DNA from: Pseudomonas fulva
GTDB lineage: Bacteria > Pseudomonadota > Gammaproteobacteria > Pseudomonadales > Pseudomonadaceae
Direction of reading: 5' to 3'
Assembly: GCF_023517795.1 (NCBI RefSeq)
Contig: NZ_CP082928.1
Coordinates: 620,001-684,000 of the forward strand
Length of the DNA stretch: 64,000 nucleotides
The notes under the pieces are model-generated. The model ran no database searches. It was given only the letters and a program-made list of their open reading frames with translations, and was not told the origin of the DNA. Position numbers and translations under genes: made by a program. Below are positions 1-64,000 of the stretch, piece after piece. Position 1 is the first letter of the stretch. Each line of letters opens with the position of its first letter.

Positions 1-39
1 AGGTGGGCGACGCGCCCGCGACTCTGACCACACCTCAAA

Positions 40-55
40 AGCAATACACATGCCA
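40..55 (-). promoter_or_regulatory. Putative sigma-54 promoter for an off-window flgF operon
   Basis: Read on the minus strand the site is TGGCAT-N5-TTGCT, matching the RpoN -24/-12 pattern (TGGCAC-N5-TTGCW) at all but one position. It lies past the flgE terminator and points off the left edge. In pseudomonads flgF, the next flagellar rod operon, follows flgE and is RpoN dependent, so flgF is the likely target. The flgF gene itself is not in the window. Confidence 0.6.
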
Positions 56-102
56 CATTCCAAAAGTAATTCTAACCCATTGAATTTAAATGATTTTAAT
101 AA

Positions 103-127
103 AATAAAAAGGCTCCCGAAGGAGCCT
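103..127 (-). terminator. Rho-independent terminator of the flgBCDE operon
   Basis: A 6-bp GC stem (GGCTCC/GGAGCC) with a TTCG-type tetraloop is followed on the minus strand by TTTTTATTTTATT. It lies about 55 bp past the flgE stop codon and is oriented to end minus-strand transcription. Confidence 0.85.
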
Positions 128-182
128 GTAATTTGTCGCTCGGCGAGCCGTTGCCGGTTCCGGCAACGACTCCCTGACGCTA

Positions 183-1586
183 TCAACGCAGGTTGATGAT
201 GGTCTGCGTGATGGCGCTCTCGGTTTCGATGGTCTTGGCGTTGGCCTGGTAGTTGCGCTGCGCCACGATCAGGTTGACCAGCTGGTCGGACAGCTCGACG
301 TTGGAGTCCTCCAGCGCGCCCGACTGCAGGCTGCCCAGGGTGCCGCTTCGCGGCGTGCCGATCACCGGCTCGCCGGATTCCGAGGACTGCACCCACGCGG
401 TCTTGCCCACCGGCGTCAAACCCTGCATGTTGGCGAAATTGGCCAGCACCAGCTGGCCCTGCACCTTGGTCTGACCATTGGTGTAGCGGGCGAAAAGAAC
501 GCCGGTCTCGTCGATCTCGAGCCCCGCCAATTCGCCGGTGCTGTAGCCGTCCTGCACGACCTTGGCCACCGAGAAGGTGCTGTTGTACTGCGAGGAGCCA
601 CGGAAATCGAACTTCACCTCGGCACTGGCTTCGGAACCGTTGGCAGCCCAGGTGGTGCCTTCGGCATTGGTGGGCGCTGCCGGAATCCAGCCATTCATGC
701 TGATGGAACCGTCCGGATTGACGCTGAGCCCGGTGCTCAGGCCGGCCGGATTGACGGCCTGCAGCTTGCCGGCAGCGTCGAAGCTGATGCTGGCGGAAAG
801 CGGCTGGGTATTGGCCGGATTCAGCGGGTTACGGCCGTCGACCAGAATCTTGACGTCCCAATTGTTCGCCCCGGTCTTCACGAAATACTGAGTGAAGGAA
901 TGCGCATTGCCCTGGGCGTCATAGATGTTCACCGATGTGGAACGGTTGTAACTGGTCGGGTCCGCCGGGTTGAAGGTCGCATTGGCCGCTGCCTGAGCCG
1001 CTGCAATTTCGGCCGCAGTCGGGTTGGCGGGATCGGCGGCGTTGGCAATCTCCCGGTCATAGGCACTCTGCCTCAGGACCGGCACGCTCTCGGTCGAGTT
1101 CAGGTTGAACGGCTGAGTGATGGTGCTCGTCGAGCGCGGCGCCTGGCTGGCGGTTTCCACCTTCAGGTTGCCGATGATGCCGTTCTGCAGGTTGCCGTTG
1201 GCGTCCACGCCGTAGCCCTGCAGGTTGTGCCCGAAGTTGTTGACGATGAAACCTTCACGGTCGGTGCCGAAATAACCGGCACGGGTGTAGCTGATGTCAC
1301 CGTTGTTACTGGTACGGAAGAAGCCACTGCCATTGATGGCCAGATCCAGCGAGTTCTTCGTGTAGTTGATGTTGCCCTGGCTGAACAGCTGGGATACATC
1401 GCTGAGCAGCACGCCACTGCCGATCGGATTGGAGCCGCTGCTGAGCATCGACGAGGCGTACAGGTCGGCAAACTCGGCACGTGACTGCTTGAAGCCGGCG
1501 GTGCCGGCGTTGGCGATGTTGTTACCCGTCACATTGAGGTCACTGGTCGCAGCGCGCAGGCCACTCAGACCGATATTGAACGACAT
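183..1586 (-). CDS. flgE: Flagellar hook protein FlgE
   Basis: Structural subunit of the flagellar hook, exported through the flagellar type III apparatus and polymerised on the rod with the FlgD cap. The 467-residue product begins MSFNIGLSGLRAATSDLN and continues with NNIANAGTAGFKQSRAEF, the N-terminal rod/hook signature. It ends with the matching C-terminal helix (SNVELSDQLVNLIVAQRNYQ). An Ala/Pro/Asn-rich stretch near residues 180-205 is probably a variable surface loop. It is the last gene of flgBCDE, 43 bp after flgD, and is followed by a terminator. Confidence 0.96.
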   Translation of the reverse strand: MSFNIGLSGLRAATSDLNVTGNNIANAGTAGFKQSRAEFADLYASSMLSSGSNPIGSGVLLSDVSQLFSQGNINYTKNSLDLAINGSGFFRTSNNGDISYTRAGYFGTDREGFIVNNFGHNLQGYGVDANGNLQNGIIGNLKVETASQAPRSTSTITQPFNLNSTESVPVLRQSAYDREIANAADPANPTAAEIAAAQAAANATFNPADPTSYNRSTSVNIYDAQGNAHSFTQYFVKTGANNWDVKILVDGRNPLNPANTQPLSASISFDAAGKLQAVNPAGLSTGLSVNPDGSISMNGWIPAAPTNAEGTTWAANGSEASAEVKFDFRGSSQYNSTFSVAKVVQDGYSTGELAGLEIDETGVLFARYTNGQTKVQGQLVLANFANMQGLTPVGKTAWVQSSESGEPVIGTPRSGTLGSLQSGALEDSNVELSDQLVNLIVAQRNYQANAKTIETESAITQTIINLR

Positions 1587-1629
1587 GAAAATTCTCCTTG
1601 CCGAATACCCGGCAGTTACAGCCTGTTAA

Positions 1630-2301
1630 TTACTGACCAATGACCTGCACCTGCGACAACGGCACATTGCCGATCCCCGCCAGGTTGAGCATCAATTCAT
1701 TGCCACCCAGGGTGACGCTGTCGACGTTGGCCGGCAGCAAGGTATAGAGCCCCTTGGTTTCGTTGCCGTACGTGGCCTGGGCCTCGAACTTGTAGGTGCC
1801 CGGCTTCATCACGTTGCCGCTCGAATCCTTGCCGTCCCAGATGAAGCTCACGTTGCCGGCCTGCTGCTCGCCGAGGTTGATACGACTGACCACCGCGCCG
1901 GAGCTGTCGTAGACGTTGACGTACACGTTGCTGCTGCTGGTCGGCAGCACCGCGCTGGCCTTGAAACTCTCGCTGGTATCGACGACAGCCTTGTCGACCG
2001 GCACGATCACCTTGCGCCCGACCAGCGAGGAAGCCTGCAGCGCCTGGGACGACTGATAGCCGGAGAGGATGGTCTCCATGCTCGAATTGAGCTTCTCGAC
2101 CCCCTCCACGGTACTGAACTGCGCCAGTTGCGCGATGAACTCGCCGTTGCCCTGGGGCTCCAGCGGGTTCTGGTTGTTCAACTGGGCCACCAGCAGGTTG
2201 AGGAACTGGTCCTTGCCCAGCTCCTTGTTCTGCGTGCTGTCCTGCTTGACCTGGTATTTGTCCAGTACGGAACTGGCGCCTACGCCATCAACGGTGCTCA
2301 T
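1630..2301 (-). CDS. flgD: Flagellar hook assembly (cap) protein FlgD
   Basis: FlgD is the scaffold that caps the growing hook and is needed for FlgE polymerisation. The 223-residue protein has the conserved N-terminal motif KDQFLNLLVAQLNNQNPLEP (about residues 30-49), then a FlgD Ig-like/tudor region with DGKDSSGNVMKPGTYKF near residue 155. Its length is normal for the family. It is 14 bp downstream of flgC in the same operon. Confidence 0.95.
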   Translation of the reverse strand: MSTVDGVGASSVLDKYQVKQDSTQNKELGKDQFLNLLVAQLNNQNPLEPQGNGEFIAQLAQFSTVEGVEKLNSSMETILSGYQSSQALQASSLVGRKVIVPVDKAVVDTSESFKASAVLPTSSSNVYVNVYDSSGAVVSRINLGEQQAGNVSFIWDGKDSSGNVMKPGTYKFEAQATYGNETKGLYTLLPANVDSVTLGGNELMLNLAGIGNVPLSQVQVIGQ

Positions 2302-2315
2302 CGCTCACTCCCGGC

Positions 2316-2759
2316 TCACTGACCCAAGGTCAGAACGCGCTGCATCATCTGCTTGGCGGTATTCATCATTTCCACGTTGGTCTGGAAGGCACGGCTGGCG
2401 GAGATCATGTCCGCCATCTCCTCGACCACGTTGACGTTGGGGTAATACACGTAGCCGGCCTCGTCCGCCGCCGGATGATTGGGCTCGTAGCGCGGCATCA
2501 GGCTGCTCTGATCCTCGACGATGCCCAGCACCTGCACGCCGGCACCGGACTGATCCTGATCGGCGAACAGCGAGCCGTTGGTGCCACCCTGCGCGTTCTG
2601 AAAAACAGTGGCGAACACCGGATGGCGTGCGCGATAGGTCTGGTCGATGCTCGACGAGACGGTTTCGGCGTTGGCAATGTTGCTGGAGATGGTATTGAGG
2701 CGGGTGCTCTGGGCACTCATACCGGTTCCGGCGATATTGAACACACTGGTCAGGGACAT
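2316..2759 (-). CDS. flgC: Flagellar basal-body rod protein FlgC
   Basis: Proximal rod subunit joining the MS ring to the distal rod. The 147-residue protein has the rod N-terminal motif (STRLNTISSNIANAETVSSS) and the FlgC C-terminal signature YYPNVNVVEEMADMISASRA (residues ~105-124). It starts 11 bp after the flgB stop codon, consistent with translational coupling. Confidence 0.96.
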   Translation of the reverse strand: MSLTSVFNIAGTGMSAQSTRLNTISSNIANAETVSSSIDQTYRARHPVFATVFQNAQGGTNGSLFADQDQSGAGVQVLGIVEDQSSLMPRYEPNHPAADEAGYVYYPNVNVVEEMADMISASRAFQTNVEMMNTAKQMMQRVLTLGQ

Positions 2760-2770
2760 GTCAGGCTCCT

Positions 2771-3181
2771 TTATTCACCACGCAGGGCGCTCATGAGCCC
2801 TTTGAATTTACTATTGAGCAGCGTGAAGCTGGTCTGGAAGGCCACCGCGTTCTCGGCGTAATTGGCCTGCTCGACCTGGGCATCGACGGTGTTCTGGTCG
2901 ATGGAGGGTGCGGTAGGCGTGCGATACGCCAGGGCCGCGTCGCCCATTGGCACGCCTTCTGCTGCAATATGCCGACTGTTGGTGGTCTGCAGCCCTGCAC
3001 TGCCACTGCCGCTGCCCTTGGCTGCCTGCTGCGCCAGCACCGAGGCGAAATCCAGGTCGCGTGCCTTGTAGTTGGGGGTGTCGGCGTTGGCCATGTTGTT
3101 GGCCAGTACCTCGGCCCGCTGGGCACGGAAGCCCAGGGCCTTCTCGTGGATGCCAAGTGCCTTGTCGAAACTGATGCTCAT
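2771..3181 (-). CDS. flgB: Flagellar basal-body rod protein FlgB
   Basis: Proximal rod component and first gene of flgBCDE. The open frame extends upstream to 3247, but the start at 3181 (MSISFDKALGIHEKALG) is preferred. It matches the family N-terminus, has an AAAGGT-like Shine-Dalgarno just upstream, and lies downstream of the sigma-54 box at 3231-3246, which would otherwise be inside the gene. The product is 136 residues and includes RAEVLANNMANADTPNYKARD, the rod-protein motif. Confidence 0.95.
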   Translation of the reverse strand: MSISFDKALGIHEKALGFRAQRAEVLANNMANADTPNYKARDLDFASVLAQQAAKGSGSGSAGLQTTNSRHIAAEGVPMGDAALAYRTPTAPSIDQNTVDAQVEQANYAENAVAFQTSFTLLNSKFKGLMSALRGE

Positions 3182-3230
3182 CTCAGGGACCTTTGCCGTA
3201 GCGGCTCGCCTGTTCTCGTGCAAAGACCAC

Positions 3231-3246
3231 AGCAAGGCACGTGCCA
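3231..3246 (-). promoter_or_regulatory. Sigma-54 promoter of flgBCDE
   Basis: On the minus strand the sequence is TGGCAC-N5-TTGCT, an exact match to the RpoN -24/-12 consensus. It sits about 50 bp before the flgB start. RpoN with FleQ/FleR control of flgBCDE is established in Pseudomonas. Confidence 0.85.
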
Positions 3247-3417
3247 ATTTATTTTTCTGCTTATAAATCAGCTAGATCACTGGAAAACAGAAGGCTTAGA
3301 AGGTCCAGGCGGCAAAGCTTTTCCGCCGTTTGGCAAGGCTGCAGCGGCAATATCGACGGCAATTTGCCGCTTTTCTGACGCCGCGACGACAGAACATCGT
3401 CGGTGGCCTGGACGGAA

Positions 3418-3453
3418 AAAACAAACGGGAGGCCATGGCCTCCCGTTTGTTTT
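3418..3453. terminator. Perfect palindromic bidirectional terminator after cheR
   Basis: A 36-bp perfect inverted repeat with A-tract and T-tract ends is centred on GGCCATGGCC at 3431-3440. It lies 13 bp past the cheR stop codon and can act in either direction, separating cheVR transcription from the flgB promoter region. Confidence 0.85.
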
Positions 3454-3466
3454 CAGGGTGCGGCAA

Positions 3467-4294
3467 TCACTTTGCCTTGTAGATGATGCCTGGGCTGCAT
3501 TGCACCATCTGGTACTTCTCGGGCAACCCGTTGAGCGCCTCGGATGCGCCGAGAAACAGGTAACCACCAGGTTTGAGCATGGCGTGGATGCGCGTGAGGA
3601 TGTCCTTCTTCACTTCCGCCGAGAAGTAGATCAGCACGTTGCGGCAGAACACGATATCGAACTTGCCAAGGCTGGCATAACTATCGAGCAGGTTCAGCGG
3701 TCGGAATTCCACGCGGCTCTTGATGGCCGGCTTCACCACCCAGCGCCCCGGCCCCTTGGGGTCGAAATAGCGTTGCAGGCGCTCCTGGGCCAGGCCGCGA
3801 CCCATGGCCAGGCTGTCATATTCGCCGGACTTGCAGTTGTTCAGCATGGTGGGCGACAAGTCGGTGGCCACGATCTGGATGCCCGCCTTGAGCTGGCCGA
3901 TATTGCTGCGCTCGAACTCATCGATGCTCATCGACAGCGAGTAAGGCTCCTGCCCCGACGAACAGGCGGCCGACCAGATACGCAGGCGCTGCCCCGGGTA
4001 GGCCTTGAGCAGCTCGGGCAATACGCGATTCTTCAGCACTTCGAAGGGATAGGTGTCGCGAAACCACAGGGTCTCGTTGGTGGTCATGGCATCGACCACC
4101 TGCTCGCGCAAGCCACTGCGTGGCTGGTTCTGCATGCGCTGTACCAGCTCGCCCAGGGTCTTGATGCCGTTGCTTTCCATCAGCTTGTTGAGCCGACTGG
4201 AAACCAGGTATTGCTTGTTGCTGCCCAGCACGATGCCACAGGCTTTTTCCAGAAAGATCCGGAATTGCTCGAAATCCAAATTACCTGAAGACAC
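3467..4294 (-). CDS. cheR: Chemotaxis protein methyltransferase CheR
   Basis: SAM-dependent methyltransferase that methylates glutamates of chemoreceptors for adaptation. It has an N-terminal CheR helical domain (to ~residue 80) and a C-terminal Rossmann domain with WSAACSSGQEPYSLSM (SAM-binding) and FDIVFCRNVLIYF. I chose the GTG start at 4294 (V-SSGNLDFEQFR, 275 aa) because a GAGG Shine-Dalgarno precedes it and it fits the family length. The ATG at 4312 adds six residues and has no visible Shine-Dalgarno. It lies 102 bp downstream of cheV and probably shares its transcript. Confidence 0.93.
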   Translation of the reverse strand: MSSGNLDFEQFRIFLEKACGIVLGSNKQYLVSSRLNKLMESNGIKTLGELVQRMQNQPRSGLREQVVDAMTTNETLWFRDTYPFEVLKNRVLPELLKAYPGQRLRIWSAACSSGQEPYSLSMSIDEFERSNIGQLKAGIQIVATDLSPTMLNNCKSGEYDSLAMGRGLAQERLQRYFDPKGPGRWVVKPAIKSRVEFRPLNLLDSYASLGKFDIVFCRNVLIYFSAEVKKDILTRIHAMLKPGGYLFLGASEALNGLPEKYQMVQCSPGIIYKAK

Positions 4295-4396
4295 TCGTGA
4301 GGCCTCGTCCATCTGTTGAATCGGATACGGCGAACGCTCCCAGGAGCGCTCGCCGGTTTGGCTGCGATACCCACAGCCTTGTTGACGCGGTGACGA

Positions 4397-5320
4397 TCAG
4401 CCAGCCTTGATGCGTTCGACCACCCGGGAAGCCAGATCATCCGGGCGGAATTTCGCCAGGAAATCGTCGGCCCCCACTTTCTTCACCATGGCCTGGTTGA
4501 ACACGCCGGACAGCGAAGTATGCAGCAGAATGTGCAGCTTCTGCATGCGCGGGTCGGTCCGGATGGCCGCGGTCAGGGTGTAGCCGTCCATCTCCGGCAT
4601 CTCGATATCGGAAATGATCATCAGCAATTCCTGCTCCGGCGACTTGCCCTCCTCGACCATCGCGCGCAGAAACTCGAGGGCCTGGCGACCGTCGTTAAGC
4701 GCCGTGACCTCCACGCCGACGGTTTGCAGGCAACGCATCACCTGCTTGCGAGCGACCGAGGAGTCATCGACGATCAGCACGTGCTGGCTGACGGCCTTGG
4801 TCTGCACTTCGGCGTCGACCACGCCTGCCGAGATCACTTCGGACGTGGGCGCCACTTCGGCGAGAATCTTCTCGACGTCGATGATCTCGACCAGCTTGTC
4901 GTCGAGCCGGGTGACCGCGGTCAGGTAGTGATCGCGCCCGGTGCCCTTGGGTGGCGGGTGGATCTCTTCCCAGTTCATGTTGACGATGCGCTCAACCGAA
5001 CGCACCAGGAAACCCTGCACCTTGGTGTTGTATTCGGTGATGATCACGAAGCTGCCGTTGATGTCACCCAGCGGACGCTTGCCCGTGGCGATCGACAGAT
5101 CCAGGATCGGAATCGTACCGCCGCGGATATTGGCCACGCCTCGAACCACCGGGCTCGACTTGGGCATGATGGTGAGTTTCGGGCACTGCAACACCTCCTT
5201 CACCTTGAAGACGTTGATCCCGTACAGCTGAGAGCCGTCGAGACGAAACAGCAGCAGTTCCAGGCGATTTTGCCCAACCAGCTGAGTTCGCTGGTTGACC
5301 GAATCCATCACACCGGCCAT
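4397..5320 (-). CDS. cheV: Chemotaxis coupling/response-regulator protein CheV
   Basis: CheW-receiver hybrid coupling chemoreceptors to CheA. Residues ~20-165 form the CheW domain (ELLLFRLDGSQLYGINVFKV, VVRGVANIRGGTIPILDL). Residues ~180-305 form the receiver domain, with the acidic pair in VLIVDDSSVAR, the phospho-acceptor Asp in ISDIEMPEMDGY and the conserved Lys in DDFLAKF. The ATG at 5320 is preferred over the one at 5335 because GGGAG lies 8 bp before it. It is divergent from flgA and upstream of cheR, an arrangement I recall from P. aeruginosa. Confidence 0.94.
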   Translation of the reverse strand: MAGVMDSVNQRTQLVGQNRLELLLFRLDGSQLYGINVFKVKEVLQCPKLTIMPKSSPVVRGVANIRGGTIPILDLSIATGKRPLGDINGSFVIITEYNTKVQGFLVRSVERIVNMNWEEIHPPPKGTGRDHYLTAVTRLDDKLVEIIDVEKILAEVAPTSEVISAGVVDAEVQTKAVSQHVLIVDDSSVARKQVMRCLQTVGVEVTALNDGRQALEFLRAMVEEGKSPEQELLMIISDIEMPEMDGYTLTAAIRTDPRMQKLHILLHTSLSGVFNQAMVKKVGADDFLAKFRPDDLASRVVERIKAG

Positions 5321-5373
5321 GTACGGGGCTCCCAAGATTCCAGTAACACATCAGATTTGGTTAGCGTAGCAGG

Positions 5374-5389
5374 CGGCACGCGCCTTGCT
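5374..5389 (+). promoter_or_regulatory. Putative sigma-54 promoter of flgA
   Basis: CGGCAC-N5-TTGCT keeps the essential GG and GC dinucleotides, with one mismatch in the -24 element. Transcription would begin about 12 bp past the GC, at ~5400, almost exactly on the first possible flgA start codon. Confidence 0.6.
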
Positions 5390-5400
5390 TCGAACCAGAC

Positions 5401-6159
5401 ATGAATGCACAAATGACAATTATCCGACGCGCGATGGCCAAGAGCCTTCGTTGCCTGGCAGTTTTACCTGCTTTGCTGGCGCTCGGCTATAGCACACTGA
5501 CGACTGCCTCCGTCACCCTGCCCGATCAGCTTATCGGCGAGACCCAGCGCTTTCTTGAGCAGGCAGTTGCAGACTATTTGCAACGCAGCAATATTCAGGC
5601 GCGCCACGAGGTGCAGATCAACCGCCTCGACCCACGGCTACGCCTGCCCCTGTGCGATCAAGCGCTGACGATCACCCTGGAAACCCCGGCCGAACCGGTT
5701 GGCCGGGTGACGTCGCGGGTGCGCTGCGACGGAACCTCACCCTGGACCGTGTTCGTTCCCGGCCAGGTGCGTCTTTATCGCGAGGTGGTCACCGTGGTAC
5801 GCCCGGTCAAGCGCGAAGGCGTACTCGGTGAAGGCGACCTGACCCTCGCCGAGCGCGACGTCGGCCTGCTCAACCAGGGCTACATGATCGACCTGGACCA
5901 GGCGCTTGGCCGCAAGACCACCCGCCCGCTGCAACCCGACCAGGTGCTGTCGCCCACCTTCATTCGCCAGGCGGAGGTCATCCGCCGTGGCGATCAGGTG
6001 GTGATCAGCGCACGCAGCGGCGGCATCAACGTGCGCATGCCCGGCGAAGCGCTTTCCGACGGGGCCGTGGGCAAGCAGATCAGCGTACGCAACCAGCGCT
6101 CGCAACGCGTGGTGCGCGCCCGCGTGATCGGCCCCGGGCAGGTAGAAGTAGCGATGTGA
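5401..6159 (+). CDS. flgA: Flagellar P-ring assembly chaperone FlgA
   Basis: Periplasmic chaperone for P-ring (FlgI) assembly. A signal peptide spans residues ~10-37 (hydrophobic CLAVLPALLALGYSTLTTAS). It is followed by the SAF/ChapFlgA region: DQLIGETQRFLEQAVADYL, the Cys pair near C72/C96 (RLPLCDQ, SRVRCDG) and REGVLGEGDLTLAERDVG. ATGs at 5401, 5413 and 5434 are all in frame and none has a clear Shine-Dalgarno. With the sigma-54 start predicted at ~5400 the message may be leaderless, or translation may begin at 5413 or 5434. Confidence 0.93.
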   Translation: MNAQMTIIRRAMAKSLRCLAVLPALLALGYSTLTTASVTLPDQLIGETQRFLEQAVADYLQRSNIQARHEVQINRLDPRLRLPLCDQALTITLETPAEPVGRVTSRVRCDGTSPWTVFVPGQVRLYREVVTVVRPVKREGVLGEGDLTLAERDVGLLNQGYMIDLDQALGRKTTRPLQPDQVLSPTFIRQAEVIRRGDQVVISARSGGINVRMPGEALSDGAVGKQISVRNQRSQRVVRARVIGPGQVEVAM

Positions 6160-6236
6160 GAACGGCTTGACCAACGGACTGGCTGACGAGCGGCCAAGGC
6201 TGTTTTAGACTGTGCAGGCGACGCGATTTTTTTGCC

Positions 6237-6263
6237 TAAAGTTTTTCCGGGCACAGCCGACAC
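6237..6263 (+). promoter_or_regulatory. Sigma-28 (FliA) promoter of flgM
   Basis: TAAAGTTT-N11-GCCGACAC closely matches the FliA consensus TAAAGTTT-N11-GCCGATAA (two late -10 mismatches). It lies about 40 bp before the flgM start. Autoregulated flgM transcription by FliA is known in the family. Confidence 0.85.
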
Positions 6264-6302
6264 ACTAGGCAAGCGTCCACACACCGTTAGAGGTTTTGCA
6301 TC

Positions 6303-6638
6303 ATGGTCATCGACTTCAACCGACTCAACAGCTCCACGCCAGCCAGCACTACCCGTGCAGGCAGCACCCAGGGCGGCAAGAACGAAGCCATCGACAACAA
6401 GGCCGCCGGCAGCACCGCCGCGGCTCAGCCGACCACTGCCGGCAGCAAGAGCGGCGAGTCCGTTCAGCTGAGCAGCGAAGCACAACAGTTGCAGAAAACC
6501 GTCGACAAGCTGCGTGACCAGCCTGCCGTCGATAGCGATCGAGTGGCCAGGCTGAAACAGGCCGTGGCCGACGGTAGCTACCAGGTCGACAGCCAGCGCG
6601 TCGCCAGCAAGCTGCTCAATTTCGAATCCCAGCGCTAG
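6303..6638 (+). CDS. flgM: Anti-sigma-28 factor FlgM
   Basis: Small cytoplasmic inhibitor of FliA, exported through the completed hook-basal body to release late flagellar gene expression. The 111-residue protein has a low-complexity, Ser/Thr/Ala/Gln-rich N-terminal half. Its C-terminal half carries the FlgM core: [20 protein letters not shown] followed by [11 protein letters not shown]. An AGAGG Shine-Dalgarno precedes the ATG, and a FliA promoter lies upstream. Confidence 0.94.
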
Positions 6639-6742
6639 TCTTCGGCTCGCCTGGGGTGTTGGACGCCCGGAAACTGTCTTGATGCCAGTCCGCTGCCACA
6701 GCAGACGCGCGCCTGAAGGTTTCACCCCAGAGAGCCCGAACC

Positions 6743-7210
6743 ATGAACATCACGCCCCTGCTCGACCTGTTCAACGAGGATATCGGCCACGCAGCGCAAC
6801 TGCTTGAGCTGATCGACGCCGAATACCATTCCCTGGGTGAACATGACCTGAGCAAGTTGCAGGACATTCTCGCCAGCAAGCAGCCGTTGCTGGCCACCCT
6901 CGAGCAACACGGCAGAAGCCGCACCCAAACCCTGCTCAACCTGCAGTTGAGTCCTGACCGCTCGGGCTTGCAGGCGCTAGCCGAACGCTCGGACAAGGGC
7001 GACGAACTGATCCAGGCCAGTGAGCAGTTGAGCGAGTTGCTCGAGCGCTGCCAGGAAGCCAACCTGCGCAACGGCCGGATCATTCGCTCCAGCCAGAAAT
7101 CCACGGCCAGCATGCTCGGCATCCTGCGCGGCGCGGAAACGCCGTCGCTCTATGACAGCAGCGGCAGTACCGCTAAGATCGGCAACAAACGCCCGCTCAG
7201 CCAGGCCTGA
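6743..7210 (+). CDS. flgN: Flagellar export chaperone FlgN
   Basis: FlgN-family chaperone for the hook-filament junction proteins FlgK and FlgL. The 155-residue protein is almost entirely helical, with heptad-like Leu spacing and the FlgN-type stretch YHSLGEHDLSKLQDILASKQ. The C-terminal third is polar and probably disordered. It lies 104 bp after flgM, probably on the same transcript. Confidence 0.9.
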   Translation: MNITPLLDLFNEDIGHAAQLLELIDAEYHSLGEHDLSKLQDILASKQPLLATLEQHGRSRTQTLLNLQLSPDRSGLQALAERSDKGDELIQASEQLSELLERCQEANLRNGRIIRSSQKSTASMLGILRGAETPSLYDSSGSTAKIGNKRPLSQA

Positions 7211-7288
7211 CATAACGACAAGATGCGCGGTGATGCACCCGCTGCCTCACCTAACGCAGCAGTACCTTGCCCCGGAGATCACTGGACC

Positions 7289-8038
7289 GTGTCCAACCCC
7301 TTCGCTCAGGACTGTGGCCCGCAACCTCCCAAGGTGCTCAAGGCGCCGGTGGAAATCGTTGCCAACCTACGTCTCCTGCAACAACATCATGACCCGCTGA
7401 CCCTGACGTTTCACGAGCGCAACCAGCGCTTCCAGAGCTATGTCATCGACATCGACCGCGAGCGCAACCTGCTGATTCTCGATGAGATGATTCCCACTGA
7501 TGGCGAACGCTACCTGCAAAATGGCGAAGCCTTCAGCGTCGAGTCGCTGCACGACGGCGTACGCATCGCCTGGGAATGCCCGACGGGCATGCGCACGGGT
7601 GAGCACGAGGGGGAACGCTGCTACGTCGGCGCCATTCCCACCGAGGTGCATTACCACCAGCGACGCAACGCCTTTCGTGCCGCGCTCAAGCAATCGGAAC
7701 AGGTCAAGGTACAACTGGGCGGAACGCGGCTGCGCAATCCGCTCGAAGGCCTGATGCTGGACATCTCCGCCTCGGGCTGCAAGATTCGGCTACCTGGCGA
7801 CGCCAGCAAGCAGTTGCAACCTGGGCAGATCTACGAGGTGTTCAGCGCACAACTGCCCGTCGGCAAGCTGGAGACGGCCATCGAGCTGCGCCATACCCGC
7901 TATGACGACAAGCTTGACGTCACCTTCGCCGGCCTGCATTTCGACAACCTGAGTGGCCTGCAGCAGCGCCTGATCGAACGTTTCGTCTACCAGTTGCAGC
8001 GCGAGGCACGCCGCTTCGAGAGCGACACCTTTCTCTAG
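7289..8038 (+). CDS. ycgR: Flagellar brake protein YcgR (PilZ, c-di-GMP binding)
   Basis: YcgR slows or biases the flagellar motor when c-di-GMP binds. Residues ~15-115 form the YcgR N-terminal domain (LTLTFHERNQRFQSYVIDID). Residues ~120-240 form the PilZ domain with both ligand motifs: the Arg-rich YHQRRNAFR and the D-x-S-x-x-G motif in LDISASGCKI. The GTG at 7289 (V-SNPFAQDCGPQ) follows a GGAG 11 bp upstream and matches the usual family start; the in-frame ATG at 7223 is less likely. The stop codon overlaps the end of a family B repeat. Confidence 0.9.
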   Translation: MSNPFAQDCGPQPPKVLKAPVEIVANLRLLQQHHDPLTLTFHERNQRFQSYVIDIDRERNLLILDEMIPTDGERYLQNGEAFSVESLHDGVRIAWECPTGMRTGEHEGERCYVGAIPTEVHYHQRRNAFRAALKQSEQVKVQLGGTRLRNPLEGLMLDISASGCKIRLPGDASKQLQPGQIYEVFSAQLPVGKLETAIELRHTRYDDKLDVTFAGLHFDNLSGLQQRLIERFVYQLQREARRFESDTFL

Positions 8039-8170
8039 GGTCCGTTGGCGTTGCAACGCGAGGCGGCGTTTCTCGCCGGCTCACCTGGCCTGCCACACTT
8101 CGCGGCTCGTGCCTTGTCTCGCGGCAAAACGGGCTCCGGCGCGGGCAGGCGTGAAACCCCAACAGCCCCC
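8036..8170. repeat. Family B palindromic element, copy B1
   Basis: An intergenic element with imperfect terminal inverted repeats (TAGGGTCCGTTGGCGTTGCA at the left, TGAAACCCCAACAGCCCC at the right). It shares its right half (GCCTTGTCTCGCGGCAAAA, then CGGGCTCCGGCGCG) with B2 at 14591-14859. It lacks about 130 bp of the left interior found in B2. Its first three bases are the TAG stop codon of ycgR. Confidence 0.7.
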
Positions 8171-8182
8171 AGCCCACCCGCG

Positions 8183-9514
8183 TCAGGCCTGCGGCGTGGG
8201 GGAAGGTTGCGGCTCATCGCGCTGGGTTGTGGCGCCTTCCGGTTCGCTTGCCACGGGCTCCTGCATCTGCTCCTGCACCACCTGCTCGTCGACCCGTGGA
8301 TCCAGTGCCGCCACCAACGGCGATGCGGTCATGTTCACCGGCATGGCCACGTGTTGCAGCGGCGCATCGTCGACCTGATGCAGGTGAGTGACGATATTCG
8401 AGCGCACCCGCCAGACCAGGAACAGCCCGCACAGGCAGAAGAACGCATACAGCATGTTGGCGCCGAAAAAGCGCATCAGCACACCGACCAGCAGCGGGCC
8501 GATGCAGGCGCCGACCCCGAAGGTGACCAGCAACATGGCGGTCAGCGATACCCGCCGGTCCGTCTCGACGTGGTCGTTGGCGAACGCCACGGCCAGTGGG
8601 TACAGGCTGAACTGCAGCATGCTGACGATGAAACCCACCGAAATCAGCAGTAACAGGGGCGCCTCGGTCAGGATCGCCAGTGGCAACGCCACCAACAGCA
8701 ATGCGCCGGCCATGCCGCGTATCAGCTTGACCCTGTCGAAGCGGTCAGACAGCCAGCCCAGCGGCGCCTGCACCACCAGCCCGGCGAGGATGCAGCAGCC
8801 CATGAAGATACCGATCTGTTCGGTGGCCAGCCCCATCTCGGCGGCGTAAAGCGGCGCCAGGCCATAGAAGGAGCCGATCATCAGGCCGGCAACGCCGATG
8901 GTGGTAAGCGACAGCGGAACGCGGCGCAAGAAGAAGCGCATCTCCAGCGGCGCGGGGCGCAGCGGCGCCGGGTGCAGGCGCCGGGTCAACGCCACGGGCA
9001 CCAGGCACAGGGCGAACGACAGTGCCACCAGCATCAGCAGCTCCAGCCCCAGGGTCGGATGCACCACCAGCACCAGTTGGCCGAGCACCAGTCCCAGGTA
9101 GGACGCGGCCATGTAGCCGGCGAATACCAGGCCACGCTGCTTGGTTTCCGCCTGCTCGTTGAGCCAGCTTTCGATCACCATGTACTGACACATCATGCCC
9201 AGGCCGACCAGCACACGCAGCACCAGCCACGCCGGCAGCCAGTCGAGCAGGCCGTGACCGAGCACTGCCGCCGTCACCACGCCGGCGCAGGCCACGTAGG
9301 CGCGGATATGGCCCACGCGGGCGATCAGCCGGTGACCGATCTTGCCGCCCAGCACCAGGCCGAAATAGTTGGCCGCCATCAGTGCACCGGCCCATACGCC
9401 CTCGCCGGATTCGGCCAGGCGCAGCGCCAGGTAGGTACTCAGCAGGCCCGAGCCCAGCAGCATCAGGACGGTGGCGATGTAGAGGGAACTGAAGGATTTC
9501 CAGATCAGGCGCAT
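8183..9514 (-). CDS. MFS transporter (YcaD-like)
   Basis: The 443-residue protein has about 12 hydrophobic segments and the MFS loop 2-3 basic motif (GGKIGHRLIARVGHIRAY, residues ~56-73) repeated in degenerate form as GWLSDRFDRVKLIRG near residue 255. The last ~50 residues are a polar, Pro/Glu-rich tail predicted to be cytoplasmic. The overall pattern (MRLIWKSFSSLYIATVLMLL start, YMVIESWLNEQ) resembles YcaD-type transporters of unknown substrate. It converges on ycgR with family B repeat B1 between them. Confidence 0.85.
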   Translation of the reverse strand: MRLIWKSFSSLYIATVLMLLGSGLLSTYLALRLAESGEGVWAGALMAANYFGLVLGGKIGHRLIARVGHIRAYVACAGVVTAAVLGHGLLDWLPAWLVLRVLVGLGMMCQYMVIESWLNEQAETKQRGLVFAGYMAASYLGLVLGQLVLVVHPTLGLELLMLVALSFALCLVPVALTRRLHPAPLRPAPLEMRFFLRRVPLSLTTIGVAGLMIGSFYGLAPLYAAEMGLATEQIGIFMGCCILAGLVVQAPLGWLSDRFDRVKLIRGMAGALLLVALPLAILTEAPLLLLISVGFIVSMLQFSLYPLAVAFANDHVETDRRVSLTAMLLVTFGVGACIGPLLVGVLMRFFGANMLYAFFCLCGLFLVWRVRSNIVTHLHQVDDAPLQHVAMPVNMTASPLVAALDPRVDEQVVQEQMQEPVASEPEGATTQRDEPQPSPTPQA

Positions 9515-9670
9515 TGGACTGCAACAACTCCTTGTACCGGCTTCTAGAGCAGGCCTATGTTCGACGGGCGACCAGGCAAGTCACCCTGCATCCAAGGCTA
9601 CCAAGCTGCCGCTGTGCCATATGGATGGTACGCATCGGGCACAGTTCACTCATTCCAAGCACCCTAGGGC

Positions 9671-10318
9671 TCAGTCGGCTGCCTTGTTTTCCAGCAGCGC
9701 CAGCCGCGCCTCCAGGGCGCCGATACGCGCCTCGAGCGCCTCCAGCCGCTCCGCCGCGCCACCACTCGATGGCTCCTGGCGCTGTGCCCGCTCCTGCAGT
9801 TGCGCCTGCAGCTGCTCGGGATCACCGAGCAGCTGGGCATACCGGTCCTCACGCTGCCCAGGCTGGCGCCCGACCAGGGCCACCAACTGCCGGCCGATCA
9901 TTCGCTCGAGGTTGTGCTGCACCTGCTGGGTATCATCGAAATCGTACTGGCGGTTGCTGCGCGCCAGCAACTCACCGGTGGTCTGCGGCCCCCTCAGCAG
10001 CAGCAGACCGAGCAAGGTCACCTGGGGCGCCACCAATTCCAGGGCCTTGTCGATCCGATGCTCCCAGCGATCGGCACGGCTGCCCATGACCAGGCGCACG
10101 AAACCGCGCTCCTCCAGGTTGCGCAATCCCTGCCCTACTGCCCCCTGGGCGAGGTTCATCAGCGGGTCACGGCTGGTTTTCTGGTTACAGGCGAGCACCA
10201 GCGCATTCAGGGTCAGCGGATAGGCTTCAGGGGTGGTGGCCTGCTTTTCGATCAGGCAGCCCAGGATGCGCGCTTCAGCGGCGCTCAACGGAGACGTGTC
10301 GTTGCTATCTTCGGTCAT
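9671..10318 (-). CDS. YceH family protein (DUF480)
   Basis: The protein has tandem winged-helix-like DUF480 domains ([20 protein letters not shown] at the N-terminus; [22 protein letters not shown] mid-protein). It ends in a C-terminal coiled coil of repeated [19 protein letters not shown] heptads. The role is not established; YceH of enterobacteria is uncharacterised. The ATG at 10318 has GGTGAG upstream; an in-frame GTG lies at 10327. The prrF-like sRNA lies upstream. Confidence 0.85.
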
Positions 10319-10470
10319 GTCGCTCACCAGGCCTGGGGATTGCCCCTAGCGTAGCCTGAGTGCGCTGCGGTTGACACAGGTGAAGCGGATTTTGTGGTCA
10401 TGCAAGTCGCTGATTTTCAACGCACACGCAATCGACGACCGAGGCAAACGATAAATGAGAAGTATTTTTA

Positions 10471-10499
10471 TTGACTAATAATCGAGAATGACTATTATC
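10471..10499 (+). promoter_or_regulatory. Promoter with overlapping Fur-like box for the PrrF-type sRNA
   Basis: TTGACT (10471-10476), a 17-bp spacer and TATTAT (10494-10499) form a near-consensus sigma-70 promoter. The AT-rich spacer and -10 region (GAGAATGACTATTATC at 10484-10499) match the Fur box half-sites GATAAT/ATTATC, about 10 of 19 positions by my count. This predicts repression by Fe-Fur and induction in iron starvation. Confidence 0.7.
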
Positions 10500-10504
10500 T
10501 ACAT

Positions 10505-10620
10505 CACCAGCCGCGAGGCTGGTTGGATAACCTGAAGGCTTCCTGGTCGGACGCTTCCAGTTTATCTCCTCATCAGGCTAATCACGGTTATTGACCCGGC
10601 TTTTTGCCGGGTCTTTTTTT
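10505..10620 (+). ncRNA. prrF: PrrF-family iron-responsive small RNA
   Basis: Functional analogue of RyhB: base-pairs with mRNAs of iron-containing proteins when iron is scarce. The segment TCCTGGTCGGACGCTTCCAG (10541-10560), followed by CTCCTCATCAGGCTAATCA, matches the conserved PrrF core as I remember it from P. aeruginosa and Rfam RF00444. It has its own promoter with a Fur-like box and ends in a strong terminator at 10593-10620. The predicted transcript of ~115 nt is the usual PrrF size. Only one copy is present here; P. aeruginosa carries two in tandem, so another copy probably lies elsewhere in this genome. Confidence 0.85.
10593..10620 (+). terminator. Rho-independent terminator of the PrrF-type sRNA
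   Basis: An 8-bp GC-rich stem (GACCCGGC/GCCGGGTC) with a TTTTT loop is followed by seven T residues. It forms the 3' end of the sRNA. Confidence 0.92.
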
Positions 10621-10756
10621 GTGGTCTGCCGACCCTGCCGACCACCCTTCGGGAGAGCCGACGCCAAAAATCGCTCCCGGCGATTTTTGGCCTTCTTTCA
10701 GGCTAACGCGAACCGGCACACGACCGCCATCGAGGGCGGACATCGGGTGCGGATCA

Positions 10757-10831
10757 TGGCGTCCCCTGCTGGAATCGAACCAGCATCTAGCCCTTAGGAG
10801 GGGCTTATTCTATCCGTTGAACTAAGGAGAC
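10757..10831 (-). tRNA. tRNA-Arg(CCT)
   Basis: A complete cloverleaf is visible on the minus strand. The acceptor stem GTCTCCT pairs with AGGGGAC, with discriminator G and an encoded CCA. The anticodon stem AGCCC/GGGCT holds loop CTCCTAA (anticodon CCT), and the T arm is CTGG-TTCGATT-CCAG. It decodes the rare AGG codon. Confidence 0.95.
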
Positions 10832-10856
10832 CCGATCGATCCGGCGCCCTTGGCGG

Positions 10857-10991
10857 GCTGTTGAAAAACTAGCTGCGTTGCCATCGCGGCGTTAAAAACA
10901 GGCTCAAAATGCTCATGTACTATTCGTACACTCCGCTTTTTCGCATGTTTTTGCCTTGCGCTGTCTGCCTCGCCTACGTTTTTCAACGGCC
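10857..10991 (+). repeat. Family A palindromic element, copy A1
   Basis: Terminal arms GGCTGTTGAAAAAC and GTTTTTCAACGGCC are complementary. The interior carries the family landmarks GGCGTTAAAAACAGGCTC, GCTCATGTAC-loop-GTACACTCCGC and TTTTTGCCTTGC. The tip stem is TGTAC/GTACA. It lies between tRNA-Arg(CCT) and the 3' end of the indolepyruvate oxidoreductase gene. Confidence 0.8.
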
Positions 10992-11053
10992 TGTTTGGGC
11001 GCCGGGCGGCATGTTAACCAGCGCAAGCAGATTTGTCATGTCGGTGCAGGCAA

Positions 11054-14000
11054 TCAGGCCGCCGGCTCGAACAGTTTCACGACCACCGCCTGGCCCGACT
11101 TGAGCCTCGCCTGCAAGTGTTGCTCCTGGGCGCGCACCCGCTCCACGGCCTTTTCCTTGACGTGCCCATAGCCACGGATCTGCTCTGGAAGCTCGGCGAT
11201 GGCCAGCGCGGTGTCGTAGTTGCCCGCATCCAGCGCCTCCAGCAACTGACCAACACTGCGCTCGTAGTCGCCGATCAACGCCTGCTCCAACTGCCGCTCC
11301 TCGCTACGGCCGAACGGATCCAGCCAGGTGCCACGCAGTACCCGTAACTTGGCCAGTACCTTGAAGGCACTGAGCATCCACGGCCCGAAGCTGCGCTTGC
11401 GCGGTTCCCGCGTCACCGGATCGGTGCGGCTCAGCCAGGACGGCGCCAGATGGAACTGCAGGCGGAAATCGCCCTGGAACTGCGCGTGCAGTGCCTCGCT
11501 GAACGCTGCATCGCTGTACAGGCGTGCCACCTCGTACTCGTCCTTGTAAGCGAGAAGCTTGAAGTAATAACGCGCCACCGCCTCGGTCAGGCGCTGCCGG
11601 GGATCCGTGTCACGGGCGCGAACGCGACCGACCAGCTGACGGTAGCGATCGGCATAGCGGGCGTTCTGATAAACCGTCAGGCGTGCGACACGATCTTCGA
11701 TGATTTCATCGAGCGTCGTGCAGCGCTTGCTCTCGGCGCCCTGCGGGCGCACCAGGCGCTCGATGGCAGCGGCGTCGTAGGCCGCCCGACGCCCCCACAG
11801 AAACGCCTGCTGGTTGAACTCGACCGCCACGTCGTTCAGTTCGATGGCCCTGTCGATGGCTTGGGCGCTGATGGGCACCAGGCCTTTCTGGTAGGCATAG
11901 CCGAGCATGAACAGGTTGGTGGCGATGCTGTCGCCGAGCAGACGGGTCGCCAGTTGCGTGGCATCAACGAACCAGGTTTTCTCGGCACCTACGGCGTCGA
12001 TCAGCGCCTGGCGCATCGCCGGTCCCGGTACCTGAGCGTCCGGGTTGCGGGTGAATTCCGCCGTGGCCGCCTCGTGATCATTGATCACCGCGTGGGAAAC
12101 CTTCTCGTTGAGCTTGGCCAACGCGTCCTCACCGGCGGCCACCACCAGGTCGCAGCCGATCAGCAGGTCGGCTTCGCCGGCGGCGATCCGCACGGCGTAG
12201 ATATCGTCCTGCCGGGCGGCGATGCGCACGTGGGTGTTCACCGGCCCGAACTTCTGCGCCAGGCCGGCCTGATCGAGCACGGTGCAGCCCTTGCTTTCCA
12301 GGTGCGCGGCCATGCCCAGCAGCGCGCCCACGGTGGTCACGCCACTGCCGCCGACGCCGGGCAGCAGGATGTTCCAGGGCCGTTCCAGGGATGGCTGCCG
12401 CGGCTCCGGCAAGGCCACGAACAGCGCCCCGGCACCGAGCGCCTGGGGTTGGCGCAGCTGGCCGCCGTGCACGGTGACGAAGCTGGGGCAAAAGCCATCG
12501 AGGCAACTGAAATCCTTGTTGCAGGCGTTCTGGTCGATTTCCCGCTTGCGCCCCAGCTCGGTTTCCAGGGGCAGCACCGACAGGCAGTTGGACTTCACGC
12601 TACAGTCGCCACAACCCTCGCACACCGCAGCATTGATGAACGCACGCCGCGCCGGATCGACCAGCTTGCCACGCTTGCGACGACGACGTTTCTCGGTCGC
12701 GCAGGTCTGGTCGTAGATGATCACCGACACGCCCTTGAACTCGCGCAGCTCGCGCTGCACCGCGTCGAGCTCGCGGCGATGATGAAAGCTGGTGATCGGC
12801 GCGAAGGTCGAGCGGCTGGGGTACTTGTCGGGCTCGTCACTGACCACCGCGATGCGTTTGACGCCTTCGGCGAATACCTGCTGGCTCAGCTGATCGACCC
12901 GTAATTCGCCGTCCACGGGCTGGCCGCCGGTCATGGCCACCGCATCGTTGTAGAGAATCTTGTAGGTGATGTTCACCCCCGCCGCCACCGCAGCACGCAG
13001 CGCAAGATGGCCGGAATGGAAGTAGGTACCGTCACCCAGGTTCTGGAACACATGGGGGGTATCGGTAAATGGCGCCTGGCCGATCCAGGTCACCCCTTCG
13101 CCGCCCATCTGGGTAAAGGTGTCGGTGCTGCGGTTCATCCATTGGGTCATGTAGTGGCAGCCGATGCCGCCCATCGCACGGCTGCCCTCAGGCACCTTGG
13201 TCGAGCTGTTGTGCGGGCACCCGGAACAGAAATGCGGCGTGCGCACGGTGCTGTAACTGCGCGCCGCCAGGGCCTTTTCCTTGGCCTCGAGAAAGCCCAG
13301 GCGCGCCTCGATCGCGGCGCTGGTGTAGATCGGCGCCAGGCGCCGGGCGATGACCCGGGCGATCATCGCCGGGGTCAGCTCGCCCAGGTTGGGCAGCAGT
13401 GACTGGCCCTGCTCGTCGAACTCGCCGACCACCCTGGGCCGTTTGCCCACCGGCCAGTTGTAGAGCTGCCCGGTCAACTGATCCTCGATGATGCTGCGTT
13501 TTTCCTCGACGACCAGAATCTCGTCCAGGCCCTCGGCGAAGCCATGCACGGATACCGGCTCCAGCGGCCAGCTCATGCCGATTTTCAATACCCGCAGACC
13601 GATCTGCGCGCAGAGCGCCTCGTCCAGGCCCAGGTCATCCAGTGCCTGACGCACATCGAGGTAGGATTTGCCGGTGGTGATGATTCCCAGGCGCGGATTG
13701 GGCGCATCGAGCATCACCTTGTTGAGGCCATTGGCACGGGCGAAGGCCCGGGCGGCGTAGATCTTGTAGACGTTGAGGCGCTTTTCCTGGGCCAGGGGCG
13801 GGTCGGGCCAGCGAATGTGCACGCCGTCCTCGGGCAATTCGAAGTCAGCCGGGATGCTGACCTGCACCCGCTGCGGATCGACATCCACCACGGCCGAGGA
13901 GTCGACGTTCTCGGCAATGGTCTTCAGCGCCACCCAGCAGCCGCTGTAGCGCGAAAGCTCCCAGCCGATGATGCCGTAATCGAGGATCTCCTGAACGTTG

Positions 14001-14521
14001 GCCGGGTTGAGCACCGGCATCGACGCGGCGATGAAGGCATGCTCGCTCTGGTGCGCGATGGTCGAGGATTTGCAGCCATGGTCGTCACCGGCCAGCACCA
14101 GCACGCCGCCATGGGGCGACACGCCGGCGGAGTTGCCATGCTTGAACACGTCGCCGCTGCGATCGACACCGGGGCCCTTGCCGTACCACATGGCGAATAC
14201 GCCGTCGTAGCGTGCACCGGGAAACAGGTTGGTCTGCTGGCTGCCCCACACCGCCGTGGCGCCAAGCTCCTCGTTGACCCCTGGCTGGAAATGAATGGCG
14301 TTCTGCTGCAGGAACTCGCGCGCCTCCCACAGGCTCTTGTCCAGGCCGCCCAAGGGCGATCCACGATAGCCGGAGATGAAACAGGCGGTATTCAACCCGG
14401 CGGCCGCGTCCCGCTGCTTCTGCAGCATGGGCAGGCGGGTGAGCGCCTGGGTGCCGGTGAGGTACAAATGGCCCGTCGCGAGACGGTATTTGTCGTCCAG
14501 ACGGATTTCGGCCAGAGACAT
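11054..14521 (-). CDS. Indolepyruvate ferredoxin oxidoreductase, fused subunits
   Basis: Oxidatively decarboxylates aryl-pyruvates (or branched 2-oxo acids) to acyl-CoA with ferredoxin. The 1155-residue polypeptide joins the parts that are separate in archaeal IorAB. The N-terminal pyrimidine-binding part holds ISGYRGSPLGGLDKSLWEA. The TPP-binding middle holds CSGCPHNSSTKVPEG and GGIGCHYMTQWM. A Cys-rich Fe-S segment (CEGCGDCSVKSNC, CNKDFSCLDGFCPS) is followed by a gamma-type domain (LLPGVGGSGVTTVGALLGMA). An Lrp/AsnC gene is transcribed divergently and is the likely regulator. Confidence 0.92.
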   Translation of the reverse strand: MSLAEIRLDDKYRLATGHLYLTGTQALTRLPMLQKQRDAAAGLNTACFISGYRGSPLGGLDKSLWEAREFLQQNAIHFQPGVNEELGATAVWGSQQTNLFPGARYDGVFAMWYGKGPGVDRSGDVFKHGNSAGVSPHGGVLVLAGDDHGCKSSTIAHQSEHAFIAASMPVLNPANVQEILDYGIIGWELSRYSGCWVALKTIAENVDSSAVVDVDPQRVQVSIPADFELPEDGVHIRWPDPPLAQEKRLNVYKIYAARAFARANGLNKVMLDAPNPRLGIITTGKSYLDVRQALDDLGLDEALCAQIGLRVLKIGMSWPLEPVSVHGFAEGLDEILVVEEKRSIIEDQLTGQLYNWPVGKRPRVVGEFDEQGQSLLPNLGELTPAMIARVIARRLAPIYTSAAIEARLGFLEAKEKALAARSYSTVRTPHFCSGCPHNSSTKVPEGSRAMGGIGCHYMTQWMNRSTDTFTQMGGEGVTWIGQAPFTDTPHVFQNLGDGTYFHSGHLALRAAVAAGVNITYKILYNDAVAMTGGQPVDGELRVDQLSQQVFAEGVKRIAVVSDEPDKYPSRSTFAPITSFHHRRELDAVQRELREFKGVSVIIYDQTCATEKRRRRKRGKLVDPARRAFINAAVCEGCGDCSVKSNCLSVLPLETELGRKREIDQNACNKDFSCLDGFCPSFVTVHGGQLRQPQALGAGALFVALPEPRQPSLERPWNILLPGVGGSGVTTVGALLGMAAHLESKGCTVLDQAGLAQKFGPVNTHVRIAARQDDIYAVRIAAGEADLLIGCDLVVAAGEDALAKLNEKVSHAVINDHEAATAEFTRNPDAQVPGPAMRQALIDAVGAEKTWFVDATQLATRLLGDSIATNLFMLGYAYQKGLVPISAQAIDRAIELNDVAVEFNQQAFLWGRRAAYDAAAIERLVRPQGAESKRCTTLDEIIEDRVARLTVYQNARYADRYRQLVGRVRARDTDPRQRLTEAVARYYFKLLAYKDEYEVARLYSDAAFSEALHAQFQGDFRLQFHLAPSWLSRTDPVTREPRKRSFGPWMLSAFKVLAKLRVLRGTWLDPFGRSEERQLEQALIGDYERSVGQLLEALDAGNYDTALAIAELPEQIRGYGHVKEKAVERVRAQEQHLQARLKSGQAVVVKLFEPAA

Positions 14522-14590
14522 AAGACGGCGCTCCTGTTGTTTTTATAGCGACCTGTCAGGTGACACGGTTAATCACCTGCCTGCATCCAT

Positions 14591-14859
14591 TAGGGTCTGT
14601 TGACGTTTCAACGCGAGCCGCGTTGCCGCGAGAAATCTCGCCAGGCTAGGCGGAGGACGCAGGCAATGGTTGTTCCCTTGCCAAGTCCTCCAACAACGCA
14701 TGGCGAGATTTCTCGCGCAACCCGAAGGGCCGGGCCCGTTTTTGCGCGATGCGGCGTTACTCGATGGCTCATTTGGCCCACCAAACTTCGCATCTCGTGC
14801 CTTGCCTCGCGCAAAAACGGGCTCCGGCGCGGCCGTGCGTGAAACGTCAACAGACCCTA
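14591..14859. repeat. Family B palindromic element, copy B2
   Basis: A 269-bp element with perfect 20-bp terminal inverted repeats at 14591-14610 and 14840-14859 (TAGGGTCTGTTGACGTTTCA inward). A second perfect 16-bp inverted pair is nested in its left half (14628-14643 with 14701-14716, GCGAGAAATCTCGCCA). No open frame of note lies inside. It fills most of the divergent spacer between the indolepyruvate oxidoreductase gene and the Lrp gene, so it separates their promoters. Confidence 0.85.
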
Positions 14860-14986
14860 GTATCACTGCGAGGATGACTGCCTTAAGCATAGACCGGAGC
14901 GTGGCGATTTTTTCTTTCCCATTCATGCCGTCAACGCCAATACTGCGCATGAACGTTTCGAAAATAATCACAAATGGGAAACGAAC

Positions 14987-15454
14987 ATGCATGACTCCCT
15001 GAGCGTCATTGACCGTCGCATTCTTCGCCTCATGCAACGCAATGCCGATCTGAGCGCGGCGGAGATCGCCAAGAAGGTCGAGCTGTCCCAGTCGCCCTGC
15101 TGGCGCCGTATCAATCGCCTGCAGGAAGATGGGTTCATCGAGCGCAAGGTCGCGCTGCTCAGCCACAAGCGCCTGGGCTTCACCATCACGGTATTCGTCA
15201 GCATCAAGCTGTCGGCCCACGGGCGCAGCAACCTGGATGAGTTCGAACGCGCGATCGCCGGTTATCCCCAGGTCATCGAGTGCTACACCATGGCCGGCAG
15301 TTCGGACTATCTGCTCAAGGTGGTGGCACGGGATATCGCCAGCTACGAGCGTTTTCTACGCGACCAGTTGCTGCAGCGACCCCATGTCCAGGAGGCCCAT
15401 TCCGGTATCGCGATGAGCGAAGTGAAACGCACGACCGAACTGCCTCTGGATTGA
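14987..15454 (+). CDS. Lrp/AsnC family transcriptional regulator
   Basis: Feast/famine regulator. It has an N-terminal winged HTH (residues ~1-60: IDRRILRLMQRNADLSAAEIAKKVELS, CWRRINRLQEDGFI) and a C-terminal RAM/ligand domain (VIECYTMAGSSDYLLKVVARDIASYE). The 155-residue length is typical. It is divergent from the indolepyruvate oxidoreductase gene and presumably controls it in response to an amino acid. The -10/-35 region is squeezed between the B2 repeat and the start codon. Confidence 0.92.
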   Translation: MHDSLSVIDRRILRLMQRNADLSAAEIAKKVELSQSPCWRRINRLQEDGFIERKVALLSHKRLGFTITVFVSIKLSAHGRSNLDEFERAIAGYPQVIECYTMAGSSDYLLKVVARDIASYERFLRDQLLQRPHVQEAHSGIAMSEVKRTTELPLD

Positions 15455-15632
15455 GCCCCAACAGCAGCCGTGCATTTTGCAACGCGGCAATCCAGGCACC
15501 TTGCAACATGCACGGAAAAGCCTAGGAGCATCATATTCAAATCATTGATTTTAAAGGGTTTTTCTAGGGTAAATTCCTGGCACGAGAACTGCTATTTCCC
15601 TCGCATAGAATTCGAATGCGAGAACCCATTCC

Positions 15633-15869
15633 ATGAACAGCCTCATCGCCCTGGCCACCGCCATCGCTCTGACCCTACTTGCAGGGGCCGCATTCGCCAA
15701 TTTCCAGAACAACCAGCAGCAGGCGACTGCCATGCAACTGGTTCAGCAGATCCGCGCCACCCCGGTGCAATTCCAGCACGCCACCCAGGTCGAGCCCGGC
15801 CAGTTCGTTGCCAAGCCGCTGACCACCAGTGAGTGGCAGCCGAGCCCGCAACAGCGCTTCACCTTCTGA
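15633..15869 (+). CDS. Small secreted protein of unknown function
   Basis: I do not recognise this 78-residue protein. Residues 1-22 form a signal-peptide-like segment ending in AGAAFA (MNSLIALATAIALTLLAGAA). The mature part is Gln-rich without Cys (NNQQQATAMQLVQQI, SEWQPSPQQRFTF). The start is unsupported by a strong Shine-Dalgarno. It is followed 10 bp later by another tiny membrane-protein gene in the same direction, suggesting a three-gene operon. Confidence 0.6.
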   Translation: MNSLIALATAIALTLLAGAAFANFQNNQQQATAMQLVQQIRATPVQFQHATQVEPGQFVAKPLTTSEWQPSPQQRFTF

Positions 15870-15879
15870 GCGCCTGACC

Positions 15880-16026
15880 ATGTGGAGCGTATTCTTCCCC
15901 GGTTTCGTGCTGCTGCTGGCCACCATCACCTGTGCGTCCATCTGGCTGATCGACGGGCTCTCGGATCGAGTCCCGCCGCAAAGCTCCAACGATGAGCACA
16001 ATGGCCCCCACGATCCCTTTTTCTAG
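15880..16026 (+). CDS. Small single-pass membrane protein
   Basis: 48 residues: one hydrophobic segment (FFPGFVLLLATITCASIWLI, ~5-24) followed by a short acidic/polar tail (DEHNGPHDPFF). No family is recognised. It lies 10 bp after the previous small gene and 27 bp before the next, all co-directional, so it was probably translated from one message. Confidence 0.5.
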   Translation: MWSVFFPGFVLLLATITCASIWLIDGLSDRVPPQSSNDEHNGPHDPFF

Positions 16027-16053
16027 ATGGCAACCCTGCCGCGCGAGGAGAGC

Positions 16054-16239
16054 ATGATGTCTAAACCAGCGGTGTTGTTTCTGCTGATCGCCTTTCTATC
16101 CGGCGTAGCGCTGGCCGTACCCGATCAAGCCCAGTGGCTCACCGCGTTCGCCAAGATCACCCTGGCGGTAAGCGGTGTGTCGTTGGCCGTCGCCCTGCTG
16201 ATCGGCAAGCGCGTCAAGTTCGACCCCATTCTGCGCTAA
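16054..16239 (+). CDS. Small membrane protein, two hydrophobic segments
   Basis: 61 residues (MMSKPAVLFLLIAFLSGVAL...) with two hydrophobic stretches separated by a short loop (VPDQAQWLTAFAKI) and a basic C-terminal end (GKRVKFDPILR). The segments could be a signal anchor plus one TM helix. A GAGGAGAG Shine-Dalgarno lies just before ATG-ATG, so either ATG (16054 or 16057) could be used. Function unknown. Confidence 0.6.
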   Translation: MMSKPAVLFLLIAFLSGVALAVPDQAQWLTAFAKITLAVSGVSLAVALLIGKRVKFDPILR

Positions 16240-16256
16240 GCACGGGCGTTCACCGC

Positions 16257-16835
16257 TCAGGTAGCCTTGCCGGCCGGTGGGTTTTCAATGATATTGAGCA
16301 GCCGCTTTACCGTGGCCTCGAGGTCTGCGGAGTTATCGAGACGCAGGATGCCGGGATCATTACGCAACGAATCGCTCTCGGCGAACGCGGCGCTGCGTGC
16401 CAGCCTCGCCTCGATCTGATCAACGCTCTCGCGAGCCCGTTTCAGCAGCCTGGCCCGCAGAATGGCGGGCTCGACCTCCAGCAGAACCGCTACGAGGGTC
16501 GGGTACTTCCCGCGAGCCTCCCCCAGGTACTCCCGCGATCCATTGACCACCACCTGATACCCCTGCTTGAGCCAGGTATCGATTTCCCCGGGGATGCCAT
16601 AGGCCAGGCCGTTGGCGCGCCACACCATGGCGAAGTTTCTTGCGGCTTCCAGCGCGGCGAAGGCCTGTGATGAAACGGCAACGGCTTCCTCGCCCGCCGC
16701 CTCGGCCGACCGTGTGATCACGCGACGAGCAATCCGCTGGCGCGATTCGTCGAGGCGCTGTTGCAACCCTTGCAGCACGCTGTCTTTGCCAGCGCCGGAA
16801 GGCCCCATCAGATAGATCAGCCTGCCATCGTTCAT
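16257..16835 (-). CDS. phnN: Ribose 1,5-bisphosphate phosphokinase PhnN
   Basis: ATP-dependent kinase making PRPP from ribose 1,5-bisphosphate, the last step of the C-P lyase route. A guanylate-kinase-like P-loop LIYLMGPSGAGKDSVLQGL is at residues ~5-23; RRVITRSAE and DTWLKQGYQVVVNGSREYL follow. The ATG at 16835 (MNDGRLIY) has AGAGGTGG upstream; the ATG at 16874 has none. No other phn gene is in the window, so its partners lie elsewhere or it serves another source of ribose bisphosphate. Confidence 0.88.
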   Translation of the reverse strand: MNDGRLIYLMGPSGAGKDSVLQGLQQRLDESRQRIARRVITRSAEAAGEEAVAVSSQAFAALEAARNFAMVWRANGLAYGIPGEIDTWLKQGYQVVVNGSREYLGEARGKYPTLVAVLLEVEPAILRARLLKRARESVDQIEARLARSAAFAESDSLRNDPGILRLDNSADLEATVKRLLNIIENPPAGKAT

Positions 16836-17251
16836 GAAACCACCTCTGCTCTGGATAGCAATCGTCAGCCCCACCGCCGCGGCGGGGCCAAGTCACCGCT
16901 GATGATACCCAGTTCGCATACCGAGCAGATCGCAGCGCATTCAACTGCATAAGAATGATTTTTTTATCTCGATAACTGAAGAAATTCATCAAGTGCGGCC
17001 CACTGCCATCCACAGGAAATGCGACGCTGCGCGCAATCGGAATCAATTCCGACAAGTTGTGCTGGCAAAAAGCCTGTACCCGGGCCAGAATACGACACGT
17101 AATTGGCGTCAATTATCCGCTAGCACGATGTACGATCACCAGACAAAATGCCGACGTCGTTGAACGGCACACGCGAAAGATGGTCAGAACCTGACATTCC
17201 GTAGCTATATGCCATTACAGCTTCGTTTCCCTGAACTAATTTGGTTGATGT
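16836..17251. other. Intergenic region upstream of phnN and amrZ
   Basis: This 416-bp divergent spacer holds the promoters of phnN (minus) and amrZ (plus). Base composition is more AT-rich around 16940-17000. I see no gene, long hairpin or confident sigma-factor box. GAACCT at 17188-17193 resembles an AlgU -35 element but lacks a matching -10, so I make no promoter call. Confidence 0.5.
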
Positions 17252-17581
17252 ATGCGCCCTATGAAACAGGCTATCTACTCCAGCCGTACGGCTGACAAAT
17301 TCGTCGTTCGGTTGCCCGACGGCATGCGCGAACGCATTGCTGATGTGGCCCGTCAACACCACCGCAGCATGAACTCCGAGATCATCGCTCGCCTGGAGCA
17401 GAGCATGCTTCAGGAAGGCGCCCTGGACGATGAGCTCGGCACCCGCCTCGACAGCCCCGAGCTTTCGTTGCACGAGCGAGAGCTGCTGCAACGCTTTCGC
17501 CAGCTGTCGCGCCGCCAACAGAACGCCCTCGTCGCGCTGATCGCGCACGATGCCGAGATGGCCGCCGGCAACGACGACTGA
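17252..17581 (+). CDS. amrZ: Ribbon-helix-helix regulator AmrZ (AlgZ)
   Basis: Global regulator of alginate, twitching, c-di-GMP and flagellar genes in Pseudomonas. The sequence [20 protein letters not shown] followed by [16 protein letters not shown] is the RHH DNA-binding unit (residues ~10-55) and closely matches AmrZ as I know it. The C-terminal tetramerisation part ([20 protein letters not shown]) also matches. The 109-residue length is right. AmrZ usually represses fleQ, which would tie it to the sigma-54 flagellar genes at the left of the window. Confidence 0.93.
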
Positions 17582-17653
17582 TGGGACTGCGGCATTAGGC
17601 GCAGGGAAAGCCCTGCCCCACTTGCGACGCCCCGCAAGCGATGGCAAGGCCAC

Positions 17654-17681
17654 AAAAAAACCGGCTCAAGGCCGGTTTTTT
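17654..17681. terminator. Bidirectional terminator between amrZ and mgtE
   Basis: AAAAAACCGGC-tcaag-GCCGGTTTTTT: a GC stem flanked by A and T tracts that can end both convergent transcripts. Confidence 0.88.
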
Positions 17682-17700
17682 ATTGCCTGTCGACTGCTGT

Positions 17701-19149
17701 TTAGAGCAAGAACAGCGATGCCAGTCCCAGGAAGATGAAGAAGCCGCCGCTGTCGGTCACCGCGGTGATCATCACGCTGGCGCCCATCGCCGGGTCGCGC
17801 CCCATGCGCATCAGGGTCATGGGAATCAGCACGCCCATCAGCGCGGCAAGCAACAGATTGAGGGTCATCGCCGCGGTCATCACCACCCCCAGCGACCAGC
17901 TGTCGTACAAGCCGTAGGCCACGACCCCGATCACCCCACCCCATACCAGGCCGTTGATCAGCGCCACGCCCAACTCCTTGCGGATCAGCCGTGAGGTGTT
18001 GCCATTGCCGGTACTGACCTGATCGAGCGCCATTGCACGCACGATCATGGTGATGGTCTGGTTGCCGGAGTTACCACCGATACCGGCCACGATCGGCATC
18101 AGCGCCGCCAAGGCCACCAGCTTCTCGATCGAACCTTCGAACAACCCGATGACCCGCGAGGCCATGAACGCCGTGACCAGATTGACCGCCAGCCAGGCCC
18201 AACGGTTGCGCACCGACTTCCAGACCGAGGCGAAGATATCTTCTTCCTCGCGCAGACCCGCCATGTTGAGAACTTCGCTTTCGCTCTCCTCACGGATCAG
18301 GTCGACCATCTCATCGATGGTCAGACGACCGATGAGTTTGCCGTTCTTGTCCACCACCGGCGCGGAAATCAGGTCATAACGCTCGAACGCCTGGGCGGCG
18401 TCGTAGGCATCCTCGTCAGGGTGGAAGCTGACCGGATCATTGGCCATGACCTCGGCGACCTGCTTGTCCGGGTCGTTGACCAACAGGCGCTTGATCGACA
18501 GCACGCCCTTGAGCACACCGTCGTAATCGACCACGAACAGTTTGTCGGTATGGCCTGGCAATTCCTTGAGACGACGCAGGTAGCGCAACACCACCTCGAG
18601 GCTCACGTCCTCGCGAATGGTGACCATCTCGAAGTCCATCAGCGCACCGACCTGCTCCTCTTCATAAGAGAGCGCGGAGCGCACCCGCTCCCGCTGCTGG
18701 GCGTCGAGGGTTTCCATGAGCTCGTGCACGACGTCACGGGGCAGCTCGGAGGCCAGGTCGGCCAGCTCGTCGGCATCCATTTCCTTGGCAGCCGCGAGGA
18801 TCTCATGATCCTCCATGTCGGCCAGCAGGGTTTCCCGCACGGCATCGGACACTTCGAGAAGGATGTCACCGTCGCGATCGGCCTTCACCAGTTGCCAGAT
18901 GGCCAGGCGATCTTCCAGCGGCAGAGCTTCGAGAATGTAGGCGACGTCGGCAGAGTGCAGTTCGTCGAGCTTGCGTTGCAGCTCGGCGAGGTTCTGCCGG
19001 TGCACCAGACCTTCGACGCGGTCGTGGTGCGGGCCTTCCTGGCGATGGGTCAGGTCTTCGACCAGCCTGTGCCGCTGCAACAGTTCGACGACCTGAGCGA
19101 GTCGATCCTGCAGGCTTTCTTGCGGCTTCTTGGCTTCTACTTCGGTCAT
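17701..19149 (-). CDS. mgtE: Magnesium transporter MgtE
   Basis: Homodimeric Mg2+ channel of the inner membrane. The 482-residue protein has an MgtE N-domain (~35-140), two CBS domains (~145-265; LSIKRLLVNDPDKQV, DLISAPVVDKNGKLIGRLT) and a five-helix membrane part (~295-482). The pore motif GNSGNQTITMIVRAMAL is near residue 355. CBS/N-domain acidic clusters act as Mg2+ sensors in the family. It converges on amrZ across a shared terminator. Confidence 0.93.
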   Translation of the reverse strand: MTEVEAKKPQESLQDRLAQVVELLQRHRLVEDLTHRQEGPHHDRVEGLVHRQNLAELQRKLDELHSADVAYILEALPLEDRLAIWQLVKADRDGDILLEVSDAVRETLLADMEDHEILAAAKEMDADELADLASELPRDVVHELMETLDAQQRERVRSALSYEEEQVGALMDFEMVTIREDVSLEVVLRYLRRLKELPGHTDKLFVVDYDGVLKGVLSIKRLLVNDPDKQVAEVMANDPVSFHPDEDAYDAAQAFERYDLISAPVVDKNGKLIGRLTIDEMVDLIREESESEVLNMAGLREEEDIFASVWKSVRNRWAWLAVNLVTAFMASRVIGLFEGSIEKLVALAALMPIVAGIGGNSGNQTITMIVRAMALDQVSTGNGNTSRLIRKELGVALINGLVWGGVIGVVAYGLYDSWSLGVVMTAAMTLNLLLAALMGVLIPMTLMRMGRDPAMGASVMITAVTDSGGFFIFLGLASLFLL

Positions 19150-19470
19150 GGCACACTCCGCCCCCAGCGGCGGCGCGCGCCAGCGAGGGTCAATCAGTCA
19201 ATACGTGATTGCACACTTGGAATTCTGAGTTACTACTGGGTAAGTCCATGGAAGGGATCCACAAGCCCCGGCGGGGCTGACGGCGCGAATAATAACATGC
19301 CAATCGGCCACGTACGTGACAAAGCCATGGCGGGACAAGCGCTTGCAGCATTTTCTTGAGGACCTTGACACGAGTCCGAGTGATGCGACGCCGCCAAGCC
19401 GCAGCAAGACACCTGGCAGTGGCGAGGGCATGGGCTAAGCTTGCCAGCACTGGTCAAGGAGGACATCGTC
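19150..19470. other. Intergenic region between mgtE and the DUF4124-type gene
   Basis: About 320 bp upstream of two divergent genes. I see no gene, repeat or strong hairpin. An Mg2+ riboswitch upstream of mgtE was looked for and not seen. An AAGGAGG Shine-Dalgarno at ~19456-19462 serves the plus-strand gene. Confidence 0.5.
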
Positions 19471-19965
19471 ATGCACGGGATGCATTGCGCAGCCATCTGT
19501 GCCATCTTGCTCTGCCCCACCCTATCACCGGCCTCGAGTGTCTTTCGCTGCGAAGATGCCGACGGCCACGTCACCTTCACTCGCCACGGCTGCAGCGACA
19601 ATCAGCAGCAGCACACGCAGCGCACCCATAATCCAAGACCCGGAAGCGGCGACGCCGTTCCACTGGCAACGCCACAAAGCGCCAGCGGCGCCACAGCACC
19701 CGGCCGCGAGCGCACCCTGACCGTGGTCGGCGGCCGGCAGGACGGCTGCGACAATGCCGTTACCGGCAACGCCAGGCGCGAGGCGATCATCAGGAAACAG
19801 GTGCGCGCCGGCATGACGCGCAGCGACGTGGAGAGTGCCCTGGGCAAGCCCGAACGCATCAGCAAGCGTAATGGCCAGACCACCTACCACTACGCCAGCA
19901 GGCATAACAACGAACGTCGCACCGTCACCTTCGACCAGAATGACTGCGTGACCGGTAGACGCTAA
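19471..19965 (+). CDS. Secreted DUF4124-domain protein with a BamE-like C-terminus
   Basis: A probable periplasmic protein of 164 residues. A signal peptide (CAAICAILLCPTLSPASS) is followed by the DUF4124 pattern VFRCEDADGHVTFTRHGCSD (~residues 22-41), then a low-complexity linker. The C-terminal SmpA/OmlA-like motif is RAGMTRSDVESALGKPERIS. The ATG at 19471 is chosen because AAGGAGG stands 8 bp before it; the upstream ATG at 19441 lacks one. The specific role is unknown. Confidence 0.75.
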   Translation: MHGMHCAAICAILLCPTLSPASSVFRCEDADGHVTFTRHGCSDNQQQHTQRTHNPRPGSGDAVPLATPQSASGATAPGRERTLTVVGGRQDGCDNAVTGNARREAIIRKQVRAGMTRSDVESALGKPERISKRNGQTTYHYASRHNNERRTVTFDQNDCVTGRR

Positions 19966-19985
19966 GGGGCTAACGCCAGACAAAG

Positions 19986-20017
19986 AAAAAGGGCCTGCAT
20001 CGCTGCAGGCCCTTTTG
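19986..20017 (+). terminator. Rho-independent terminator after the DUF4124-type gene
   Basis: AAAAGGGCCTGCA-tcgc-TGCAGGCCCTTTT forms a 9-bp GC stem with A and T flanks, 20 bp past the stop codon. It may also end tRNA transcription from the other side. Confidence 0.88.
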
Positions 20018-20020
20018 GTA

Positions 20021-20097
20021 TGGCGGACTCAGGAGGATTCGAACCTCCGACCGCTCGGTTCGTAGCCGAGTACTCTATCCAGCTGAGCTATGAGTCC
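20021..20097 (-). tRNA. tRNA-Arg(ACG), copy 1
   Basis: A 77-nt cloverleaf with encoded CCA: acceptor GGACTCA/TGAGTCC, anticodon stem CTCGG/CCGAG with loop CTACGAA (ACG), and T arm GGAGG-TTCGAAT-CCTCC. It reads CGN Arg codons after A34-to-inosine editing. This is the most downstream of three near-identical copies. Confidence 0.97.
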
Positions 20098-20206
20098 GTT
20101 ACAGATCACCTGACAGCTACTACGCTTTCACGCGATTTTTGGCGCTTTTAGACCAGATCACCGCTGGTTGAAACAAACGATTTGCACTGCTGCAAGCCAT
20201 TCAATA

Positions 20207-20283
20207 TGGCGGACTCAGGAGGATTCGAACCTCCGACCGCTCGGTTCGTAGCCGAGTACTCTATCCAGCTGAGCTATGAGTCC
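20207..20283 (-). tRNA. tRNA-Arg(ACG), copy 2
   Basis: Identical over all 77 nt to copy 1, with anticodon ACG and encoded CCA. It is 186 bp away in a tandem array. Confidence 0.97.
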
Positions 20284-20393
20284 GTTACAGATCACCTGAC
20301 AGCTACTACGCTTTCACGCGATCTTTGGCGCTTTTAGACCAGATCACCGCTGGTTGAAACAAAATGGCCTGCACTGCTGCAAGCCATCCAATA

Positions 20394-20470
20394 TGGCGGA
20401 CTCAGGAGGATTCGAACCTCCGACCGCTCGGTTCGTAGCCGAGTACTCTATCCAGCTGAGCTATGAGTCC
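20394..20470 (-). tRNA. tRNA-Arg(ACG), copy 3
   Basis: Identical over all 77 nt to the other two copies, with anticodon ACG and encoded CCA. It is nearest to tRNA-Ser(GCT) and therefore first transcribed of the three. Confidence 0.97.
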
Positions 20471-20538
20471 GTTGGTGTTTTTATACCAGATCACCTCTGG
20501 TTGTTTGCCAGCCCGGTAGAACCCGGCTTGCCAAATAA

Positions 20539-20629
20539 TGGCGGAGAAGGGGGGATTCGAACCCCCGACACCCTTTTGAGGTGTACTCCCTTAGCAGGGG
20601 AGCGCCTTCGGCCACTCGGCCACCTCTCC
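20539..20629 (-). tRNA. tRNA-Ser(GCT)
   Basis: A 91-nt class II tRNA: acceptor GGAGAGG/CTTCTCC, discriminator G, encoded CCA, anticodon loop CTGCTAA (GCT) and a long variable arm (TACACCTCAAAAGGGTGTC). It lies directly downstream of csrA, a usual Pseudomonas arrangement. Confidence 0.97.
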
Positions 20630-20690
20630 GCAACACGGGGCGCATGATAAACATGTTTTCCCCGTTTGCAAACCAAAATTTTGAGAAAAA

Positions 20691-20876
20691 TTAATGGTTT
20701 GGTTCTTCGCCCTTCTCTTTTTGGATGCGCTGGTAAATCTCTTCGCGGTGAACGGCGACTTCCTTCGGCGCGTTGACGCCAATCCGCACCTGATTACCTT
20801 TAACACCCAATACGGTGACAGTGACTTCGTCACCCACCATCAGGGTCTCTCCGACCCGGCGAGTCAGAATCAGCAT
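20691..20876 (-). CDS. csrA: Carbon storage regulator CsrA/RsmA
   Basis: RNA-binding homodimer that blocks translation at GGA motifs and controls secretion, biofilm and carbon metabolism. The 61 residues begin [20 protein letters not shown] and contain [19 protein letters not shown], with the RNA-contacting Leu4 and Arg44. An AAGGAG Shine-Dalgarno precedes the ATG. lysC-csrA-tRNA-Ser order supports the RsmA orthologue. Confidence 0.97.
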
Positions 20877-21019
20877 TCCTTTCTCCTTACGGATTCAATT
20901 TCGGACAACAAGTCTGCAAACGTGAAAAGCGTCGGCCGGACGCGACAGCGACCCGCCAGCACTCAAGTATTGACCAGCACGGACGGAAGGAAAGTTCCAC
21001 CAACACCAACCAAAACAAC

Positions 21020-21045
21020 AAAAGGCGCGGGGAGCCGCGCCTTTT
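21020..21045 (-). terminator. Rho-independent terminator of lysC
   Basis: AAAAGGCGCGG-ggag-CCGCGCCTTTT: a 7-bp GC stem plus A/T flanks, 10 bp past the lysC stop codon. Confidence 0.88.
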
Positions 21046-21055
21046 GCAGGATGCC

Positions 21056-22294
21056 TCAGTCGCCCTGACGGGCCGGGGCATCGAGTTCGAACGCAGTGTG
21101 CAGGGCGCGCACCGCCAATTCCAGATATTTCTCTTCGATGACCACCGACACCTTGATCTCGGAGGTGGAGATCATCTGGATATTGATGTTCTCCTTGGCC
21201 AGCGCCTCGAACATGCGGCTGGCCACACCGGCATGGGAACGCATACCCACGCCGACGATGGACACCTTGGCGATGTTAACGTCTCCGACCACTTCCCGGG
21301 CACCGAGTTCGCGCGCGGTGGCTTCGAGCACCTGCTGAGCGTTCTGGTAGTCGTTGCGGTGCACGGTGAAGGTGAAGTCGGTGGTGTTATCGTGCGCGAC
21401 ATTCTGCACGATCATGTCCACTTCGATGTTGGCGGAGCTGATCGGGCCGAGAATCTTGAACGCAACGCCCGGCAGGTCAGGCACGCCACGGATGGTCAGC
21501 TTGGCTTCGTCGCGATTGAAGGCGATGCCGGAGATGATCGGCTGTTCCATGGATTCCTCTTCATCAAGGGTAATGAGGGTACCCGGACCCTCCTGGAAGC
21601 TGTGCAGAACGCGCAGCGGGACGTTGTACTTGCCGGCGAATTCCACCGAACGGATTTGCAGCACCTTGGAGCCGAGGCTGGCCATTTCCAGCATCTCTTC
21701 GAAGGTGATCTTCTCCAGGCGCTGGGCCTTGGGCACCACGCGCGGGTCGGTGGTGTAAACGCCATCTACATCGGTGTAGATCTGGCATTCGTCAGCCTTC
21801 AGGGCGGCCGCCAGGGCCACACCGGTGGTATCGGAACCGCCACGGCCGAGGGTGGTGATGTTGCCGTGTTCGTCGACGCCCTGGAAACCGGCGACCACCA
21901 CCACGCGGCCCGCCTTGAGGTCGGCGCGAATGTTGGTGTCGTCGATGCTCAGAATGCGCGCCTTGGTGTGCGCACTATCGGTCAGGATCCGTACCTGGCT
22001 GCCGGTGTAGGACACCGCCGGCACGCCACGCTTGATCAGCGCCATGGCCAGCAGGGCGATGGTCACCTGCTCGCCGGTGGAGACCATGACATCGAGCTCG
22101 CGCGCAATCGGCTGGTCATCGCTGATCTGCTTGGCCAGGTCGATAAGGCGATTGGTCTCGCCGCTCATGGCGGACACCACGACGACGATGTCGTCCCCCC
22201 TTTCGCGGAATTTCTTCACCTTCTCGGCGACCTGCGCAATACGCTCGACGGTGCCGACGGAGGTACCGCCGAATTTCTGTACGATCAAAGCCAT
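21056..22294 (-). CDS. lysC: Aspartate kinase LysC
   Basis: Phosphorylates L-aspartate, the entry step to lysine, threonine and methionine. The kinase domain (residues ~1-245) begins [19 protein letters not shown] and includes [19 protein letters not shown]. Two ACT domains (~265-405) give allosteric feedback control. The length (412 aa) matches the Pseudomonas enzyme. It lies between alaS and csrA on the same strand. Confidence 0.96.
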
Positions 22295-22352
22295 TTCAAA
22301 GCTGCCTCAGCCCGTGAAGGGCGCCCATTAAACAGACAACACCGCACACCCA

Positions 22353-22380
22353 GGCCGCTCGCCGGGCATGGCGAGCGGCC
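22353..22380 (-). other. Stable hairpin between alaS and lysC
   Basis: An 11-bp GC-rich stem (GGCCGCTCGCC/GGCGAGCGGCC) with a 6-nt loop. It lies 24 bp past the alaS stop and before lysC. No T-tract follows, so it is more likely an RNA-stabilising or attenuating hairpin than a strong intrinsic terminator. Confidence 0.55.
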
Positions 22381-22404
22381 TGGTCACGCTTGAGTTACAG
22401 GGCC

Positions 22405-25029
22405 TTAGAGGCCCTGCTCGACGAACGGGCCGACCAGGGCCAGGGCGCCGTCGAGCGCAGCCGCATCGACCCCGCCACCCTGCGCCATGTCCGGGCGACC
22501 ACCACCCTTGCCGCCGACAGCCGCGGCGGCCTGTTTCATCAGGTCGCCGGCCTTCAGCTTGGTGGTCAGGTCCTGGGTCACGCCAGCCACCAGCACCACC
22601 TTGTCGTCCTGCACGCCGCCGAGCAGGATCACCGCGCTGCCGAGCTTGTTCTTCAGTTGATCGACCAGCGCCAGCAGGCCCTTGCCATCCAGGCCATCGA
22701 TGCGCGCGCCGAGCGTCTTCACGCCCTTGACGTCCACGGCCGAGCCGGCCAGGTCGCTGCCCGCCGCACTGGCGGCCTTGGCCTTGAGCTGCTCGAGCTC
22801 CTTTTCCAGCTGGCGATTGCGATCGAGCACGGCCGAGAGCTTGTCGAGCAGATTGTCGCGGCTGCCCTTGACCAGGCTCGCCGCCTCCTTGAGCTGCTCC
22901 TCGGCGCCGTTCAGGTAGGCGAAGGCCGCTGCACCGGTGACCGCTTCGATACGGCGTACGCCGGCCGCCACGCCACCTTCGCTGACGATCTTGAACACAC
23001 CGATGTCGCCGGTACGGTTGGCGTGGATGCCACCGCACAGCTCGACCGAGAAGCCATCGCCCATGGTCAGCACGCGCACGCTGTCGCCGTACTTCTCGCC
23101 GAACAGCGCCATGGCGCCCTTGGCCTTGGCGCTTTCGATGTCCATCTCCTCGGTCTGCACCGGGGTGTTGCGACGCACTTCGCGGTTGACGATCTCTTCG
23201 AGCTCTTTGAGCTGCTCGGGCTTGATCGCCTCGAAGTGGCTGAAGTCGAAACGCAGGCGCTGGCTGTCGACCAGCGAGCCCTTCTGCTGCACGTGCTCGC
23301 CGAGCACCTGGCGAAGCGCGGCATGCAGCAGGTGGGTGGCCGAGTGGTTGAGGCCGGTGGCGGTACGCACCGAGGCATCCACTTCGGCGTTGATGGTGGC
23401 GCCGACGCTCAGGCTGCCCTTGCTGACCACACCGTGGTGCAACCAGGCGCCACCGACCTTGGTGGTGTCGCGCACGTCGAAACGCACGCCCGGGCCTTCG
23501 AGGAAGCCACAGTCACCGATCTGGCCGCCGGATTCGGCGTAGAACGGCGTCTGGTCGAGCACCACCACGCCCTCCTCGCCCTCATTCAGGGTGTCGACGG
23601 CCTGACCGTCGCGCAGCAGCACCAGCAACTGGCCACTGGCGACGGTGGCGCCGTAGCCGAGGAACCGGGTATCGGCGTCGACCTTGACCAGGTTGTTGTA
23701 ATCCACACCGAAGGCGCTGGCGGAACGGGCGCGGATGCGCTGGGCTTCCATCTCCCGTTCGAAGCCGGCTTCGTCGAGGGTCAGCTCACGCTCGCGGGCG
23801 ATGTCGCCGGTCAGGTCCATCGGGAAGCCGTAGGTATCGTACAGCTTGAAGATCACTTCACCCGGAATCACCGTGCCTTCGAGCTCGGCCAGGTCCTGTT
23901 CGAGGATCTTCAGGCCCTGCTCCAGGGTCTTGGCGAACTGCTCTTCTTCGGTTTTCAGCACGCGCTCGATATGCGCCTGCTGCTGTTTCAGCTCGGGGAA
24001 GGCTTCGCCCATCTCGCGGGCCAGGGCCGCGACGATCTTGTGGAAGAAGCTGCCCTTGGCGCCCAGCTTGTTGCCGTGGCGGCAGGCGCGGCGAATGATG
24101 CGCCGCAGCACGTAGCCGCGGCCTTCGTTGGACGGGGTGACACCGTCGGCGATCAGGAAGCTGCAGGAACGGATATGGTCCGCCACCACCTTCAGCGAGG
24201 CGTCGCCGTTGTTGGCGCAGCCGATGGCCTGGGCGCTGGCATCGAGCAGGCTCTGGAACAGGTCGATCTCGTAGTTCGAGTTGACGTGCTGCAGCACCGC
24301 GCTGATGCGCTCAAGGCCCATGCCGGTGTCAACGCTCGGCGCCGGCAGCGGGTGCAGCACGCCGTCGGCGGTGCGGTTGAACTGCATGAACACGTTGTTC
24401 CAGATTTCGATGTAGCGGTCGCCGTCTTCTTCGGGCGAGCCGGGTGGACCGCCCCAGATGTGCTCGCCGTGGTCGAAGAAGATCTCGGTGCACGGGCCGC
24501 AGGGGCCGGTATCGCCCATGGTCCAGAAGTTGTCGGAGGCGTAAGGCGCGCCCTTGTTGTCGCCGATGCGGATCATCCGCTCGGCCGGTACACCGACTTC
24601 CTTGTTCCAGATGTCGTAGGCCTCGTCATCGGTGGCGTAGACCGTGACCCAGAGCTTGTCCTTGGGCAGCTTCAGCCACTTGTCGCCGGTGAGGAATTCC
24701 CAGGCGAAGTGGATGGCATCACGTTTGAAATAGTCGCCAAAGCTGAAGTTGCCGAGCATTTCGAAGAAGGTGTGGTGACGCGCGGTATAACCGACGTTTT
24801 CCAGGTCGTTGTGCTTGCCACCGGCGCGCACGCACTTCTGGCTGGTGGCGGCGCGGGTATAGGCGCGCTTTTCCAGGCCCAGGAAGCAGTCCTTGAACTG
24901 GTTCATGCCGGCATTGGTGAACAGCAACGTAGGGTCGTTGTTCGGAATCAGGGAGCTGGAAGCGACACGGGTGTGCCCCTTCTCTTCGAAGAAGCTCAGG
25001 AAAGCTTCACGGATTTCTGCGCTTTTCAT
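22405..25029 (-). CDS. alaS: Alanyl-tRNA synthetase AlaS
   Basis: Charges tRNA-Ala and edits mischarged Ser/Gly. The N-terminal class II catalytic domain includes [35 protein letters not shown] and the motif 3 stretch DTGMGLERI. The editing domain has the zinc motifs [11 protein letters not shown] and [13 protein letters not shown], and a C-Ala domain follows. The start is at MKSAEI (25029); an ATG two codons upstream (25035) is possible. It is 874 residues, a full-length enzyme. Confidence 0.97.
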
Positions 25030-25058
25030 TGGCATTTTCCAGGAAAACAGGCGGCCAG

Positions 25059-25200
25059 GCAGGCTGTGTGAAAACGTGGTGAGCGAAGGTCAGGCAAGGC
25101 AAAAATCGGTGAGGAAGCGGAGTTTACGAGCTGTAAATGAGCATTCCGAACCGATTTTTAACGCAGCATGGCCGAGCGCAGTAGCTTTCACACAGCCTGC
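25059..25200 (-). repeat. Family A palindromic element, copy A2
   Basis: Terminal arms GCAGGCTGTGTGAAA and TTTCACACAGCCTGC are perfectly complementary but differ in sequence from the other copies. The inner stem is AAAATCGG/CCGATTTT in place of the usual AAAACAGGC/GCCTGTTTT, again preserving pairing. The conserved tip CGGAGTTTACGAGCTGTAAA is present. It sits 30 bp upstream of alaS, in its leader or promoter region. Confidence 0.85.
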
Positions 25201-25344
25201 ACGGCAGAGCCGGCAAAAGCCCGCATTATATCGGGCTTGTCCGCGGCGGCTAGGGCATGGGCTGATTTATTTGCACGCGGCGCGATGGCCGGAAAACGCC
25301 GGCTGCAGCGGCCAGGGCGAAACCTGCGCCGCCTGCAAGCAGAC

Positions 25345-26346
25345 TTAGGTACGGAAGGCGGCGAAGGCCTCGATGACCTGGGCCATGGCGCCGGCGTCCA
25401 CATCCAGGTGCGTGACCATGCGCAGACGCGGCGCGGCGCTCAGACGGATACCACGCTCGGCGCAGAAGGCCTTGAGCGCCGCGGCGCGCTCGCCGACCTG
25501 CACGTAGACCATGTTGGTCTGCACCGGCTCGACCGCATAGCCCAGTTCGCGCAGGCCGGCCGCCAGGGAATCGGCATTGGCGTGATCCTCGACCAGGCGT
25601 TCGACCTGATGGTCCAGGGCATACAGCCCGGCGGCCGCCAGCACACCGGCCTGGCGCATGCCACCGCCGACCATCTTGCGCAGGCGCCGGGCCTTGCCGA
25701 TCAGCGCTTCGCTGCCGCACAGCACCGAGCCGACCGGCGCACCCAGGCCCTTGGACAGGCACACCGACACCGAATCGAAATGCCGGGTGATCTCCCGCGC
25801 CTCGACACCCAGCCGGACCGCGGCGTTGAACAGCCGTGCGCCGTCCAGGTGCAGGGCCAGGCCTTTGTCACGGGTGAAGGCCCGGGCCTCGGCCAGGTAC
25901 TCCAGGGGCAGCACCTTGCCCTGCATGGTGTTTTCCAGCGCCAGCAGGCGGGTGCGGGCGAAATGGAAGTCGTCCTGCTTGATCGCTGCCTCGACCCTTG
26001 CCAGATCCAGAGAGCCGTCGTCTTCCATGTCCAGCGGCTGGGGCTGGATGGAACCCAGTACGGCCGCGCCACCACCCTCGTATTTGTAGGTGTGCGCCTG
26101 CTGGCCGACGATGTATTCGTCGCCGCGCTCGCAATGGGCCATCAGGCCGAGCAGGTTGCTCATGGTGCCGGTGGGCACGAACAGCGCGGCGGCGAAGCCC
26201 AGATCCCGGGCCAGGCGCTGCTCCAGACGGTTGACGGTGGGGTCTTCGCCGTACACGTCGTCGCCCAGCTCGGCGGCCAGCATCGCGTCGCGCATGCCGG
26301 CGGTGGGTTGGGTCACGGTGTCGCTACGCAGATCGATGATGGGCAT
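25345..26346 (-). CDS. ltaE: Low-specificity L-threonine aldolase LtaE
   Basis: PLP enzyme cleaving L-threonine or L-allo-threonine to glycine and acetaldehyde. The 333-residue product begins [20 protein letters not shown], with [19 protein letters not shown] and the PLP-lysine region [18 protein letters not shown] (~residue 200). The ATG at 26346 has GGAG upstream; the longer open frame to 26586 is upstream read-through. It is 37 bp after astE on the same strand and may be read with the AST operon. Confidence 0.93.
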
Positions 26347-26383
26347 GGGCACTCCTGTGCATGCAAGGGATGGGTTTCGGCGC

Positions 26384-27394
26384 TCACGCCAGCAGCGAAG
26401 CCTCGGCCGGCACGATGAGAATGCCGGCCCGCTGGCCGTTGTGCACCTTGGGGTTGGGAAAGATGATGCGCGCACCCTGCTCTTCCACCACCCAGCGGCT
26501 GTTGGCCAGGTCCTCGGCAAGCAGGTAGCCGGGCGCCAGTTCGGTGAAGTTTTCCACGTCAGCCGGCAGGTGCAGGGTGAAGGCATCGCTGTGCTTGATC
26601 AGCTCGCGGGCGAAGGCGAACAGCTTCAGGCGATCGATGGCATGGTCCTCGAGTGGCGGCTCGTTGCCCTCGACAAGGGCCTGCAGGCGCAGCTCGAGAA
26701 GGTCCAGATTGACCCGCTCGTTATGGCCGAACGGCCTGGCCTTGCCCAGTTCCAGGGTGAAGGCTTCGGCTCCCAGCTCGGCATAGGTATAGGCGCTGAA
26801 GGTGGTCGAGGGCTTGCTCTGCAGCAGCACCGCATCGATGCCGGCGGCCTGCAGGCGGGCGCACTCGCGACGCGATTGGCGACGCCCCTCGGCCCAGGGG
26901 TAAAGGGCGAACTGTTCGATGCGCGAGGCGCGGATCGCGGTGTGCAGGTCGTAATGCAGACGCTCGCGGCCAGGGTCGGCGAAGAACGAGGAAACCAGGT
27001 GCTCGAGCTCACAGGCGCGCATCGCCTCGGCACCGCTGCTCAGCTCATGACGGCCGCTGAACAGCCGGTTGAGGTCCTGTTCGACGAAACGCTCGCCGCG
27101 GCGCATCGCCGCCGGGTTGCCGAACAGCAGCAGCACTCGGGCACGGGGCTGCAGTTCGTTGCGGGCGATGCGGCGCAACAGGCGGTCGAGCAGCTCGATC
27201 GGCGCGGTCTCGTTGCCATGGATACCGGCTGAAAGCAGCAGGTCCATGCCGTTGTCGCGCCCACAGGCCGGGGTGATTTCAAGGGCGCCCTCGGCCAGCC
27301 AGCGCAAGCGCGTGCCCTGCGGCGTCAACTGGATCTTCGAGGCCGGCTCATGGCCGGTCAGGGTCAGTTCGAGCAGTTTGCCGAGGGCGAGCAT
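26384..27394 (-). CDS. astE: Succinylglutamate desuccinylase AstE
   Basis: Final step of the AST pathway: N-succinylglutamate to succinate and glutamate. It is a zinc carboxypeptidase-like (M14/aspartoacylase) protein with metal-ligand motif [18 protein letters not shown] (His and Glu, ~residues 53-58) and a third ligand in [10 protein letters not shown]. The 336-residue length is normal. It lies 9 bp after the small hypothetical gene, which suggests co-translation. Confidence 0.94.
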
Positions 27395-27403
27395 GGGCGT
27401 ACC

Positions 27404-27688
27404 TCAGTGATTGCAGTCCGGGCCATGGACGTGGTCGTCGTCGGCGTCGTCATCGGCCGGCTCCATTTCCAGCTCCAGGCTGACCAGGTTGGTGGCCAGC
27501 GGGCGCAGCAGCAGGTTGGCGTATTCGCTGTCGCCCTCGGCGACATCCACGCCGATCATCAGCTGGCCGTTGCCGACCTGCTGAATCCACACCTCCTTGC
27601 CTTGCCACATCACGGCAAAACGGGTGCACGAGGTTTCCAGCTGGGTACCGTCGGCGTCTTCGAGGATCAGTTGCAGGGCGTCGCTCAT
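27404..27688 (-). CDS. Conserved small protein in the AST operon (PA0900-like)
   Basis: 94 residues of unknown function. A similar small gene lies between astB and astE in P. aeruginosa (PA0900, from memory). The N-terminal half is beta-rich (DALQLILEDADGTQLETSCTRF, WIQQVGNGQLMIGVDVAEGD). The C-terminal end is a His/Asp-rich tail (EPADDDADDDHVHGPDCNH) that looks able to bind metal. AstE is a zinc enzyme, so a metal-handling role is conceivable but unproven. Confidence 0.8.
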   Translation of the reverse strand: MSDALQLILEDADGTQLETSCTRFAVMWQGKEVWIQQVGNGQLMIGVDVAEGDSEYANLLLRPLATNLVSLELEMEPADDDADDDHVHGPDCNH

Positions 27689-27706
27689 GGTTGCTCCAGT
27701 GTGTCA

Positions 27707-27728
27707 GGGCGGCTCGCGGGTGAGCCGC
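27707..27728. other. Hairpin between astB and the PA0900-like gene
   Basis: GGCGGCTC-gcgggt-GAGCCGCC, an 8-bp GC-only stem 2 bp past the astB stop codon, without a T-tract. It probably stabilises or processes the polycistronic message rather than ending it. Confidence 0.5.
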
Positions 27729-27729
27729 C

Positions 27730-30539
<2,810 letters not shown>

Positions 30540-30624
30540 CTATCACTCCAGGCTTCACGGTTGCACGGGCCGGTGCGAGGCGACGGCCCGTTACCTGTAA
30601 CGGCTGCCGCTCTATGACGACCTT

Positions 30625-30766
30625 AGAACCTGTTCAAAGTCTGCTGCGCGTCGGCACTGCGGCGTTAAAAACAGGCTCGGACTGCTCATTTACAGCTTGT
30701 AAACTCCGCGTCCTCGCCTGTTTTCGCCTTGCATTGCTCTAGCTCGCGAGACTTTGAACAGGCTCT
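30625..30766 (+). repeat. Family A palindromic element, copy A3 (inside the AST operon)
   Basis: Terminal arms AGAACCTGTTCAAAGT and ACTTTGAACAGGCTCT are complementary with one mismatch. The inner stem is AAAACAGGC/GCCTGTTTT and the tip TTTACA-gct-TGTAAA. It lies in the 276-bp space between aruG and astD and would form a long hairpin in the operon mRNA. Confidence 0.88.
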
Positions 30767-30812
30767 TACCGGCCGGGGCGGCGCGCCACCCCGGGTCACA
30801 TCAATGGGTTGC

Positions 30813-31829
30813 TCAGGCCTTTACCGCCAGGGGCACCGCCCGCACCTGGTCGCCGACATTCAGGCGCAGCCGCCTGGCGGTCAATGGGTCGACCACCAGG
30901 GTCCCGGCGGCCATCCGCGCGCGGGCCGCGGTGATGCGGCAATCCGCCTGTTTGCGGTTGTGTACCAGGTACACCGGCGCGTCGTCACCCGGCGTGCCGA
31001 TGGCCAACACCAGCAGCTGGCTGTCGCGAATCGCGCGGATCTTGGCGGTTTCCGCCTCGATGGCCGGGCCGGCGTCGAAGATATCGACATAGCCCTGGTA
31101 GCTGAAACCCTCGGATTTGAGCATCGCCAGCGCCGGCTCGGTATCCGGGTGCACCCGGCCGATCACCTCACGGGCGGCCTCGGACAGAAAGCAGGTGTAG
31201 AGCGGAAAACGCGGCATCAGCTCGGCGATGAAGGCCTTGTTGCCGACGCCGGTCAGGTAGTCCGCCTGGGAAAACTCCATGCGGAAGAAGTGTCGGCCCA
31301 GGCACTCCCAGAACGGCGAGCGTCCCTGCTCGTCGGAGACGCCGCGCATCTCGGCGATGATCTTGTCGCCAAACTGCTCGCGAAATTCGGCGATGAACAA
31401 GAAACGCGCCTTGGACAGCAAGCGCCCGTTCAGGCCGGTGCGGTGATCGGCATGCAGGAACAGCGAGCACAGCTCGGAATGACCGGTCAGGTCATTGGCC
31501 AGAAACAGCGTCGGCACCTGGCGGTGGATGCCCAGTTCCTGGGAGGCGCAGACGGTCAGGCCGACCCGGTAGTTGTACCAGGACTCGCGCAAGCCGACCC
31601 CACCGGCGATGGCGGAGATGCCCAGCACGCGGCCGTCGTCATCCTCGAGCACGAACATGTAGTCGCAGTCGCCGCGCTCGGCTTCGCCGCTGAAGGTCTT
31701 TTCGGCGCGGCCGACCCGGTAGGCCAGGCGCGCTTCGTTGGCCGGCAGAGTGGTCAGGCCGGTGCCGGTGCTGCGCGCCAGGTCGATCAGTGCCGGCAGG
31801 TCACTGGCACGTACGGAGCGAACGATCAT
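30813..31829 (-). CDS. aruG: Arginine/ornithine N-succinyltransferase beta subunit AruG
   Basis: Transfers succinate from succinyl-CoA to the alpha-amino group of arginine or ornithine (first AST step) as a heteromer with AruF. GNAT-like AstA fold: MIVRSVRASDLPALIDLARS, CDYMFVLEDDDGRVLGISAI, and ARGLLSKARFLFIAEFREQF-type stretch (GRLLSKARFLFIAEFREQF). The 338-residue length equals that of its neighbour, with clear paralogy. It lies 52 bp after aruF. Confidence 0.94.
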   Translation of the reverse strand: MIVRSVRASDLPALIDLARSTGTGLTTLPANEARLAYRVGRAEKTFSGEAERGDCDYMFVLEDDDGRVLGISAIAGGVGLRESWYNYRVGLTVCASQELGIHRQVPTLFLANDLTGHSELCSLFLHADHRTGLNGRLLSKARFLFIAEFREQFGDKIIAEMRGVSDEQGRSPFWECLGRHFFRMEFSQADYLTGVGNKAFIAELMPRFPLYTCFLSEAAREVIGRVHPDTEPALAMLKSEGFSYQGYVDIFDAGPAIEAETAKIRAIRDSQLLVLAIGTPGDDAPVYLVHNRKQADCRITAARARMAAGTLVVDPLTARRLRLNVGDQVRAVPLAVKA

Positions 31830-31881
31830 GCTGCCTCCGGAAAATGGCGAGCCAGACGGGTGGCGTTTACGATGGGCAGGC

Positions 31882-32898
31882 TCATACCGCCACCAGCCTT
31901 ACCTGGCCGCCCTCGGCGACGCCAAGGATCTGCGCGGTCTGCGGGTCGAGCAGCGCAGGCTGGCCCGGCGCCCAATTGAGTTCGGCGACCACGGCGCGAA
32001 AGCCCTGCAACTGCTCGTTGCTGACCAGGTACGCCTGGCCGCCCTCGCCCGCTTCGCCGAGCATCACCGGCACCACCGCGCTCTGGGCGATGGTGCGAAT
32101 GCCCGAGGTACGTGCGTGCAGGGTCGGGCCGCCGTCGAAGATATCGATGTAGTGATCGGTTTCGAAGCCGTCGCGCATCAGGATGTCGAACGACACCTGG
32201 GCACGCGGATGCACCAGGCCCATGGACTCCTGGGCGGTATCCGGCAGCAGCGGCACGTAGATGGGGTAATGGGGCATCAGCTCGGCCAGGTAGGCACGGC
32301 TGCGCAGCCCGCACAGGCGCTCGGCCTCGGCGTAGCTCATGCCGAAGAAATGCCGACCGACCGCATCCCAGAACGGCGACTCGCCGGCGTCGTCGCTCTC
32401 GCCGACGATCTCCACCACCATGGCATCGGCGAAGCGCGCCGGGTGGCAGGCGGCGAACAGCAGGCGCGCGCGGGAGTTGAGCTCGGCCCACACGCTGTCG
32501 ACCAGCCCGCGCTCGACATAGAAGCTGGTCAGCAGGCTGTTGCCGGTCAGGTCGTGACACAGCGACAGCACGTGAATCTTGTTGTGGATCTTCAACTCAC
32601 GGGAGTTGTGAACGAAGGTCTCGTTGCGAAAGCTGTAGAACGGTTCGGAGTAGCCTGCCGAGGCGACGATGCCGGAGCAGCCGGACAGGCGGCCGGTTTC
32701 GCTGTCTTCGAGCACGAAGAAGTAGCGTTCCTCGCCGTTGAAGCTGACCTCGGCGGCGAACGACGCCTCCGAGGCGGCGATCTTGTCGCGCAGCCGCTCG
32801 GCGTTGTCGGGCAGCGAGGTGACGCCCACCGGGCTGTCCGCGGCCAGGCGCTGCACTTCGGCAAGGTCGGTCATTCGCGCAGGGCGCATAACCAGCAT
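31882..32898 (-). CDS. aruF: Arginine/ornithine N-succinyltransferase alpha subunit AruF
   Basis: Partner of AruG in the heteromeric AstA-type enzyme. The N-terminus MLVMRPARMTDLAEVQRLAA, then RYFFVLEDSETGRLSGCSGI and NSRARLLFAACHPARFADAM match the family. It is 338 residues, paralogous to AruG, and lies between aruC and aruG on the minus strand. Confidence 0.94.
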   Translation of the reverse strand: MLVMRPARMTDLAEVQRLAADSPVGVTSLPDNAERLRDKIAASEASFAAEVSFNGEERYFFVLEDSETGRLSGCSGIVASAGYSEPFYSFRNETFVHNSRELKIHNKIHVLSLCHDLTGNSLLTSFYVERGLVDSVWAELNSRARLLFAACHPARFADAMVVEIVGESDDAGESPFWDAVGRHFFGMSYAEAERLCGLRSRAYLAELMPHYPIYVPLLPDTAQESMGLVHPRAQVSFDILMRDGFETDHYIDIFDGGPTLHARTSGIRTIAQSAVVPVMLGEAGEGGQAYLVSNEQLQGFRAVVAELNWAPGQPALLDPQTAQILGVAEGGQVRLVAV

Positions 32899-33024
32899 GG
32901 GGTCACTCCTTCAGCAAGGCGGGGGCATGGCAGCCCAGGCAGCGAGAATCATCGTCCATGGGGCTGGCCGGCATCTGCCGACGCAGCGAATTGAGCAGGC
33001 GGCGCCCAGCCGCCCGTAATGGGG

Positions 33025-34693
<1,669 letters not shown>

Positions 34694-34963
34694 ATGAACG
34701 CCAAAGAAAAACAACTGACCGAACTGCTCACCCTCACCTCTCGCAGCATCACCCACATGACTGCCGCCATGACGGCGTTGTCCTTCGACCTGCTGCGTAG
34801 CGATGACAGCGGCGTTCGCTCTGCCGCTTCGAAGATGATCACCCGCCTCGGCGCGGTGAGCCAGGAACTGGATCAGCAATGGGTGCTGATCAGTGAACTG
34901 ACCGGCGTCGAAGCCCCCATCCGTGTCGATGCCATCGAGGAAGTCCAGCTGCACTCCGCCTGA
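34694..34963 (+). CDS. Small conserved hypothetical protein
   Basis: 89 residues, not recognised with certainty. It is predominantly helical (LTELLTLTSRSITHMTAAMT, SAASKMITRLGAVSQELDQQ) with no signal peptide or membrane segment. An AAGGAA sequence lies about 8 bp before the ATG at 34694; the same frame opens at 34571 without one. Confidence 0.65.
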   Translation: MNAKEKQLTELLTLTSRSITHMTAAMTALSFDLLRSDDSGVRSAASKMITRLGAVSQELDQQWVLISELTGVEAPIRVDAIEEVQLHSA

Positions 34964-35041
34964 GCGCGCGACCTCTCACCTGGGCCGAGGTTTCCATCGG
35001 CCCCTGCTCCATTCCCTCGTGACTCGACGCCATCCCGGAGG

Positions 35042-36094
35042 CTAGGTGCGTGCCACCAGGTATTCGCGCTGCAGCACCTCCACCAGCTCAGCCGCCGGCA
35101 TCGCCCGCGCCAGGGCCGCACCCTGGCCGGCCCAGTGGGCTGCGAATTCGGCGTTGCCGGCCTTGGCAGCGGCAGCGATCAGCTGTTTGCCGGCATCGTA
35201 GGCGATGCCGAAACCCGGCACTGCGGGGTGGCCGGGCGCGCCAACCTCAGCCATGAAACGATTGACGATGCCACGCGCCGGGCGCCCGGAAATCACCCGG
35301 GTGACCTGGGTCAGCTGCGCCCGCTCGCTGCCCAGCATGCGCCGATAGGCCTCGTTGGCGGCCGACTCGGGGCAGAGGATGAACGCGGTACCCAGCTGTG
35401 CGGCGCAGGCGCCCAGGTTCATGACCGCCGCGATACCGGCACCGTCCATGATGCCGCCGGCAGCGATCACCGGGCGCGACAGGTGCTTGACCAGCACCCG
35501 CACCAGGGCCAGGGTGCCGATGCCCTGGTCGTGGGCGGGATCGAACACGCCGCGGTGGCCACCGGCCTCGATGCCCTGGGCGACGATGATGTCGATGCCC
35601 GCCTCCTGGGCCAGCAGCCCTTCTTCCAGGGTGGTGGCCGAGGCCAGCAAGGTGATGCCGGCCCGCTTCAAGGCATCGATACGTTCCTGGGGCGGTAATC
35701 CCAGATGAAAGCTGACGATCGGCGGGCGTTCCTCCAGCAGCACCTCGAGCTGCCCTTCATCCTCCTGGAAGCTGCAGTAGATATCCCGGATAGCCGCTGG
35801 CGCCACGGCGCCGAACTCGGCGAAATAGGGTTGCAGGTGCGCCAGCCATGCCCGCTCCACGGCGGCGTCGGCAACGCTCAGGCGGTGGCAGAACACGTTG
35901 ATATTGAAGGGCTTGCCGGTGGCGGCGCGGGTTTCCCTGATCATCTGCCGGCCGGCCTCGGCCTGCACCGCGGCGATGGAAATCGAGCCCAGCCCGCCGG
36001 CATTGCTGACCGCCGCCGCCAGAGCGGGGGTGGCGGTGCCCGCCATGGGCGCTTGAATGATCGGCAGGTCGATACCCAATACGGCGCAGCTCAT
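35042..36094 (-). CDS. Nitronate monooxygenase family protein
   Basis: FMN-dependent TIM-barrel enzyme oxidising nitronates (or related 2-nitropropane-type substrates). The N-terminus has [20 protein letters not shown]. Later come [16 protein letters not shown] (phosphate-binding and the catalytic-His region AGGH) and [19 protein letters not shown]. The product is 350 residues; the ATG at 36094 is used because the longer frame to 36190 adds residues outside the family. The specific substrate is unknown. Confidence 0.87.
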
Positions 36095-36212
36095 ACGGCG
36101 ATCCTCTAGAGCGTTCAAGACAGGAACCGGGAAGATAGCCCAACTCGCCTCGAACAGGCCATGCCAGGCGCAGCGCCAAGACTGCCACACTGGCGTCGCG
36201 GGCAGCAGGACA

Positions 36213-37175
36213 TCAGCGCAACGCCGGCATGCTCGGCATCGCCGCCAGGGGCATCAGCGCGCCCGGGTGCTGGATCACCCTGCCGGCCAGACGGTGCCCC
36301 CAGCGTGCCGCCGCCTCGAGCCCGCCGCCATGCAGGCGGGCGGCCAGGTAGGCCGCACTGAACGCATCGCCGGCGGCGGTGGTATCCACCACCCGCTCGA
36401 CCGGCTCGGGTTCGACTTCGCCGCGGCCATCGGCCGTGTGCAACAGGCAACTGCGCGCACCGCGCTTGACCACCACCTCGCCTACGCCGAGGCCTGCGTA
36501 ATGACTGAAGAGCTGCTGCGGGGTGGCGAAACCGAATACGGCGACATCGTCCTCCCAGGTAACCAGTGCGATGTCGACCATGCCCAGCAGCGCTTCATGC
36601 TGCCTGCGCGCATCGGCCGCGCCAGGCCACAGGCGCGGCCGGTAATTGTTGTCGAAGACGATGCGCGTGCCCCGGCCGCGTGCCTGGCGCAGGGCCTCCA
36701 GCAGGCGCTCGCGCCCCTCGACCGTGAGAATGGCCAGGCTGATACCGCTGAGATACAGCGTGTGATAATCGCCAAGCGCCGCCAGCAGCTCGTCGGCGCC
36801 CGGGCCATCGAAACAATGGCGGGCGGCGGACTCGCCCCGCCAGTAGAGAAAACTTCGCTCGCCCTGGGCGTCGGTCTGGATCATGTACAGGCCCGGCAGC
36901 CGATCCGCCAGCACCCGCACGCGGCCATCACCCACGCCGTCTTCACGCCAGCGCGCGCGCATCGCCTGGCTCAACGGGTCGTCGCCCACGGCGGTGAGGT
37001 AGTCGATCGCCACGCCTTCGCGCCGGCACAGGCGGTTCAGGTAGATCGCCGTGTTCAGCGTGTCGCCGCCGAAGCCTTGGCGCATGCCGCCGTCAGCCTG
37101 CCGTTGCAGCTCGACCATGCACTCGCCGATCAGGCCGACCGCTATCGGTGATGTCTGGTTGGTTGGGGTCGACAT
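36213..37175 (-). CDS. PfkB family sugar kinase (2-keto-3-deoxygluconate kinase-like)
   Basis: ATP-dependent ribokinase/PfkB-fold kinase of 320 residues. N-terminal [11 protein letters not shown] and [16 protein letters not shown] correspond to PfkB motif 1. The C-terminal motif 2 [18 protein letters not shown] contains the catalytic Asp. The pattern resembles KdgK. The ATG at 37175 (MSTPTNQ) follows GGAG. It lies next to a D-amino-acid locus; the specific substrate is not determined. Repeat A4 separates it from the next gene. Confidence 0.8.
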
Positions 37176-37230
37176 GGAGGCTCCTGTATCTGCGTGCATC
37201 AGGGTTGAATAGGCCATCTACCGGGATCTC

Positions 37231-37386
37231 AGAGCCTATTCAAAGTCTCGCGAGCTAGAGCAATGCAAGGCCTAGGCGGCCCCACAAAAACAGGCGAGGA
37301 CGCGGAGTTTACGAGCTGTAAATGAGCAGTCCGAGCCTGTTTTTAACGCCGCAGTGCCGACGCGCAGCAGACTTTGAACAGGTTCT
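37231..37386 (-). repeat. Family A palindromic element, copy A4
   Basis: Reverse orientation of A3, with arms AGAGCCTATTCAAAGT and ACTTTGAACAGGTTCT, inner stem AAAACAGGC/GCCTGTTTT and tip TTTACGAGCTGTAAA. It is longer because of an extra AGGCCTAGGCGGCCCC-like patch at about 37268-37286. Its right end meets the stop codon (37386-37388) of the D-threonine-aldolase-like gene. Confidence 0.88.
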
Positions 37387-38606
37387 CAGAAGCGCGTCGG
37401 CATCACCTCCAACACCTCCAGCGCCTCGTCGACCAGCAGCACCTGCCGCCATTTGTCGAAGGTGAGGCAAGGGTGCGAGGTGCCGAAGGAAAGAATGTCG
37501 CCGACCGCCAGGGTCTCGCCGGCCGGCACCGACAGGAACAGGTGCTGATCCATGATCATACGCACGCCCCAGCCACGCACGTCCTGTGGGGCCTGGCCTT
37601 CGCGGTACAGATGCTGGGGCATCGGCAAGTCGGGGTCGCAGCCGATGTCGCGCTTGCCGAGGGCGACGATGGCCAGGCCCGGCTCAGGCAGCGATTGCAC
37701 ATGGGCGAACACCTCCAGGGCAGGCAGCAGCTCGCCCTCGAGGTCCGCATGGCGCGCCTTGACCTCCTCCATCGCGCCGGCATACAGCTTGTGGTCGTGC
37801 ACCACGTAGCAGCCGGGGCGCAGCAGCGGGATGTACTGGCCGCGCAGCTCGGCGCGGTCGAAGGCTTCGGCGATCAGATCGAACCATTTGGAGCCGGAGG
37901 CGGTGACCACCGGCTTGTCGGCGGTAAAGGCAGCGCTGCGTTTCAAGCGCATCAGGGTGTCCACCAGGCGCGCGCCATAGGCCCGCACATCGGCAATCGG
38001 CGTTTGTCCGCCAATGATGCCCTCGTAGCCCTCGATGCCGGACAGCACCAGGGCGCTCGACTGCTCCAGCGCCATCAGCAGCGCCTCCAGCTCGCCATCG
38101 TTGCGCACGCCACAACGGCCGCCCTCGACGCCCAGCTCGATCATCACCTGCAATCGCAGGCCGCGGGCCGCGAAGAACGCATCCAGCGCGCGGACGTTGG
38201 CCACGCTGTCGACCACGCAGTGGAACTCAGCGCCCCTGGCGATGAGATCGGCCACCAACGCCATGTTCGCGGCGCCGACCAGCTGGTTGGCCATCAGCAG
38301 GCGCGTCACGCCGTGCTCGAACGCCGCCATGCACTGGGTGGCGGTGGCGAGGGTGATGCCCCAGGCCCCGGCGTCGAGCTGACGCTGGAACAGCGCCGGC
38401 GTCATGGTGGTTTTGCCATGGGGCGCCAGCCGCGCAGCGTGGCGCTCGGCGAAGGCTTGCATCCAGGCGATGTTGTGCGCCAGTGGGCGCTGGTACACCA
38501 CCGCGGCCGGCAGGCTGACGTCGCGCAGCAAGGCGCGCCCGCTACCGATGATCGCGGCTTTCTCCACGCCGCTCGGCGGCGCGTCGTTCTGGTCAGCAGG
38601 CTTCAT
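37386..38606 (-). CDS. DSD1/D-threonine aldolase-like PLP enzyme
   Basis: Fold-type III (alanine racemase N-domain) PLP enzyme, likely to deaminate or cleave a D-amino acid (annotated elsewhere as amino acid deaminase). PLP Lys in RLAPHGKTTMTPALFQ, then GITLATATQCMAAFEHGVTR. The C-terminal DSD1 metal-binding motif is FGTSHPCLTFDKWRQVLLVD (His and Cys zinc ligands), as in metal-dependent D-serine dehydratases. The product is 406 residues. It is divergent from the RpiR regulator, with deacylase and RidA genes beyond. Confidence 0.85.
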   Translation of the reverse strand: MKPADQNDAPPSGVEKAAIIGSGRALLRDVSLPAAVVYQRPLAHNIAWMQAFAERHAARLAPHGKTTMTPALFQRQLDAGAWGITLATATQCMAAFEHGVTRLLMANQLVGAANMALVADLIARGAEFHCVVDSVANVRALDAFFAARGLRLQVMIELGVEGGRCGVRNDGELEALLMALEQSSALVLSGIEGYEGIIGGQTPIADVRAYGARLVDTLMRLKRSAAFTADKPVVTASGSKWFDLIAEAFDRAELRGQYIPLLRPGCYVVHDHKLYAGAMEEVKARHADLEGELLPALEVFAHVQSLPEPGLAIVALGKRDIGCDPDLPMPQHLYREGQAPQDVRGWGVRMIMDQHLFLSVPAGETLAVGDILSFGTSHPCLTFDKWRQVLLVDEALEVLEVMPTRF

Positions 38607-38780
38607 GTCTGGATCCTTGTCGATTTCTGGGCGCGGAAAGCCGTGCCGCCGCGCCTCGCAGGGTCACCTGGATTGAATCACGGAAAATAACTATCACAAA
38701 TAAATTTTTTAAGTTAGAAATTAACAATTGCCAGGCAGGGCTTTTTCAGCCCTGCCCCGGGTCAGCCTTGGAGCCCCGAA
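38607..38780. promoter_or_regulatory. Divergent promoter region of the D-amino-acid locus
   Basis: A 174-bp space between the DSD1-like gene and the RpiR gene with an AT-rich core (38680-38735: CGGAAAATAACTATCACAAA and TTAAGTTAGAAATTAACAAT). It probably holds both promoters and the RpiR operator. A GGAG 8 bp before the GTG at 38781 serves the regulator. Confidence 0.5.
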
Positions 38781-39644
38781 GTGAATCTGGAAATCGACAT
38801 CCTGTCGCGCATCACCGAACGTTATCCGACCCTGCGCGAAGCCGAGCGCAAGGTCGCGGCCATGATCATCGACGATATCGATTTCGTGACCAGCGCCAAC
38901 ATTTCCACCATCGCCGCCCGTGCCGGTGTCAGCGATGCCAGCGTCACCCGTTTCGCCAAGTCCATCGGCTGCCAGGACGTGCGCGAACTCAAGCTGCGCC
39001 TGGCGCAGTCGCTCGCGGTGGGCCGGCGCTTCATCCAGGAGGCCAGCGAAGAGGACGGCATCGGCGCGGTATACGAGATCGCCAAGCAGACCCTGGACCT
39101 CAACCGCGAGCTGATCGCCAACGCCGATATCGAGGGTGCCCTGGACCTGCTCGACGGCGCCCGGCAGATCGTCATCTTCGGTGCCGGTGGCGGCTCGGTG
39201 GTGCTCGCCCAGGAGATGCAGTTCCGCCTAGTGCGCCTGGGTTATGCGGTCAGTGCCTACTCCCAGGCGCTGATGCCGCGCATGGTCGCCGCCACCCTCG
39301 ACCCCAGCGATCTGGTGGTGGCGCTGTCGGTGACCGGCTTCACCCCGGAAATCGTCGATGCGGCGCGTATCGCCCGCAGTTACGACGCCCAGGTACTGGC
39401 GCTGACCGCCTCGGACTCGCCCCTGGCGCAGCAGGCCACGGTGGTTCTGCCGATTGCCGCCCGGGAGACCGACTTCATCTACCACCCCTCGTCATCGCGC
39501 TACGCCATGCTGGCGGCCATCGACGTGCTCGCCATGAGCCTGGCGTTGCGCCACCGGCAGCGCTCGCGGGACAAACTGCGGCGCCTGAAGCTGACCCTCG
39601 ACAGCCACCGTGGCGGCGACAACCGCCAGCCACTGGGAGACTGA
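38781..39644 (+). CDS. RpiR/MurR family transcriptional regulator (HTH-SIS)
   Basis: Probable repressor or activator of the D-amino-acid locus. An N-terminal HTH_6 domain (residues ~1-78: RITERYPTLREAERKVAAMI, then AARAGVSDASVTRFAKSIGC) is followed by a SIS sugar-phosphate-binding domain (~110-250: FGAGGGSVVLAQEMQFRLVR, VALSVTGFTPEIVDAARIA). It starts at GTG 38781 after GGAG. It is immediately upstream of the deacylase gene (3-bp gap). Confidence 0.88.
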   Translation: MNLEIDILSRITERYPTLREAERKVAAMIIDDIDFVTSANISTIAARAGVSDASVTRFAKSIGCQDVRELKLRLAQSLAVGRRFIQEASEEDGIGAVYEIAKQTLDLNRELIANADIEGALDLLDGARQIVIFGAGGGSVVLAQEMQFRLVRLGYAVSAYSQALMPRMVAATLDPSDLVVALSVTGFTPEIVDAARIARSYDAQVLALTASDSPLAQQATVVLPIAARETDFIYHPSSSRYAMLAAIDVLAMSLALRHRQRSRDKLRRLKLTLDSHRGGDNRQPLGD

Positions 39645-39647
39645 ACC

Positions 39648-41111
39648 ATGTCGCAGCACGCCAACCTGCTGATTCGCAACGTGCAGCTTATCGACGGCAC
39701 CGGGGCCGCGCCCTACCGGGGTGACCTGGCGGTGCACGGCGAGCGCATCGTCGCGCTCGGCGACCTGCGCGATTGGTCGGCGGACAGCTGTATCGAGGGC
39801 CACGGCCGCTGCCTGTGCCCCGGCTTCATCGACGTGCACACCCATGACGACAGCAACGTCATCCGCATGCCGGAGATGCTGCCCAAGCTCACCCAGGGCG
39901 TGACCACGGTCATCGTCGGCAACTGCGGGATCAGCGCCTCGCCGGTGCGCCTGCCCGGCCCCAGCGTTCCCGACCCCATGAACCTGCTGGGCCGGCTCGA
40001 GGATTTCCGCTACCCGACGTTCGCCGCCTATGCCGAAGCGGTGAGCGCCGCGCAGCCAAGCGTCAACGTCGCGGCACTGGTCGGGCATACCGCATTGCGC
40101 GCCACGCTCATGGAGCGTTTCGACCGCCCCGCCAGCGCCGAGGAAATCCAGCAGATGCGCGGCGCCCTGCGCCAGGCCCTGGCGGAGGGTGCCATCGGCA
40201 TGAGTTCGGGGCTGGCCTACATGAATGCCCGCCACGCCCCCGAGGCTGAGATGCGCGCCCTGGTCGAAGAGGTCGGCGCGGCCGGCGGTATCTACACCAC
40301 CCATCTGCGCGACGAGTTCGCCGGGCTGCTCGACGCCATGGACGAGGCCGTGGCGACCGCTCGCCATGGCAGGGCGCCGCTGGTGATCTCCCACCTCAAG
40401 TGCGCGGGCGTCGGCAACTGGGGCACGGCGCCCCTGGCCCTGGCAAAGCTCGAGGCGGCGGCGCGGCAGCATCGCTGTCACTGCGACTGCTACCCCTACA
40501 CCGCCGGCTCCTCGACCCTGGACCTCGGCCAGGTCACCGATGAGTTCGAGATCTTCATCACCTGGTCCGACCCGCATCCGGACATGGCGCGCCAGACCCT
40601 GCAAGCCATCGCGGCCAGCTGGGGCGTCTCGCTGCTCGAGGCCGCCGGCCGCCTGCAGCCGGCCGGCGCGGTGTATCACAACATGGCCGAAGACGACATG
40701 CGGCGCATCCTGGGCCATCCGCTGAGCATGGTCGGCTCCGACGGCCTGCCCAACGACCCCCACCCGCATCCCAGGCTATGGGGCGCGTTTCCGCGGGTGA
40801 TCGGGCATTTCTGCCGCGACCAGGGGCTGTTCAGCCTGCCCGAGGCCATTCACAAGATGACCGGGCTGTCCGCGCGCAACTTCGGCCTGGCCGATCGCGG
40901 CGAGCTGCGCGTCGGCGCCTATGCCGATCTGACGCTGTTCGACTTCGCTGCGGTGCGCGACAGCGCCACCTTCGCCAACCCCATCGCCGCGGCGCAGGGC
41001 ATCGAACTGGTGGTGGTCAACGGCGCGGTGGCCTACCGCCACGGGCAACTCGAAGCGCGCGCCGGCCGCCTGATCAAACGCCCCGAAAAATCCCCCCACT
41101 CTGCAACCTGA
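39648..41111 (+). CDS. N-acyl-D-amino-acid deacylase (D-aminoacylase)
   Basis: Amidohydrolase that frees D-amino acids from N-acyl forms. Metal-binding motif GFIDVHTHDDSNVI at the N-terminus, Cys of VTTVIVGNCGISASP near residue 95, then YTTHLRDE, ISHLKCAG and MVGSDGLPNDPHPHPRLWG (Asp near residue 366) complete the family ligand set. The 487-residue length matches D-aminoacylases. GGGAG from the end of rpiR serves as its Shine-Dalgarno, and ridA follows after 16 bp. Confidence 0.92.
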   Translation: MSQHANLLIRNVQLIDGTGAAPYRGDLAVHGERIVALGDLRDWSADSCIEGHGRCLCPGFIDVHTHDDSNVIRMPEMLPKLTQGVTTVIVGNCGISASPVRLPGPSVPDPMNLLGRLEDFRYPTFAAYAEAVSAAQPSVNVAALVGHTALRATLMERFDRPASAEEIQQMRGALRQALAEGAIGMSSGLAYMNARHAPEAEMRALVEEVGAAGGIYTTHLRDEFAGLLDAMDEAVATARHGRAPLVISHLKCAGVGNWGTAPLALAKLEAAARQHRCHCDCYPYTAGSSTLDLGQVTDEFEIFITWSDPHPDMARQTLQAIAASWGVSLLEAAGRLQPAGAVYHNMAEDDMRRILGHPLSMVGSDGLPNDPHPHPRLWGAFPRVIGHFCRDQGLFSLPEAIHKMTGLSARNFGLADRGELRVGAYADLTLFDFAAVRDSATFANPIAAAQGIELVVVNGAVAYRHGQLEARAGRLIKRPEKSPHSAT

Positions 41112-41127
41112 ACCAAGGAGAAACTCC

Positions 41128-41520
41128 ATGAGCATCAAACGTTATGGCGCCGAAGGCGGAACCGGAACCGGTGGGCAGAAGCTGCCCTTCTCACGCGCGG
41201 TGGAAGCCGGCGGCTGGCTCTACGTGTCCGGCCAGACACCGATGAAAGACGGCGAAGTGGTCGAGGGCGGCATCATCGAACAATCGCGACTGGCCTTCCA
41301 GAACTGCCTCGACATCATGGCCGAGGCCGGCTACGGCGTCGAAGACGTGGTGCACGTGACCACCGTGCTCACCGACGCGCGCTACTTCAGCTCGTTCAAC
41401 AAGGTGTTCAAGGAAATCTTCGGCGACCATCCGCCGGCGCGCATCTGCAGCGTCCAGGACCTGGTGGTCGACTGCAAGGTCGAGGTGGACGTGAAGTGCT
41501 TCAAGGTCTCGCGCGCCTGA
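41128..41520 (+). CDS. RidA family imine/enamine deaminase
   Basis: Hydrolyses reactive 2-imino acid or enamine intermediates released by PLP enzymes or amino acid oxidases. It is 130 residues with RidA core SRAVEAGGWLYVSGQTPMKD and the key Arg in PPARICSVQDL (~residue 105). It follows a D-aminoacylase and lies near a DSD1-like dehydratase, fitting a role in clearing imines from D-amino acid deamination. Confidence 0.9.
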   Translation: MSIKRYGAEGGTGTGGQKLPFSRAVEAGGWLYVSGQTPMKDGEVVEGGIIEQSRLAFQNCLDIMAEAGYGVEDVVHVTTVLTDARYFSSFNKVFKEIFGDHPPARICSVQDLVVDCKVEVDVKCFKVSRA

Positions 41521-41634
41521 CCCACCACCCGCCCGGAGGAGTCCCCTTTCATCACCACAGCAACGAGCCGGCGCCACGCTGCCCGGCTCGCTGACCGCTA
41601 CCTCATCAACAATCATTCCAATCTGAGGTCAGGT

Positions 41635-43104
41635 ATGAACAGCAACATCTTTCTCGGCAGTTTCTTCGTCTACCTCCTGGCCATGATCGCGCTGGGCTGG
41701 TGGGTATCGCGCCACCATCGCTCCACCGGCGACGACTTTCTTCTCGGCGGGCGCAGCATTCCGCTGTTTCTCACCATCGGCACCACCATCGCGACCATGG
41801 TCGGCACCGGCTCGAGCATGGGCGCGGTGGGTTTCGGCTACAACAACGGCTGGGCCGGTGCGCTGTACGGCATTGGCGGGGCCGTCGGGATTCTGCTGCT
41901 GGCCGTGCTGTTCGCCTCGGTGCGCAAGCTGCGCTTCATGACCATGAGCGAGGAACTGGCCTACTACGTGGGCGGCAGCCGGGTGGTGCGCAACGTGGTG
42001 GCGCTGCTGATCTACATCGCCAGCATCGGCTGGCTGGGCGCGCATATCCTTGGCGGCGGCATGTACCTGGCGTGGATCACCGGCATCGACCTGAACACCG
42101 CCAAATTCGTGGTCGCCATCGGCTTCGGCCTGTACTGCGTGATCGGCGGCTACCTGGCCGTGGTGTGGACCGACACCATCCAGGCCATTCTGCTGTTCAT
42201 CGGTTTCATCGCCATGGCGGTATTCGCGCTGATCGAGATCGGCGGCTTCGAGCATCTGGCTGACAACATGGACATCAGTACCACCGGTTTTCTGGGCATA
42301 AGCAGCCTGGGGCCGATCCCGGCGATCTCCCTCGCCGCCGTGGTCGCCATCGGCGTGCTGGCAACGCCGTCCTTCCGCCAGCGCATCTACTCGGCAAACT
42401 CGGTGGCCAGCGTACGCCAATCCTTCATCGTCACCGGTGTGCTGTACCTGGGTTTTTCCATCATTCCGGCGATCATCGGCATGGCCGCGCACACCCTGGC
42501 GCCTAACCTGGAAAACAGCAATTACGCGTTCCCGTTCCTGGCCACCCAGGTGCTGCCGCTCTGGCTGGGCTTGCTGGTGATGATCGCCGGCCTCTCCGCG
42601 ACCATGTCCAGCGCCAGCTCGGATGCCCTGGCGGGTGTGTCGATCATGATGCGTGACCTCTACATCCTGGTCACCGGCCACACCCCGCCGGCCGAGCGCG
42701 TGGTGCGCTATTCGCGCTTCGCCCTGCTGTTCACCATCGGCATGGCCCTGGCCTTCGCCCTCACCTCGGACAACATCATCAGCTACATCACCAAGATGAT
42801 CGCCACGGTCATGGCCGGCATGTTCGTCTGCGCCATCCTCGGCAAGTTCTGGGGCCGCTATAACTGGCAAGGCGCGATTGCCACCCTGGTCGCGGCCTCC
42901 AGCACCTCGTTGGCGATCATCAGCCATGCCGGCTGGAGCGCCTACTGGGGCAACCCGAGCATTCCCGCGGTTATCGCGGCAGTGGTGGCCGGCGTGCTGG
43001 TATCGCTGCTCACCCCACGCTGCCAGATCACCCCGGAACAGGCGCTGGCCCGGGTGACCGAAGAGCGCGAGGCGATGGAGCCGCCGGTGAAGATCGTTTC
43101 CTGA
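41635..43104 (+). CDS. Sodium:solute symporter (SSS family)
   Basis: A 489-residue membrane protein with about 13 hydrophobic segments. The SSS signature stretch is present near SVRQSFIVTGVLYLGFSIIP, with early TM region GDDFLLGGRSIPLFLTIGTT. It shares a strand with the deacylase and ridA (115-bp gap) and probably imports their substrate (N-acyl or free D-amino acid) with sodium. The specific substrate is inferred from context only. Confidence 0.88.
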   Translation: MNSNIFLGSFFVYLLAMIALGWWVSRHHRSTGDDFLLGGRSIPLFLTIGTTIATMVGTGSSMGAVGFGYNNGWAGALYGIGGAVGILLLAVLFASVRKLRFMTMSEELAYYVGGSRVVRNVVALLIYIASIGWLGAHILGGGMYLAWITGIDLNTAKFVVAIGFGLYCVIGGYLAVVWTDTIQAILLFIGFIAMAVFALIEIGGFEHLADNMDISTTGFLGISSLGPIPAISLAAVVAIGVLATPSFRQRIYSANSVASVRQSFIVTGVLYLGFSIIPAIIGMAAHTLAPNLENSNYAFPFLATQVLPLWLGLLVMIAGLSATMSSASSDALAGVSIMMRDLYILVTGHTPPAERVVRYSRFALLFTIGMALAFALTSDNIISYITKMIATVMAGMFVCAILGKFWGRYNWQGAIATLVAASSTSLAIISHAGWSAYWGNPSIPAVIAAVVAGVLVSLLTPRCQITPEQALARVTEEREAMEPPVKIVS

Positions 43105-43234
43105 GAGCGTGGCAGACCTAAACCGCTTTTAAACGCGCGCGGTAACCGGCACCTTAAAGCCTGTAGGCCCGCGCGCTTTAGCGTGCGACGCAAACCTTCC
43201 TGAACTGCGCGACATTTCCCAGGCGTTCCACCCG

Positions 43235-44089
43235 ATGAGTTCTCGCACCGCCCACCTGCAACTCCACACGGCCGCCTTGCTAGTCGGCGTCTCGGCACTG
43301 TTCGGCGAGTCGCTGAAGGTCAGCGCCAGCATGATCGTGCTCGGCCGCTCGGCCTTCGCGCTGCTGGCGCTGAGCCTGTTCTGCCTGTGCCTGAACAAAC
43401 GCCCATGGCGCGCCGTGAATCCGCGCACCGCCGCCACCCTGCTGGCCACGGGGGTGACGCTGGGCGCGCATTGGTTGCTGTTCTTCTTGGCGGTGCAGAC
43501 CGGCGGCGTGGCCGTGGCAACCCTGGGCTTCGCGTCGTTCCCGGCCTTTACCGCGGTGATCGAACGCGTGGTGTTCGGCCAGCGCCTGGGGCGTGCCGAT
43601 CGCTGGATTCTGCTGCTGGTGTCGATCGGGCTGATCCTGATCACCCCGTCGTTCGATCTGCGCGATGGCGCCACCATCGGGCTGCTCTACGGCGTGCTGT
43701 CCGGCGCGGTGTACGCGGCGATCGCGGTGGCCAACAAGCATGTCTCCGGCAAGGTCGATGGCCTGGCGTCCTGTTGGTGGCAATGCCTGGCCATCAGCCT
43801 GGCCTTGCTGCTCTGGTGCCTGCCGGAGATCCCGACGGTCAGTACCGGGGACTGGTGGCAGCTGGCGGCGCTGGGCGTGTTGTGTACCGCCCTGGCCTAC
43901 AGTCTGTTCATCGCCTCGCTGCGCCATGTGCGTGCTCACACGGCGGCGGTGGTAATCACCATGGAGCCGATCTACGCCATCGCCGGTGCCTGGCTGCTCT
44001 TCGGCGCCGTGCCGACCGCCGGCATGCTGCTCGGCGGTGCGCTGATTCTCGGCGCGGTGGCCTGGTCCGGGCTGCACAGCAAGCGCTAG
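43235..44089 (+). CDS. EamA/DMT family transporter
   Basis: Ten hydrophobic segments in two EamA repeats (residues ~1-135 and ~145-280) with GVTLGAHWLLFFLAVQTGGV and AAVVITMEPIYAIAGAWLLF. A drug/metabolite-type inner-membrane carrier of unknown substrate. It is 284 residues. It may export excess amino acids produced by the upstream locus, but this is inference. It is separated from the symporter gene by 130 bp. Confidence 0.87.
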   Translation: MSSRTAHLQLHTAALLVGVSALFGESLKVSASMIVLGRSAFALLALSLFCLCLNKRPWRAVNPRTAATLLATGVTLGAHWLLFFLAVQTGGVAVATLGFASFPAFTAVIERVVFGQRLGRADRWILLLVSIGLILITPSFDLRDGATIGLLYGVLSGAVYAAIAVANKHVSGKVDGLASCWWQCLAISLALLLWCLPEIPTVSTGDWWQLAALGVLCTALAYSLFIASLRHVRAHTAAVVITMEPIYAIAGAWLLFGAVPTAGMLLGGALILGAVAWSGLHSKR

Positions 44090-44111
44090 AGACTCATGGA
44101 TGGCAGCCCTA

Positions 44112-45929
44112 TCAAGGCTGCCAGGTGGTGCGCTCGCCACTGAGCCGGTGATCGAGAAAACTCGCCGCGCTGATCAGCGCCAGGTGGCTCAGCGCCTGGG
44201 GCGTATTGCCCAGGTGATGGCCGCGTCGATCCAGCTCTTCGGCGTACAAACCCAGGGGATTGGCATAGCGCAGCAGCTGCTCGAACTCCAGATGGGCCTT
44301 CTCGATCCGCCCGGCGCGCGCCAGGCACTCCACGTACCAAAACGAGCAGGCGATAAAGGAGCCCTCCTCGCCCTCCAGCCCGTCGTCGGTGCGGTAGCGA
44401 TACACCATGCCGTCGCGCACCAGTTGCTGCTCGATGGCCTCCAGAGTGGCCAGCCAGCGCGGATCGGTGGCGGCGACGAAGCGCATCAGCGGCATCAGCA
44501 ACATCGAACCGTCGACGTCCTGGCAGCCGATGCGCTGCACGAAATGACCGCAATCCTCGTCCCAGAAGTTGTTCCAGATATCGTCGTGAATCGCCTGGCG
44601 TTCGTCGTTCCAGCGCGCGAAGGGCGCCGGCAGCGAGCGCTTCTGGGCCAGGCGGATGGCGCGATCCAGGGCCACCCAGCACATCAGCCGCGAATGCAGG
44701 AAATGCTGCTCTTCGCCACGGATTTCCCAGATGCCCACGTCCTTCTGCCGCCAGCTGTCACAGACCTGATCGACGATGCCCACCACATGCTTCCAGCCGT
44801 CGTGGGAAATCGCCTCGCCATACTTGTTGGCCAGGTACACGGCATCCAGCAGTTCGCCGAAGATATCCAGCTGGGTCTGCTCATGGGCTTCGTTACCGAT
44901 ACGCACCGGCTTCGCGCCGCCATGGCCGGCCAGGTGATCGAGGGAGCTTTCCGGCAGGTGGTGCTGCCCGCGCAGGCTGTAGAGAATGCGCAGGTGCGCG
45001 GGGGTTTCCGAGCAATCGTCGACGCGATCGCGCACCCAGCGCATGAAGGCGTTGGCCTCCTCGGAAAAACCCAGGCGCATGAACGCGTAGACGGTAAACG
45101 ACGCATCGCGGATCCAGGTGTAGCGGTAATCCCAGTTGCGTTCGCCGCCCGGCGCTTCGGGCAGGCCGTAGGTGGCGGCGGCGATGATGCCGCCGTGCTT
45201 GCGCGAGGTCAGCAGCTTGAGCGCCAGGGCCGAGCGATGCACCATCTCGCGCCAGCGCCCACGGTAATTGGATTGCTTCATCCAGCGCCGCCAGTACTTC
45301 AGGGTTTCCTGCAGGCAATGCGCGCAGGCGCCGGCAGCCACCAGTGGATCATCCGGCGCACCGAGCACGAACTCCGCATGCTCGCCTTCACGCAATTCGA
45401 ATTCGGCGATGGCGCATTGCTCATCGATACGCAACGGCTGGCTTGCCGATAGCCGCAGGCTGGGCTGGCCTGGCGCGTGGAACAGCACATCGTCGCCATC
45501 GCTCTCGGCCACCGTGGCGGCGCGGCTGTAATCGTGGCGCACCCGGCAGCGCAGGCGGATCGTGGCACTGCCGGAGACCACGCGAATGTTGCGGATCAGC
45601 CGCGGCGCGGCGTCGACATCGGTGTTGATCGGCATCAGGTCGGTGCACTCCACCACCGCCTGTTCGTCCAGCCAGCGCGTCTGCAGCACGTTGGTATCGG
45701 GCAGGTAGAGTTGCTGGCGACGGGCGTCGGGCAGGTCCGGGGCCAGTTGGAACACCCCGGCGTCGGGCGTATCGAGCAGGGCGCTGAAGATCGACGGGCT
45801 GTCGAAGTCAGGCCAGCAGAAGAAGTCCACGCAACCACTGTCGGCCACCAGCGCGGCACTGCGCATGTCACCGATGATGCCGTGGGCCTCGATGGGCATC
45901 TGACGATCCTGGATATCAGCCATTGTCAC
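44112..45929 (-). CDS. GH15 family glucoamylase-like protein
   Basis: A 605-residue glycoside hydrolase of the GH15 (alpha,alpha)6 type acting on alpha-glucosides such as trehalose, maltodextrin or glycogen fragments. N-terminal GIIGDMRSAALVADSGCVDF, WDYRYTWIRDASFTVYAFMR mid-protein, and the catalytic acid/base Glu residues in GEEGSFIACSFWYV and YAEELDRRGHHLGN are visible. No signal peptide, so cytoplasmic. The start may be GTG 45929 or ATG 45923. It overlaps the upstream SDR gene by 14 bp. Confidence 0.9.
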   Translation of the reverse strand: MTMADIQDRQMPIEAHGIIGDMRSAALVADSGCVDFFCWPDFDSPSIFSALLDTPDAGVFQLAPDLPDARRQQLYLPDTNVLQTRWLDEQAVVECTDLMPINTDVDAAPRLIRNIRVVSGSATIRLRCRVRHDYSRAATVAESDGDDVLFHAPGQPSLRLSASQPLRIDEQCAIAEFELREGEHAEFVLGAPDDPLVAAGACAHCLQETLKYWRRWMKQSNYRGRWREMVHRSALALKLLTSRKHGGIIAAATYGLPEAPGGERNWDYRYTWIRDASFTVYAFMRLGFSEEANAFMRWVRDRVDDCSETPAHLRILYSLRGQHHLPESSLDHLAGHGGAKPVRIGNEAHEQTQLDIFGELLDAVYLANKYGEAISHDGWKHVVGIVDQVCDSWRQKDVGIWEIRGEEQHFLHSRLMCWVALDRAIRLAQKRSLPAPFARWNDERQAIHDDIWNNFWDEDCGHFVQRIGCQDVDGSMLLMPLMRFVAATDPRWLATLEAIEQQLVRDGMVYRYRTDDGLEGEEGSFIACSFWYVECLARAGRIEKAHLEFEQLLRYANPLGLYAEELDRRGHHLGNTPQALSHLALISAASFLDHRLSGERTTWQP

Positions 45930-46716
45930 GAAACTCCGGGTAAAGGCTCATGCCGCCGTCGATGAACAACGTGGTGCCGTGGACGTAGTCGGCCAGGTCG
46001 GATGCCAGCCACACCACCGCATTGGCGATGTCCCGGGCGTCGCCGATGCGGCCATAGGGGATCAGCTCGAGGAGCTTGTCGGCCGCCTCGCCTTCGGTAG
46101 CTTCGCGGTTGATCGCCGTGCGGATCGCTCCCGGCGCAATGGCATTGACGCGGATACGCTGCTCGCCGACCTCCTGGGCCACGCTGCGCATCAACAGGTC
46201 GAGCCCACCCTTGGAGGCGGCATAGTTGGCGCGCCCGGCCCAGGGAATCAGCTGGTGCACGGAGCTCATCTGGATGATCTTGCCGGCAGCGCGGGAGACC
46301 TCCTCACGAATGCCCTGTCTGGCGAACTGCCGCAGCGCCGCACGCACGCAGAGGAACTGGCCGGTGAGGTTGACCTGCAGCACCTGGTTCCACTCGTCCA
46401 GGCTCATGTCCACGGTTGGCGCATCGCGCTGCATGCCGGAGTTGGCCAGCAGGATGTCGAGCCGCCCGAAGGTGGACAGGGTGTCGGCGAACAGCGCCTC
46501 GACCTCCGCCTCGCTGGACACATCCGCCTTCACGGCGATGGCCCGGCCGCCGCCATCGCGGATTTCGGCGGCAAGCCGCTCGGCGGCCTCGCGCCCGGAA
46601 CGGTAGTTGAGCACCACCGCGGCGCCCGCCTCGGCCAAGGCCTTGGCCGAGGCCGCGCCGATACCGGAACTGGCGCCGGTGACCAGCGCGACCTGGGATT
46701 GCAGAGAGATGAGCAT
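45916..46716 (-). CDS. SDR family oxidoreductase (glucose 1-dehydrogenase-like)
   Basis: Short-chain dehydrogenase of 266 residues. NAD(P)-binding VALVTGASSGIGAASAKAL at residues ~9-27, active-site Ser in IQMSSVHQLIP, and YAASKGG with catalytic Tyr and Lys. The closest named type by pattern is glucose 1-dehydrogenase, and the coupled GH15 gene would supply glucose. The substrate is inferred. Confidence 0.88.
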   Translation of the reverse strand: MLISLQSQVALVTGASSGIGAASAKALAEAGAAVVLNYRSGREAAERLAAEIRDGGGRAIAVKADVSSEAEVEALFADTLSTFGRLDILLANSGMQRDAPTVDMSLDEWNQVLQVNLTGQFLCVRAALRQFARQGIREEVSRAAGKIIQMSSVHQLIPWAGRANYAASKGGLDLLMRSVAQEVGEQRIRVNAIAPGAIRTAINREATEGEAADKLLELIPYGRIGDARDIANAVVWLASDLADYVHGTTLFIDGGMSLYPEFRDNG

Positions 46717-46864
46717 GGCCGTTCCCCTTTCCTCGACTTGCTACACCTGACTGGAAGCCAAGCGGCAGAGTTCAGGGAAAAGCCCGTTGCCGTCGATCAG
46801 GACGCCAGCACCTACCCCGCCGGATGCCCATCAAAGAGGAATCGGTCATGCGAGGAGAACCGCC

Positions 46865-47362
46865 ATGCAAGAAATCGAAGCGCTGCTCGACTATCTCAAG
46901 CGCCACAAGCTGTACCTGACCACCGCCGAATCCTGCACCGCCGGCCTGGTCGTGGCCTTGCTCGCCAAGCACCCCGGCAGCGGCGAATGCCTGGACAGCG
47001 GCCACGTGGTCTATTCGCCAGCGGCCAAGAAACGCCTGCTGGGGGTCAGCCAGGAAATCCTCGACCGCTTCAACCTGACCAGCGAAGAGGTGGCGCGGGC
47101 GATGGCCAGCGGCGCCTTGAACGGCAGCCCGGCCAACGTTGCGGTGGCCACCACGGGCGTGGCCGGCCCCGAGCCCCAAGGCGAGATCGCCCCAGGCACG
47201 CTGTGTTTCGCCTGGGCCTTTCGCCTGGCCGACGGCAGCACCCGGCTGTTTTCCAGCACCGAACAGTTTGCCGGCGACCGTTCGCGAATTCTCGACGAGG
47301 CCGCCCGCTTCGCACTGCTGCGCCTGCCGGAGCGGCATGCGCAGTTCCTTGCCGAAGGCTAA
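46865..47362 (+). CDS. pncC: PncC/CinA C-terminal family amidohydrolase
   Basis: NMN amidohydrolase (CinA C-terminal domain type) converting NMN to NaMN in pyridine nucleotide salvage. It is a 165-residue stand-alone domain: TTAESCTAGLVVALLAKHPG, the turn CLDSGHVVYSPAAKKRLLGV and ATTGVAGPEPQGEIAPGTLC. The ATG at 46865 has GAGGAGAA upstream. It lacks the N-terminal MoeA-like half found in full-length CinA. It overlaps the end of the TPP enzyme gene by 4 bp (convergent). Confidence 0.88.
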   Translation: MQEIEALLDYLKRHKLYLTTAESCTAGLVVALLAKHPGSGECLDSGHVVYSPAAKKRLLGVSQEILDRFNLTSEEVARAMASGALNGSPANVAVATTGVAGPEPQGEIAPGTLCFAWAFRLADGSTRLFSSTEQFAGDRSRILDEAARFALLRLPERHAQFLAEG

Positions 47363-49152
47363 CCGCGACGCTTGCCCGGCAGGATCGAACCCAGCACCTG
47401 CTTGGTGGCCTGGCGCAGGATGCCGCCCTGGTTCGGATCGCCCTGCCACAAGGTCGACGCGAAGGCCTTGGCCTGGGCCAGGGTGATGTGCGGCGGCAAT
47501 GGCGGCACGTCCGGGTCGGTCTTGAACTCGATCACCACCGGGCGATCAGCCGCCAGCGCCTGCTCCCAGGCGCCCGCCACATCCTCTTCACGGTCGACGT
47601 AGATGCCCTTCAGGCCGATGGACTCGGCGAACTGGTGGTAGGCCACGCTGGGAATATCCTGGGACGCCGAAAACTTCGGGTCGCCCTCCATCACCCGCTG
47701 CTCCCAGGTCACCTGGTTGAGGTCTTCGTTGTTGAACACCGCGCAGATCCAGCGCTTGTCCTGCCACTCGTGCCAATACTTGGCCACGGTGATCAGCTCG
47801 GCCATGTTGTTCATCTGCATCGCGCCATCACCGACCAGCGCCACCACCGGGCGATCCGGGTGGGCGAACTTGGCGGCAATCGCATAGGGCACCGCAGCGC
47901 CCATCGACGCCAAGCCGCCGGACAGCGAGCAGAGCATGTCCTCGCGCATCTTCACGTCACGGGCGAACCAGTTGGCGCAGGAGCCGGAATCGCTGGTCAC
48001 CACGGCGCGGTCGGGCAGCCGCGGCGACAGCTCGTAGGCGACCCGCTGCGGGTTGATCGGCGAGGCAGAGGCCAGGGCGCGGCGCTTCAGGGTGGTCTGC
48101 CACTGCGCCGTCCAGCGCTCGATGCGCTTGCGCCAGGTGCGCAGCGTCTTGCGTTCGAGCAGCGGCAGCAACGCCCGCAAGGTATCGGCGGCATCGCCCT
48201 GCAGGTTGACCTCCATGGGGTAGCGCAAGCCGAGCATGTCCGCCTGGATGTCGATCTGCACGGCGCGTGCCTGGCCTTCCTTGGGGAGGAATTCGGCATA
48301 AGGAAAGCCCGAGCCGATCATCAGCAGGGTGTCGCACTCGTTCATCATCTGGTAACTGGGCTTGGTGCCCAGCAGGCCGATGGAGCCGGTCACCCAGGGC
48401 AGGTCGTCAGGCAGCGCCGCCTTGCCGAGCAGCGCCTTGGCCACGCCTGCACCCAGCACATCGGCCACGTCGGTAACCTCCCTGGCGGCGCCCAATGCGC
48501 CTGCGCCGATCAGGATCGCCACCTTCTTGCCGGCATTGAGCACCTCCGCGGCGCGCTGCAAATCGGCGTCATAGGGCACCACGTGCGGCCGGCTGTAACC
48601 GACACCGGAATGCAGGGTGCCGTGCTCGCGGGGCGGTTCCTCGTAGGGCAGGGTCTGCAGGTCGTTGGGCAGGATGATCGCCGTCACCCGGCGATCGCCC
48701 AGGGCGGTGCGGATACTGCGGTCGACCAGGTGGCGGACCTGGGACGGCGCGCTGGCCTGCTGCACGAAGGCCCCGGCCACGTCCTTGAACATCGACAGCA
48801 GGTCCACCTCCTGCTGGTAATGCCCGCCCAGGGCGTTGCGTGCCTGCTGGCCAACGATGGCCAGCACCGGCATATGGTCCATGCGCGCATCGTACAAGCC
48901 GGTGAGCAGATGGGCCGCGCCCGGGCCCGAGGTGGCGATGCACACGCCCAGGTCCCCGGAGAACTTGGCATCGGCCGCTGCCATGAAGGCGGCCATTTCC
49001 TCATGGCGCGCCTGGATGAAACGGATCTTGCCCTCGGTCTTGGCCAGGGCGCCGAATACGCCGTTGATGCCATCCCCCGGATAGCCATAGATGCGTCGTA
49101 CGCCCCATTGATGGAGGCGTTCGACGATGAAATCTGCGACGGTCATGCTCAT
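47359..49152 (-). CDS. Thiamine diphosphate enzyme, pyruvate oxidase (PoxB)-like
   Basis: A 597-residue TPP enzyme with an N-terminal Pyr domain (GVRRIYGYPGDGINGVFGAL), a central FAD/TPP-superfamily domain, and a C-terminal PP domain with the TPP motif GDGAMQMNNMAELITVAKYW...NNEDLNQ. By pattern it is of the acetolactate synthase/pyruvate oxidase group rather than a strict biosynthetic AHAS, as no small subunit is near. It could feed acetate from pyruvate in stationary phase. The start may be ATG 49152 or 49146. Confidence 0.82.
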   Translation of the reverse strand: MSMTVADFIVERLHQWGVRRIYGYPGDGINGVFGALAKTEGKIRFIQARHEEMAAFMAAADAKFSGDLGVCIATSGPGAAHLLTGLYDARMDHMPVLAIVGQQARNALGGHYQQEVDLLSMFKDVAGAFVQQASAPSQVRHLVDRSIRTALGDRRVTAIILPNDLQTLPYEEPPREHGTLHSGVGYSRPHVVPYDADLQRAAEVLNAGKKVAILIGAGALGAAREVTDVADVLGAGVAKALLGKAALPDDLPWVTGSIGLLGTKPSYQMMNECDTLLMIGSGFPYAEFLPKEGQARAVQIDIQADMLGLRYPMEVNLQGDAADTLRALLPLLERKTLRTWRKRIERWTAQWQTTLKRRALASASPINPQRVAYELSPRLPDRAVVTSDSGSCANWFARDVKMREDMLCSLSGGLASMGAAVPYAIAAKFAHPDRPVVALVGDGAMQMNNMAELITVAKYWHEWQDKRWICAVFNNEDLNQVTWEQRVMEGDPKFSASQDIPSVAYHQFAESIGLKGIYVDREEDVAGAWEQALAADRPVVIEFKTDPDVPPLPPHITLAQAKAFASTLWQGDPNQGGILRQATKQVLGSILPGKRRG

Positions 49153-49423
49153 GGATAACTCGCTCGAAGTTCAGGCCCGCGTGGGCCGACATGGATGGAG
49201 TTGCCACGCGACGTCTGGGTGCGCGACGGTGCGGCCGGGCAGCCTGGCTACCGGGCACAGGAATCTTGACCGGCATCGATCGGCAGAGGTTTAAGGTTTC
49301 GGCTCCAGCCGCTGCGCCTGTGCCAATGCGGGCCGGGCGCCCCAGGACGGGCCGGCAAAAAGATCGAACATGCAGCGCCGGCCACCCTCAAACCACGTAG
49401 AGCAGCGCACCGAGGAACGTGGC

Positions 49424-49549
49424 ATGACCCAGCGAATACCCGACCCGACCCAGGCACCCGACTTGCCGGGCGAGCCTCCACCCCTCGGCCAGCCTCAGCA
49501 ACCCGACAACGATGCGTTACCGGACAAGCCGCAGCCAGACCCCGTTTGA
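49424..49549 (+). CDS. Proline-rich small protein
   Basis: A 41-residue acidic, Pro/Gln/Asp-rich peptide (MTQRIPDPTQAPDLPGEPPP...), with a GAGGAA Shine-Dalgarno before the ATG at 49424. Unlike chance frames it has an extended low-complexity bias without Leu- or Arg-rich segments. I have seen similar short Pro-rich peptides near stress genes in Pseudomonas but cannot name one with certainty. Confidence 0.5.
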   Translation: MTQRIPDPTQAPDLPGEPPPLGQPQQPDNDALPDKPQPDPV

Positions 49550-49595
49550 GCACGCGCGCATGACCGGCCGTCATCCATCAGGCAGGAGTGAACAT

Positions 49596-50018
49596 ATGGT
49601 CGCCTTCGAACCGCAATCGCAACCCGAACGACAGGGCCCGGCACCCCAGAACGTAAGAGGCTGGGAGCGCCTGTTGTCCATCGGTGGCGGGCTGCTGCTG
49701 GCCGTGCTGGGCGCCAGCAAGCATGGCCAACAGGGCAAGCGGCAGTTGAGCGTCGGCGGCTTGCTGCTGTTGCGCGGGCTGAGCGGACATTGCAGCGTGA
49801 AGAGCGCGGTGGACGACCCGCTGGCCGAGATCCGCTACCTGCGTGCCCGCGTGCAGCGCTTGCAGGAGCTGGTGCTGATGGCCGAGGAAGTGGCCGAGCG
49901 CACCCAGGCAGCCCCGGTGGTGCCCGTTGCCGTTGCCCCGGCGCCGGTCCCGCCTGCGCCAATGGATCCGGGCTCGCCGATCGCCGACGAATTCGCCAGC
50001 CGCGAACAGAGCCGCTAG
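49596..50018 (+). CDS. Small membrane protein (YgaP/DUF2892-like) with Pro-rich tail
   Basis: A 140-residue protein. Two hydrophobic stretches (ERLLSIGGGLLLAVLGASKH, RQLSVGGLLLLRGLSGHCSV) resemble the YgaP-type hairpin membrane domain. A coiled-coil-like segment follows (AEIRYLRARVQRLQELVLMA) and a PVAVAPAPVPPAP linker. The ATG at 49596 has CAGGAG 9 bp upstream. It is the first of a run of four co-directional envelope-protein genes (to 51543). Confidence 0.65.
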   Translation: MVAFEPQSQPERQGPAPQNVRGWERLLSIGGGLLLAVLGASKHGQQGKRQLSVGGLLLLRGLSGHCSVKSAVDDPLAEIRYLRARVQRLQELVLMAEEVAERTQAAPVVPVAVAPAPVPPAPMDPGSPIADEFASREQSR

Positions 50019-50063
50019 CCAGCCTTACGTATCGCCCTTTTCATGCATCACAGGTGTAGTCAT

Positions 50064-50477
50064 ATGGACAACGACAGCAAAGACCGCCCGCACAAGCGCC
50101 CTGCCAGGATCATTTCCGGGCACTGGCAGCACGATGCCCAGGAGCAGCTGCGCGCCCGCATCCAGGCCGAGCAGTCGCATACCGATGAACTGGAAGCCCT
50201 GGCGAACATCGCCCGCTCCACCATCGCCGACCTGGAAAACCCCGATGCCGCGCCATCGCCGGATCGCCTGCGCGAGGCCGCACGCCAGCTCGCCGCCCTG
50301 CGCGACACCCTGAACAACTACAGCGGCCATGCGGCGCACAGCGTCGACCGCTTTGCCCGCCAACACCCACTATGGCTGGCAGCCGGCGGCCTGGCGGCAG
50401 GCCTCCTGGTCAGCGGCGTGCTGTGCAAACGCCGCAGCCGCAAGGACGGCTACCCACAAGGAGGAGCGCTGCGATGA
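50064..50477 (+). CDS. YqjD/ElaB-like membrane-anchored protein
   Basis: A 137-residue protein with a long charged helical N-terminal region (RARIQAEQSHTDELEALANI) and one C-terminal TM segment (WLAAGGLAAGLLVSGVLC) ending in basic residues. This is the ElaB/YqjD/YgaM plan: stationary-phase, ribosome- or membrane-tethering proteins. Its TGA overlaps the next ATG (ATGA), so the two are translationally coupled. Confidence 0.65.
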   Translation: MDNDSKDRPHKRPARIISGHWQHDAQEQLRARIQAEQSHTDELEALANIARSTIADLENPDAAPSPDRLREAARQLAALRDTLNNYSGHAAHSVDRFARQHPLWLAAGGLAAGLLVSGVLCKRRSRKDGYPQGGALR

Positions 50478-50878
50478 ACGATGATCCCCGGCACCCGCCA
50501 CTGGAGCCATCCCTGCTCGGCCTGCTGCGCCAGCTGACCCGGGAAGTACAGACGCTGTTCACCAAGGAACTGGCGCTGGCCAAGGTCGAGCTCAACGCCT
50601 CGCTGCAAGCCACCAAGACCGGTATCGCGGCGGTCGCCGGTGGCGCCATCGTGCTGCTGTGCGGCGTACTGATGCTGCTGCTCGCCGCCGTCTATGGCCT
50701 CAGCGAGGTGATGCCGCCGTGGGCGGCCGCGCTGATCGTCGGCGTGGTGGTCATCATCATCGGCCTGATCATGCTCAAGATCGGCCAGCAGAAATTCGCC
50801 CCTTCCCAACTCACCCCCGAGCGCACCCTGGATTCCTTGCAGAAAGACAAGGAAGCGGTGCAGAGGCAGATGTCATGA
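50474..50878 (+). CDS. Phage holin-like/YqjE family membrane protein
   Basis: 134 residues with an amphipathic N-terminal helix (LGLLRQLTREVQTLFTKELA) and two TM segments (AAVAGGAIVLLCGVLMLLLA; AAALIVGVVVIIIGLIMLKI). This is the YqjE/holin superfamily III (Phage_holin_3_6) pattern. Despite the name such proteins are usually chromosomal stress proteins, and no phage genes are near. It overlaps both neighbours by ATGA. Confidence 0.8.
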   Translation: MNDDPRHPPLEPSLLGLLRQLTREVQTLFTKELALAKVELNASLQATKTGIAAVAGGAIVLLCGVLMLLLAAVYGLSEVMPPWAAALIVGVVVIIIGLIMLKIGQQKFAPSQLTPERTLDSLQKDKEAVQRQMS

Positions 50879-51543
50879 GTGCCAATAGCAGCATTGCCGC
50901 CGAATCGCGCAAGCCACCGGAAGTTCTCGAGCAGGAAATCGATCAGCAACGTGATCGTATCGACGCCCTTATCGATGCCGTGGAAGCACGCCTGAAACCA
51001 CAACGACTGATCGACCAGGCGCTGGCCTACGGCCGTGAGAGTGGCGGCCTGGAGATGGCCGAGCGCCTGGGGCAGACCCTCAAGGCCAACCCGGTTCCCG
51101 TGGCCATGACCGCCATCGGCCTGGCGTGGCTGGCCGTGGAGCAGACCCGCCGGCACGCCCCGAAGGCGCCGGAGCCTGACCTGCCGGACGATCACGAATC
51201 CCTGGCCGAGGCCGTGCACAACGCCAGGCAGTCGCTGGAACAAGGTACCCAGGCCGCCCGGCGCAAGCTGCATGACCTGGCCGACGGCGCCAGCGCCGCG
51301 ACGGCGCAAGTCAAGCAGAGCGCGGATGCCGTAGGCCGGGCCGTGCACCGCCACCCCTGGGCCTTCGCCGCAGCCGGCTTGGCAGTGGGCGCGCTAGCCG
51401 GCCTGCTGGGCACCGGCCGCCAGCGTTCGCCTGAGGCGGACATCGCGCGGGAAACCTACGTGGTACCGGATATCGAAGCCGGTTTCGAGGAACTGGCCGA
51501 GGAGCTGGATGACGAGCCCCCCTTCCGCCCTGGCGCCATCTGA
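50875..51543 (+). CDS. DUF3618-domain membrane protein
   Basis: A 222-residue protein. The N-terminal DUF3618 motif (PPEVLEQEIDQQRDRIDALI) is followed by a hydrophobic stretch (PVPVAMTAIGLAWLAVEQ), a long charged linker, and a second TM segment (WAFAAAGLAVGALAGLLG). It ends with an acidic tail. It is the last gene of the 49596-51543 operon, coupled by ATGA to the YqjE-like gene, and a terminator follows. Confidence 0.75.
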   Translation: MSANSSIAAESRKPPEVLEQEIDQQRDRIDALIDAVEARLKPQRLIDQALAYGRESGGLEMAERLGQTLKANPVPVAMTAIGLAWLAVEQTRRHAPKAPEPDLPDDHESLAEAVHNARQSLEQGTQAARRKLHDLADGASAATAQVKQSADAVGRAVHRHPWAFAAAGLAVGALAGLLGTGRQRSPEADIARETYVVPDIEAGFEELAEELDDEPPFRPGAI

Positions 51544-51563
51544 CTTCAGGAAATCCAGAAACG

Positions 51564-51589
51564 AAAAAAGCGCCCTAGGGCGCTTTTTT
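51564..51589 (+). terminator. Rho-independent terminator of the envelope-protein operon
   Basis: AAAAAAGCGCCC-ta-GGGCGCTTTTTT is a perfect palindrome with a T-tract on either strand, 20 bp past the last stop codon. It can also end minus-strand transcription from the tRNA pair. Confidence 0.92.
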
Positions 51590-51630
51590 ACGTTGCTTCC
51601 GGGTGTTCAGTGGGCCCTGGAAGCGATATA

Positions 51631-51707
51631 TGGCGCAGCGGACGGGACTCGAACCCGCGACCCCCGGCGTGACAGGCCGGTATTCTAACCGACTGAACTA
51701 CCGCTGC
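51631..51707 (-). tRNA. tRNA-Asp(GTC)
   Basis: A 77-nt cloverleaf: acceptor GCAGCGG/CCGCTGC, discriminator G, encoded CCA, anticodon stem CCGGC/GCCGG with loop CTGTCAC (GTC), and T arm GCGGG-TTCGAGT-CCCGT. Confidence 0.97.
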
Positions 51708-51719
51708 GCATACCTCGAT

Positions 51720-51795
51720 TGGTGGGTGATGACGGGATCGAACCGCCGACCCTCTGCTTGTAAGGCAGATGCTCTCCCGGCTGAGCTAATCACCC
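51720..51795 (-). tRNA. tRNA-Val(TAC)
   Basis: A 76-nt cloverleaf: acceptor GGGTGAT/ATCACCC, discriminator A, encoded CCA, anticodon stem TCTGC/GCAGA with loop CTTACAA (TAC). It is 12 bp upstream of tRNA-Asp, so the pair is probably one transcript. Confidence 0.97.
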
Positions 51796-52116
51796 TTCAC
51801 TCTCGAAGTGGGGCGCATTCTAGAGAGCGACCTGCCCCTTGGCAACCCCCTTCGTGAAAAAAATTTATTGGCGATCCAAAGGCTTAGCAATCACTGCCAT
51901 TTGGCGGGGCAAATGACACAACGGCTTGATACAGGGTTGGCCTAATCCACCAGCGGAAGGAATAATGCGCCCTCGCGCGGGTCTGATCGTCGCGCGGCGT
52001 GCTTCCCCGTCCGCCGCCGGACTGCCCATGCGCTGCCCGAGGCAGCTGCCATGCGCCCGAATTGAAGATTTCCTGCGCGCCGCGGCGCGCACCCGTTAAC
52101 TGGAGACAACCCGCTC
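51796..52116. other. Intergenic region upstream of rdgC and the tRNA pair
   Basis: About 320 bp between divergent transcripts. I see no gene. The region just before rdgC is very GC-rich (CGCGCGGCGTGCTTCCCC near 51990-52010). The stretch 51855-51870 (GTGAAAAAAATTTATT) is AT-rich and probably holds the tRNA promoter on the minus strand. Confidence 0.5.
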
Positions 52117-53037
52117 ATGTGGTTTCGCAACCTGCTGGTCTACCGCCTTACCCAGGACGTCGACTTCGACACCGAAAAACTGCAGGCCGCACTGGCCGCC
52201 AAGCCGGCCCGCCCCTGCGCCAGCCAGGAACTGGCCACCTATGGCTTCGTCGCCCCGTTCGGCAAGGGTGAAGACGCGCCGCTGGTGCACGAGAGCCAGG
52301 GCTTCCTGCTGATCTCGGCGCGCAAGGAAGAACGCATCCTGCCCGGCAGCGTGGTCAAGGACGCCGTCAAGGAAAAGGTCGACGAGATCGAAAGCGAGCA
52401 GATGCGCAAGGTCTACAAGAAGGAACGCGAGCAGATCAAGGACGAGATCGTCCAGGCCTTCCTGCCCCGCGCCTTTATCCGCAAGTCGGCGACCTTCGCC
52501 GCCATCGCGCCGGCCCAGGGCCTGATCATCGTCAACGCCTCCAGCCCCAAGCGTGCCGAAGACCTGCTGTCGACCCTGCGTGAAGCCATCGGCTCGCTGC
52601 CGGTACGCCCGCTGACCGTGAAGATCGCCCCGAGCGCGACCATGACCGATTGGGTCAAGGCCCAGCAGGCTGCCGCCGACTTCCACGTGCTGGACGAATG
52701 CGAACTGCGCGACACCCACGAGGATGGCGGCATCGTGCGCTGCAAGCGTCAGGACCTGACCGGCGAAGAGGTGCAGCTGCACATGAGCTCGGGCAAGCAG
52801 GTCACCCAGCTGTCCCTGGCCTGGCAGGACAAGTTGTCCTTCGTGCTCGACGACAAGCTGGTGGTCAAGCGCCTGAAGTTCGAAGACCTGCTGCAGGAGC
52901 AGGCCGAGCAGGATGGCGGCGACGACGACCTGAGCCAGCAGGACGCCAGCTTCACGCTGATGATGCTGACCCTGATCGAGTTCCTGCCGGCACTGTTCGA
53001 AGCCCTGGGCGGCGAAGACACCCCACAAGGGCTCTAA
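52117..53037 (+). CDS. rdgC: Recombination-associated protein RdgC
   Basis: Ring-shaped DNA-binding protein that tempers RecA activity. The 306-residue product opens [20 protein letters not shown] and contains [20 protein letters not shown] and [20 protein letters not shown], all family landmarks. Length is normal. Its TAA stop (53035-53037) overlaps the start of repeat A5. Confidence 0.96.
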
Positions 53038-53154
53038 AGGCTGCTGCGCGTCGGCCCTGCGGCGTTAAAAATAGGCTCGAAATGCTCATGTACAAAAGTA
53101 CACTCCGCTTTCTCGCCTATTTTTGCCTTGCAGGGCTCTAGCTCGCGCGCCTTT
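53036..53154 (+). repeat. Family A palindromic element, copy A5
   Basis: Short copy with arms AAAGGCTGCTGCGCG and CGCGCGCCTTT. Its inner stem has changed to AAAATAGGC/GCCTATTTT and its tip to TGTAC-aaaa-GTACA, both retaining base pairing. It begins on the rdgC stop codon. Confidence 0.85.
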
Positions 53155-53287
53155 CAATTGCAGCTGTTCTCTAACAACAGTCCAATACCCCACCCCATCT
53201 GACAGCCACCGCTGTCTATCCAACAATAACTGGCCGCACAGCGCTCCGCCTTCGGAGCCTGCTACGGCTTCATAGAGAATTTCTGCC

Positions 53288-54226
53288 ATGTCCGCCCTGA
53301 TCGCCCTCAGCCGCTTCGTCGGCAACACCTTTGCCATCTGGGTTCTGCTGTTCGCCGTGTTGGCGTTCATGATCCCTGGCGCATTTCTACCGCTTACGGC
53401 ATTCATCGTGCCACTGCTCGGGTTGATCATGTTCGGCATGGGTCTGACCCTGAAGACCGAGGACTTCCGAGAGGTAGCTCGGCATCCGCTGCGCGTGCTG
53501 GTCGGCGTGCTCGCCCAGTTCATCATCATGCCGGGCATGGCCTGGCTGCTCTGCCAGCTGTTCGCTCTGCCGCCGGAAATTGCCGTTGGCGTGATCCTGG
53601 TCGGCTGCTGCCCGGGCGGCACCGCCTCCAACGTGATCACCTGGTTCGCCAAGGGCGACGTGGCGCTGTCCGTCGGCATCACCGCGGTGACCACCTTGCT
53701 GGCGCCGATCGTCACCCCGGCACTGATCTGGCTGCTGGCCTCGGAGTGGCTGCCGGTGTCGTTCTGGGCGATGTTCAGCTCGATCCTGCAGATGGTGCTG
53801 CTGCCGATCGTCCTCGGCCTGGTGGCCCAGCGCCTGCTGGGCGAGCGGGTCAAGCTGGCGGTCGAGGTGCTGCCGCTGGTATCGGTGGTGTCCATCGTCG
53901 CCATCGTCGCCGCGGTGGTGGCGGCCAGCCAGGCGAAGATCGCCGAATCGGGCCTGATCATCATGGCCGTGGTGATGCTGCACAATACCCTCGGCCTGGG
54001 CCTCGGTTATCTGGCCGGCGTGTTGACCGGCATGCCGCTGGCGCAGCGCAAGACGCTGTCCATCGAGGTCGGCATGCAGAACTCCGGGCTTGGCGCGGCC
54101 CTTGCCAGCGCACACTTCTCGCCATTGGCGGCGGTGCCCAGCGCGCTGTTCAGTGTGTGGCACAACCTCTCCGGCGCGCTGCTAGCGACCGTGCTGCGCC
54201 GCATCAAGGATGAGCGCGACAAGTAA
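53288..54226 (+). CDS. BASS family sodium-dependent transporter
   Basis: A bile acid:sodium symporter-fold inner-membrane protein (10 hydrophobic segments, 312 residues). The two crossover motifs are visible: GCCPGGTASNVITWFAKGDV and EVGMQNSGLGAALASAHFSP. Bacterial members carry diverse organic anions; the substrate here is unknown. It follows rdgC and repeat A5. Confidence 0.9.
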   Translation: MSALIALSRFVGNTFAIWVLLFAVLAFMIPGAFLPLTAFIVPLLGLIMFGMGLTLKTEDFREVARHPLRVLVGVLAQFIIMPGMAWLLCQLFALPPEIAVGVILVGCCPGGTASNVITWFAKGDVALSVGITAVTTLLAPIVTPALIWLLASEWLPVSFWAMFSSILQMVLLPIVLGLVAQRLLGERVKLAVEVLPLVSVVSIVAIVAAVVAASQAKIAESGLIIMAVVMLHNTLGLGLGYLAGVLTGMPLAQRKTLSIEVGMQNSGLGAALASAHFSPLAAVPSALFSVWHNLSGALLATVLRRIKDERDK

Positions 54227-54249
54227 GCGGACGTTAGCAACAACCGCCA

Positions 54250-54313
54250 TGGGTGGGCTAAAGCCCACCCTACAGCACATACACATCGATCGTAGGGTGG
54301 GCTTCAGCCCACC
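54250..54313. repeat. REPIN-like pair of short palindromes
   Basis: Two copies of GTAGGGTGGGCTTYAGCCCACC in opposite orientation (54250-54273 minus, 54291-54313 plus), each a hairpin GGTGGGCT/AGCCCACC. They look like inverted REP units between the BASS gene and the gdx riboswitch. Confidence 0.75.
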
Positions 54314-54423
54314 AGCCAGTATGAATTGATGGCAGCGTGCTCTCCCACGCATAGACACGACGATCTGCTTTATCGCAACACCTCGCGTCCAACCGACTTG
54401 CCCAAGCATGCTCTTCATGCACA

Positions 54424-54490
54424 ATAGCGGTGCACGCCGGGGACGACCCCGGGTTTGCGTGCCTACTGCCGGGGACGACCCCACCGCTAT
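54424..54490 (+). promoter_or_regulatory. Guanidine-II (mini-ykkC) riboswitch upstream of gdx
   Basis: Two hairpins with the identical loop ACGA on GC stems: CCGGGG-ACGA-CCCCGG (54437-54452) and GGGG-ACGA-CCCC (54471-54482). Tandem ACGR-loop hairpins just before an SMR gene are the mini-ykkC signature, the guanidine-II riboswitch class. In the known mechanism guanidine binding brings the loops together and exposes the Shine-Dalgarno. Here a 9-bp stem (54424-54432 with 54482-54490, ATAGCGGTG/CACCGCTAT) closes around both hairpins, and the Shine-Dalgarno (TGAGGG, 54494-54499) follows it. Confidence 0.9.
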
Positions 54491-54503
54491 CCGTGAGGGT
54501 CAT

Positions 54504-54821
54504 ATGTCCTGGATCATCCTGTTCTTCGCCGGCCTGTTCGAGGTCGGCTGGGCCGTCGGCCTGAAGTACACCGACGGCTTCACCCGCCCGCTTCCCACCG
54601 TGCTGACCATCGCCGCCATGCTGGTCAGCCTGGGCCTGCTCGGCCTGGCCATGAAGGAACTGCCCCTGGGCACCGCCTACGCCATCTGGACCGGTGTGGG
54701 CGCCGTGGGCACAGTGATCGCCGGGATCATCCTGTTCGGCGAGTCCATGGCGCTGGTCCGCCTGGCCAGCGTGGCGCTGATCATCTGCGGCCTGGTCGGC
54801 TTGAAGATGAGCCACGGCTGA
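54504..54821 (+). CDS. gdx: Guanidinium exporter Gdx (SugE), SMR family
   Basis: A four-helix small multidrug resistance transporter, proton-coupled exporter of guanidinium. It is 105 residues with the conserved Glu14 in [35 protein letters not shown], and the Gdx-type GESM motif. The riboswitch directly upstream identifies it as the guanidine branch rather than the EmrE branch. The ATG at 54504 lies 4 bp from TGAGGG. Confidence 0.94.
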
Positions 54822-54826
54822 AACGA

Positions 54827-54852
54827 AAAGCCCGCCGATTGGCGGGCTTCTT
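54827..54852 (+). terminator. Terminator after gdx
   Basis: GCCCGCC-gatt-GGCGGGC followed by TTCTTC lies 9 bp past the gdx stop codon. It is also next to the end of the convergent MFS-PlsC gene. Confidence 0.8.
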
Positions 54853-54855
54853 CAT

Positions 54856-56730
54856 TCAGCGATTATCCCCACGCAGGGCCTGCACCTCGGCCTGCAACAC
54901 CTGGCGGGTCGCCGCCGTTGCCTCGATGGGCGCGCCCACCACCAGGTCGACCCGCGACCAGAAGCGGCGGAACAGGCCCTTGCGCGGATCACGGCTGAAG
55001 AAACTGCCCCACAAGCCGCCCAGCGCCATGGGAATCACCGGCACCGGGTAATCCTGGAGGATGCGCTCGACGCCCGCCTTGAACTCGTCGATCTCGCCGT
55101 CGGCGGTCAGCTTGCCCTCGGGGAAGATGCACACCAGCTCGCCGTCGCGCAGGTACTCGCCGATGCGCTTGAACGCCGCATCGAACACCAGCAGGTCCTC
55201 GCTACGCCCGGCGATCGGCACCGTACCGGCGGTGCGGAAGATGAAGTTGAGCACCGGCAGGTTGTAGATCCTGTAGTACATGACGAAGCGCACCGGCCGG
55301 CGCACCGCACCGCCGATCAGCAGCGCATCGACGAACGACACGTGGTTGCACACCAGCACCGCCGGCCCCTCTTCCGGAATCGAGTCGAGGCCCTTGTGCG
55401 ACACCCGGTACATGGAGTGGCCGAGCATCCAGATCAGGAAGCGCATGGTGAATTCGGGGACGATCTTGAAGATGTAGCTGTTCACTGCCACGTTCATCAG
55501 CGAGATGACCAGGAACAGCTGGGGAATCGACAGCCCGGCGACGCTGAGGAACAGGATCGACACCACTGCCGATACCACCATGAACGCCGCATTGAGGATG
55601 TTGTTGGCGGCGATCACCCGCGCCCGCTCGTTCTCGGCGGTGCGCGACTGGATCAGCGCATACAGCGGCACGATGTAGAAACCACCGAACACGCCGATGC
55701 CGAGAATCGAGGCCAGCACCCACCAGGCGTGGCCGAAGCCCAGCAGCGCCAGCCAGTCGTAGGGCTGCGCCGCCTCGGGAATGCCCCCCGACGCCCACCA
55801 CAGCAGAATACCGAACACCGACAGGCCGATGGAGCCGAACGGCACCAGGCCGATCTCCACCTTGCGTCCGCTCATCCGTTCGCAAAGCATCGAGCCCAGG
55901 GCGATGCCCACCGAGAATACGGTAAGGATCAGCGTCACCACGCTCTCGTCGCCGTGCAGCCACTCCTTCGAATAGGCCGGGATCTGCGTCAGGTACACCG
56001 CGCCGAGAAACCAGAACCACGAGTTGCCGACCAGCGAGCGCGACACCGCCTTGGGTTGCGTCAGGCCCATGCGCAGGGTCAGCCAGGTCTGCCGGAAGAT
56101 GTTCCAGTCCAGGGTCAGGTCCGGCAGCGCCGCACTGGCCTGTGGAATGCCGCGGGCCGACAGGTAGCCGAGCATCGCCACCAGCACCACCGAGGCGGCG
56201 ACGATCACCCCGTAATGCGCACTGGTGAGCATGAGACCGGCGCCGATGGTGCCGGCCAGGATCGCCAGGAAGGTGCCCATTTCCACCAGCGCGTTGCCGC
56301 CGACCAGCTCTTCGGGCTTGAGCGCCTGGGGCAGGATCGAGTACTTCACCGGGCCGAACAGCGCCGATTGCAGGCCCATGGTGAACAGCACCGCGAGCAT
56401 CAGCGTCAGGTTGCCGAGCAGCACACCCGCCGCACCGACGGCCATGATGAAAATCTCGAAGAACTTCAGCCGACGGATCAGCAGGTCCTTGGCGAACTTC
56501 TCGCCGAACTGGCCGCCAAGGGCGGAAAACAGGAAGAACGGCAGGATGAACAGCATGGCGGCGACGTTGACCAGCAGGTCGCGATCCGTGTCGAGGTTGA
56601 GCTTGAAGAGAATCGCCAGGATCAACGACTGCTTGAAGATGTTGTCGTTGAATGCACCGAGCAGCTGGGTGATGAAGAACGGCAGGAAGCGCCGGCTTTT
56701 CAGCAGAGCGAATTGCGATTGCTGACTCAT
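54856..56730 (-). CDS. MFS transporter-PlsC acyltransferase fusion (LplT/Aas-like)
   Basis: A 624-residue two-part protein. Residues ~1-400 are an MFS lysophospholipid-type transporter (FITQLLGAFNDNIFKQSLIL at the N-terminus, NALVEMGTFLAILAGTIGAG). Residues ~420-600 are a PlsC acyltransferase with the HX4D motif in CNHVSFVDALLIGG and the FPEGKLTADG motif. It lacks the AMP-binding domain of enterobacterial Aas. It may flip lysophospholipid inward and reacylate it from acyl carriers. P. aeruginosa has an equivalent near rdgC (PA3267, from memory). Confidence 0.9.
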   Translation of the reverse strand: MSQQSQFALLKSRRFLPFFITQLLGAFNDNIFKQSLILAILFKLNLDTDRDLLVNVAAMLFILPFFLFSALGGQFGEKFAKDLLIRRLKFFEIFIMAVGAAGVLLGNLTLMLAVLFTMGLQSALFGPVKYSILPQALKPEELVGGNALVEMGTFLAILAGTIGAGLMLTSAHYGVIVAASVVLVAMLGYLSARGIPQASAALPDLTLDWNIFRQTWLTLRMGLTQPKAVSRSLVGNSWFWFLGAVYLTQIPAYSKEWLHGDESVVTLILTVFSVGIALGSMLCERMSGRKVEIGLVPFGSIGLSVFGILLWWASGGIPEAAQPYDWLALLGFGHAWWVLASILGIGVFGGFYIVPLYALIQSRTAENERARVIAANNILNAAFMVVSAVVSILFLSVAGLSIPQLFLVISLMNVAVNSYIFKIVPEFTMRFLIWMLGHSMYRVSHKGLDSIPEEGPAVLVCNHVSFVDALLIGGAVRRPVRFVMYYRIYNLPVLNFIFRTAGTVPIAGRSEDLLVFDAAFKRIGEYLRDGELVCIFPEGKLTADGEIDEFKAGVERILQDYPVPVIPMALGGLWGSFFSRDPRKGLFRRFWSRVDLVVGAPIEATAATRQVLQAEVQALRGDNR

Positions 56731-56825
56731 CGAGACCTTTCCTTATGCGGATTCGATGAGCATTGGACTGCAACGGCCCGGGCAAAGCCACAGCCGCGGA
56801 GATTTTTGTCGACCGCTGCGCCTTT

Positions 56826-57716
56826 TCAGTTGAACAGCGGGTTGCCGCGCAGCCGCGCCACCGCCAGGTCGACGAAGGCGCGTACCTTGGCCGGCGCCTG
56901 GCGGCCTTCGGGATACAGCACGTGGATCGGCAGCGGCGGCTCCTCGAAGCCATCGAGCACGATCTGCAGGGCGCCCTCCTGCAACGCCTGGCCGACCTGA
57001 TAGTGCAGCACCCGGGTCAGCCCCCAGCCAGCGCGCGCCGTGGCGATGGCCGATTCGTTGGTGTTGCACTGCAGCACCGGATCGACGAGCACCCGTTGGC
57101 CCTCGGCAAAGCGCCACTCCGGCGAGGCCCAGGCGCTCTGCGAAACGGCGATACGGTGGTGTTTCAGCTCGGCGGGCGTGGTCGGTACGCCATATTTCGC
57201 GAGGTAGGACGGCGCCGCACAGATCACCCGGCGCACCGAGCCGACCTGGATGGCGGTGAAGCCCGAGTCCGCCAGGTGACCGATACGCACTGCCACGTCG
57301 ATGCCCTCATCGACGATGTTCACCGGGCGGTCGACGAAAAAGGTCCGTGCGTGCATGCCCGGATAGGCATCCAGGTAATCGAGCACCAGGGGCAGCACGT
57401 GCAGGTGGCCGAACATCGACGCCGCGGTGACGGCCAGGGTGCCGGACGGCTCGGCGTAATGGCCGGCCGCGGCCAGTTCCGCCTCGGCGATGTCGGCGAG
57501 AATGCGCCGGCAGTCCTGCAGGTAGCGACTGCCCGCATCGGTGGTCTTCACCGAGCGCGTGGTGCGCACCAGCAGCCGTGCGCCGATCAGGTCCTCGAGG
57601 CCGGCGACGATGCGTGTCACCGCCGGCGCGCTCATGTGCAGCTGCCGCGCGGTACTGGCGAAACTGCCCGTCTCCGCGACCTTTACGAATACCCGCATTG
57701 CCTGCCAACGATCCAT
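56826..57716 (-). CDS. LysR family transcriptional regulator
   Basis: A 296-residue LTTR: N-terminal winged HTH (WQAMRVFVKVAETGSFASTA, APAVTRIVAGLEDLIGARLL) and a LysR substrate domain (~90-290). The second-helix pattern suggests the CrgA/DhcR-type group. It lies on the same strand as the flanking fusion genes, not divergent, so its target is uncertain. Confidence 0.9.
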   Translation of the reverse strand: MDRWQAMRVFVKVAETGSFASTARQLHMSAPAVTRIVAGLEDLIGARLLVRTTRSVKTTDAGSRYLQDCRRILADIAEAELAAAGHYAEPSGTLAVTAASMFGHLHVLPLVLDYLDAYPGMHARTFFVDRPVNIVDEGIDVAVRIGHLADSGFTAIQVGSVRRVICAAPSYLAKYGVPTTPAELKHHRIAVSQSAWASPEWRFAEGQRVLVDPVLQCNTNESAIATARAGWGLTRVLHYQVGQALQEGALQIVLDGFEEPPLPIHVLYPEGRQAPAKVRAFVDLAVARLRGNPLFN

Positions 57717-57862
57717 CTGCCCGCTCCTCTGCTCAAGCGCTGGCTGCGCTGGTGGCGCAGCCCAGCGAGTATGCCGTATCCAAGCGTCTTGAGCGGCGAT
57801 GCCATTTAAGGCTGCACGGTCAGGCGCCTATGCAGGAGCGCATGCCTGCCATCCGCAATCGC

Positions 57863-57884
57863 GTAGGAGAGGCTTCAGCCTCGA
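57863..57884 (+). repeat. Possible REP-like palindrome
   Basis: GTAGGAGAGGCTTCAGCCTC (57863-57882) is a hairpin of a type scattered in Pseudomonas intergenic spaces. Only one clear unit is present. It lies in the 253-bp space between the LysR gene and the PNPOx-FNR fusion; the rest of that space shows nothing. Confidence 0.4.
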
Positions 57885-57969
57885 GCTCTTGTGCGCCCTG
57901 CCGGCCGAATTCGAGCCTGAAGGCCCACAAAAGCTGCGCGGACTGCCACAGATTCGGTTGCTGCACCGA

Positions 57970-60036
57970 TCAGAGCGCCAGCTCGAGGCGCCCGTCATCG
58001 GCGCCTTGCGGCTGCGCCGGCACTGCACAGCAGATCAGCACTTCATCGTCGCCGTGGGGCGCGCTGGGTTCTTTCAGGTAGCTCACCGCGCCTTTCACCA
58101 GCCGTGTCTTGCAGGTACCACAAGAGCCTTCGCGGCAACTGAACTCCGGTTCCAGGCCGCGGGCTTCGGCCAGTTCAAGCAAGGTGCCGGAGCCTGGCGT
58201 CCAGCGCCCCTCCTTCAGCGATTCGGTAAACAGCACCGGCACCGCCTCGGTGGCCGGCGGAGCCGTCACGGCGGCCGTCGCCGGCCGATCGGGGCGACGC
58301 ACCAGGGACGCCGGCCCGAAGCCTTCGGCGTGAATGCGCCCGTCGGCGATGTTGTAGCCGCGCAGGCCGTCGTACAGCCCCTGGGTGAAGGCCGGCGGCC
58401 CGCACAGGTAGAAAGCGTAATCGTCGAAGGCCAGATAACGGGTCAGCAGTGCCATATCGATGCGCCCGGCGGTGTCGTAATCGACACCCGGCTCGGCGCC
58501 ACTGGTGTCGCTCAGCACCCGCACCAGCCTGACCGCGCCCTGGGCCGCGGCCACCAGATCGGCCAGCTCGCGGTCGAAGGCCCGCTCGGCCTTCGAGCGC
58601 GCGGCGTAGAACAGCGTGACCGGCTTGATCCGCTGCCGGCGCCAGCCTTCGTAGACCACATGGCGCAGCATCGCCAGCATCGGCGTGATGCCGATACCGC
58701 CGGCCAGCAGCACCAGCGGGCGCTGCTCCTGCGCGTCGAGGGTGAATGCCCCGGCCGGCGCGCGGGCGTCGATCAGGTCGCCCTCGCGCAACCCGTCATG
58801 GATGAATTGCGACACCCGCCCCTCGCGCTTGACGCTGATCCGGTAGATGCCGTCGGCCGGCGCCACCGACAGGGTGTAGGTGCGAATCAGCGGCTTTTCA
58901 TCCACGCCAAGCTGCAGCCGGATCGGCAGGTGCTGGCCAGCCAGGTGCGGCAACAGCCCGGCGCCATCGACCGGTTCGAGGTGCAGCGAGCGGATCGAGC
59001 GGCTTTCCTGAACGATGCGCGTGATCTTCATCGGCCGCCACTGGGTGGCGTACCGGGCGGCGCGCAGCTGATCGGCGGCCTGCTGCCAGTTGCCGGTGAG
59101 CAGCGAACTGTCCGCCCAGCCGTCATCGCGCAGGGCCCAGCGCAGAGCCATGGCGCCCGGGCGGCGAAGGATACGCCGGGCCCGGAACGTCCACAGCCGT
59201 TCGGCCCCCTGGAAAGCAGCGATTTCCGGTGAGTCGAAGATGACCTCGGCGTCGCCGCTCAGTTGCAGCACATCACCCGTGGCGAAATCCACGAACAACA
59301 GGCCGGCCCTGCCGTTGAGCACGATATTGCCGAGGGTGGAAAAGAACAGGTTGCCGTTGAAATCCGGGATGGTCAGGGTGCCATCCGCCGCGACCCGCAC
59401 GAAGCCGCTGTTGCCGCCACGGTGCGAAACGTCCACCTGGCGATGCCCCTCGACATCGGCGTAGGTGGCCACGAAAAAGGTGTCGGCGCCTTCGATCACT
59501 GCCCGCGCCGCGGCATCCAGCGCCGGCAGCTGCTCGACGGTAGCGGCGAACGGCGCCGCCGGATCACGGGCGAAGGTGAAGTCGCGCTGCTGGATATAGC
59601 GCGGGCAATTGCCGAAGCTCTGCTCGACCTCCACCCGCAGGCCCTGCGAACCGGCCGCCACCACACCATTCATGCGGTTACGCCGGCGGGTGTGCAGCTC
59701 GATACCCAGCAGCCCCAGCGCGGCGCCCTCGCCCATGCCCTGAGCGATGGGATCACCGGCCTGCGGCCACGCGGCGATATCCAGCACGGTAGGCGCTGGC
59801 GAGGTCATGAAACCAGCCTGCCCTTCGAGCATGCCGGCCCAGGGGTCGCCTTGCGCATCCACGCTGCCCAGCACGATAAACGGCAGCTGGGCGTAGAACT
59901 CGCGGTGCTGGTCGGGCATGAAGTCGCGCACCACACGCTGGCCGACCGCGTCCATCCGTTCGGCGACGCCGAGCTGGTTCTGGATGAAGGTTTCGCCCTG
60001 GTGCCAGGTGGCGGGCGTGCTCGTCAGATCGCTCAT
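57970..60036 (-). CDS. PNPOx-like/ferredoxin reductase/2Fe-2S three-domain oxidoreductase
   Basis: A 688-residue fusion. Residues ~1-310 form a PNPOx-like split barrel (MPDQHREFYAQLPFIVLGSV, FFSTLGNIVLNGRAGLLFVD). Residues ~325-570 form a ferredoxin-NAD(P) reductase unit (HLPIRLQLG, VLLAGGIGITPMLAML, YLCGPPAF). A C-terminal plant-type 2Fe-2S domain follows, with ligands in FSCREGSCGTCKTRL and ICCA. The start is the ATG at 60036. The organisation suggests a self-contained NAD(P)H-to-FMN/Fe-S electron chain acting on an unknown substrate. Confidence 0.88.
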   Translation of the reverse strand: MSDLTSTPATWHQGETFIQNQLGVAERMDAVGQRVVRDFMPDQHREFYAQLPFIVLGSVDAQGDPWAGMLEGQAGFMTSPAPTVLDIAAWPQAGDPIAQGMGEGAALGLLGIELHTRRRNRMNGVVAAGSQGLRVEVEQSFGNCPRYIQQRDFTFARDPAAPFAATVEQLPALDAAARAVIEGADTFFVATYADVEGHRQVDVSHRGGNSGFVRVAADGTLTIPDFNGNLFFSTLGNIVLNGRAGLLFVDFATGDVLQLSGDAEVIFDSPEIAAFQGAERLWTFRARRILRRPGAMALRWALRDDGWADSSLLTGNWQQAADQLRAARYATQWRPMKITRIVQESRSIRSLHLEPVDGAGLLPHLAGQHLPIRLQLGVDEKPLIRTYTLSVAPADGIYRISVKREGRVSQFIHDGLREGDLIDARAPAGAFTLDAQEQRPLVLLAGGIGITPMLAMLRHVVYEGWRRQRIKPVTLFYAARSKAERAFDRELADLVAAAQGAVRLVRVLSDTSGAEPGVDYDTAGRIDMALLTRYLAFDDYAFYLCGPPAFTQGLYDGLRGYNIADGRIHAEGFGPASLVRRPDRPATAAVTAPPATEAVPVLFTESLKEGRWTPGSGTLLELAEARGLEPEFSCREGSCGTCKTRLVKGAVSYLKEPSAPHGDDEVLICCAVPAQPQGADDGRLELAL

Positions 60037-60073
60037 GGCTGTTCTCCCGGTGGCGGCAGCGGCGTGGATGCTT

Positions 60074-60233
60074 AGAACCTGTTCACGAGCTAGCGAGCTA
60101 GAGCCATACAAGGCAAAAACAGGCGAGGAAGCGGAGTTTACGTGCTGTAAATGAGCATTCTGACTGGGCTGGCAATCCAGCCTGTTTTTAACGCCGTAGG
60201 GCCGACGCGCAGCAGATCGTGAACAGGTTCTTA
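60074..60233 (-). repeat. Family A palindromic element, copy A6
   Basis: Arms AGAACCTGTTCACGA and TCGTGAACAGGTTCT are perfectly complementary over 15 bp. Inner stem AAAACAGGC/GCCTGTTTT, tip TTTAC-gtgct-GTAAA, plus an additional internal stem (GGGCTGGCAATCCAGCCTG). The right end is the TAA stop codon of the GST gene (60231-60233). Confidence 0.9.
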
Positions 60234-60848
60234 GGCGTTGGCAGTCAGCCCGGCAGCGGTCTCGGGAATCGCGACGAAGCCCGGCAGCGCTTCGATGCGC
60301 GCCAGAAAGGCGCGGACCTGCCCGTAGGCCGACAGGTCGACGTTGCCTTCCGGCGCCCGGGCCAGGTAGCTATACAACGCCACGTCGGCGATGGTCGGAT
60401 GATCGGCGGCCAGCCACTGGCGATCGCTCAGGTGACGCTCCAGGCGGGCGAGCAGCACATGGGCGCGGGCGATCACTTCCTCGGCGTTGAAATCGGCACC
60501 GAACACCGTGATCAGGCGCGCTGCGCACGGCCCGTAAGCCAGTTCGCCGGCAGCCACGGACAGCCAGCGCTGCACCGCGGCGGCACCGGCCGGGTCTTCC
60601 GGCAGCCAGTCGGTACGCCCGGTCTTCTTGGCCAGATACACGAGGATGGCGTTGGAATCGGCGACCACCACGCCGTCGTCATCCAGCACCGGCACCTGGC
60701 CGAAGGGGTTGAGCGCAAGGAACTCGGGTTGTTTGTTGGCACCGCCGGCCAGGTCGACCTCGACTAGCTCGGGCTTCAGGCCCAGCAGCGAGGCGAACAG
60801 AACGGCGCGATGGGCGTGGCCGGACAGCGTGACGTGATGGATTTTCAT
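60231..60848 (-). CDS. Glutathione S-transferase family protein
   Basis: A 205-residue GST: thioredoxin-like N-domain ([31 protein letters not shown] with the cis-Pro, [15 protein letters not shown]) and helical C-domain (~90-200). Cytosolic. The substrate is unknown. It is upstream of and co-directional with the PNPOx-FNR fusion, separated by A6. Confidence 0.9.
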
Positions 60849-60978
60849 GGGTCGGCTCCTGGCTGAAGGTGGGCCGGGAGAAGTCCCGATCCGTGCAACC
60901 AGCTTGCGACCCAGGGGCGTTTTGAGGAATACCCGTTGTTGGCACTACTTTATTGCGACAAGCGGAACAATCGCCTGG

Positions 60979-61308
60979 TCAGATCGGTAACTGCCCCAGC
61001 GCCCAGCGCAACCCGAAGAAGATCAGCAGCCCACCGCCGATGGTCGACAGCAGATGACGCGTCACCACGGCAATCCCGATGGTCGCCAGGCCCGCCAGCA
61101 GGTAGGCGTTGTCCCAGCTCAGCGCCCAGTGGCGGCCATCGGGCAGCAGCATGGCCGGCACCACGATGGCGGTCAGCACCGCGGTCGGCACGTAGTGCAG
61201 GGCCTGGCGCACCGCCACGGGAAAGCGCAGGTCGGGAAAGGCGAACAGGCTGTAGCGGGTGGCGAAGGTGATCGCCAGCATGCCGAAGATCAGAATCCAG
61301 TTTTCCAT
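60979..61308 (-). CDS. azlD: Branched-chain amino acid transport protein AzlD
   Basis: A 109-residue, four-helix membrane protein of the AzlD family (ILIFGMLAITFATRYSLFAF, RQALHYVPTAVLTAIVVPAM). It is translationally coupled to azlC by overlap of the azlC TGA with its ATG (61306-61310). AzlC and AzlD form a two-part exporter of branched-chain amino acids. Confidence 0.9.
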   Translation of the reverse strand: MENWILIFGMLAITFATRYSLFAFPDLRFPVAVRQALHYVPTAVLTAIVVPAMLLPDGRHWALSWDNAYLLAGLATIGIAVVTRHLLSTIGGGLLIFFGLRWALGQLPI

Positions 61309-62018
61309 CAGCAGAGCTCCTCCTGCAGCGGCCGTTGATGACGCTCCAGCGCCACGCCGACGACGATGCCGGCAAAGGCGGCGGCCATCAGCCCGAGCTT
61401 GTACGGCAGGTCGTGAAAGATCAGCGCGACCACCGCCGCCACCAGCGCCGCGGCAATTTGCGGGCGGTTGCGCAGCATCGGCACCACGATGCCCACGAAG
61501 GTGGCGATCATCGCGAAGTCCAGCCCCCAGGCGGCGAGGTTCGGCACCGCCTGGCCGAACAGCAGGCCGATCAGCGTGCAGCCGATCCAGTTGCCATACA
61601 TGGCCAGGCCCGCGCCAAGAAAGTACCAGTGCTTGTTTGGCGAGTCGTCGCGCTGGGCGTAGCGCTGCTGCACCACGGCAAAGGCTTCGTCGGTCAGCCA
61701 GAACGCCAGCGGGATGCGCCAGCGCTTGGGCAGGTGGCGCACGAAGGGCTGCAGGGTGGCGCTGTACAACGCATGGCGCAGGTTGACCACCAGGGTGGTC
61801 AGCCACAGCACCGCCAGGGTGGCGCCGCCGCTCAGCAGGCTGACCGCGATGAACTGCGCGGAGCCGGCGAACACCAGCACCGACATGCCGATGGTCTGCC
61901 AGGCGTCGAGCCCGGCGGCGCCGGCCAGGCTGCCGTAGATGATGCCGAACGGCATGGTGCCGAGCAGCATCGGCAGCATGTCGCGCAGGCCCTGGAAGAA
62001 TTCTTGGTATCGGGACAT
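61308..62018 (-). CDS. azlC: Branched-chain amino acid exporter subunit AzlC
   Basis: A 236-residue membrane protein of the AzlC family: GLRDMLPMLLGTMPFGIIYG, AGSAQFIAVSLLSGGA and TDEAFAVVQQRYA are the usual landmarks. The membrane protein pairs with AzlD directly downstream. Transport of leucine/valine-type substrates is inferred from the family; the AraC gene upstream could be the regulator. Confidence 0.92.
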   Translation of the reverse strand: MSRYQEFFQGLRDMLPMLLGTMPFGIIYGSLAGAAGLDAWQTIGMSVLVFAGSAQFIAVSLLSGGATLAVLWLTTLVVNLRHALYSATLQPFVRHLPKRWRIPLAFWLTDEAFAVVQQRYAQRDDSPNKHWYFLGAGLAMYGNWIGCTLIGLLFGQAVPNLAAWGLDFAMIATFVGIVVPMLRNRPQIAAALVAAVVALIFHDLPYKLGLMAAAFAGIVVGVALERHQRPLQEELC

Positions 62019-62147
62019 CGACTCGTCGCTTGGCTGGAAAGACCGCCTGTGGGCGATCAGGAGCGCATCAGGCTAGCCCAGCCGGTCTCCGCTGTCTTGA
62101 ACGATCTTGCGCAGTTTTCGCGACACTCGGGATTCTCTGCTGTACCT

Positions 62148-62197
62148 GTGGGAGCGGGCCATGCCCGCGATTTTTCGCGCGCATGGCGCGCTCCCAC
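62148..62197. repeat. REPIN (inverted REP pair)
   Basis: GTGGGAGCGGGCCATGCCCG (62148-62167) is mirrored by the reverse complement of GTGGGAGCGCGCCATGCGCG ending at 62197. This is the REP unit and spacing known from Pseudomonas REPINs. It lies between azlC and the AraC gene. Confidence 0.85.
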
Positions 62198-62224
62198 TGA
62201 CTTCTGCCCTGGGTATCGCTTCGC

Positions 62225-63067
62225 TCAACCACAGGCTACAGGGCTGTGATGGCAGGCCTTGCGGTACTCGCCGGGCCCCACGCCATACACCTGCTTGAAC
62301 TGCCGCGTCAGGTGGCTCTGGTCGGCGAAGCCCAGTTGCAGCGCCACGCTCAGCGGCGCGCAGCCATCGCGCAGCAACGCCCGCGCCTGTTCCAGGCGCC
62401 GCTGTTGCAGCCAGGCATGGGGCGGCAGGCCGGTGGCGCGGCGAAACACCCGGGCGAAATGAAACGGCGAGAGGTTCACCGCAGCCGCCAACGCTTCCAG
62501 TGTCGGTGGCTCGCCCAGGCGCGCGACCAAGAGTTCCTTGGCCAGGCGCACGGCACGGGGCTCCTGGCCGGGCACGGCTGCCTGCCTGACCCCGGCATGC
62601 CGCTGGAACAGCATCAGCAGCGTCTCGCGCCAGGCGGTCTGTTGCTGCAGCACGCTGGCGTCACTGTCGAGCAGGCGATGCAGCTGGCCGAACGCCTGGT
62701 GCAACTGCATATCCTGCAGCACGCTGGCGGCGAACGACGGCAAGCCGCGTTGCGCCAGCCCGAGCTCGTCGAGCACACCGCTGACCTGTGCCGGAGCCGG
62801 GTAGAACGCCCGGTATAACCAGCCCTGCTCATGGGCGGCCGAGCCGGTGTGCACTTCGTCGGGGTTGATCAACACCATGCTGCCAATCGGCGCCAGGTGG
62901 TCGGCGCCACGATGGCGAAAGCGCTGGGCGCCGCCCTCGATCACGGTGAACACGAAGCCTTCATGTACATGGGGGGTGAAGCGCTGCTTGATATAGCGCG
63001 CCTGCAGCAGCTCCACGCCGGCCAGCGCGGGGCTTTCCCAAAAGCGGATGCGCTCGCCGGCAGGCAT
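62225..63067 (-). CDS. AraC family transcriptional regulator
   Basis: A 280-residue regulator with an N-terminal cupin-like arm (RYIKQRFTPHVHEGFVFTVI, INPDEVHTGSAAHEQGW) and two C-terminal HTH motifs (LEALAAAVNLSPFHFARVFR, PLSVALQLGFADQSHLTRQF). It is co-directional with azlCD, a common partnership for amino acid export regulators. Its own targets are inferred. Confidence 0.9.
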   Translation of the reverse strand: MPAGERIRFWESPALAGVELLQARYIKQRFTPHVHEGFVFTVIEGGAQRFRHRGADHLAPIGSMVLINPDEVHTGSAAHEQGWLYRAFYPAPAQVSGVLDELGLAQRGLPSFAASVLQDMQLHQAFGQLHRLLDSDASVLQQQTAWRETLLMLFQRHAGVRQAAVPGQEPRAVRLAKELLVARLGEPPTLEALAAAVNLSPFHFARVFRRATGLPPHAWLQQRRLEQARALLRDGCAPLSVALQLGFADQSHLTRQFKQVYGVGPGEYRKACHHSPVACG

Positions 63068-63070
63068 GGC

Positions 63071-63640
63071 TCACACGCCGAAGCGTGCCTCCAGCCCGGC
63101 CTTGACCAGCGGCCACTCCTGGTCGGTGATGCTGTACAGCACGGTGTCGTCGAGGCGCCCGTCGGCCAGGCGGCGATGGTTGCGCAGCAGCCCTTCGCGA
63201 ACCGCGCCGAGCTTTTCGATGGCGCGCTGGGAGCGCAGGTTGCTGGCCGCGGTTTTCAGCTGCACGCGCACCATCTGCCAACTCTCGAAGGCGTGGCGCA
63301 GCATCAGGTACTTGACCATGTTATTGAGGCCCGTGCCGTGCTGGGCGGCGTCCAGCCAGGTCCAGCCGATTTCCACGGCCGGCAGGGTCGGCATGAAGTC
63401 GGCGAACCGCGTGGTGCCGACGATCTGGTCGGCGAGGCGAATCACCAAGGGCAAGGCGCGCTCCTCGCGCTGCTCTTGCAGGGCCAGGCGATACCAATCC
63501 AGGCGCTGGGTACCGTTCATGTAGAGCAGTTCCTCGCGGTTGGCTTCGGCCAGGCTGACCAGCGCCGGAATATCGCCATCGAGCAACGGTTCGATGCGCA
63601 GGGCACCGCGCTGCAGGGTGATCAATTGCGGCTTGAACAT
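63071..63640 (-). CDS. GNAT family N-acetyltransferase (RimJ/RimL-type)
   Basis: A 189-residue acetyltransferase. Markers are TLQRGALRIEPLLDGDIPAL, the pattern VEIGWTWLDAAQHGTGLNN (motif B in RimJ-like enzymes) and AASNLRSQRAIEKLGAVREG (CoA-binding). The ATG at 63640 fits the family start; the frame extends to 63799 with non-family sequence. It is 3 bp after the AraC gene end on the same strand. Confidence 0.88.
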   Translation of the reverse strand: MFKPQLITLQRGALRIEPLLDGDIPALVSLAEANREELLYMNGTQRLDWYRLALQEQREERALPLVIRLADQIVGTTRFADFMPTLPAVEIGWTWLDAAQHGTGLNNMVKYLMLRHAFESWQMVRVQLKTAASNLRSQRAIEKLGAVREGLLRNHRRLADGRLDDTVLYSITDQEWPLVKAGLEARFGV

Positions 63641-63880
63641 CGTTTTTTTCTCCACGTGCGACGCTGCCAGGCGGGGCAGTTTCTCACCGAACAACCGGCC
63701 TGTCTGCCTAAAAACCAGTGAGCACAGGGTGCCGCAAACCCGCCCCCCTGCCCCTGCGACCTTGGTAGCGCCTGACGCTACGCCGCTTTGCTGCGACACT
63801 AGGCAGGTGAGCGCAAACCGCCAGCGCAGGCAGGCCGGGATGCGCTCGCCTCACCACCCTCATGTTTTCATGGAGTCTGC

Positions 63881-64000
63881 ATGTCGCTGTCCAGTTGGCT
63901 TATCGCTGCAGTCGCCCTGCTCTACATGGCCGTGCTGTTCGCCATCGCCTTCTACGGTGACCGCCGCCGCAAACCGCTGCCGCCGAAGGTCCGCGCCTGG
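63881..64000 (+). CDS. Probable SSS-domain sensor histidine kinase (CbrA/PA3271-like), N-terminus
   Basis: Only the first 40 codons lie in the window. They encode SLSSWLIAAVALLYMAVLFA followed by IAFYGDRRRKPLPPK, an N-terminal TM segment and basic loop matching the sodium/solute-symporter domain that opens CbrA-type sensor kinases and hybrids as I remember them. The neighbourhood (rdgC, MFS-PlsC, GNAT) resembles PA3263-PA3271 of P. aeruginosa, which would make it the PA3271 relative. The catalytic parts are not visible, so the call rests on a short stretch. Confidence 0.55.
   Translation, partial: MSLSSWLIAAVALLYMAVLFAIAFYGDRRRKPLPPKVRAW

Follow-up and report, generated by a model that had tools for sequence, protein, structure and literature searches.

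The question raised by this stretch of the Pseudomonas fulva genome (64 kb analysed as a whole, hereafter the window) is what its six palindromic repeats are, and why the arms of their stems differ from copy to copy while matching within each copy. The original prediction had grouped the six into one family with a shared set of motifs. All six are present where they had been placed, with those motifs, and a covariance model, R1, recovers every one of them (73.7-109.5 bits) along with many other loci in the genome, so that the single family stands. Copy 1 (10857..10991, + strand; model core 10875-10972) has type II ends, GGCTGTTGAAAAAC / GTTTTTCAACGGCC, and copy 2 (25059..25200, - strand; model core 25081-25178) has type V ends, GGCTGTGTGAAAG. 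Copies 3, 4 and 6 share type I ends and include their 3-bp duplications, which moves their predicted limits by 1-2 bases while leaving all six sites as they were: copy 3 at 30623..30768 (+; model core 30648-30745; TTA at 30623-30625 and 30766-30768), copy 4 at 37229..37388 (-; TCA at 37229-37231 and 37386-37388) and copy 6 at 60072..60233 (-; TTA at 60072-60074 and 60231-60233), the last with a 16-nt inner insert. In copy 5 (53036..53154, +; model core 53048-53144) the ends could not be classified. Elements of the family are usually ~140-160 bp long with no transposase gene inside and, as had been predicted, none lies within the window copies. Two diverged relatives in the window, with cores at 14740..14818 (+; 43.0 bits by R1; a 79-nt core within a longer repeat) and 8052..8130 (+; 21.5 bits), belong to the second subfamily of the genome, of which 13 additional copies were examined.

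Across the whole genome, R1 gave 81 matches at E <= 10 and 74 at E < 0.01, with 150 of 1388 first-look candidates scored, and the core pattern had 32 exact matches as against none for the reversed pattern. In an alignment of 48 copies (A3), 93.0% of paired cells were complementary compared to 77.3% after shuffling, and 235 cells had changed on both sides, compared to 67.9 after shuffling and 10-44 when the partners were slid by 1-3 columns. The rows of A3, like those of A2, were preselected for pairing, with a minimum of 7 of 10 in stem P1 and of 11 of 16 in the ends; of 158 copies 60 qualified, and 48 of these are in A3. The same holds for the 158 copies without selection. Stem P1 had 6.75 of 10 Watson-Crick pairs against 4.14 with random partners (top of 200 shuffles, 4.52), stem P2 had 3.46 of 4 against 2.23 (top shuffle, 2.42), and the ends had 10.39 of 16 against 7.29 (top shuffle, 7.68). 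The DNA fold of copy 3 has a z of -7.87. The covariation of the stems is thus far above the controls, and the claim that the arms compensate within copies is borne out in both the selected and the unselected sets; the covariance-model check proposed with the original prediction came out positive, with pairing above the controls, many loci and transposase-free copies. There are two reasons for the differences between arms: the outer ends vary with the IS5-family element whose ends they match, while in the inner stems a substitution on one side is compensated on the other.

Comparison with a ~90%-identical relative, G001, indicates that the elements move. Five of the six window copies are missing from it. 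At the position of copy 3 the relative has an empty site with one TTA, and at that of copy 4 an empty site with an identical stop codon; copy 6 is missing and the corresponding gene there ends in TGA. Copies 1 and 2 have no counterpart and no clear duplication, and copy 5 is also present in the relative, with additional inner inserts. Within the window, copies 3 and 4 thus show the 3-bp duplication clearly, and copy 6 shows it with one later change. Among 62 type-I-ended elements, the flanking 3-mers are identical in 39 (shuffled mean 14.2, maximum 24 in 2000), with a left-hand TNA in 54 and a right-hand one in 56. Absence from the relative, taken together with the TNA duplications, makes these elements mobile MITEs: they are short, repeated and transposase-less, with terminal inverted repeats, a TNA duplication (for type I) and insertion polymorphism. 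Duplications of the same kind flank 12 of 18 core-less elements that have type I ends, which indicates that movement does not require the core.

The positions of these insertions relative to genes could be read in another way, namely that the repeats are functional RNAs or terminators of mRNA 3' ends, whose hairpins end, process or stabilise transcripts, with mobility being secondary. Of 168 copies, 135 were included in a count of open frames, 80 codons or longer, that end precisely at an element boundary; this was so on the left in 33 of the 135 and on the right in 21. Of the 47 copies in this genome that have a gene called on each side, 31 have the upstream gene pointing into the GCGTT arm, and such a gene ends 50-61 nt before the core in 16 copies, compared to 4 at the mirrored position. 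Moreover, ERIC elements at gene 3' ends are reported to alter mRNA stability (PMC10969869, PMC2229807). The stop-codon sites, however, are accounted for by TNA insertion, as copies 4 and 6 illustrate: the right-hand TCA of copy 4 serves as the TGA stop of the ORF at 37386-38606 (-), and the right-hand TTA of copy 6 as the TAA stop of the ORF at 60231-60848 (-). Type I elements would insert at TNA with a 3-bp duplication, and types II and IV at TAG/CTAG-like sites; since TAA and TGA are themselves TNA sites and would be restored by the duplication, insertions there would be harmless and survive. Duplication alone can also create stops. Base pairing gives a divided answer: G.U exceeds A.C in the wide set A4 (17 to 4), as an RNA would have it, but not in A3 (20 to 24), and it lies below A.C (12 to 33) in P1 when copies are taken unselected apart from a minimum of 6 pairs in 10; counted by stem, the ratios are 8 to 19 for P1 and 4 to 1 for P2. 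Finally, a terminator scan of 30400-37600 placed none in copies 3 or 4 (5 found; shuffled mean 3.5). On balance we consider a primary role as RNA or terminator to be quite improbable, and return to the elements as MITEs.

If the elements are MITEs, their ends should point to what moves them. At least five end types occur within this one genome, type I being the commonest; at the 49 places classified, which include at least one chance match in a gene (2415264), the ends were unclassifiable in 14 and the two arms were called different in 2. Type II ends are those of a 1331-bp IS in relatives, with CTAG on both sides in all three copies read at both ends; its transposase matches NF033581 and is 100% identical to plasmid proteins annotated ISPst12. 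Type IV ends are those of 925-951-bp two-ORF IS5 elements in three relatives, with ORFs that match NF033580 in both elements examined. ISPst12 and the two-ORF element thus have terminal repeats equal to those of the type II and type IV MITEs, but they carry a transposase gene and show no hairpin core in the end regions read. Of the three types sought (I, II and IV), an IS match was found for II and IV. The search for an autonomous IS with type I ends found none and turned up further MITEs instead, and a core-less type I element had no match in plasmids. Some of the MITEs from the type I search carry what look by eye like REP-like inserts. The same search gave a 1.8-kb element, L436, with a 373-aa ORF that is IS481-like by eye only; this is probably an insertion into a MITE.

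The original prediction had counted a match to a known IS end against itself. Such a match was found for the type II ends, in the ISPst12-type IS; it explains the mobility, and the finding stands. The prediction that copies would move in trans, if at all, likewise gains support, as the ends match IS5-family IS, and from this likeness we infer mobilisation by transposase. Several IS5-group transposases most likely move the elements, and IS5-family DDE transposases acting in trans would recognise the outer inverted repeats. One core is found on at least five end types, two of which match different IS5-family elements, and this argues that the core was probably recombined onto different ends.

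Other known systems offer partial likenesses. Integron attC sites have paired R and L boxes that are read by the integron integrase, an identity made less likely by the IS-type ends and TNA duplications. Another candidate identity is that of REP/REPIN-type elements, mobilised by a RAYT (Y1) transposase: a protein of this sort, which recognises hairpins in single-stranded DNA, would fit with the conserved unpaired letters of the hairpin and its Watson-Crick pairing. However, a REP/REPIN is described as a palindrome of 20-40 bp that bears GTAG or CGTC at one end (PMC3733652), whereas the present element is ~145 nt long and has ends matching those of IS5 elements, which are of DDE type, with sites of TNA or CTAG; we find this identity barely credible. 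RUP of Streptococcus pneumoniae is a MITE with ends matching the IS (IS630-Spn1) thought to move it (PMC2229807); the comparison here covers its ends, and it differs in being of IS630 type with a TA target and one end type. The TIMEs and MITEPsy elements of Pseudomonas, as far as the excerpts describe them, are also transposase-less and come from the same bacterial group (PMC4133298; PMC3189936), but TIMEs are given there as 262 bp long with Tn3-type ends and 5-bp duplications (PMC4133298).

What the different end types carry is one common inner core, laid out as GCGTT, P1, P2 with a bulged T, a TCA:CTCC internal loop, a short P3 hairpin and GCCTT. None of 4227 Rfam models lay over the elements at gathering or permissive thresholds, in line with the original prediction, which had recognised no named family; the idea of a skipping-rope RNA also had no Rfam support. 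The core recurs in Bacteroidota, several proteobacterial classes and one Bacillota MAG, with controls near zero. Relatives of the window elements are sparse on mobile DNA (14 plasmid records and 1 phage record); the core pattern occurs in 9 stretches of viral contigs, and a search of phages with a bridging copy, L331, gave no match. Judged from sequence, the core is a conserved folded structure of a cross-phylum superfamily. The open-access literature searched held no description of the Pseudomonas family, nor of ERIC relatives outside Enterobacteriaceae and Vibrionaceae, and the core letters used as a query retrieved no repeat-element paper by title.

The closest named relative is ERIC (IRU, RU-1), also a short transposase-less hairpin repeat, which has a TCA-YTTAC...GTAAR-CTCC centre and flanking GCGTT and GCCTT similarly spaced. 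It differs in its outer ends, which in the Pseudomonas family are of IS5 type with TNA or CTAG sites and in ERIC, according to reviews, consist of a 7-bp terminal repeat with a TA motif (PMC2229807); the Pseudomonas-type inner stem, P1, is also not seen in ERIC. Thus ERIC shares the central palindrome and the flanking motifs, and not the terminal repeats or the overall consensus. The Pseudomonas-type model R1 scores ERIC weakly, at 11.9 bits, and given this score and the IS5-type ends, the family is a superfamily relative and not ERIC itself. A wider model, R2, was built on the 63 cores of A4, a hand-picked set that omits the six rows whose tip stem is broken, and several more besides, so that its 100% P3 pairing follows from the selection; some of its rows come from Gammaproteobacteria, where an enterobacterial source is possible, and no row is ERIC by letters. 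In 250 kb of E. coli DNA, R2 matched ERIC and nothing else, the matches being both ERIC copies, at the same site in two strains. It also aligns full-length to five ERIC copies, from Pantoea, Lelliottia, Citrobacter and two Klebsiella records sharing one site, and since these five were fetched by ERIC-core similarity, only the fit of the flanks is new evidence. Recovery of ERIC in E. coli, and the fit to those of other genera, make ERIC look like a branch of the superfamily.

It could be argued that the likeness arose by chance or that a short hairpin motif evolved convergently, and that the cross-phylum matches are several unrelated MITE families. The conserved stretch is indeed short, ERIC has other outer ends and another inner stem, R1 responds weakly to it, ERIC had been noticed before R2 was built, and the pattern that gathered the R2 rows also fits ERIC. 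Nevertheless, ERIC has GCGTT and GCCTT on both sides at the family spacing, an agreement that, with the centre ignored and at offsets chosen after seeing ERIC, was equalled in 14 of 200,000 shuffles; R2 had no non-ERIC match in the 250 kb; copy L379, from Bacteroidota, is arranged much as ERIC is, with CAG-TCA...CTCC-TG; and among the matches listed, four Gammaproteobacteria genomes have tips of ERIC type, TCACTTAC...GTAAGCTCC. Convergence therefore seems to us unlikely, while keeping a real chance, and we infer common descent, with ERIC very likely one branch of the cross-phylum superfamily. Taken as a whole, the reading of the window elements as IS5-mobilised MITEs with a conserved superfamily core, of which ERIC is very likely a branch, is one that we hold with considerable confidence.

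More tentatively, the core may be an ancient structured passenger on changing IS5-type ends, kept across phyla for a function of its own, with ERIC as its enterobacterial branch. This is a serious possibility, if one that we doubt slightly more than we believe; the function may be, for example, that of a binding site for a widespread host factor. If true, it would be a bacterial counterpart of the eukaryotic SINE superfamilies that keep a core and switch partners. ERIC repeats are used for ERIC-PCR typing. The movement of ERIC-like repeats is called an open question in a review (PMC2229807), and an ERIC relative with ends that match identifiable IS5 transposases makes repeat movement directly testable. 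Moreover, a core conserved across phyla in both letters and fold, and common to transposon ends of different kinds, suggests that many unrelated-looking bacterial repeats are one superfamily that can be searched with a single model.

All six members of the palindromic family that the original prediction placed in the window (copies 1-6, at 10857-10991, 25059-25200, 30625-30766, 37231-37386, 53036-53154 and 60074-60233) are present at those positions and can be aligned as a single family; the + strand carries copies 1, 3 and 5 and the - strand copies 2, 4 and 6. A covariance model of the Pseudomonas-type core (R1; 98 positions, 29 pairs) scored them at 73.7-109.5 bits in a search of the window, and the same model gave 81 matches at E ≤ 10 in the whole genome, a single contig of 5.44 Mb in which the window occupies bases 620001-684000. 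Among these matches was a second subfamily, whose core is 79 nt long (GGCGTTTCTCGCCGGCTCATTTAGCTAGCTAAACTTCGC...) and of which 13 copies were read (loci L310-L322); this core sits within a longer element terminating in ...AACAGACCCTAG, as at the two diverged relatives in the window, where R1 matched cores at 8052-8130 and 14740-14818 within surrounding repeats at 8038-8172 and 14640-14870. Elsewhere in the window there are matches to the PrrF sRNA (10471-10621, +) and the guanidine-II riboswitch (54435-54483, +), and tandem tRNA genes on the - strand (20024-20629), three of them within 159-nt direct repeats. The PrrF match, together with the named carriers of similar elements, points to Pseudomonas.

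Read inwards, the element begins with a 3-bp duplication (in type I, one of at least five classes of outer inverted repeat) and an inverted end of ~15-18 bp, inside which is an 8-pair stem, P0, that usually contains a pyrimidine mismatch. Then come GCGTT (left arm) and GCCTT (right arm), P1 with 10 pairs, TC/TC, and P2 with 4 pairs, a bulged T, and then G-C and C-G; at the centre, an internal loop TCA/CTCC leads to P3, a stem of 5 pairs whose tip varies. The DNA fold of copy 3 has the same nested structure (z -7.87, equalled by 0 of 200 shuffles), and inserts occur at recurrent inner positions, e.g. TGTGGGGCCGCCTAG 3' of the right strand of P1. The covariation of the stems noted in the original prediction was confirmed: in an alignment of 48 copies, pre-filtered for pairing, 93.0% of 1392 cells were paired vs 77.3% after shuffling, double-sided changes were found in 20 of the 29 pairs, and 235 cells had changed on both sides vs 67.9 for shuffled and 10-44 for slid partners. 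In 158 unfiltered copies, pairing with the true rather than random partners was 6.75 vs 4.14 of 10 Watson-Crick pairs for P1, 3.46 vs 2.23 of 4 for P2 and 10.39 vs 7.29 of 16 for the ends, each above the maximum of 200 shuffles. For P3, an independent test used 150 of the listed matches to a search pattern that left two P3 pairs free, and both were intact in 143 of them, or in 90 of 97 distinct ones (shuffled 25.6; maximum of 2000 shuffles, 40). A wide set of 63 rows, chosen partly for P3 pairing, gave 94.1% of cells paired vs 81.3% shuffled, and 77 cells altered on both sides vs 18.2. Counts of G.U vs A.C gave a mixed picture as between DNA and RNA: 8 vs 19 in P1 and 4 vs 1 in P2, 20 vs 24 in the 48-copy alignment, 17 vs 4 in the wide set, and 12 vs 33 in P1 of those unfiltered copies with 6 or more of 10 pairs.

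Comparison with a relative, G001, which is 90% identical to this genome over the main match, shows that copies 1, 2, 3, 4 and 6 are missing there, at sites that are collinear apart from minor differences close to those of copies 4 and 6; copy 5 is common to both genomes. The G001 ortholog (L373) of copy 5 (53036-53154) has gained or retained three inner inserts of the recurrent kind with its stems still paired, and the pair is a ready case for dating element growth. The empty sites of copies 3 and 4 carry a single TTA or TCA, equal to the triplet found at either end of the element in this genome. The empty site of copy 6 has TCA vs TTA in this genome, and copies 1 and 2 gave no clear duplication on comparison with G001. 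Across the loci collected, identical 3-mers flank 39 of 62 type-I-ended elements (shuffled mean 14.2, maximum 24 in 2000 shuffles), and the flank is TNA at the left of 54 and the right of 56. Since elements with the same ends that lack the core bear the same duplications (12 of 18, vs 27 of 44 with it), the core is dispensable for movement. Copies 4 and 6 lie within the stop codons of ORFs on the - strand (37386-38606 and 60231-60848), both of which stop at the same place in G001. Of 135 copies, 33 have an open frame of 80 codons or more ending at their left boundary and 21 have one ending at the right. Insertion at TNA can explain these stop positions without invoking function. There is some excess of elements in sense downstream of the upstream gene (31 of 47). 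The family is a real, recently mobile MITE.

At 49 places in the genome the left arm was of type I (13), II (10), III (5), IV (5), V (1), both I and III (1) or unclassified (14); the arms agreed in type at 26 places and were called different at 2. In the case of type II, the ends CAGGCCGTTGAAAAAC are also those of a 1331-bp IS in a relative, G012; the left end of this IS could be read at five loci and both of its ends at three, each of the three being flanked by CTAG on either side. Its transposase (NF033581, IS5 family; Pfam DUF772 and DDE_Tnp_1) is 100% identical to proteins on four plasmids annotated as ISPst12. Type IV ends, TAGGCTCTGTACGAAAAG, delimit 951-bp elements in G057 and G450, and the closely similar TAGGCTCTGTACGTAAAG delimits a 925-bp element in G421; the two ORFs in each of the G057 and G421 elements score above the cut-off of NF033580 (IS5 family), with Pfam DUF4096 in G421 and DDE_Tnp_1 in both. 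Thus two end types are paired with two different IS5-family elements, and the family has very likely been moved by several IS5-group transposases. In searches with end types I, II and IV, no IS with type I ends was found. The same genome holds ~12 further type-I-ended elements without the hairpin core (L434-L444, e.g. at 3391854, 2412687 and 3641852). Several contain palindromes that by eye resemble Pseudomonas GTAG-type REP/REPIN, which suggests nesting of REPINs within MITEs. A type-I-ended element ~1.8 kb long with TTA on both sides (L436, 931248-933033) contains a 373-aa ORF that by eye looks like an IS481-like transposase; this is probably a MITE that has received an IS insertion. The mechanism moving such repeats is posed as a question for future work in PMC2229807, which names RUP and IS630-Spn1 as the sole pairing by ends.

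At the heart of the family is a conserved hairpin core that is widely distributed. With one genome per species, the exact core pattern was found in at least 118 stretches, and the carriers among the matches listed include Pseudomonas, Halomonas, Salinicola, Chromobacterium, Nitrosomonadales, Rhizobium and a Mariprofundales MAG; Alistipes, Rikenellaceae, Prevotellaceae, Tannerellaceae and Pedobacter in Bacteroidota; and a Bacillota MAG together with Oceanirhabdus, a clostridial isolate. Taxon labels of MAGs may be wrong, and the Pedobacter MAG copy resembles the proteobacterial type. A relaxed pattern matched 73 of 276 Gammaproteobacteria genomes, in 21 of which it occurred at least five times, vs 17 matches, at most one per genome, for the reversed control. 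One 2.4-Mb Gammaproteobacteria genome (G246) has 185 core matches, ~1 per 13 kb, and 0 in the control. In a second count, of 32 genomes reached via named loci and so selected for already having a match, the numbers included those of the Mariprofundales MAG (187), the Nitrosomonadales MAG (172), Pseudomonas EpS/L25 (72), the Bacillota MAG (71), Prevotellaceae (41), Rhizobium paknamense (39) and one Alistipes (37), with just 1-3 in Opitutia, Motiliproteus, Oceanirhabdus, Flammeovirgaceae, Chitinophaga, Stutzerimonas azotifigens and Methylophaga; with the pattern reversed as a control there were 2 in total. The Opitutia match was rejected as a true core, its stem being broken. Among copies with both arms readable, the outer ends vary by lineage, and the distance from end to core is ~50-60 nt in most that lack inserts.

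On the opposite strand the core reads GGAG-YTTAC-loop-GTAAR-TGA, and ERIC, which PMC10969869 describes as a MITE found in Enterobacteriaceae and Vibrionaceae, has in E. coli the order GCGTT-18-TCACTTAC-TTAT-GTAAGCTCC-20-GCCTT. The ERIC-like order CAG-TCA...CTCC-TG is present in a copy from Bacteroidota (L379), and ERIC-type tips also occur in four Gammaproteobacteria genomes among the matches listed. In a search of 250 kb from E. coli (K-12 MG1655, 200 kb; another strain, 50 kb), R2, a covariance model of 63 cores from other bacteria, gave two matches at E ≤ 10, both ERIC, at 35.3 and 32.4 bits (rough E-values of 2.2e-7 and 1.6e-6), which represent a single ERIC, located between ybhI and ybhJ, in the two strains. 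Five more ERIC copies, picked via the ERIC core on plasmids of Pantoea, Lelliottia, Citrobacter and two Klebsiella (the latter a single site), were each aligned by R2 across all 74 positions, at 17.8-37.5 bits (E 0.018 to 3.2e-8), and 150 kb of K-12 included in that search gave no further matches. When the centre was left out and the two ERIC flank motifs alone were scored at the family spacing, 14 of 200,000 shuffles did as well, the offsets having been picked afterwards. Against the link to ERIC, R1, the Pseudomonas-type model, matched it weakly, at 11.9 bits, the best of 12 matches in its 2 kb. In the open-access literature we found no published account of the family, and none of ERIC relatives in either Pseudomonas or other phyla. 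Common descent of ERIC and the family core is likely rather than proven, and ERIC very likely belongs to the superfamily of this conserved core.
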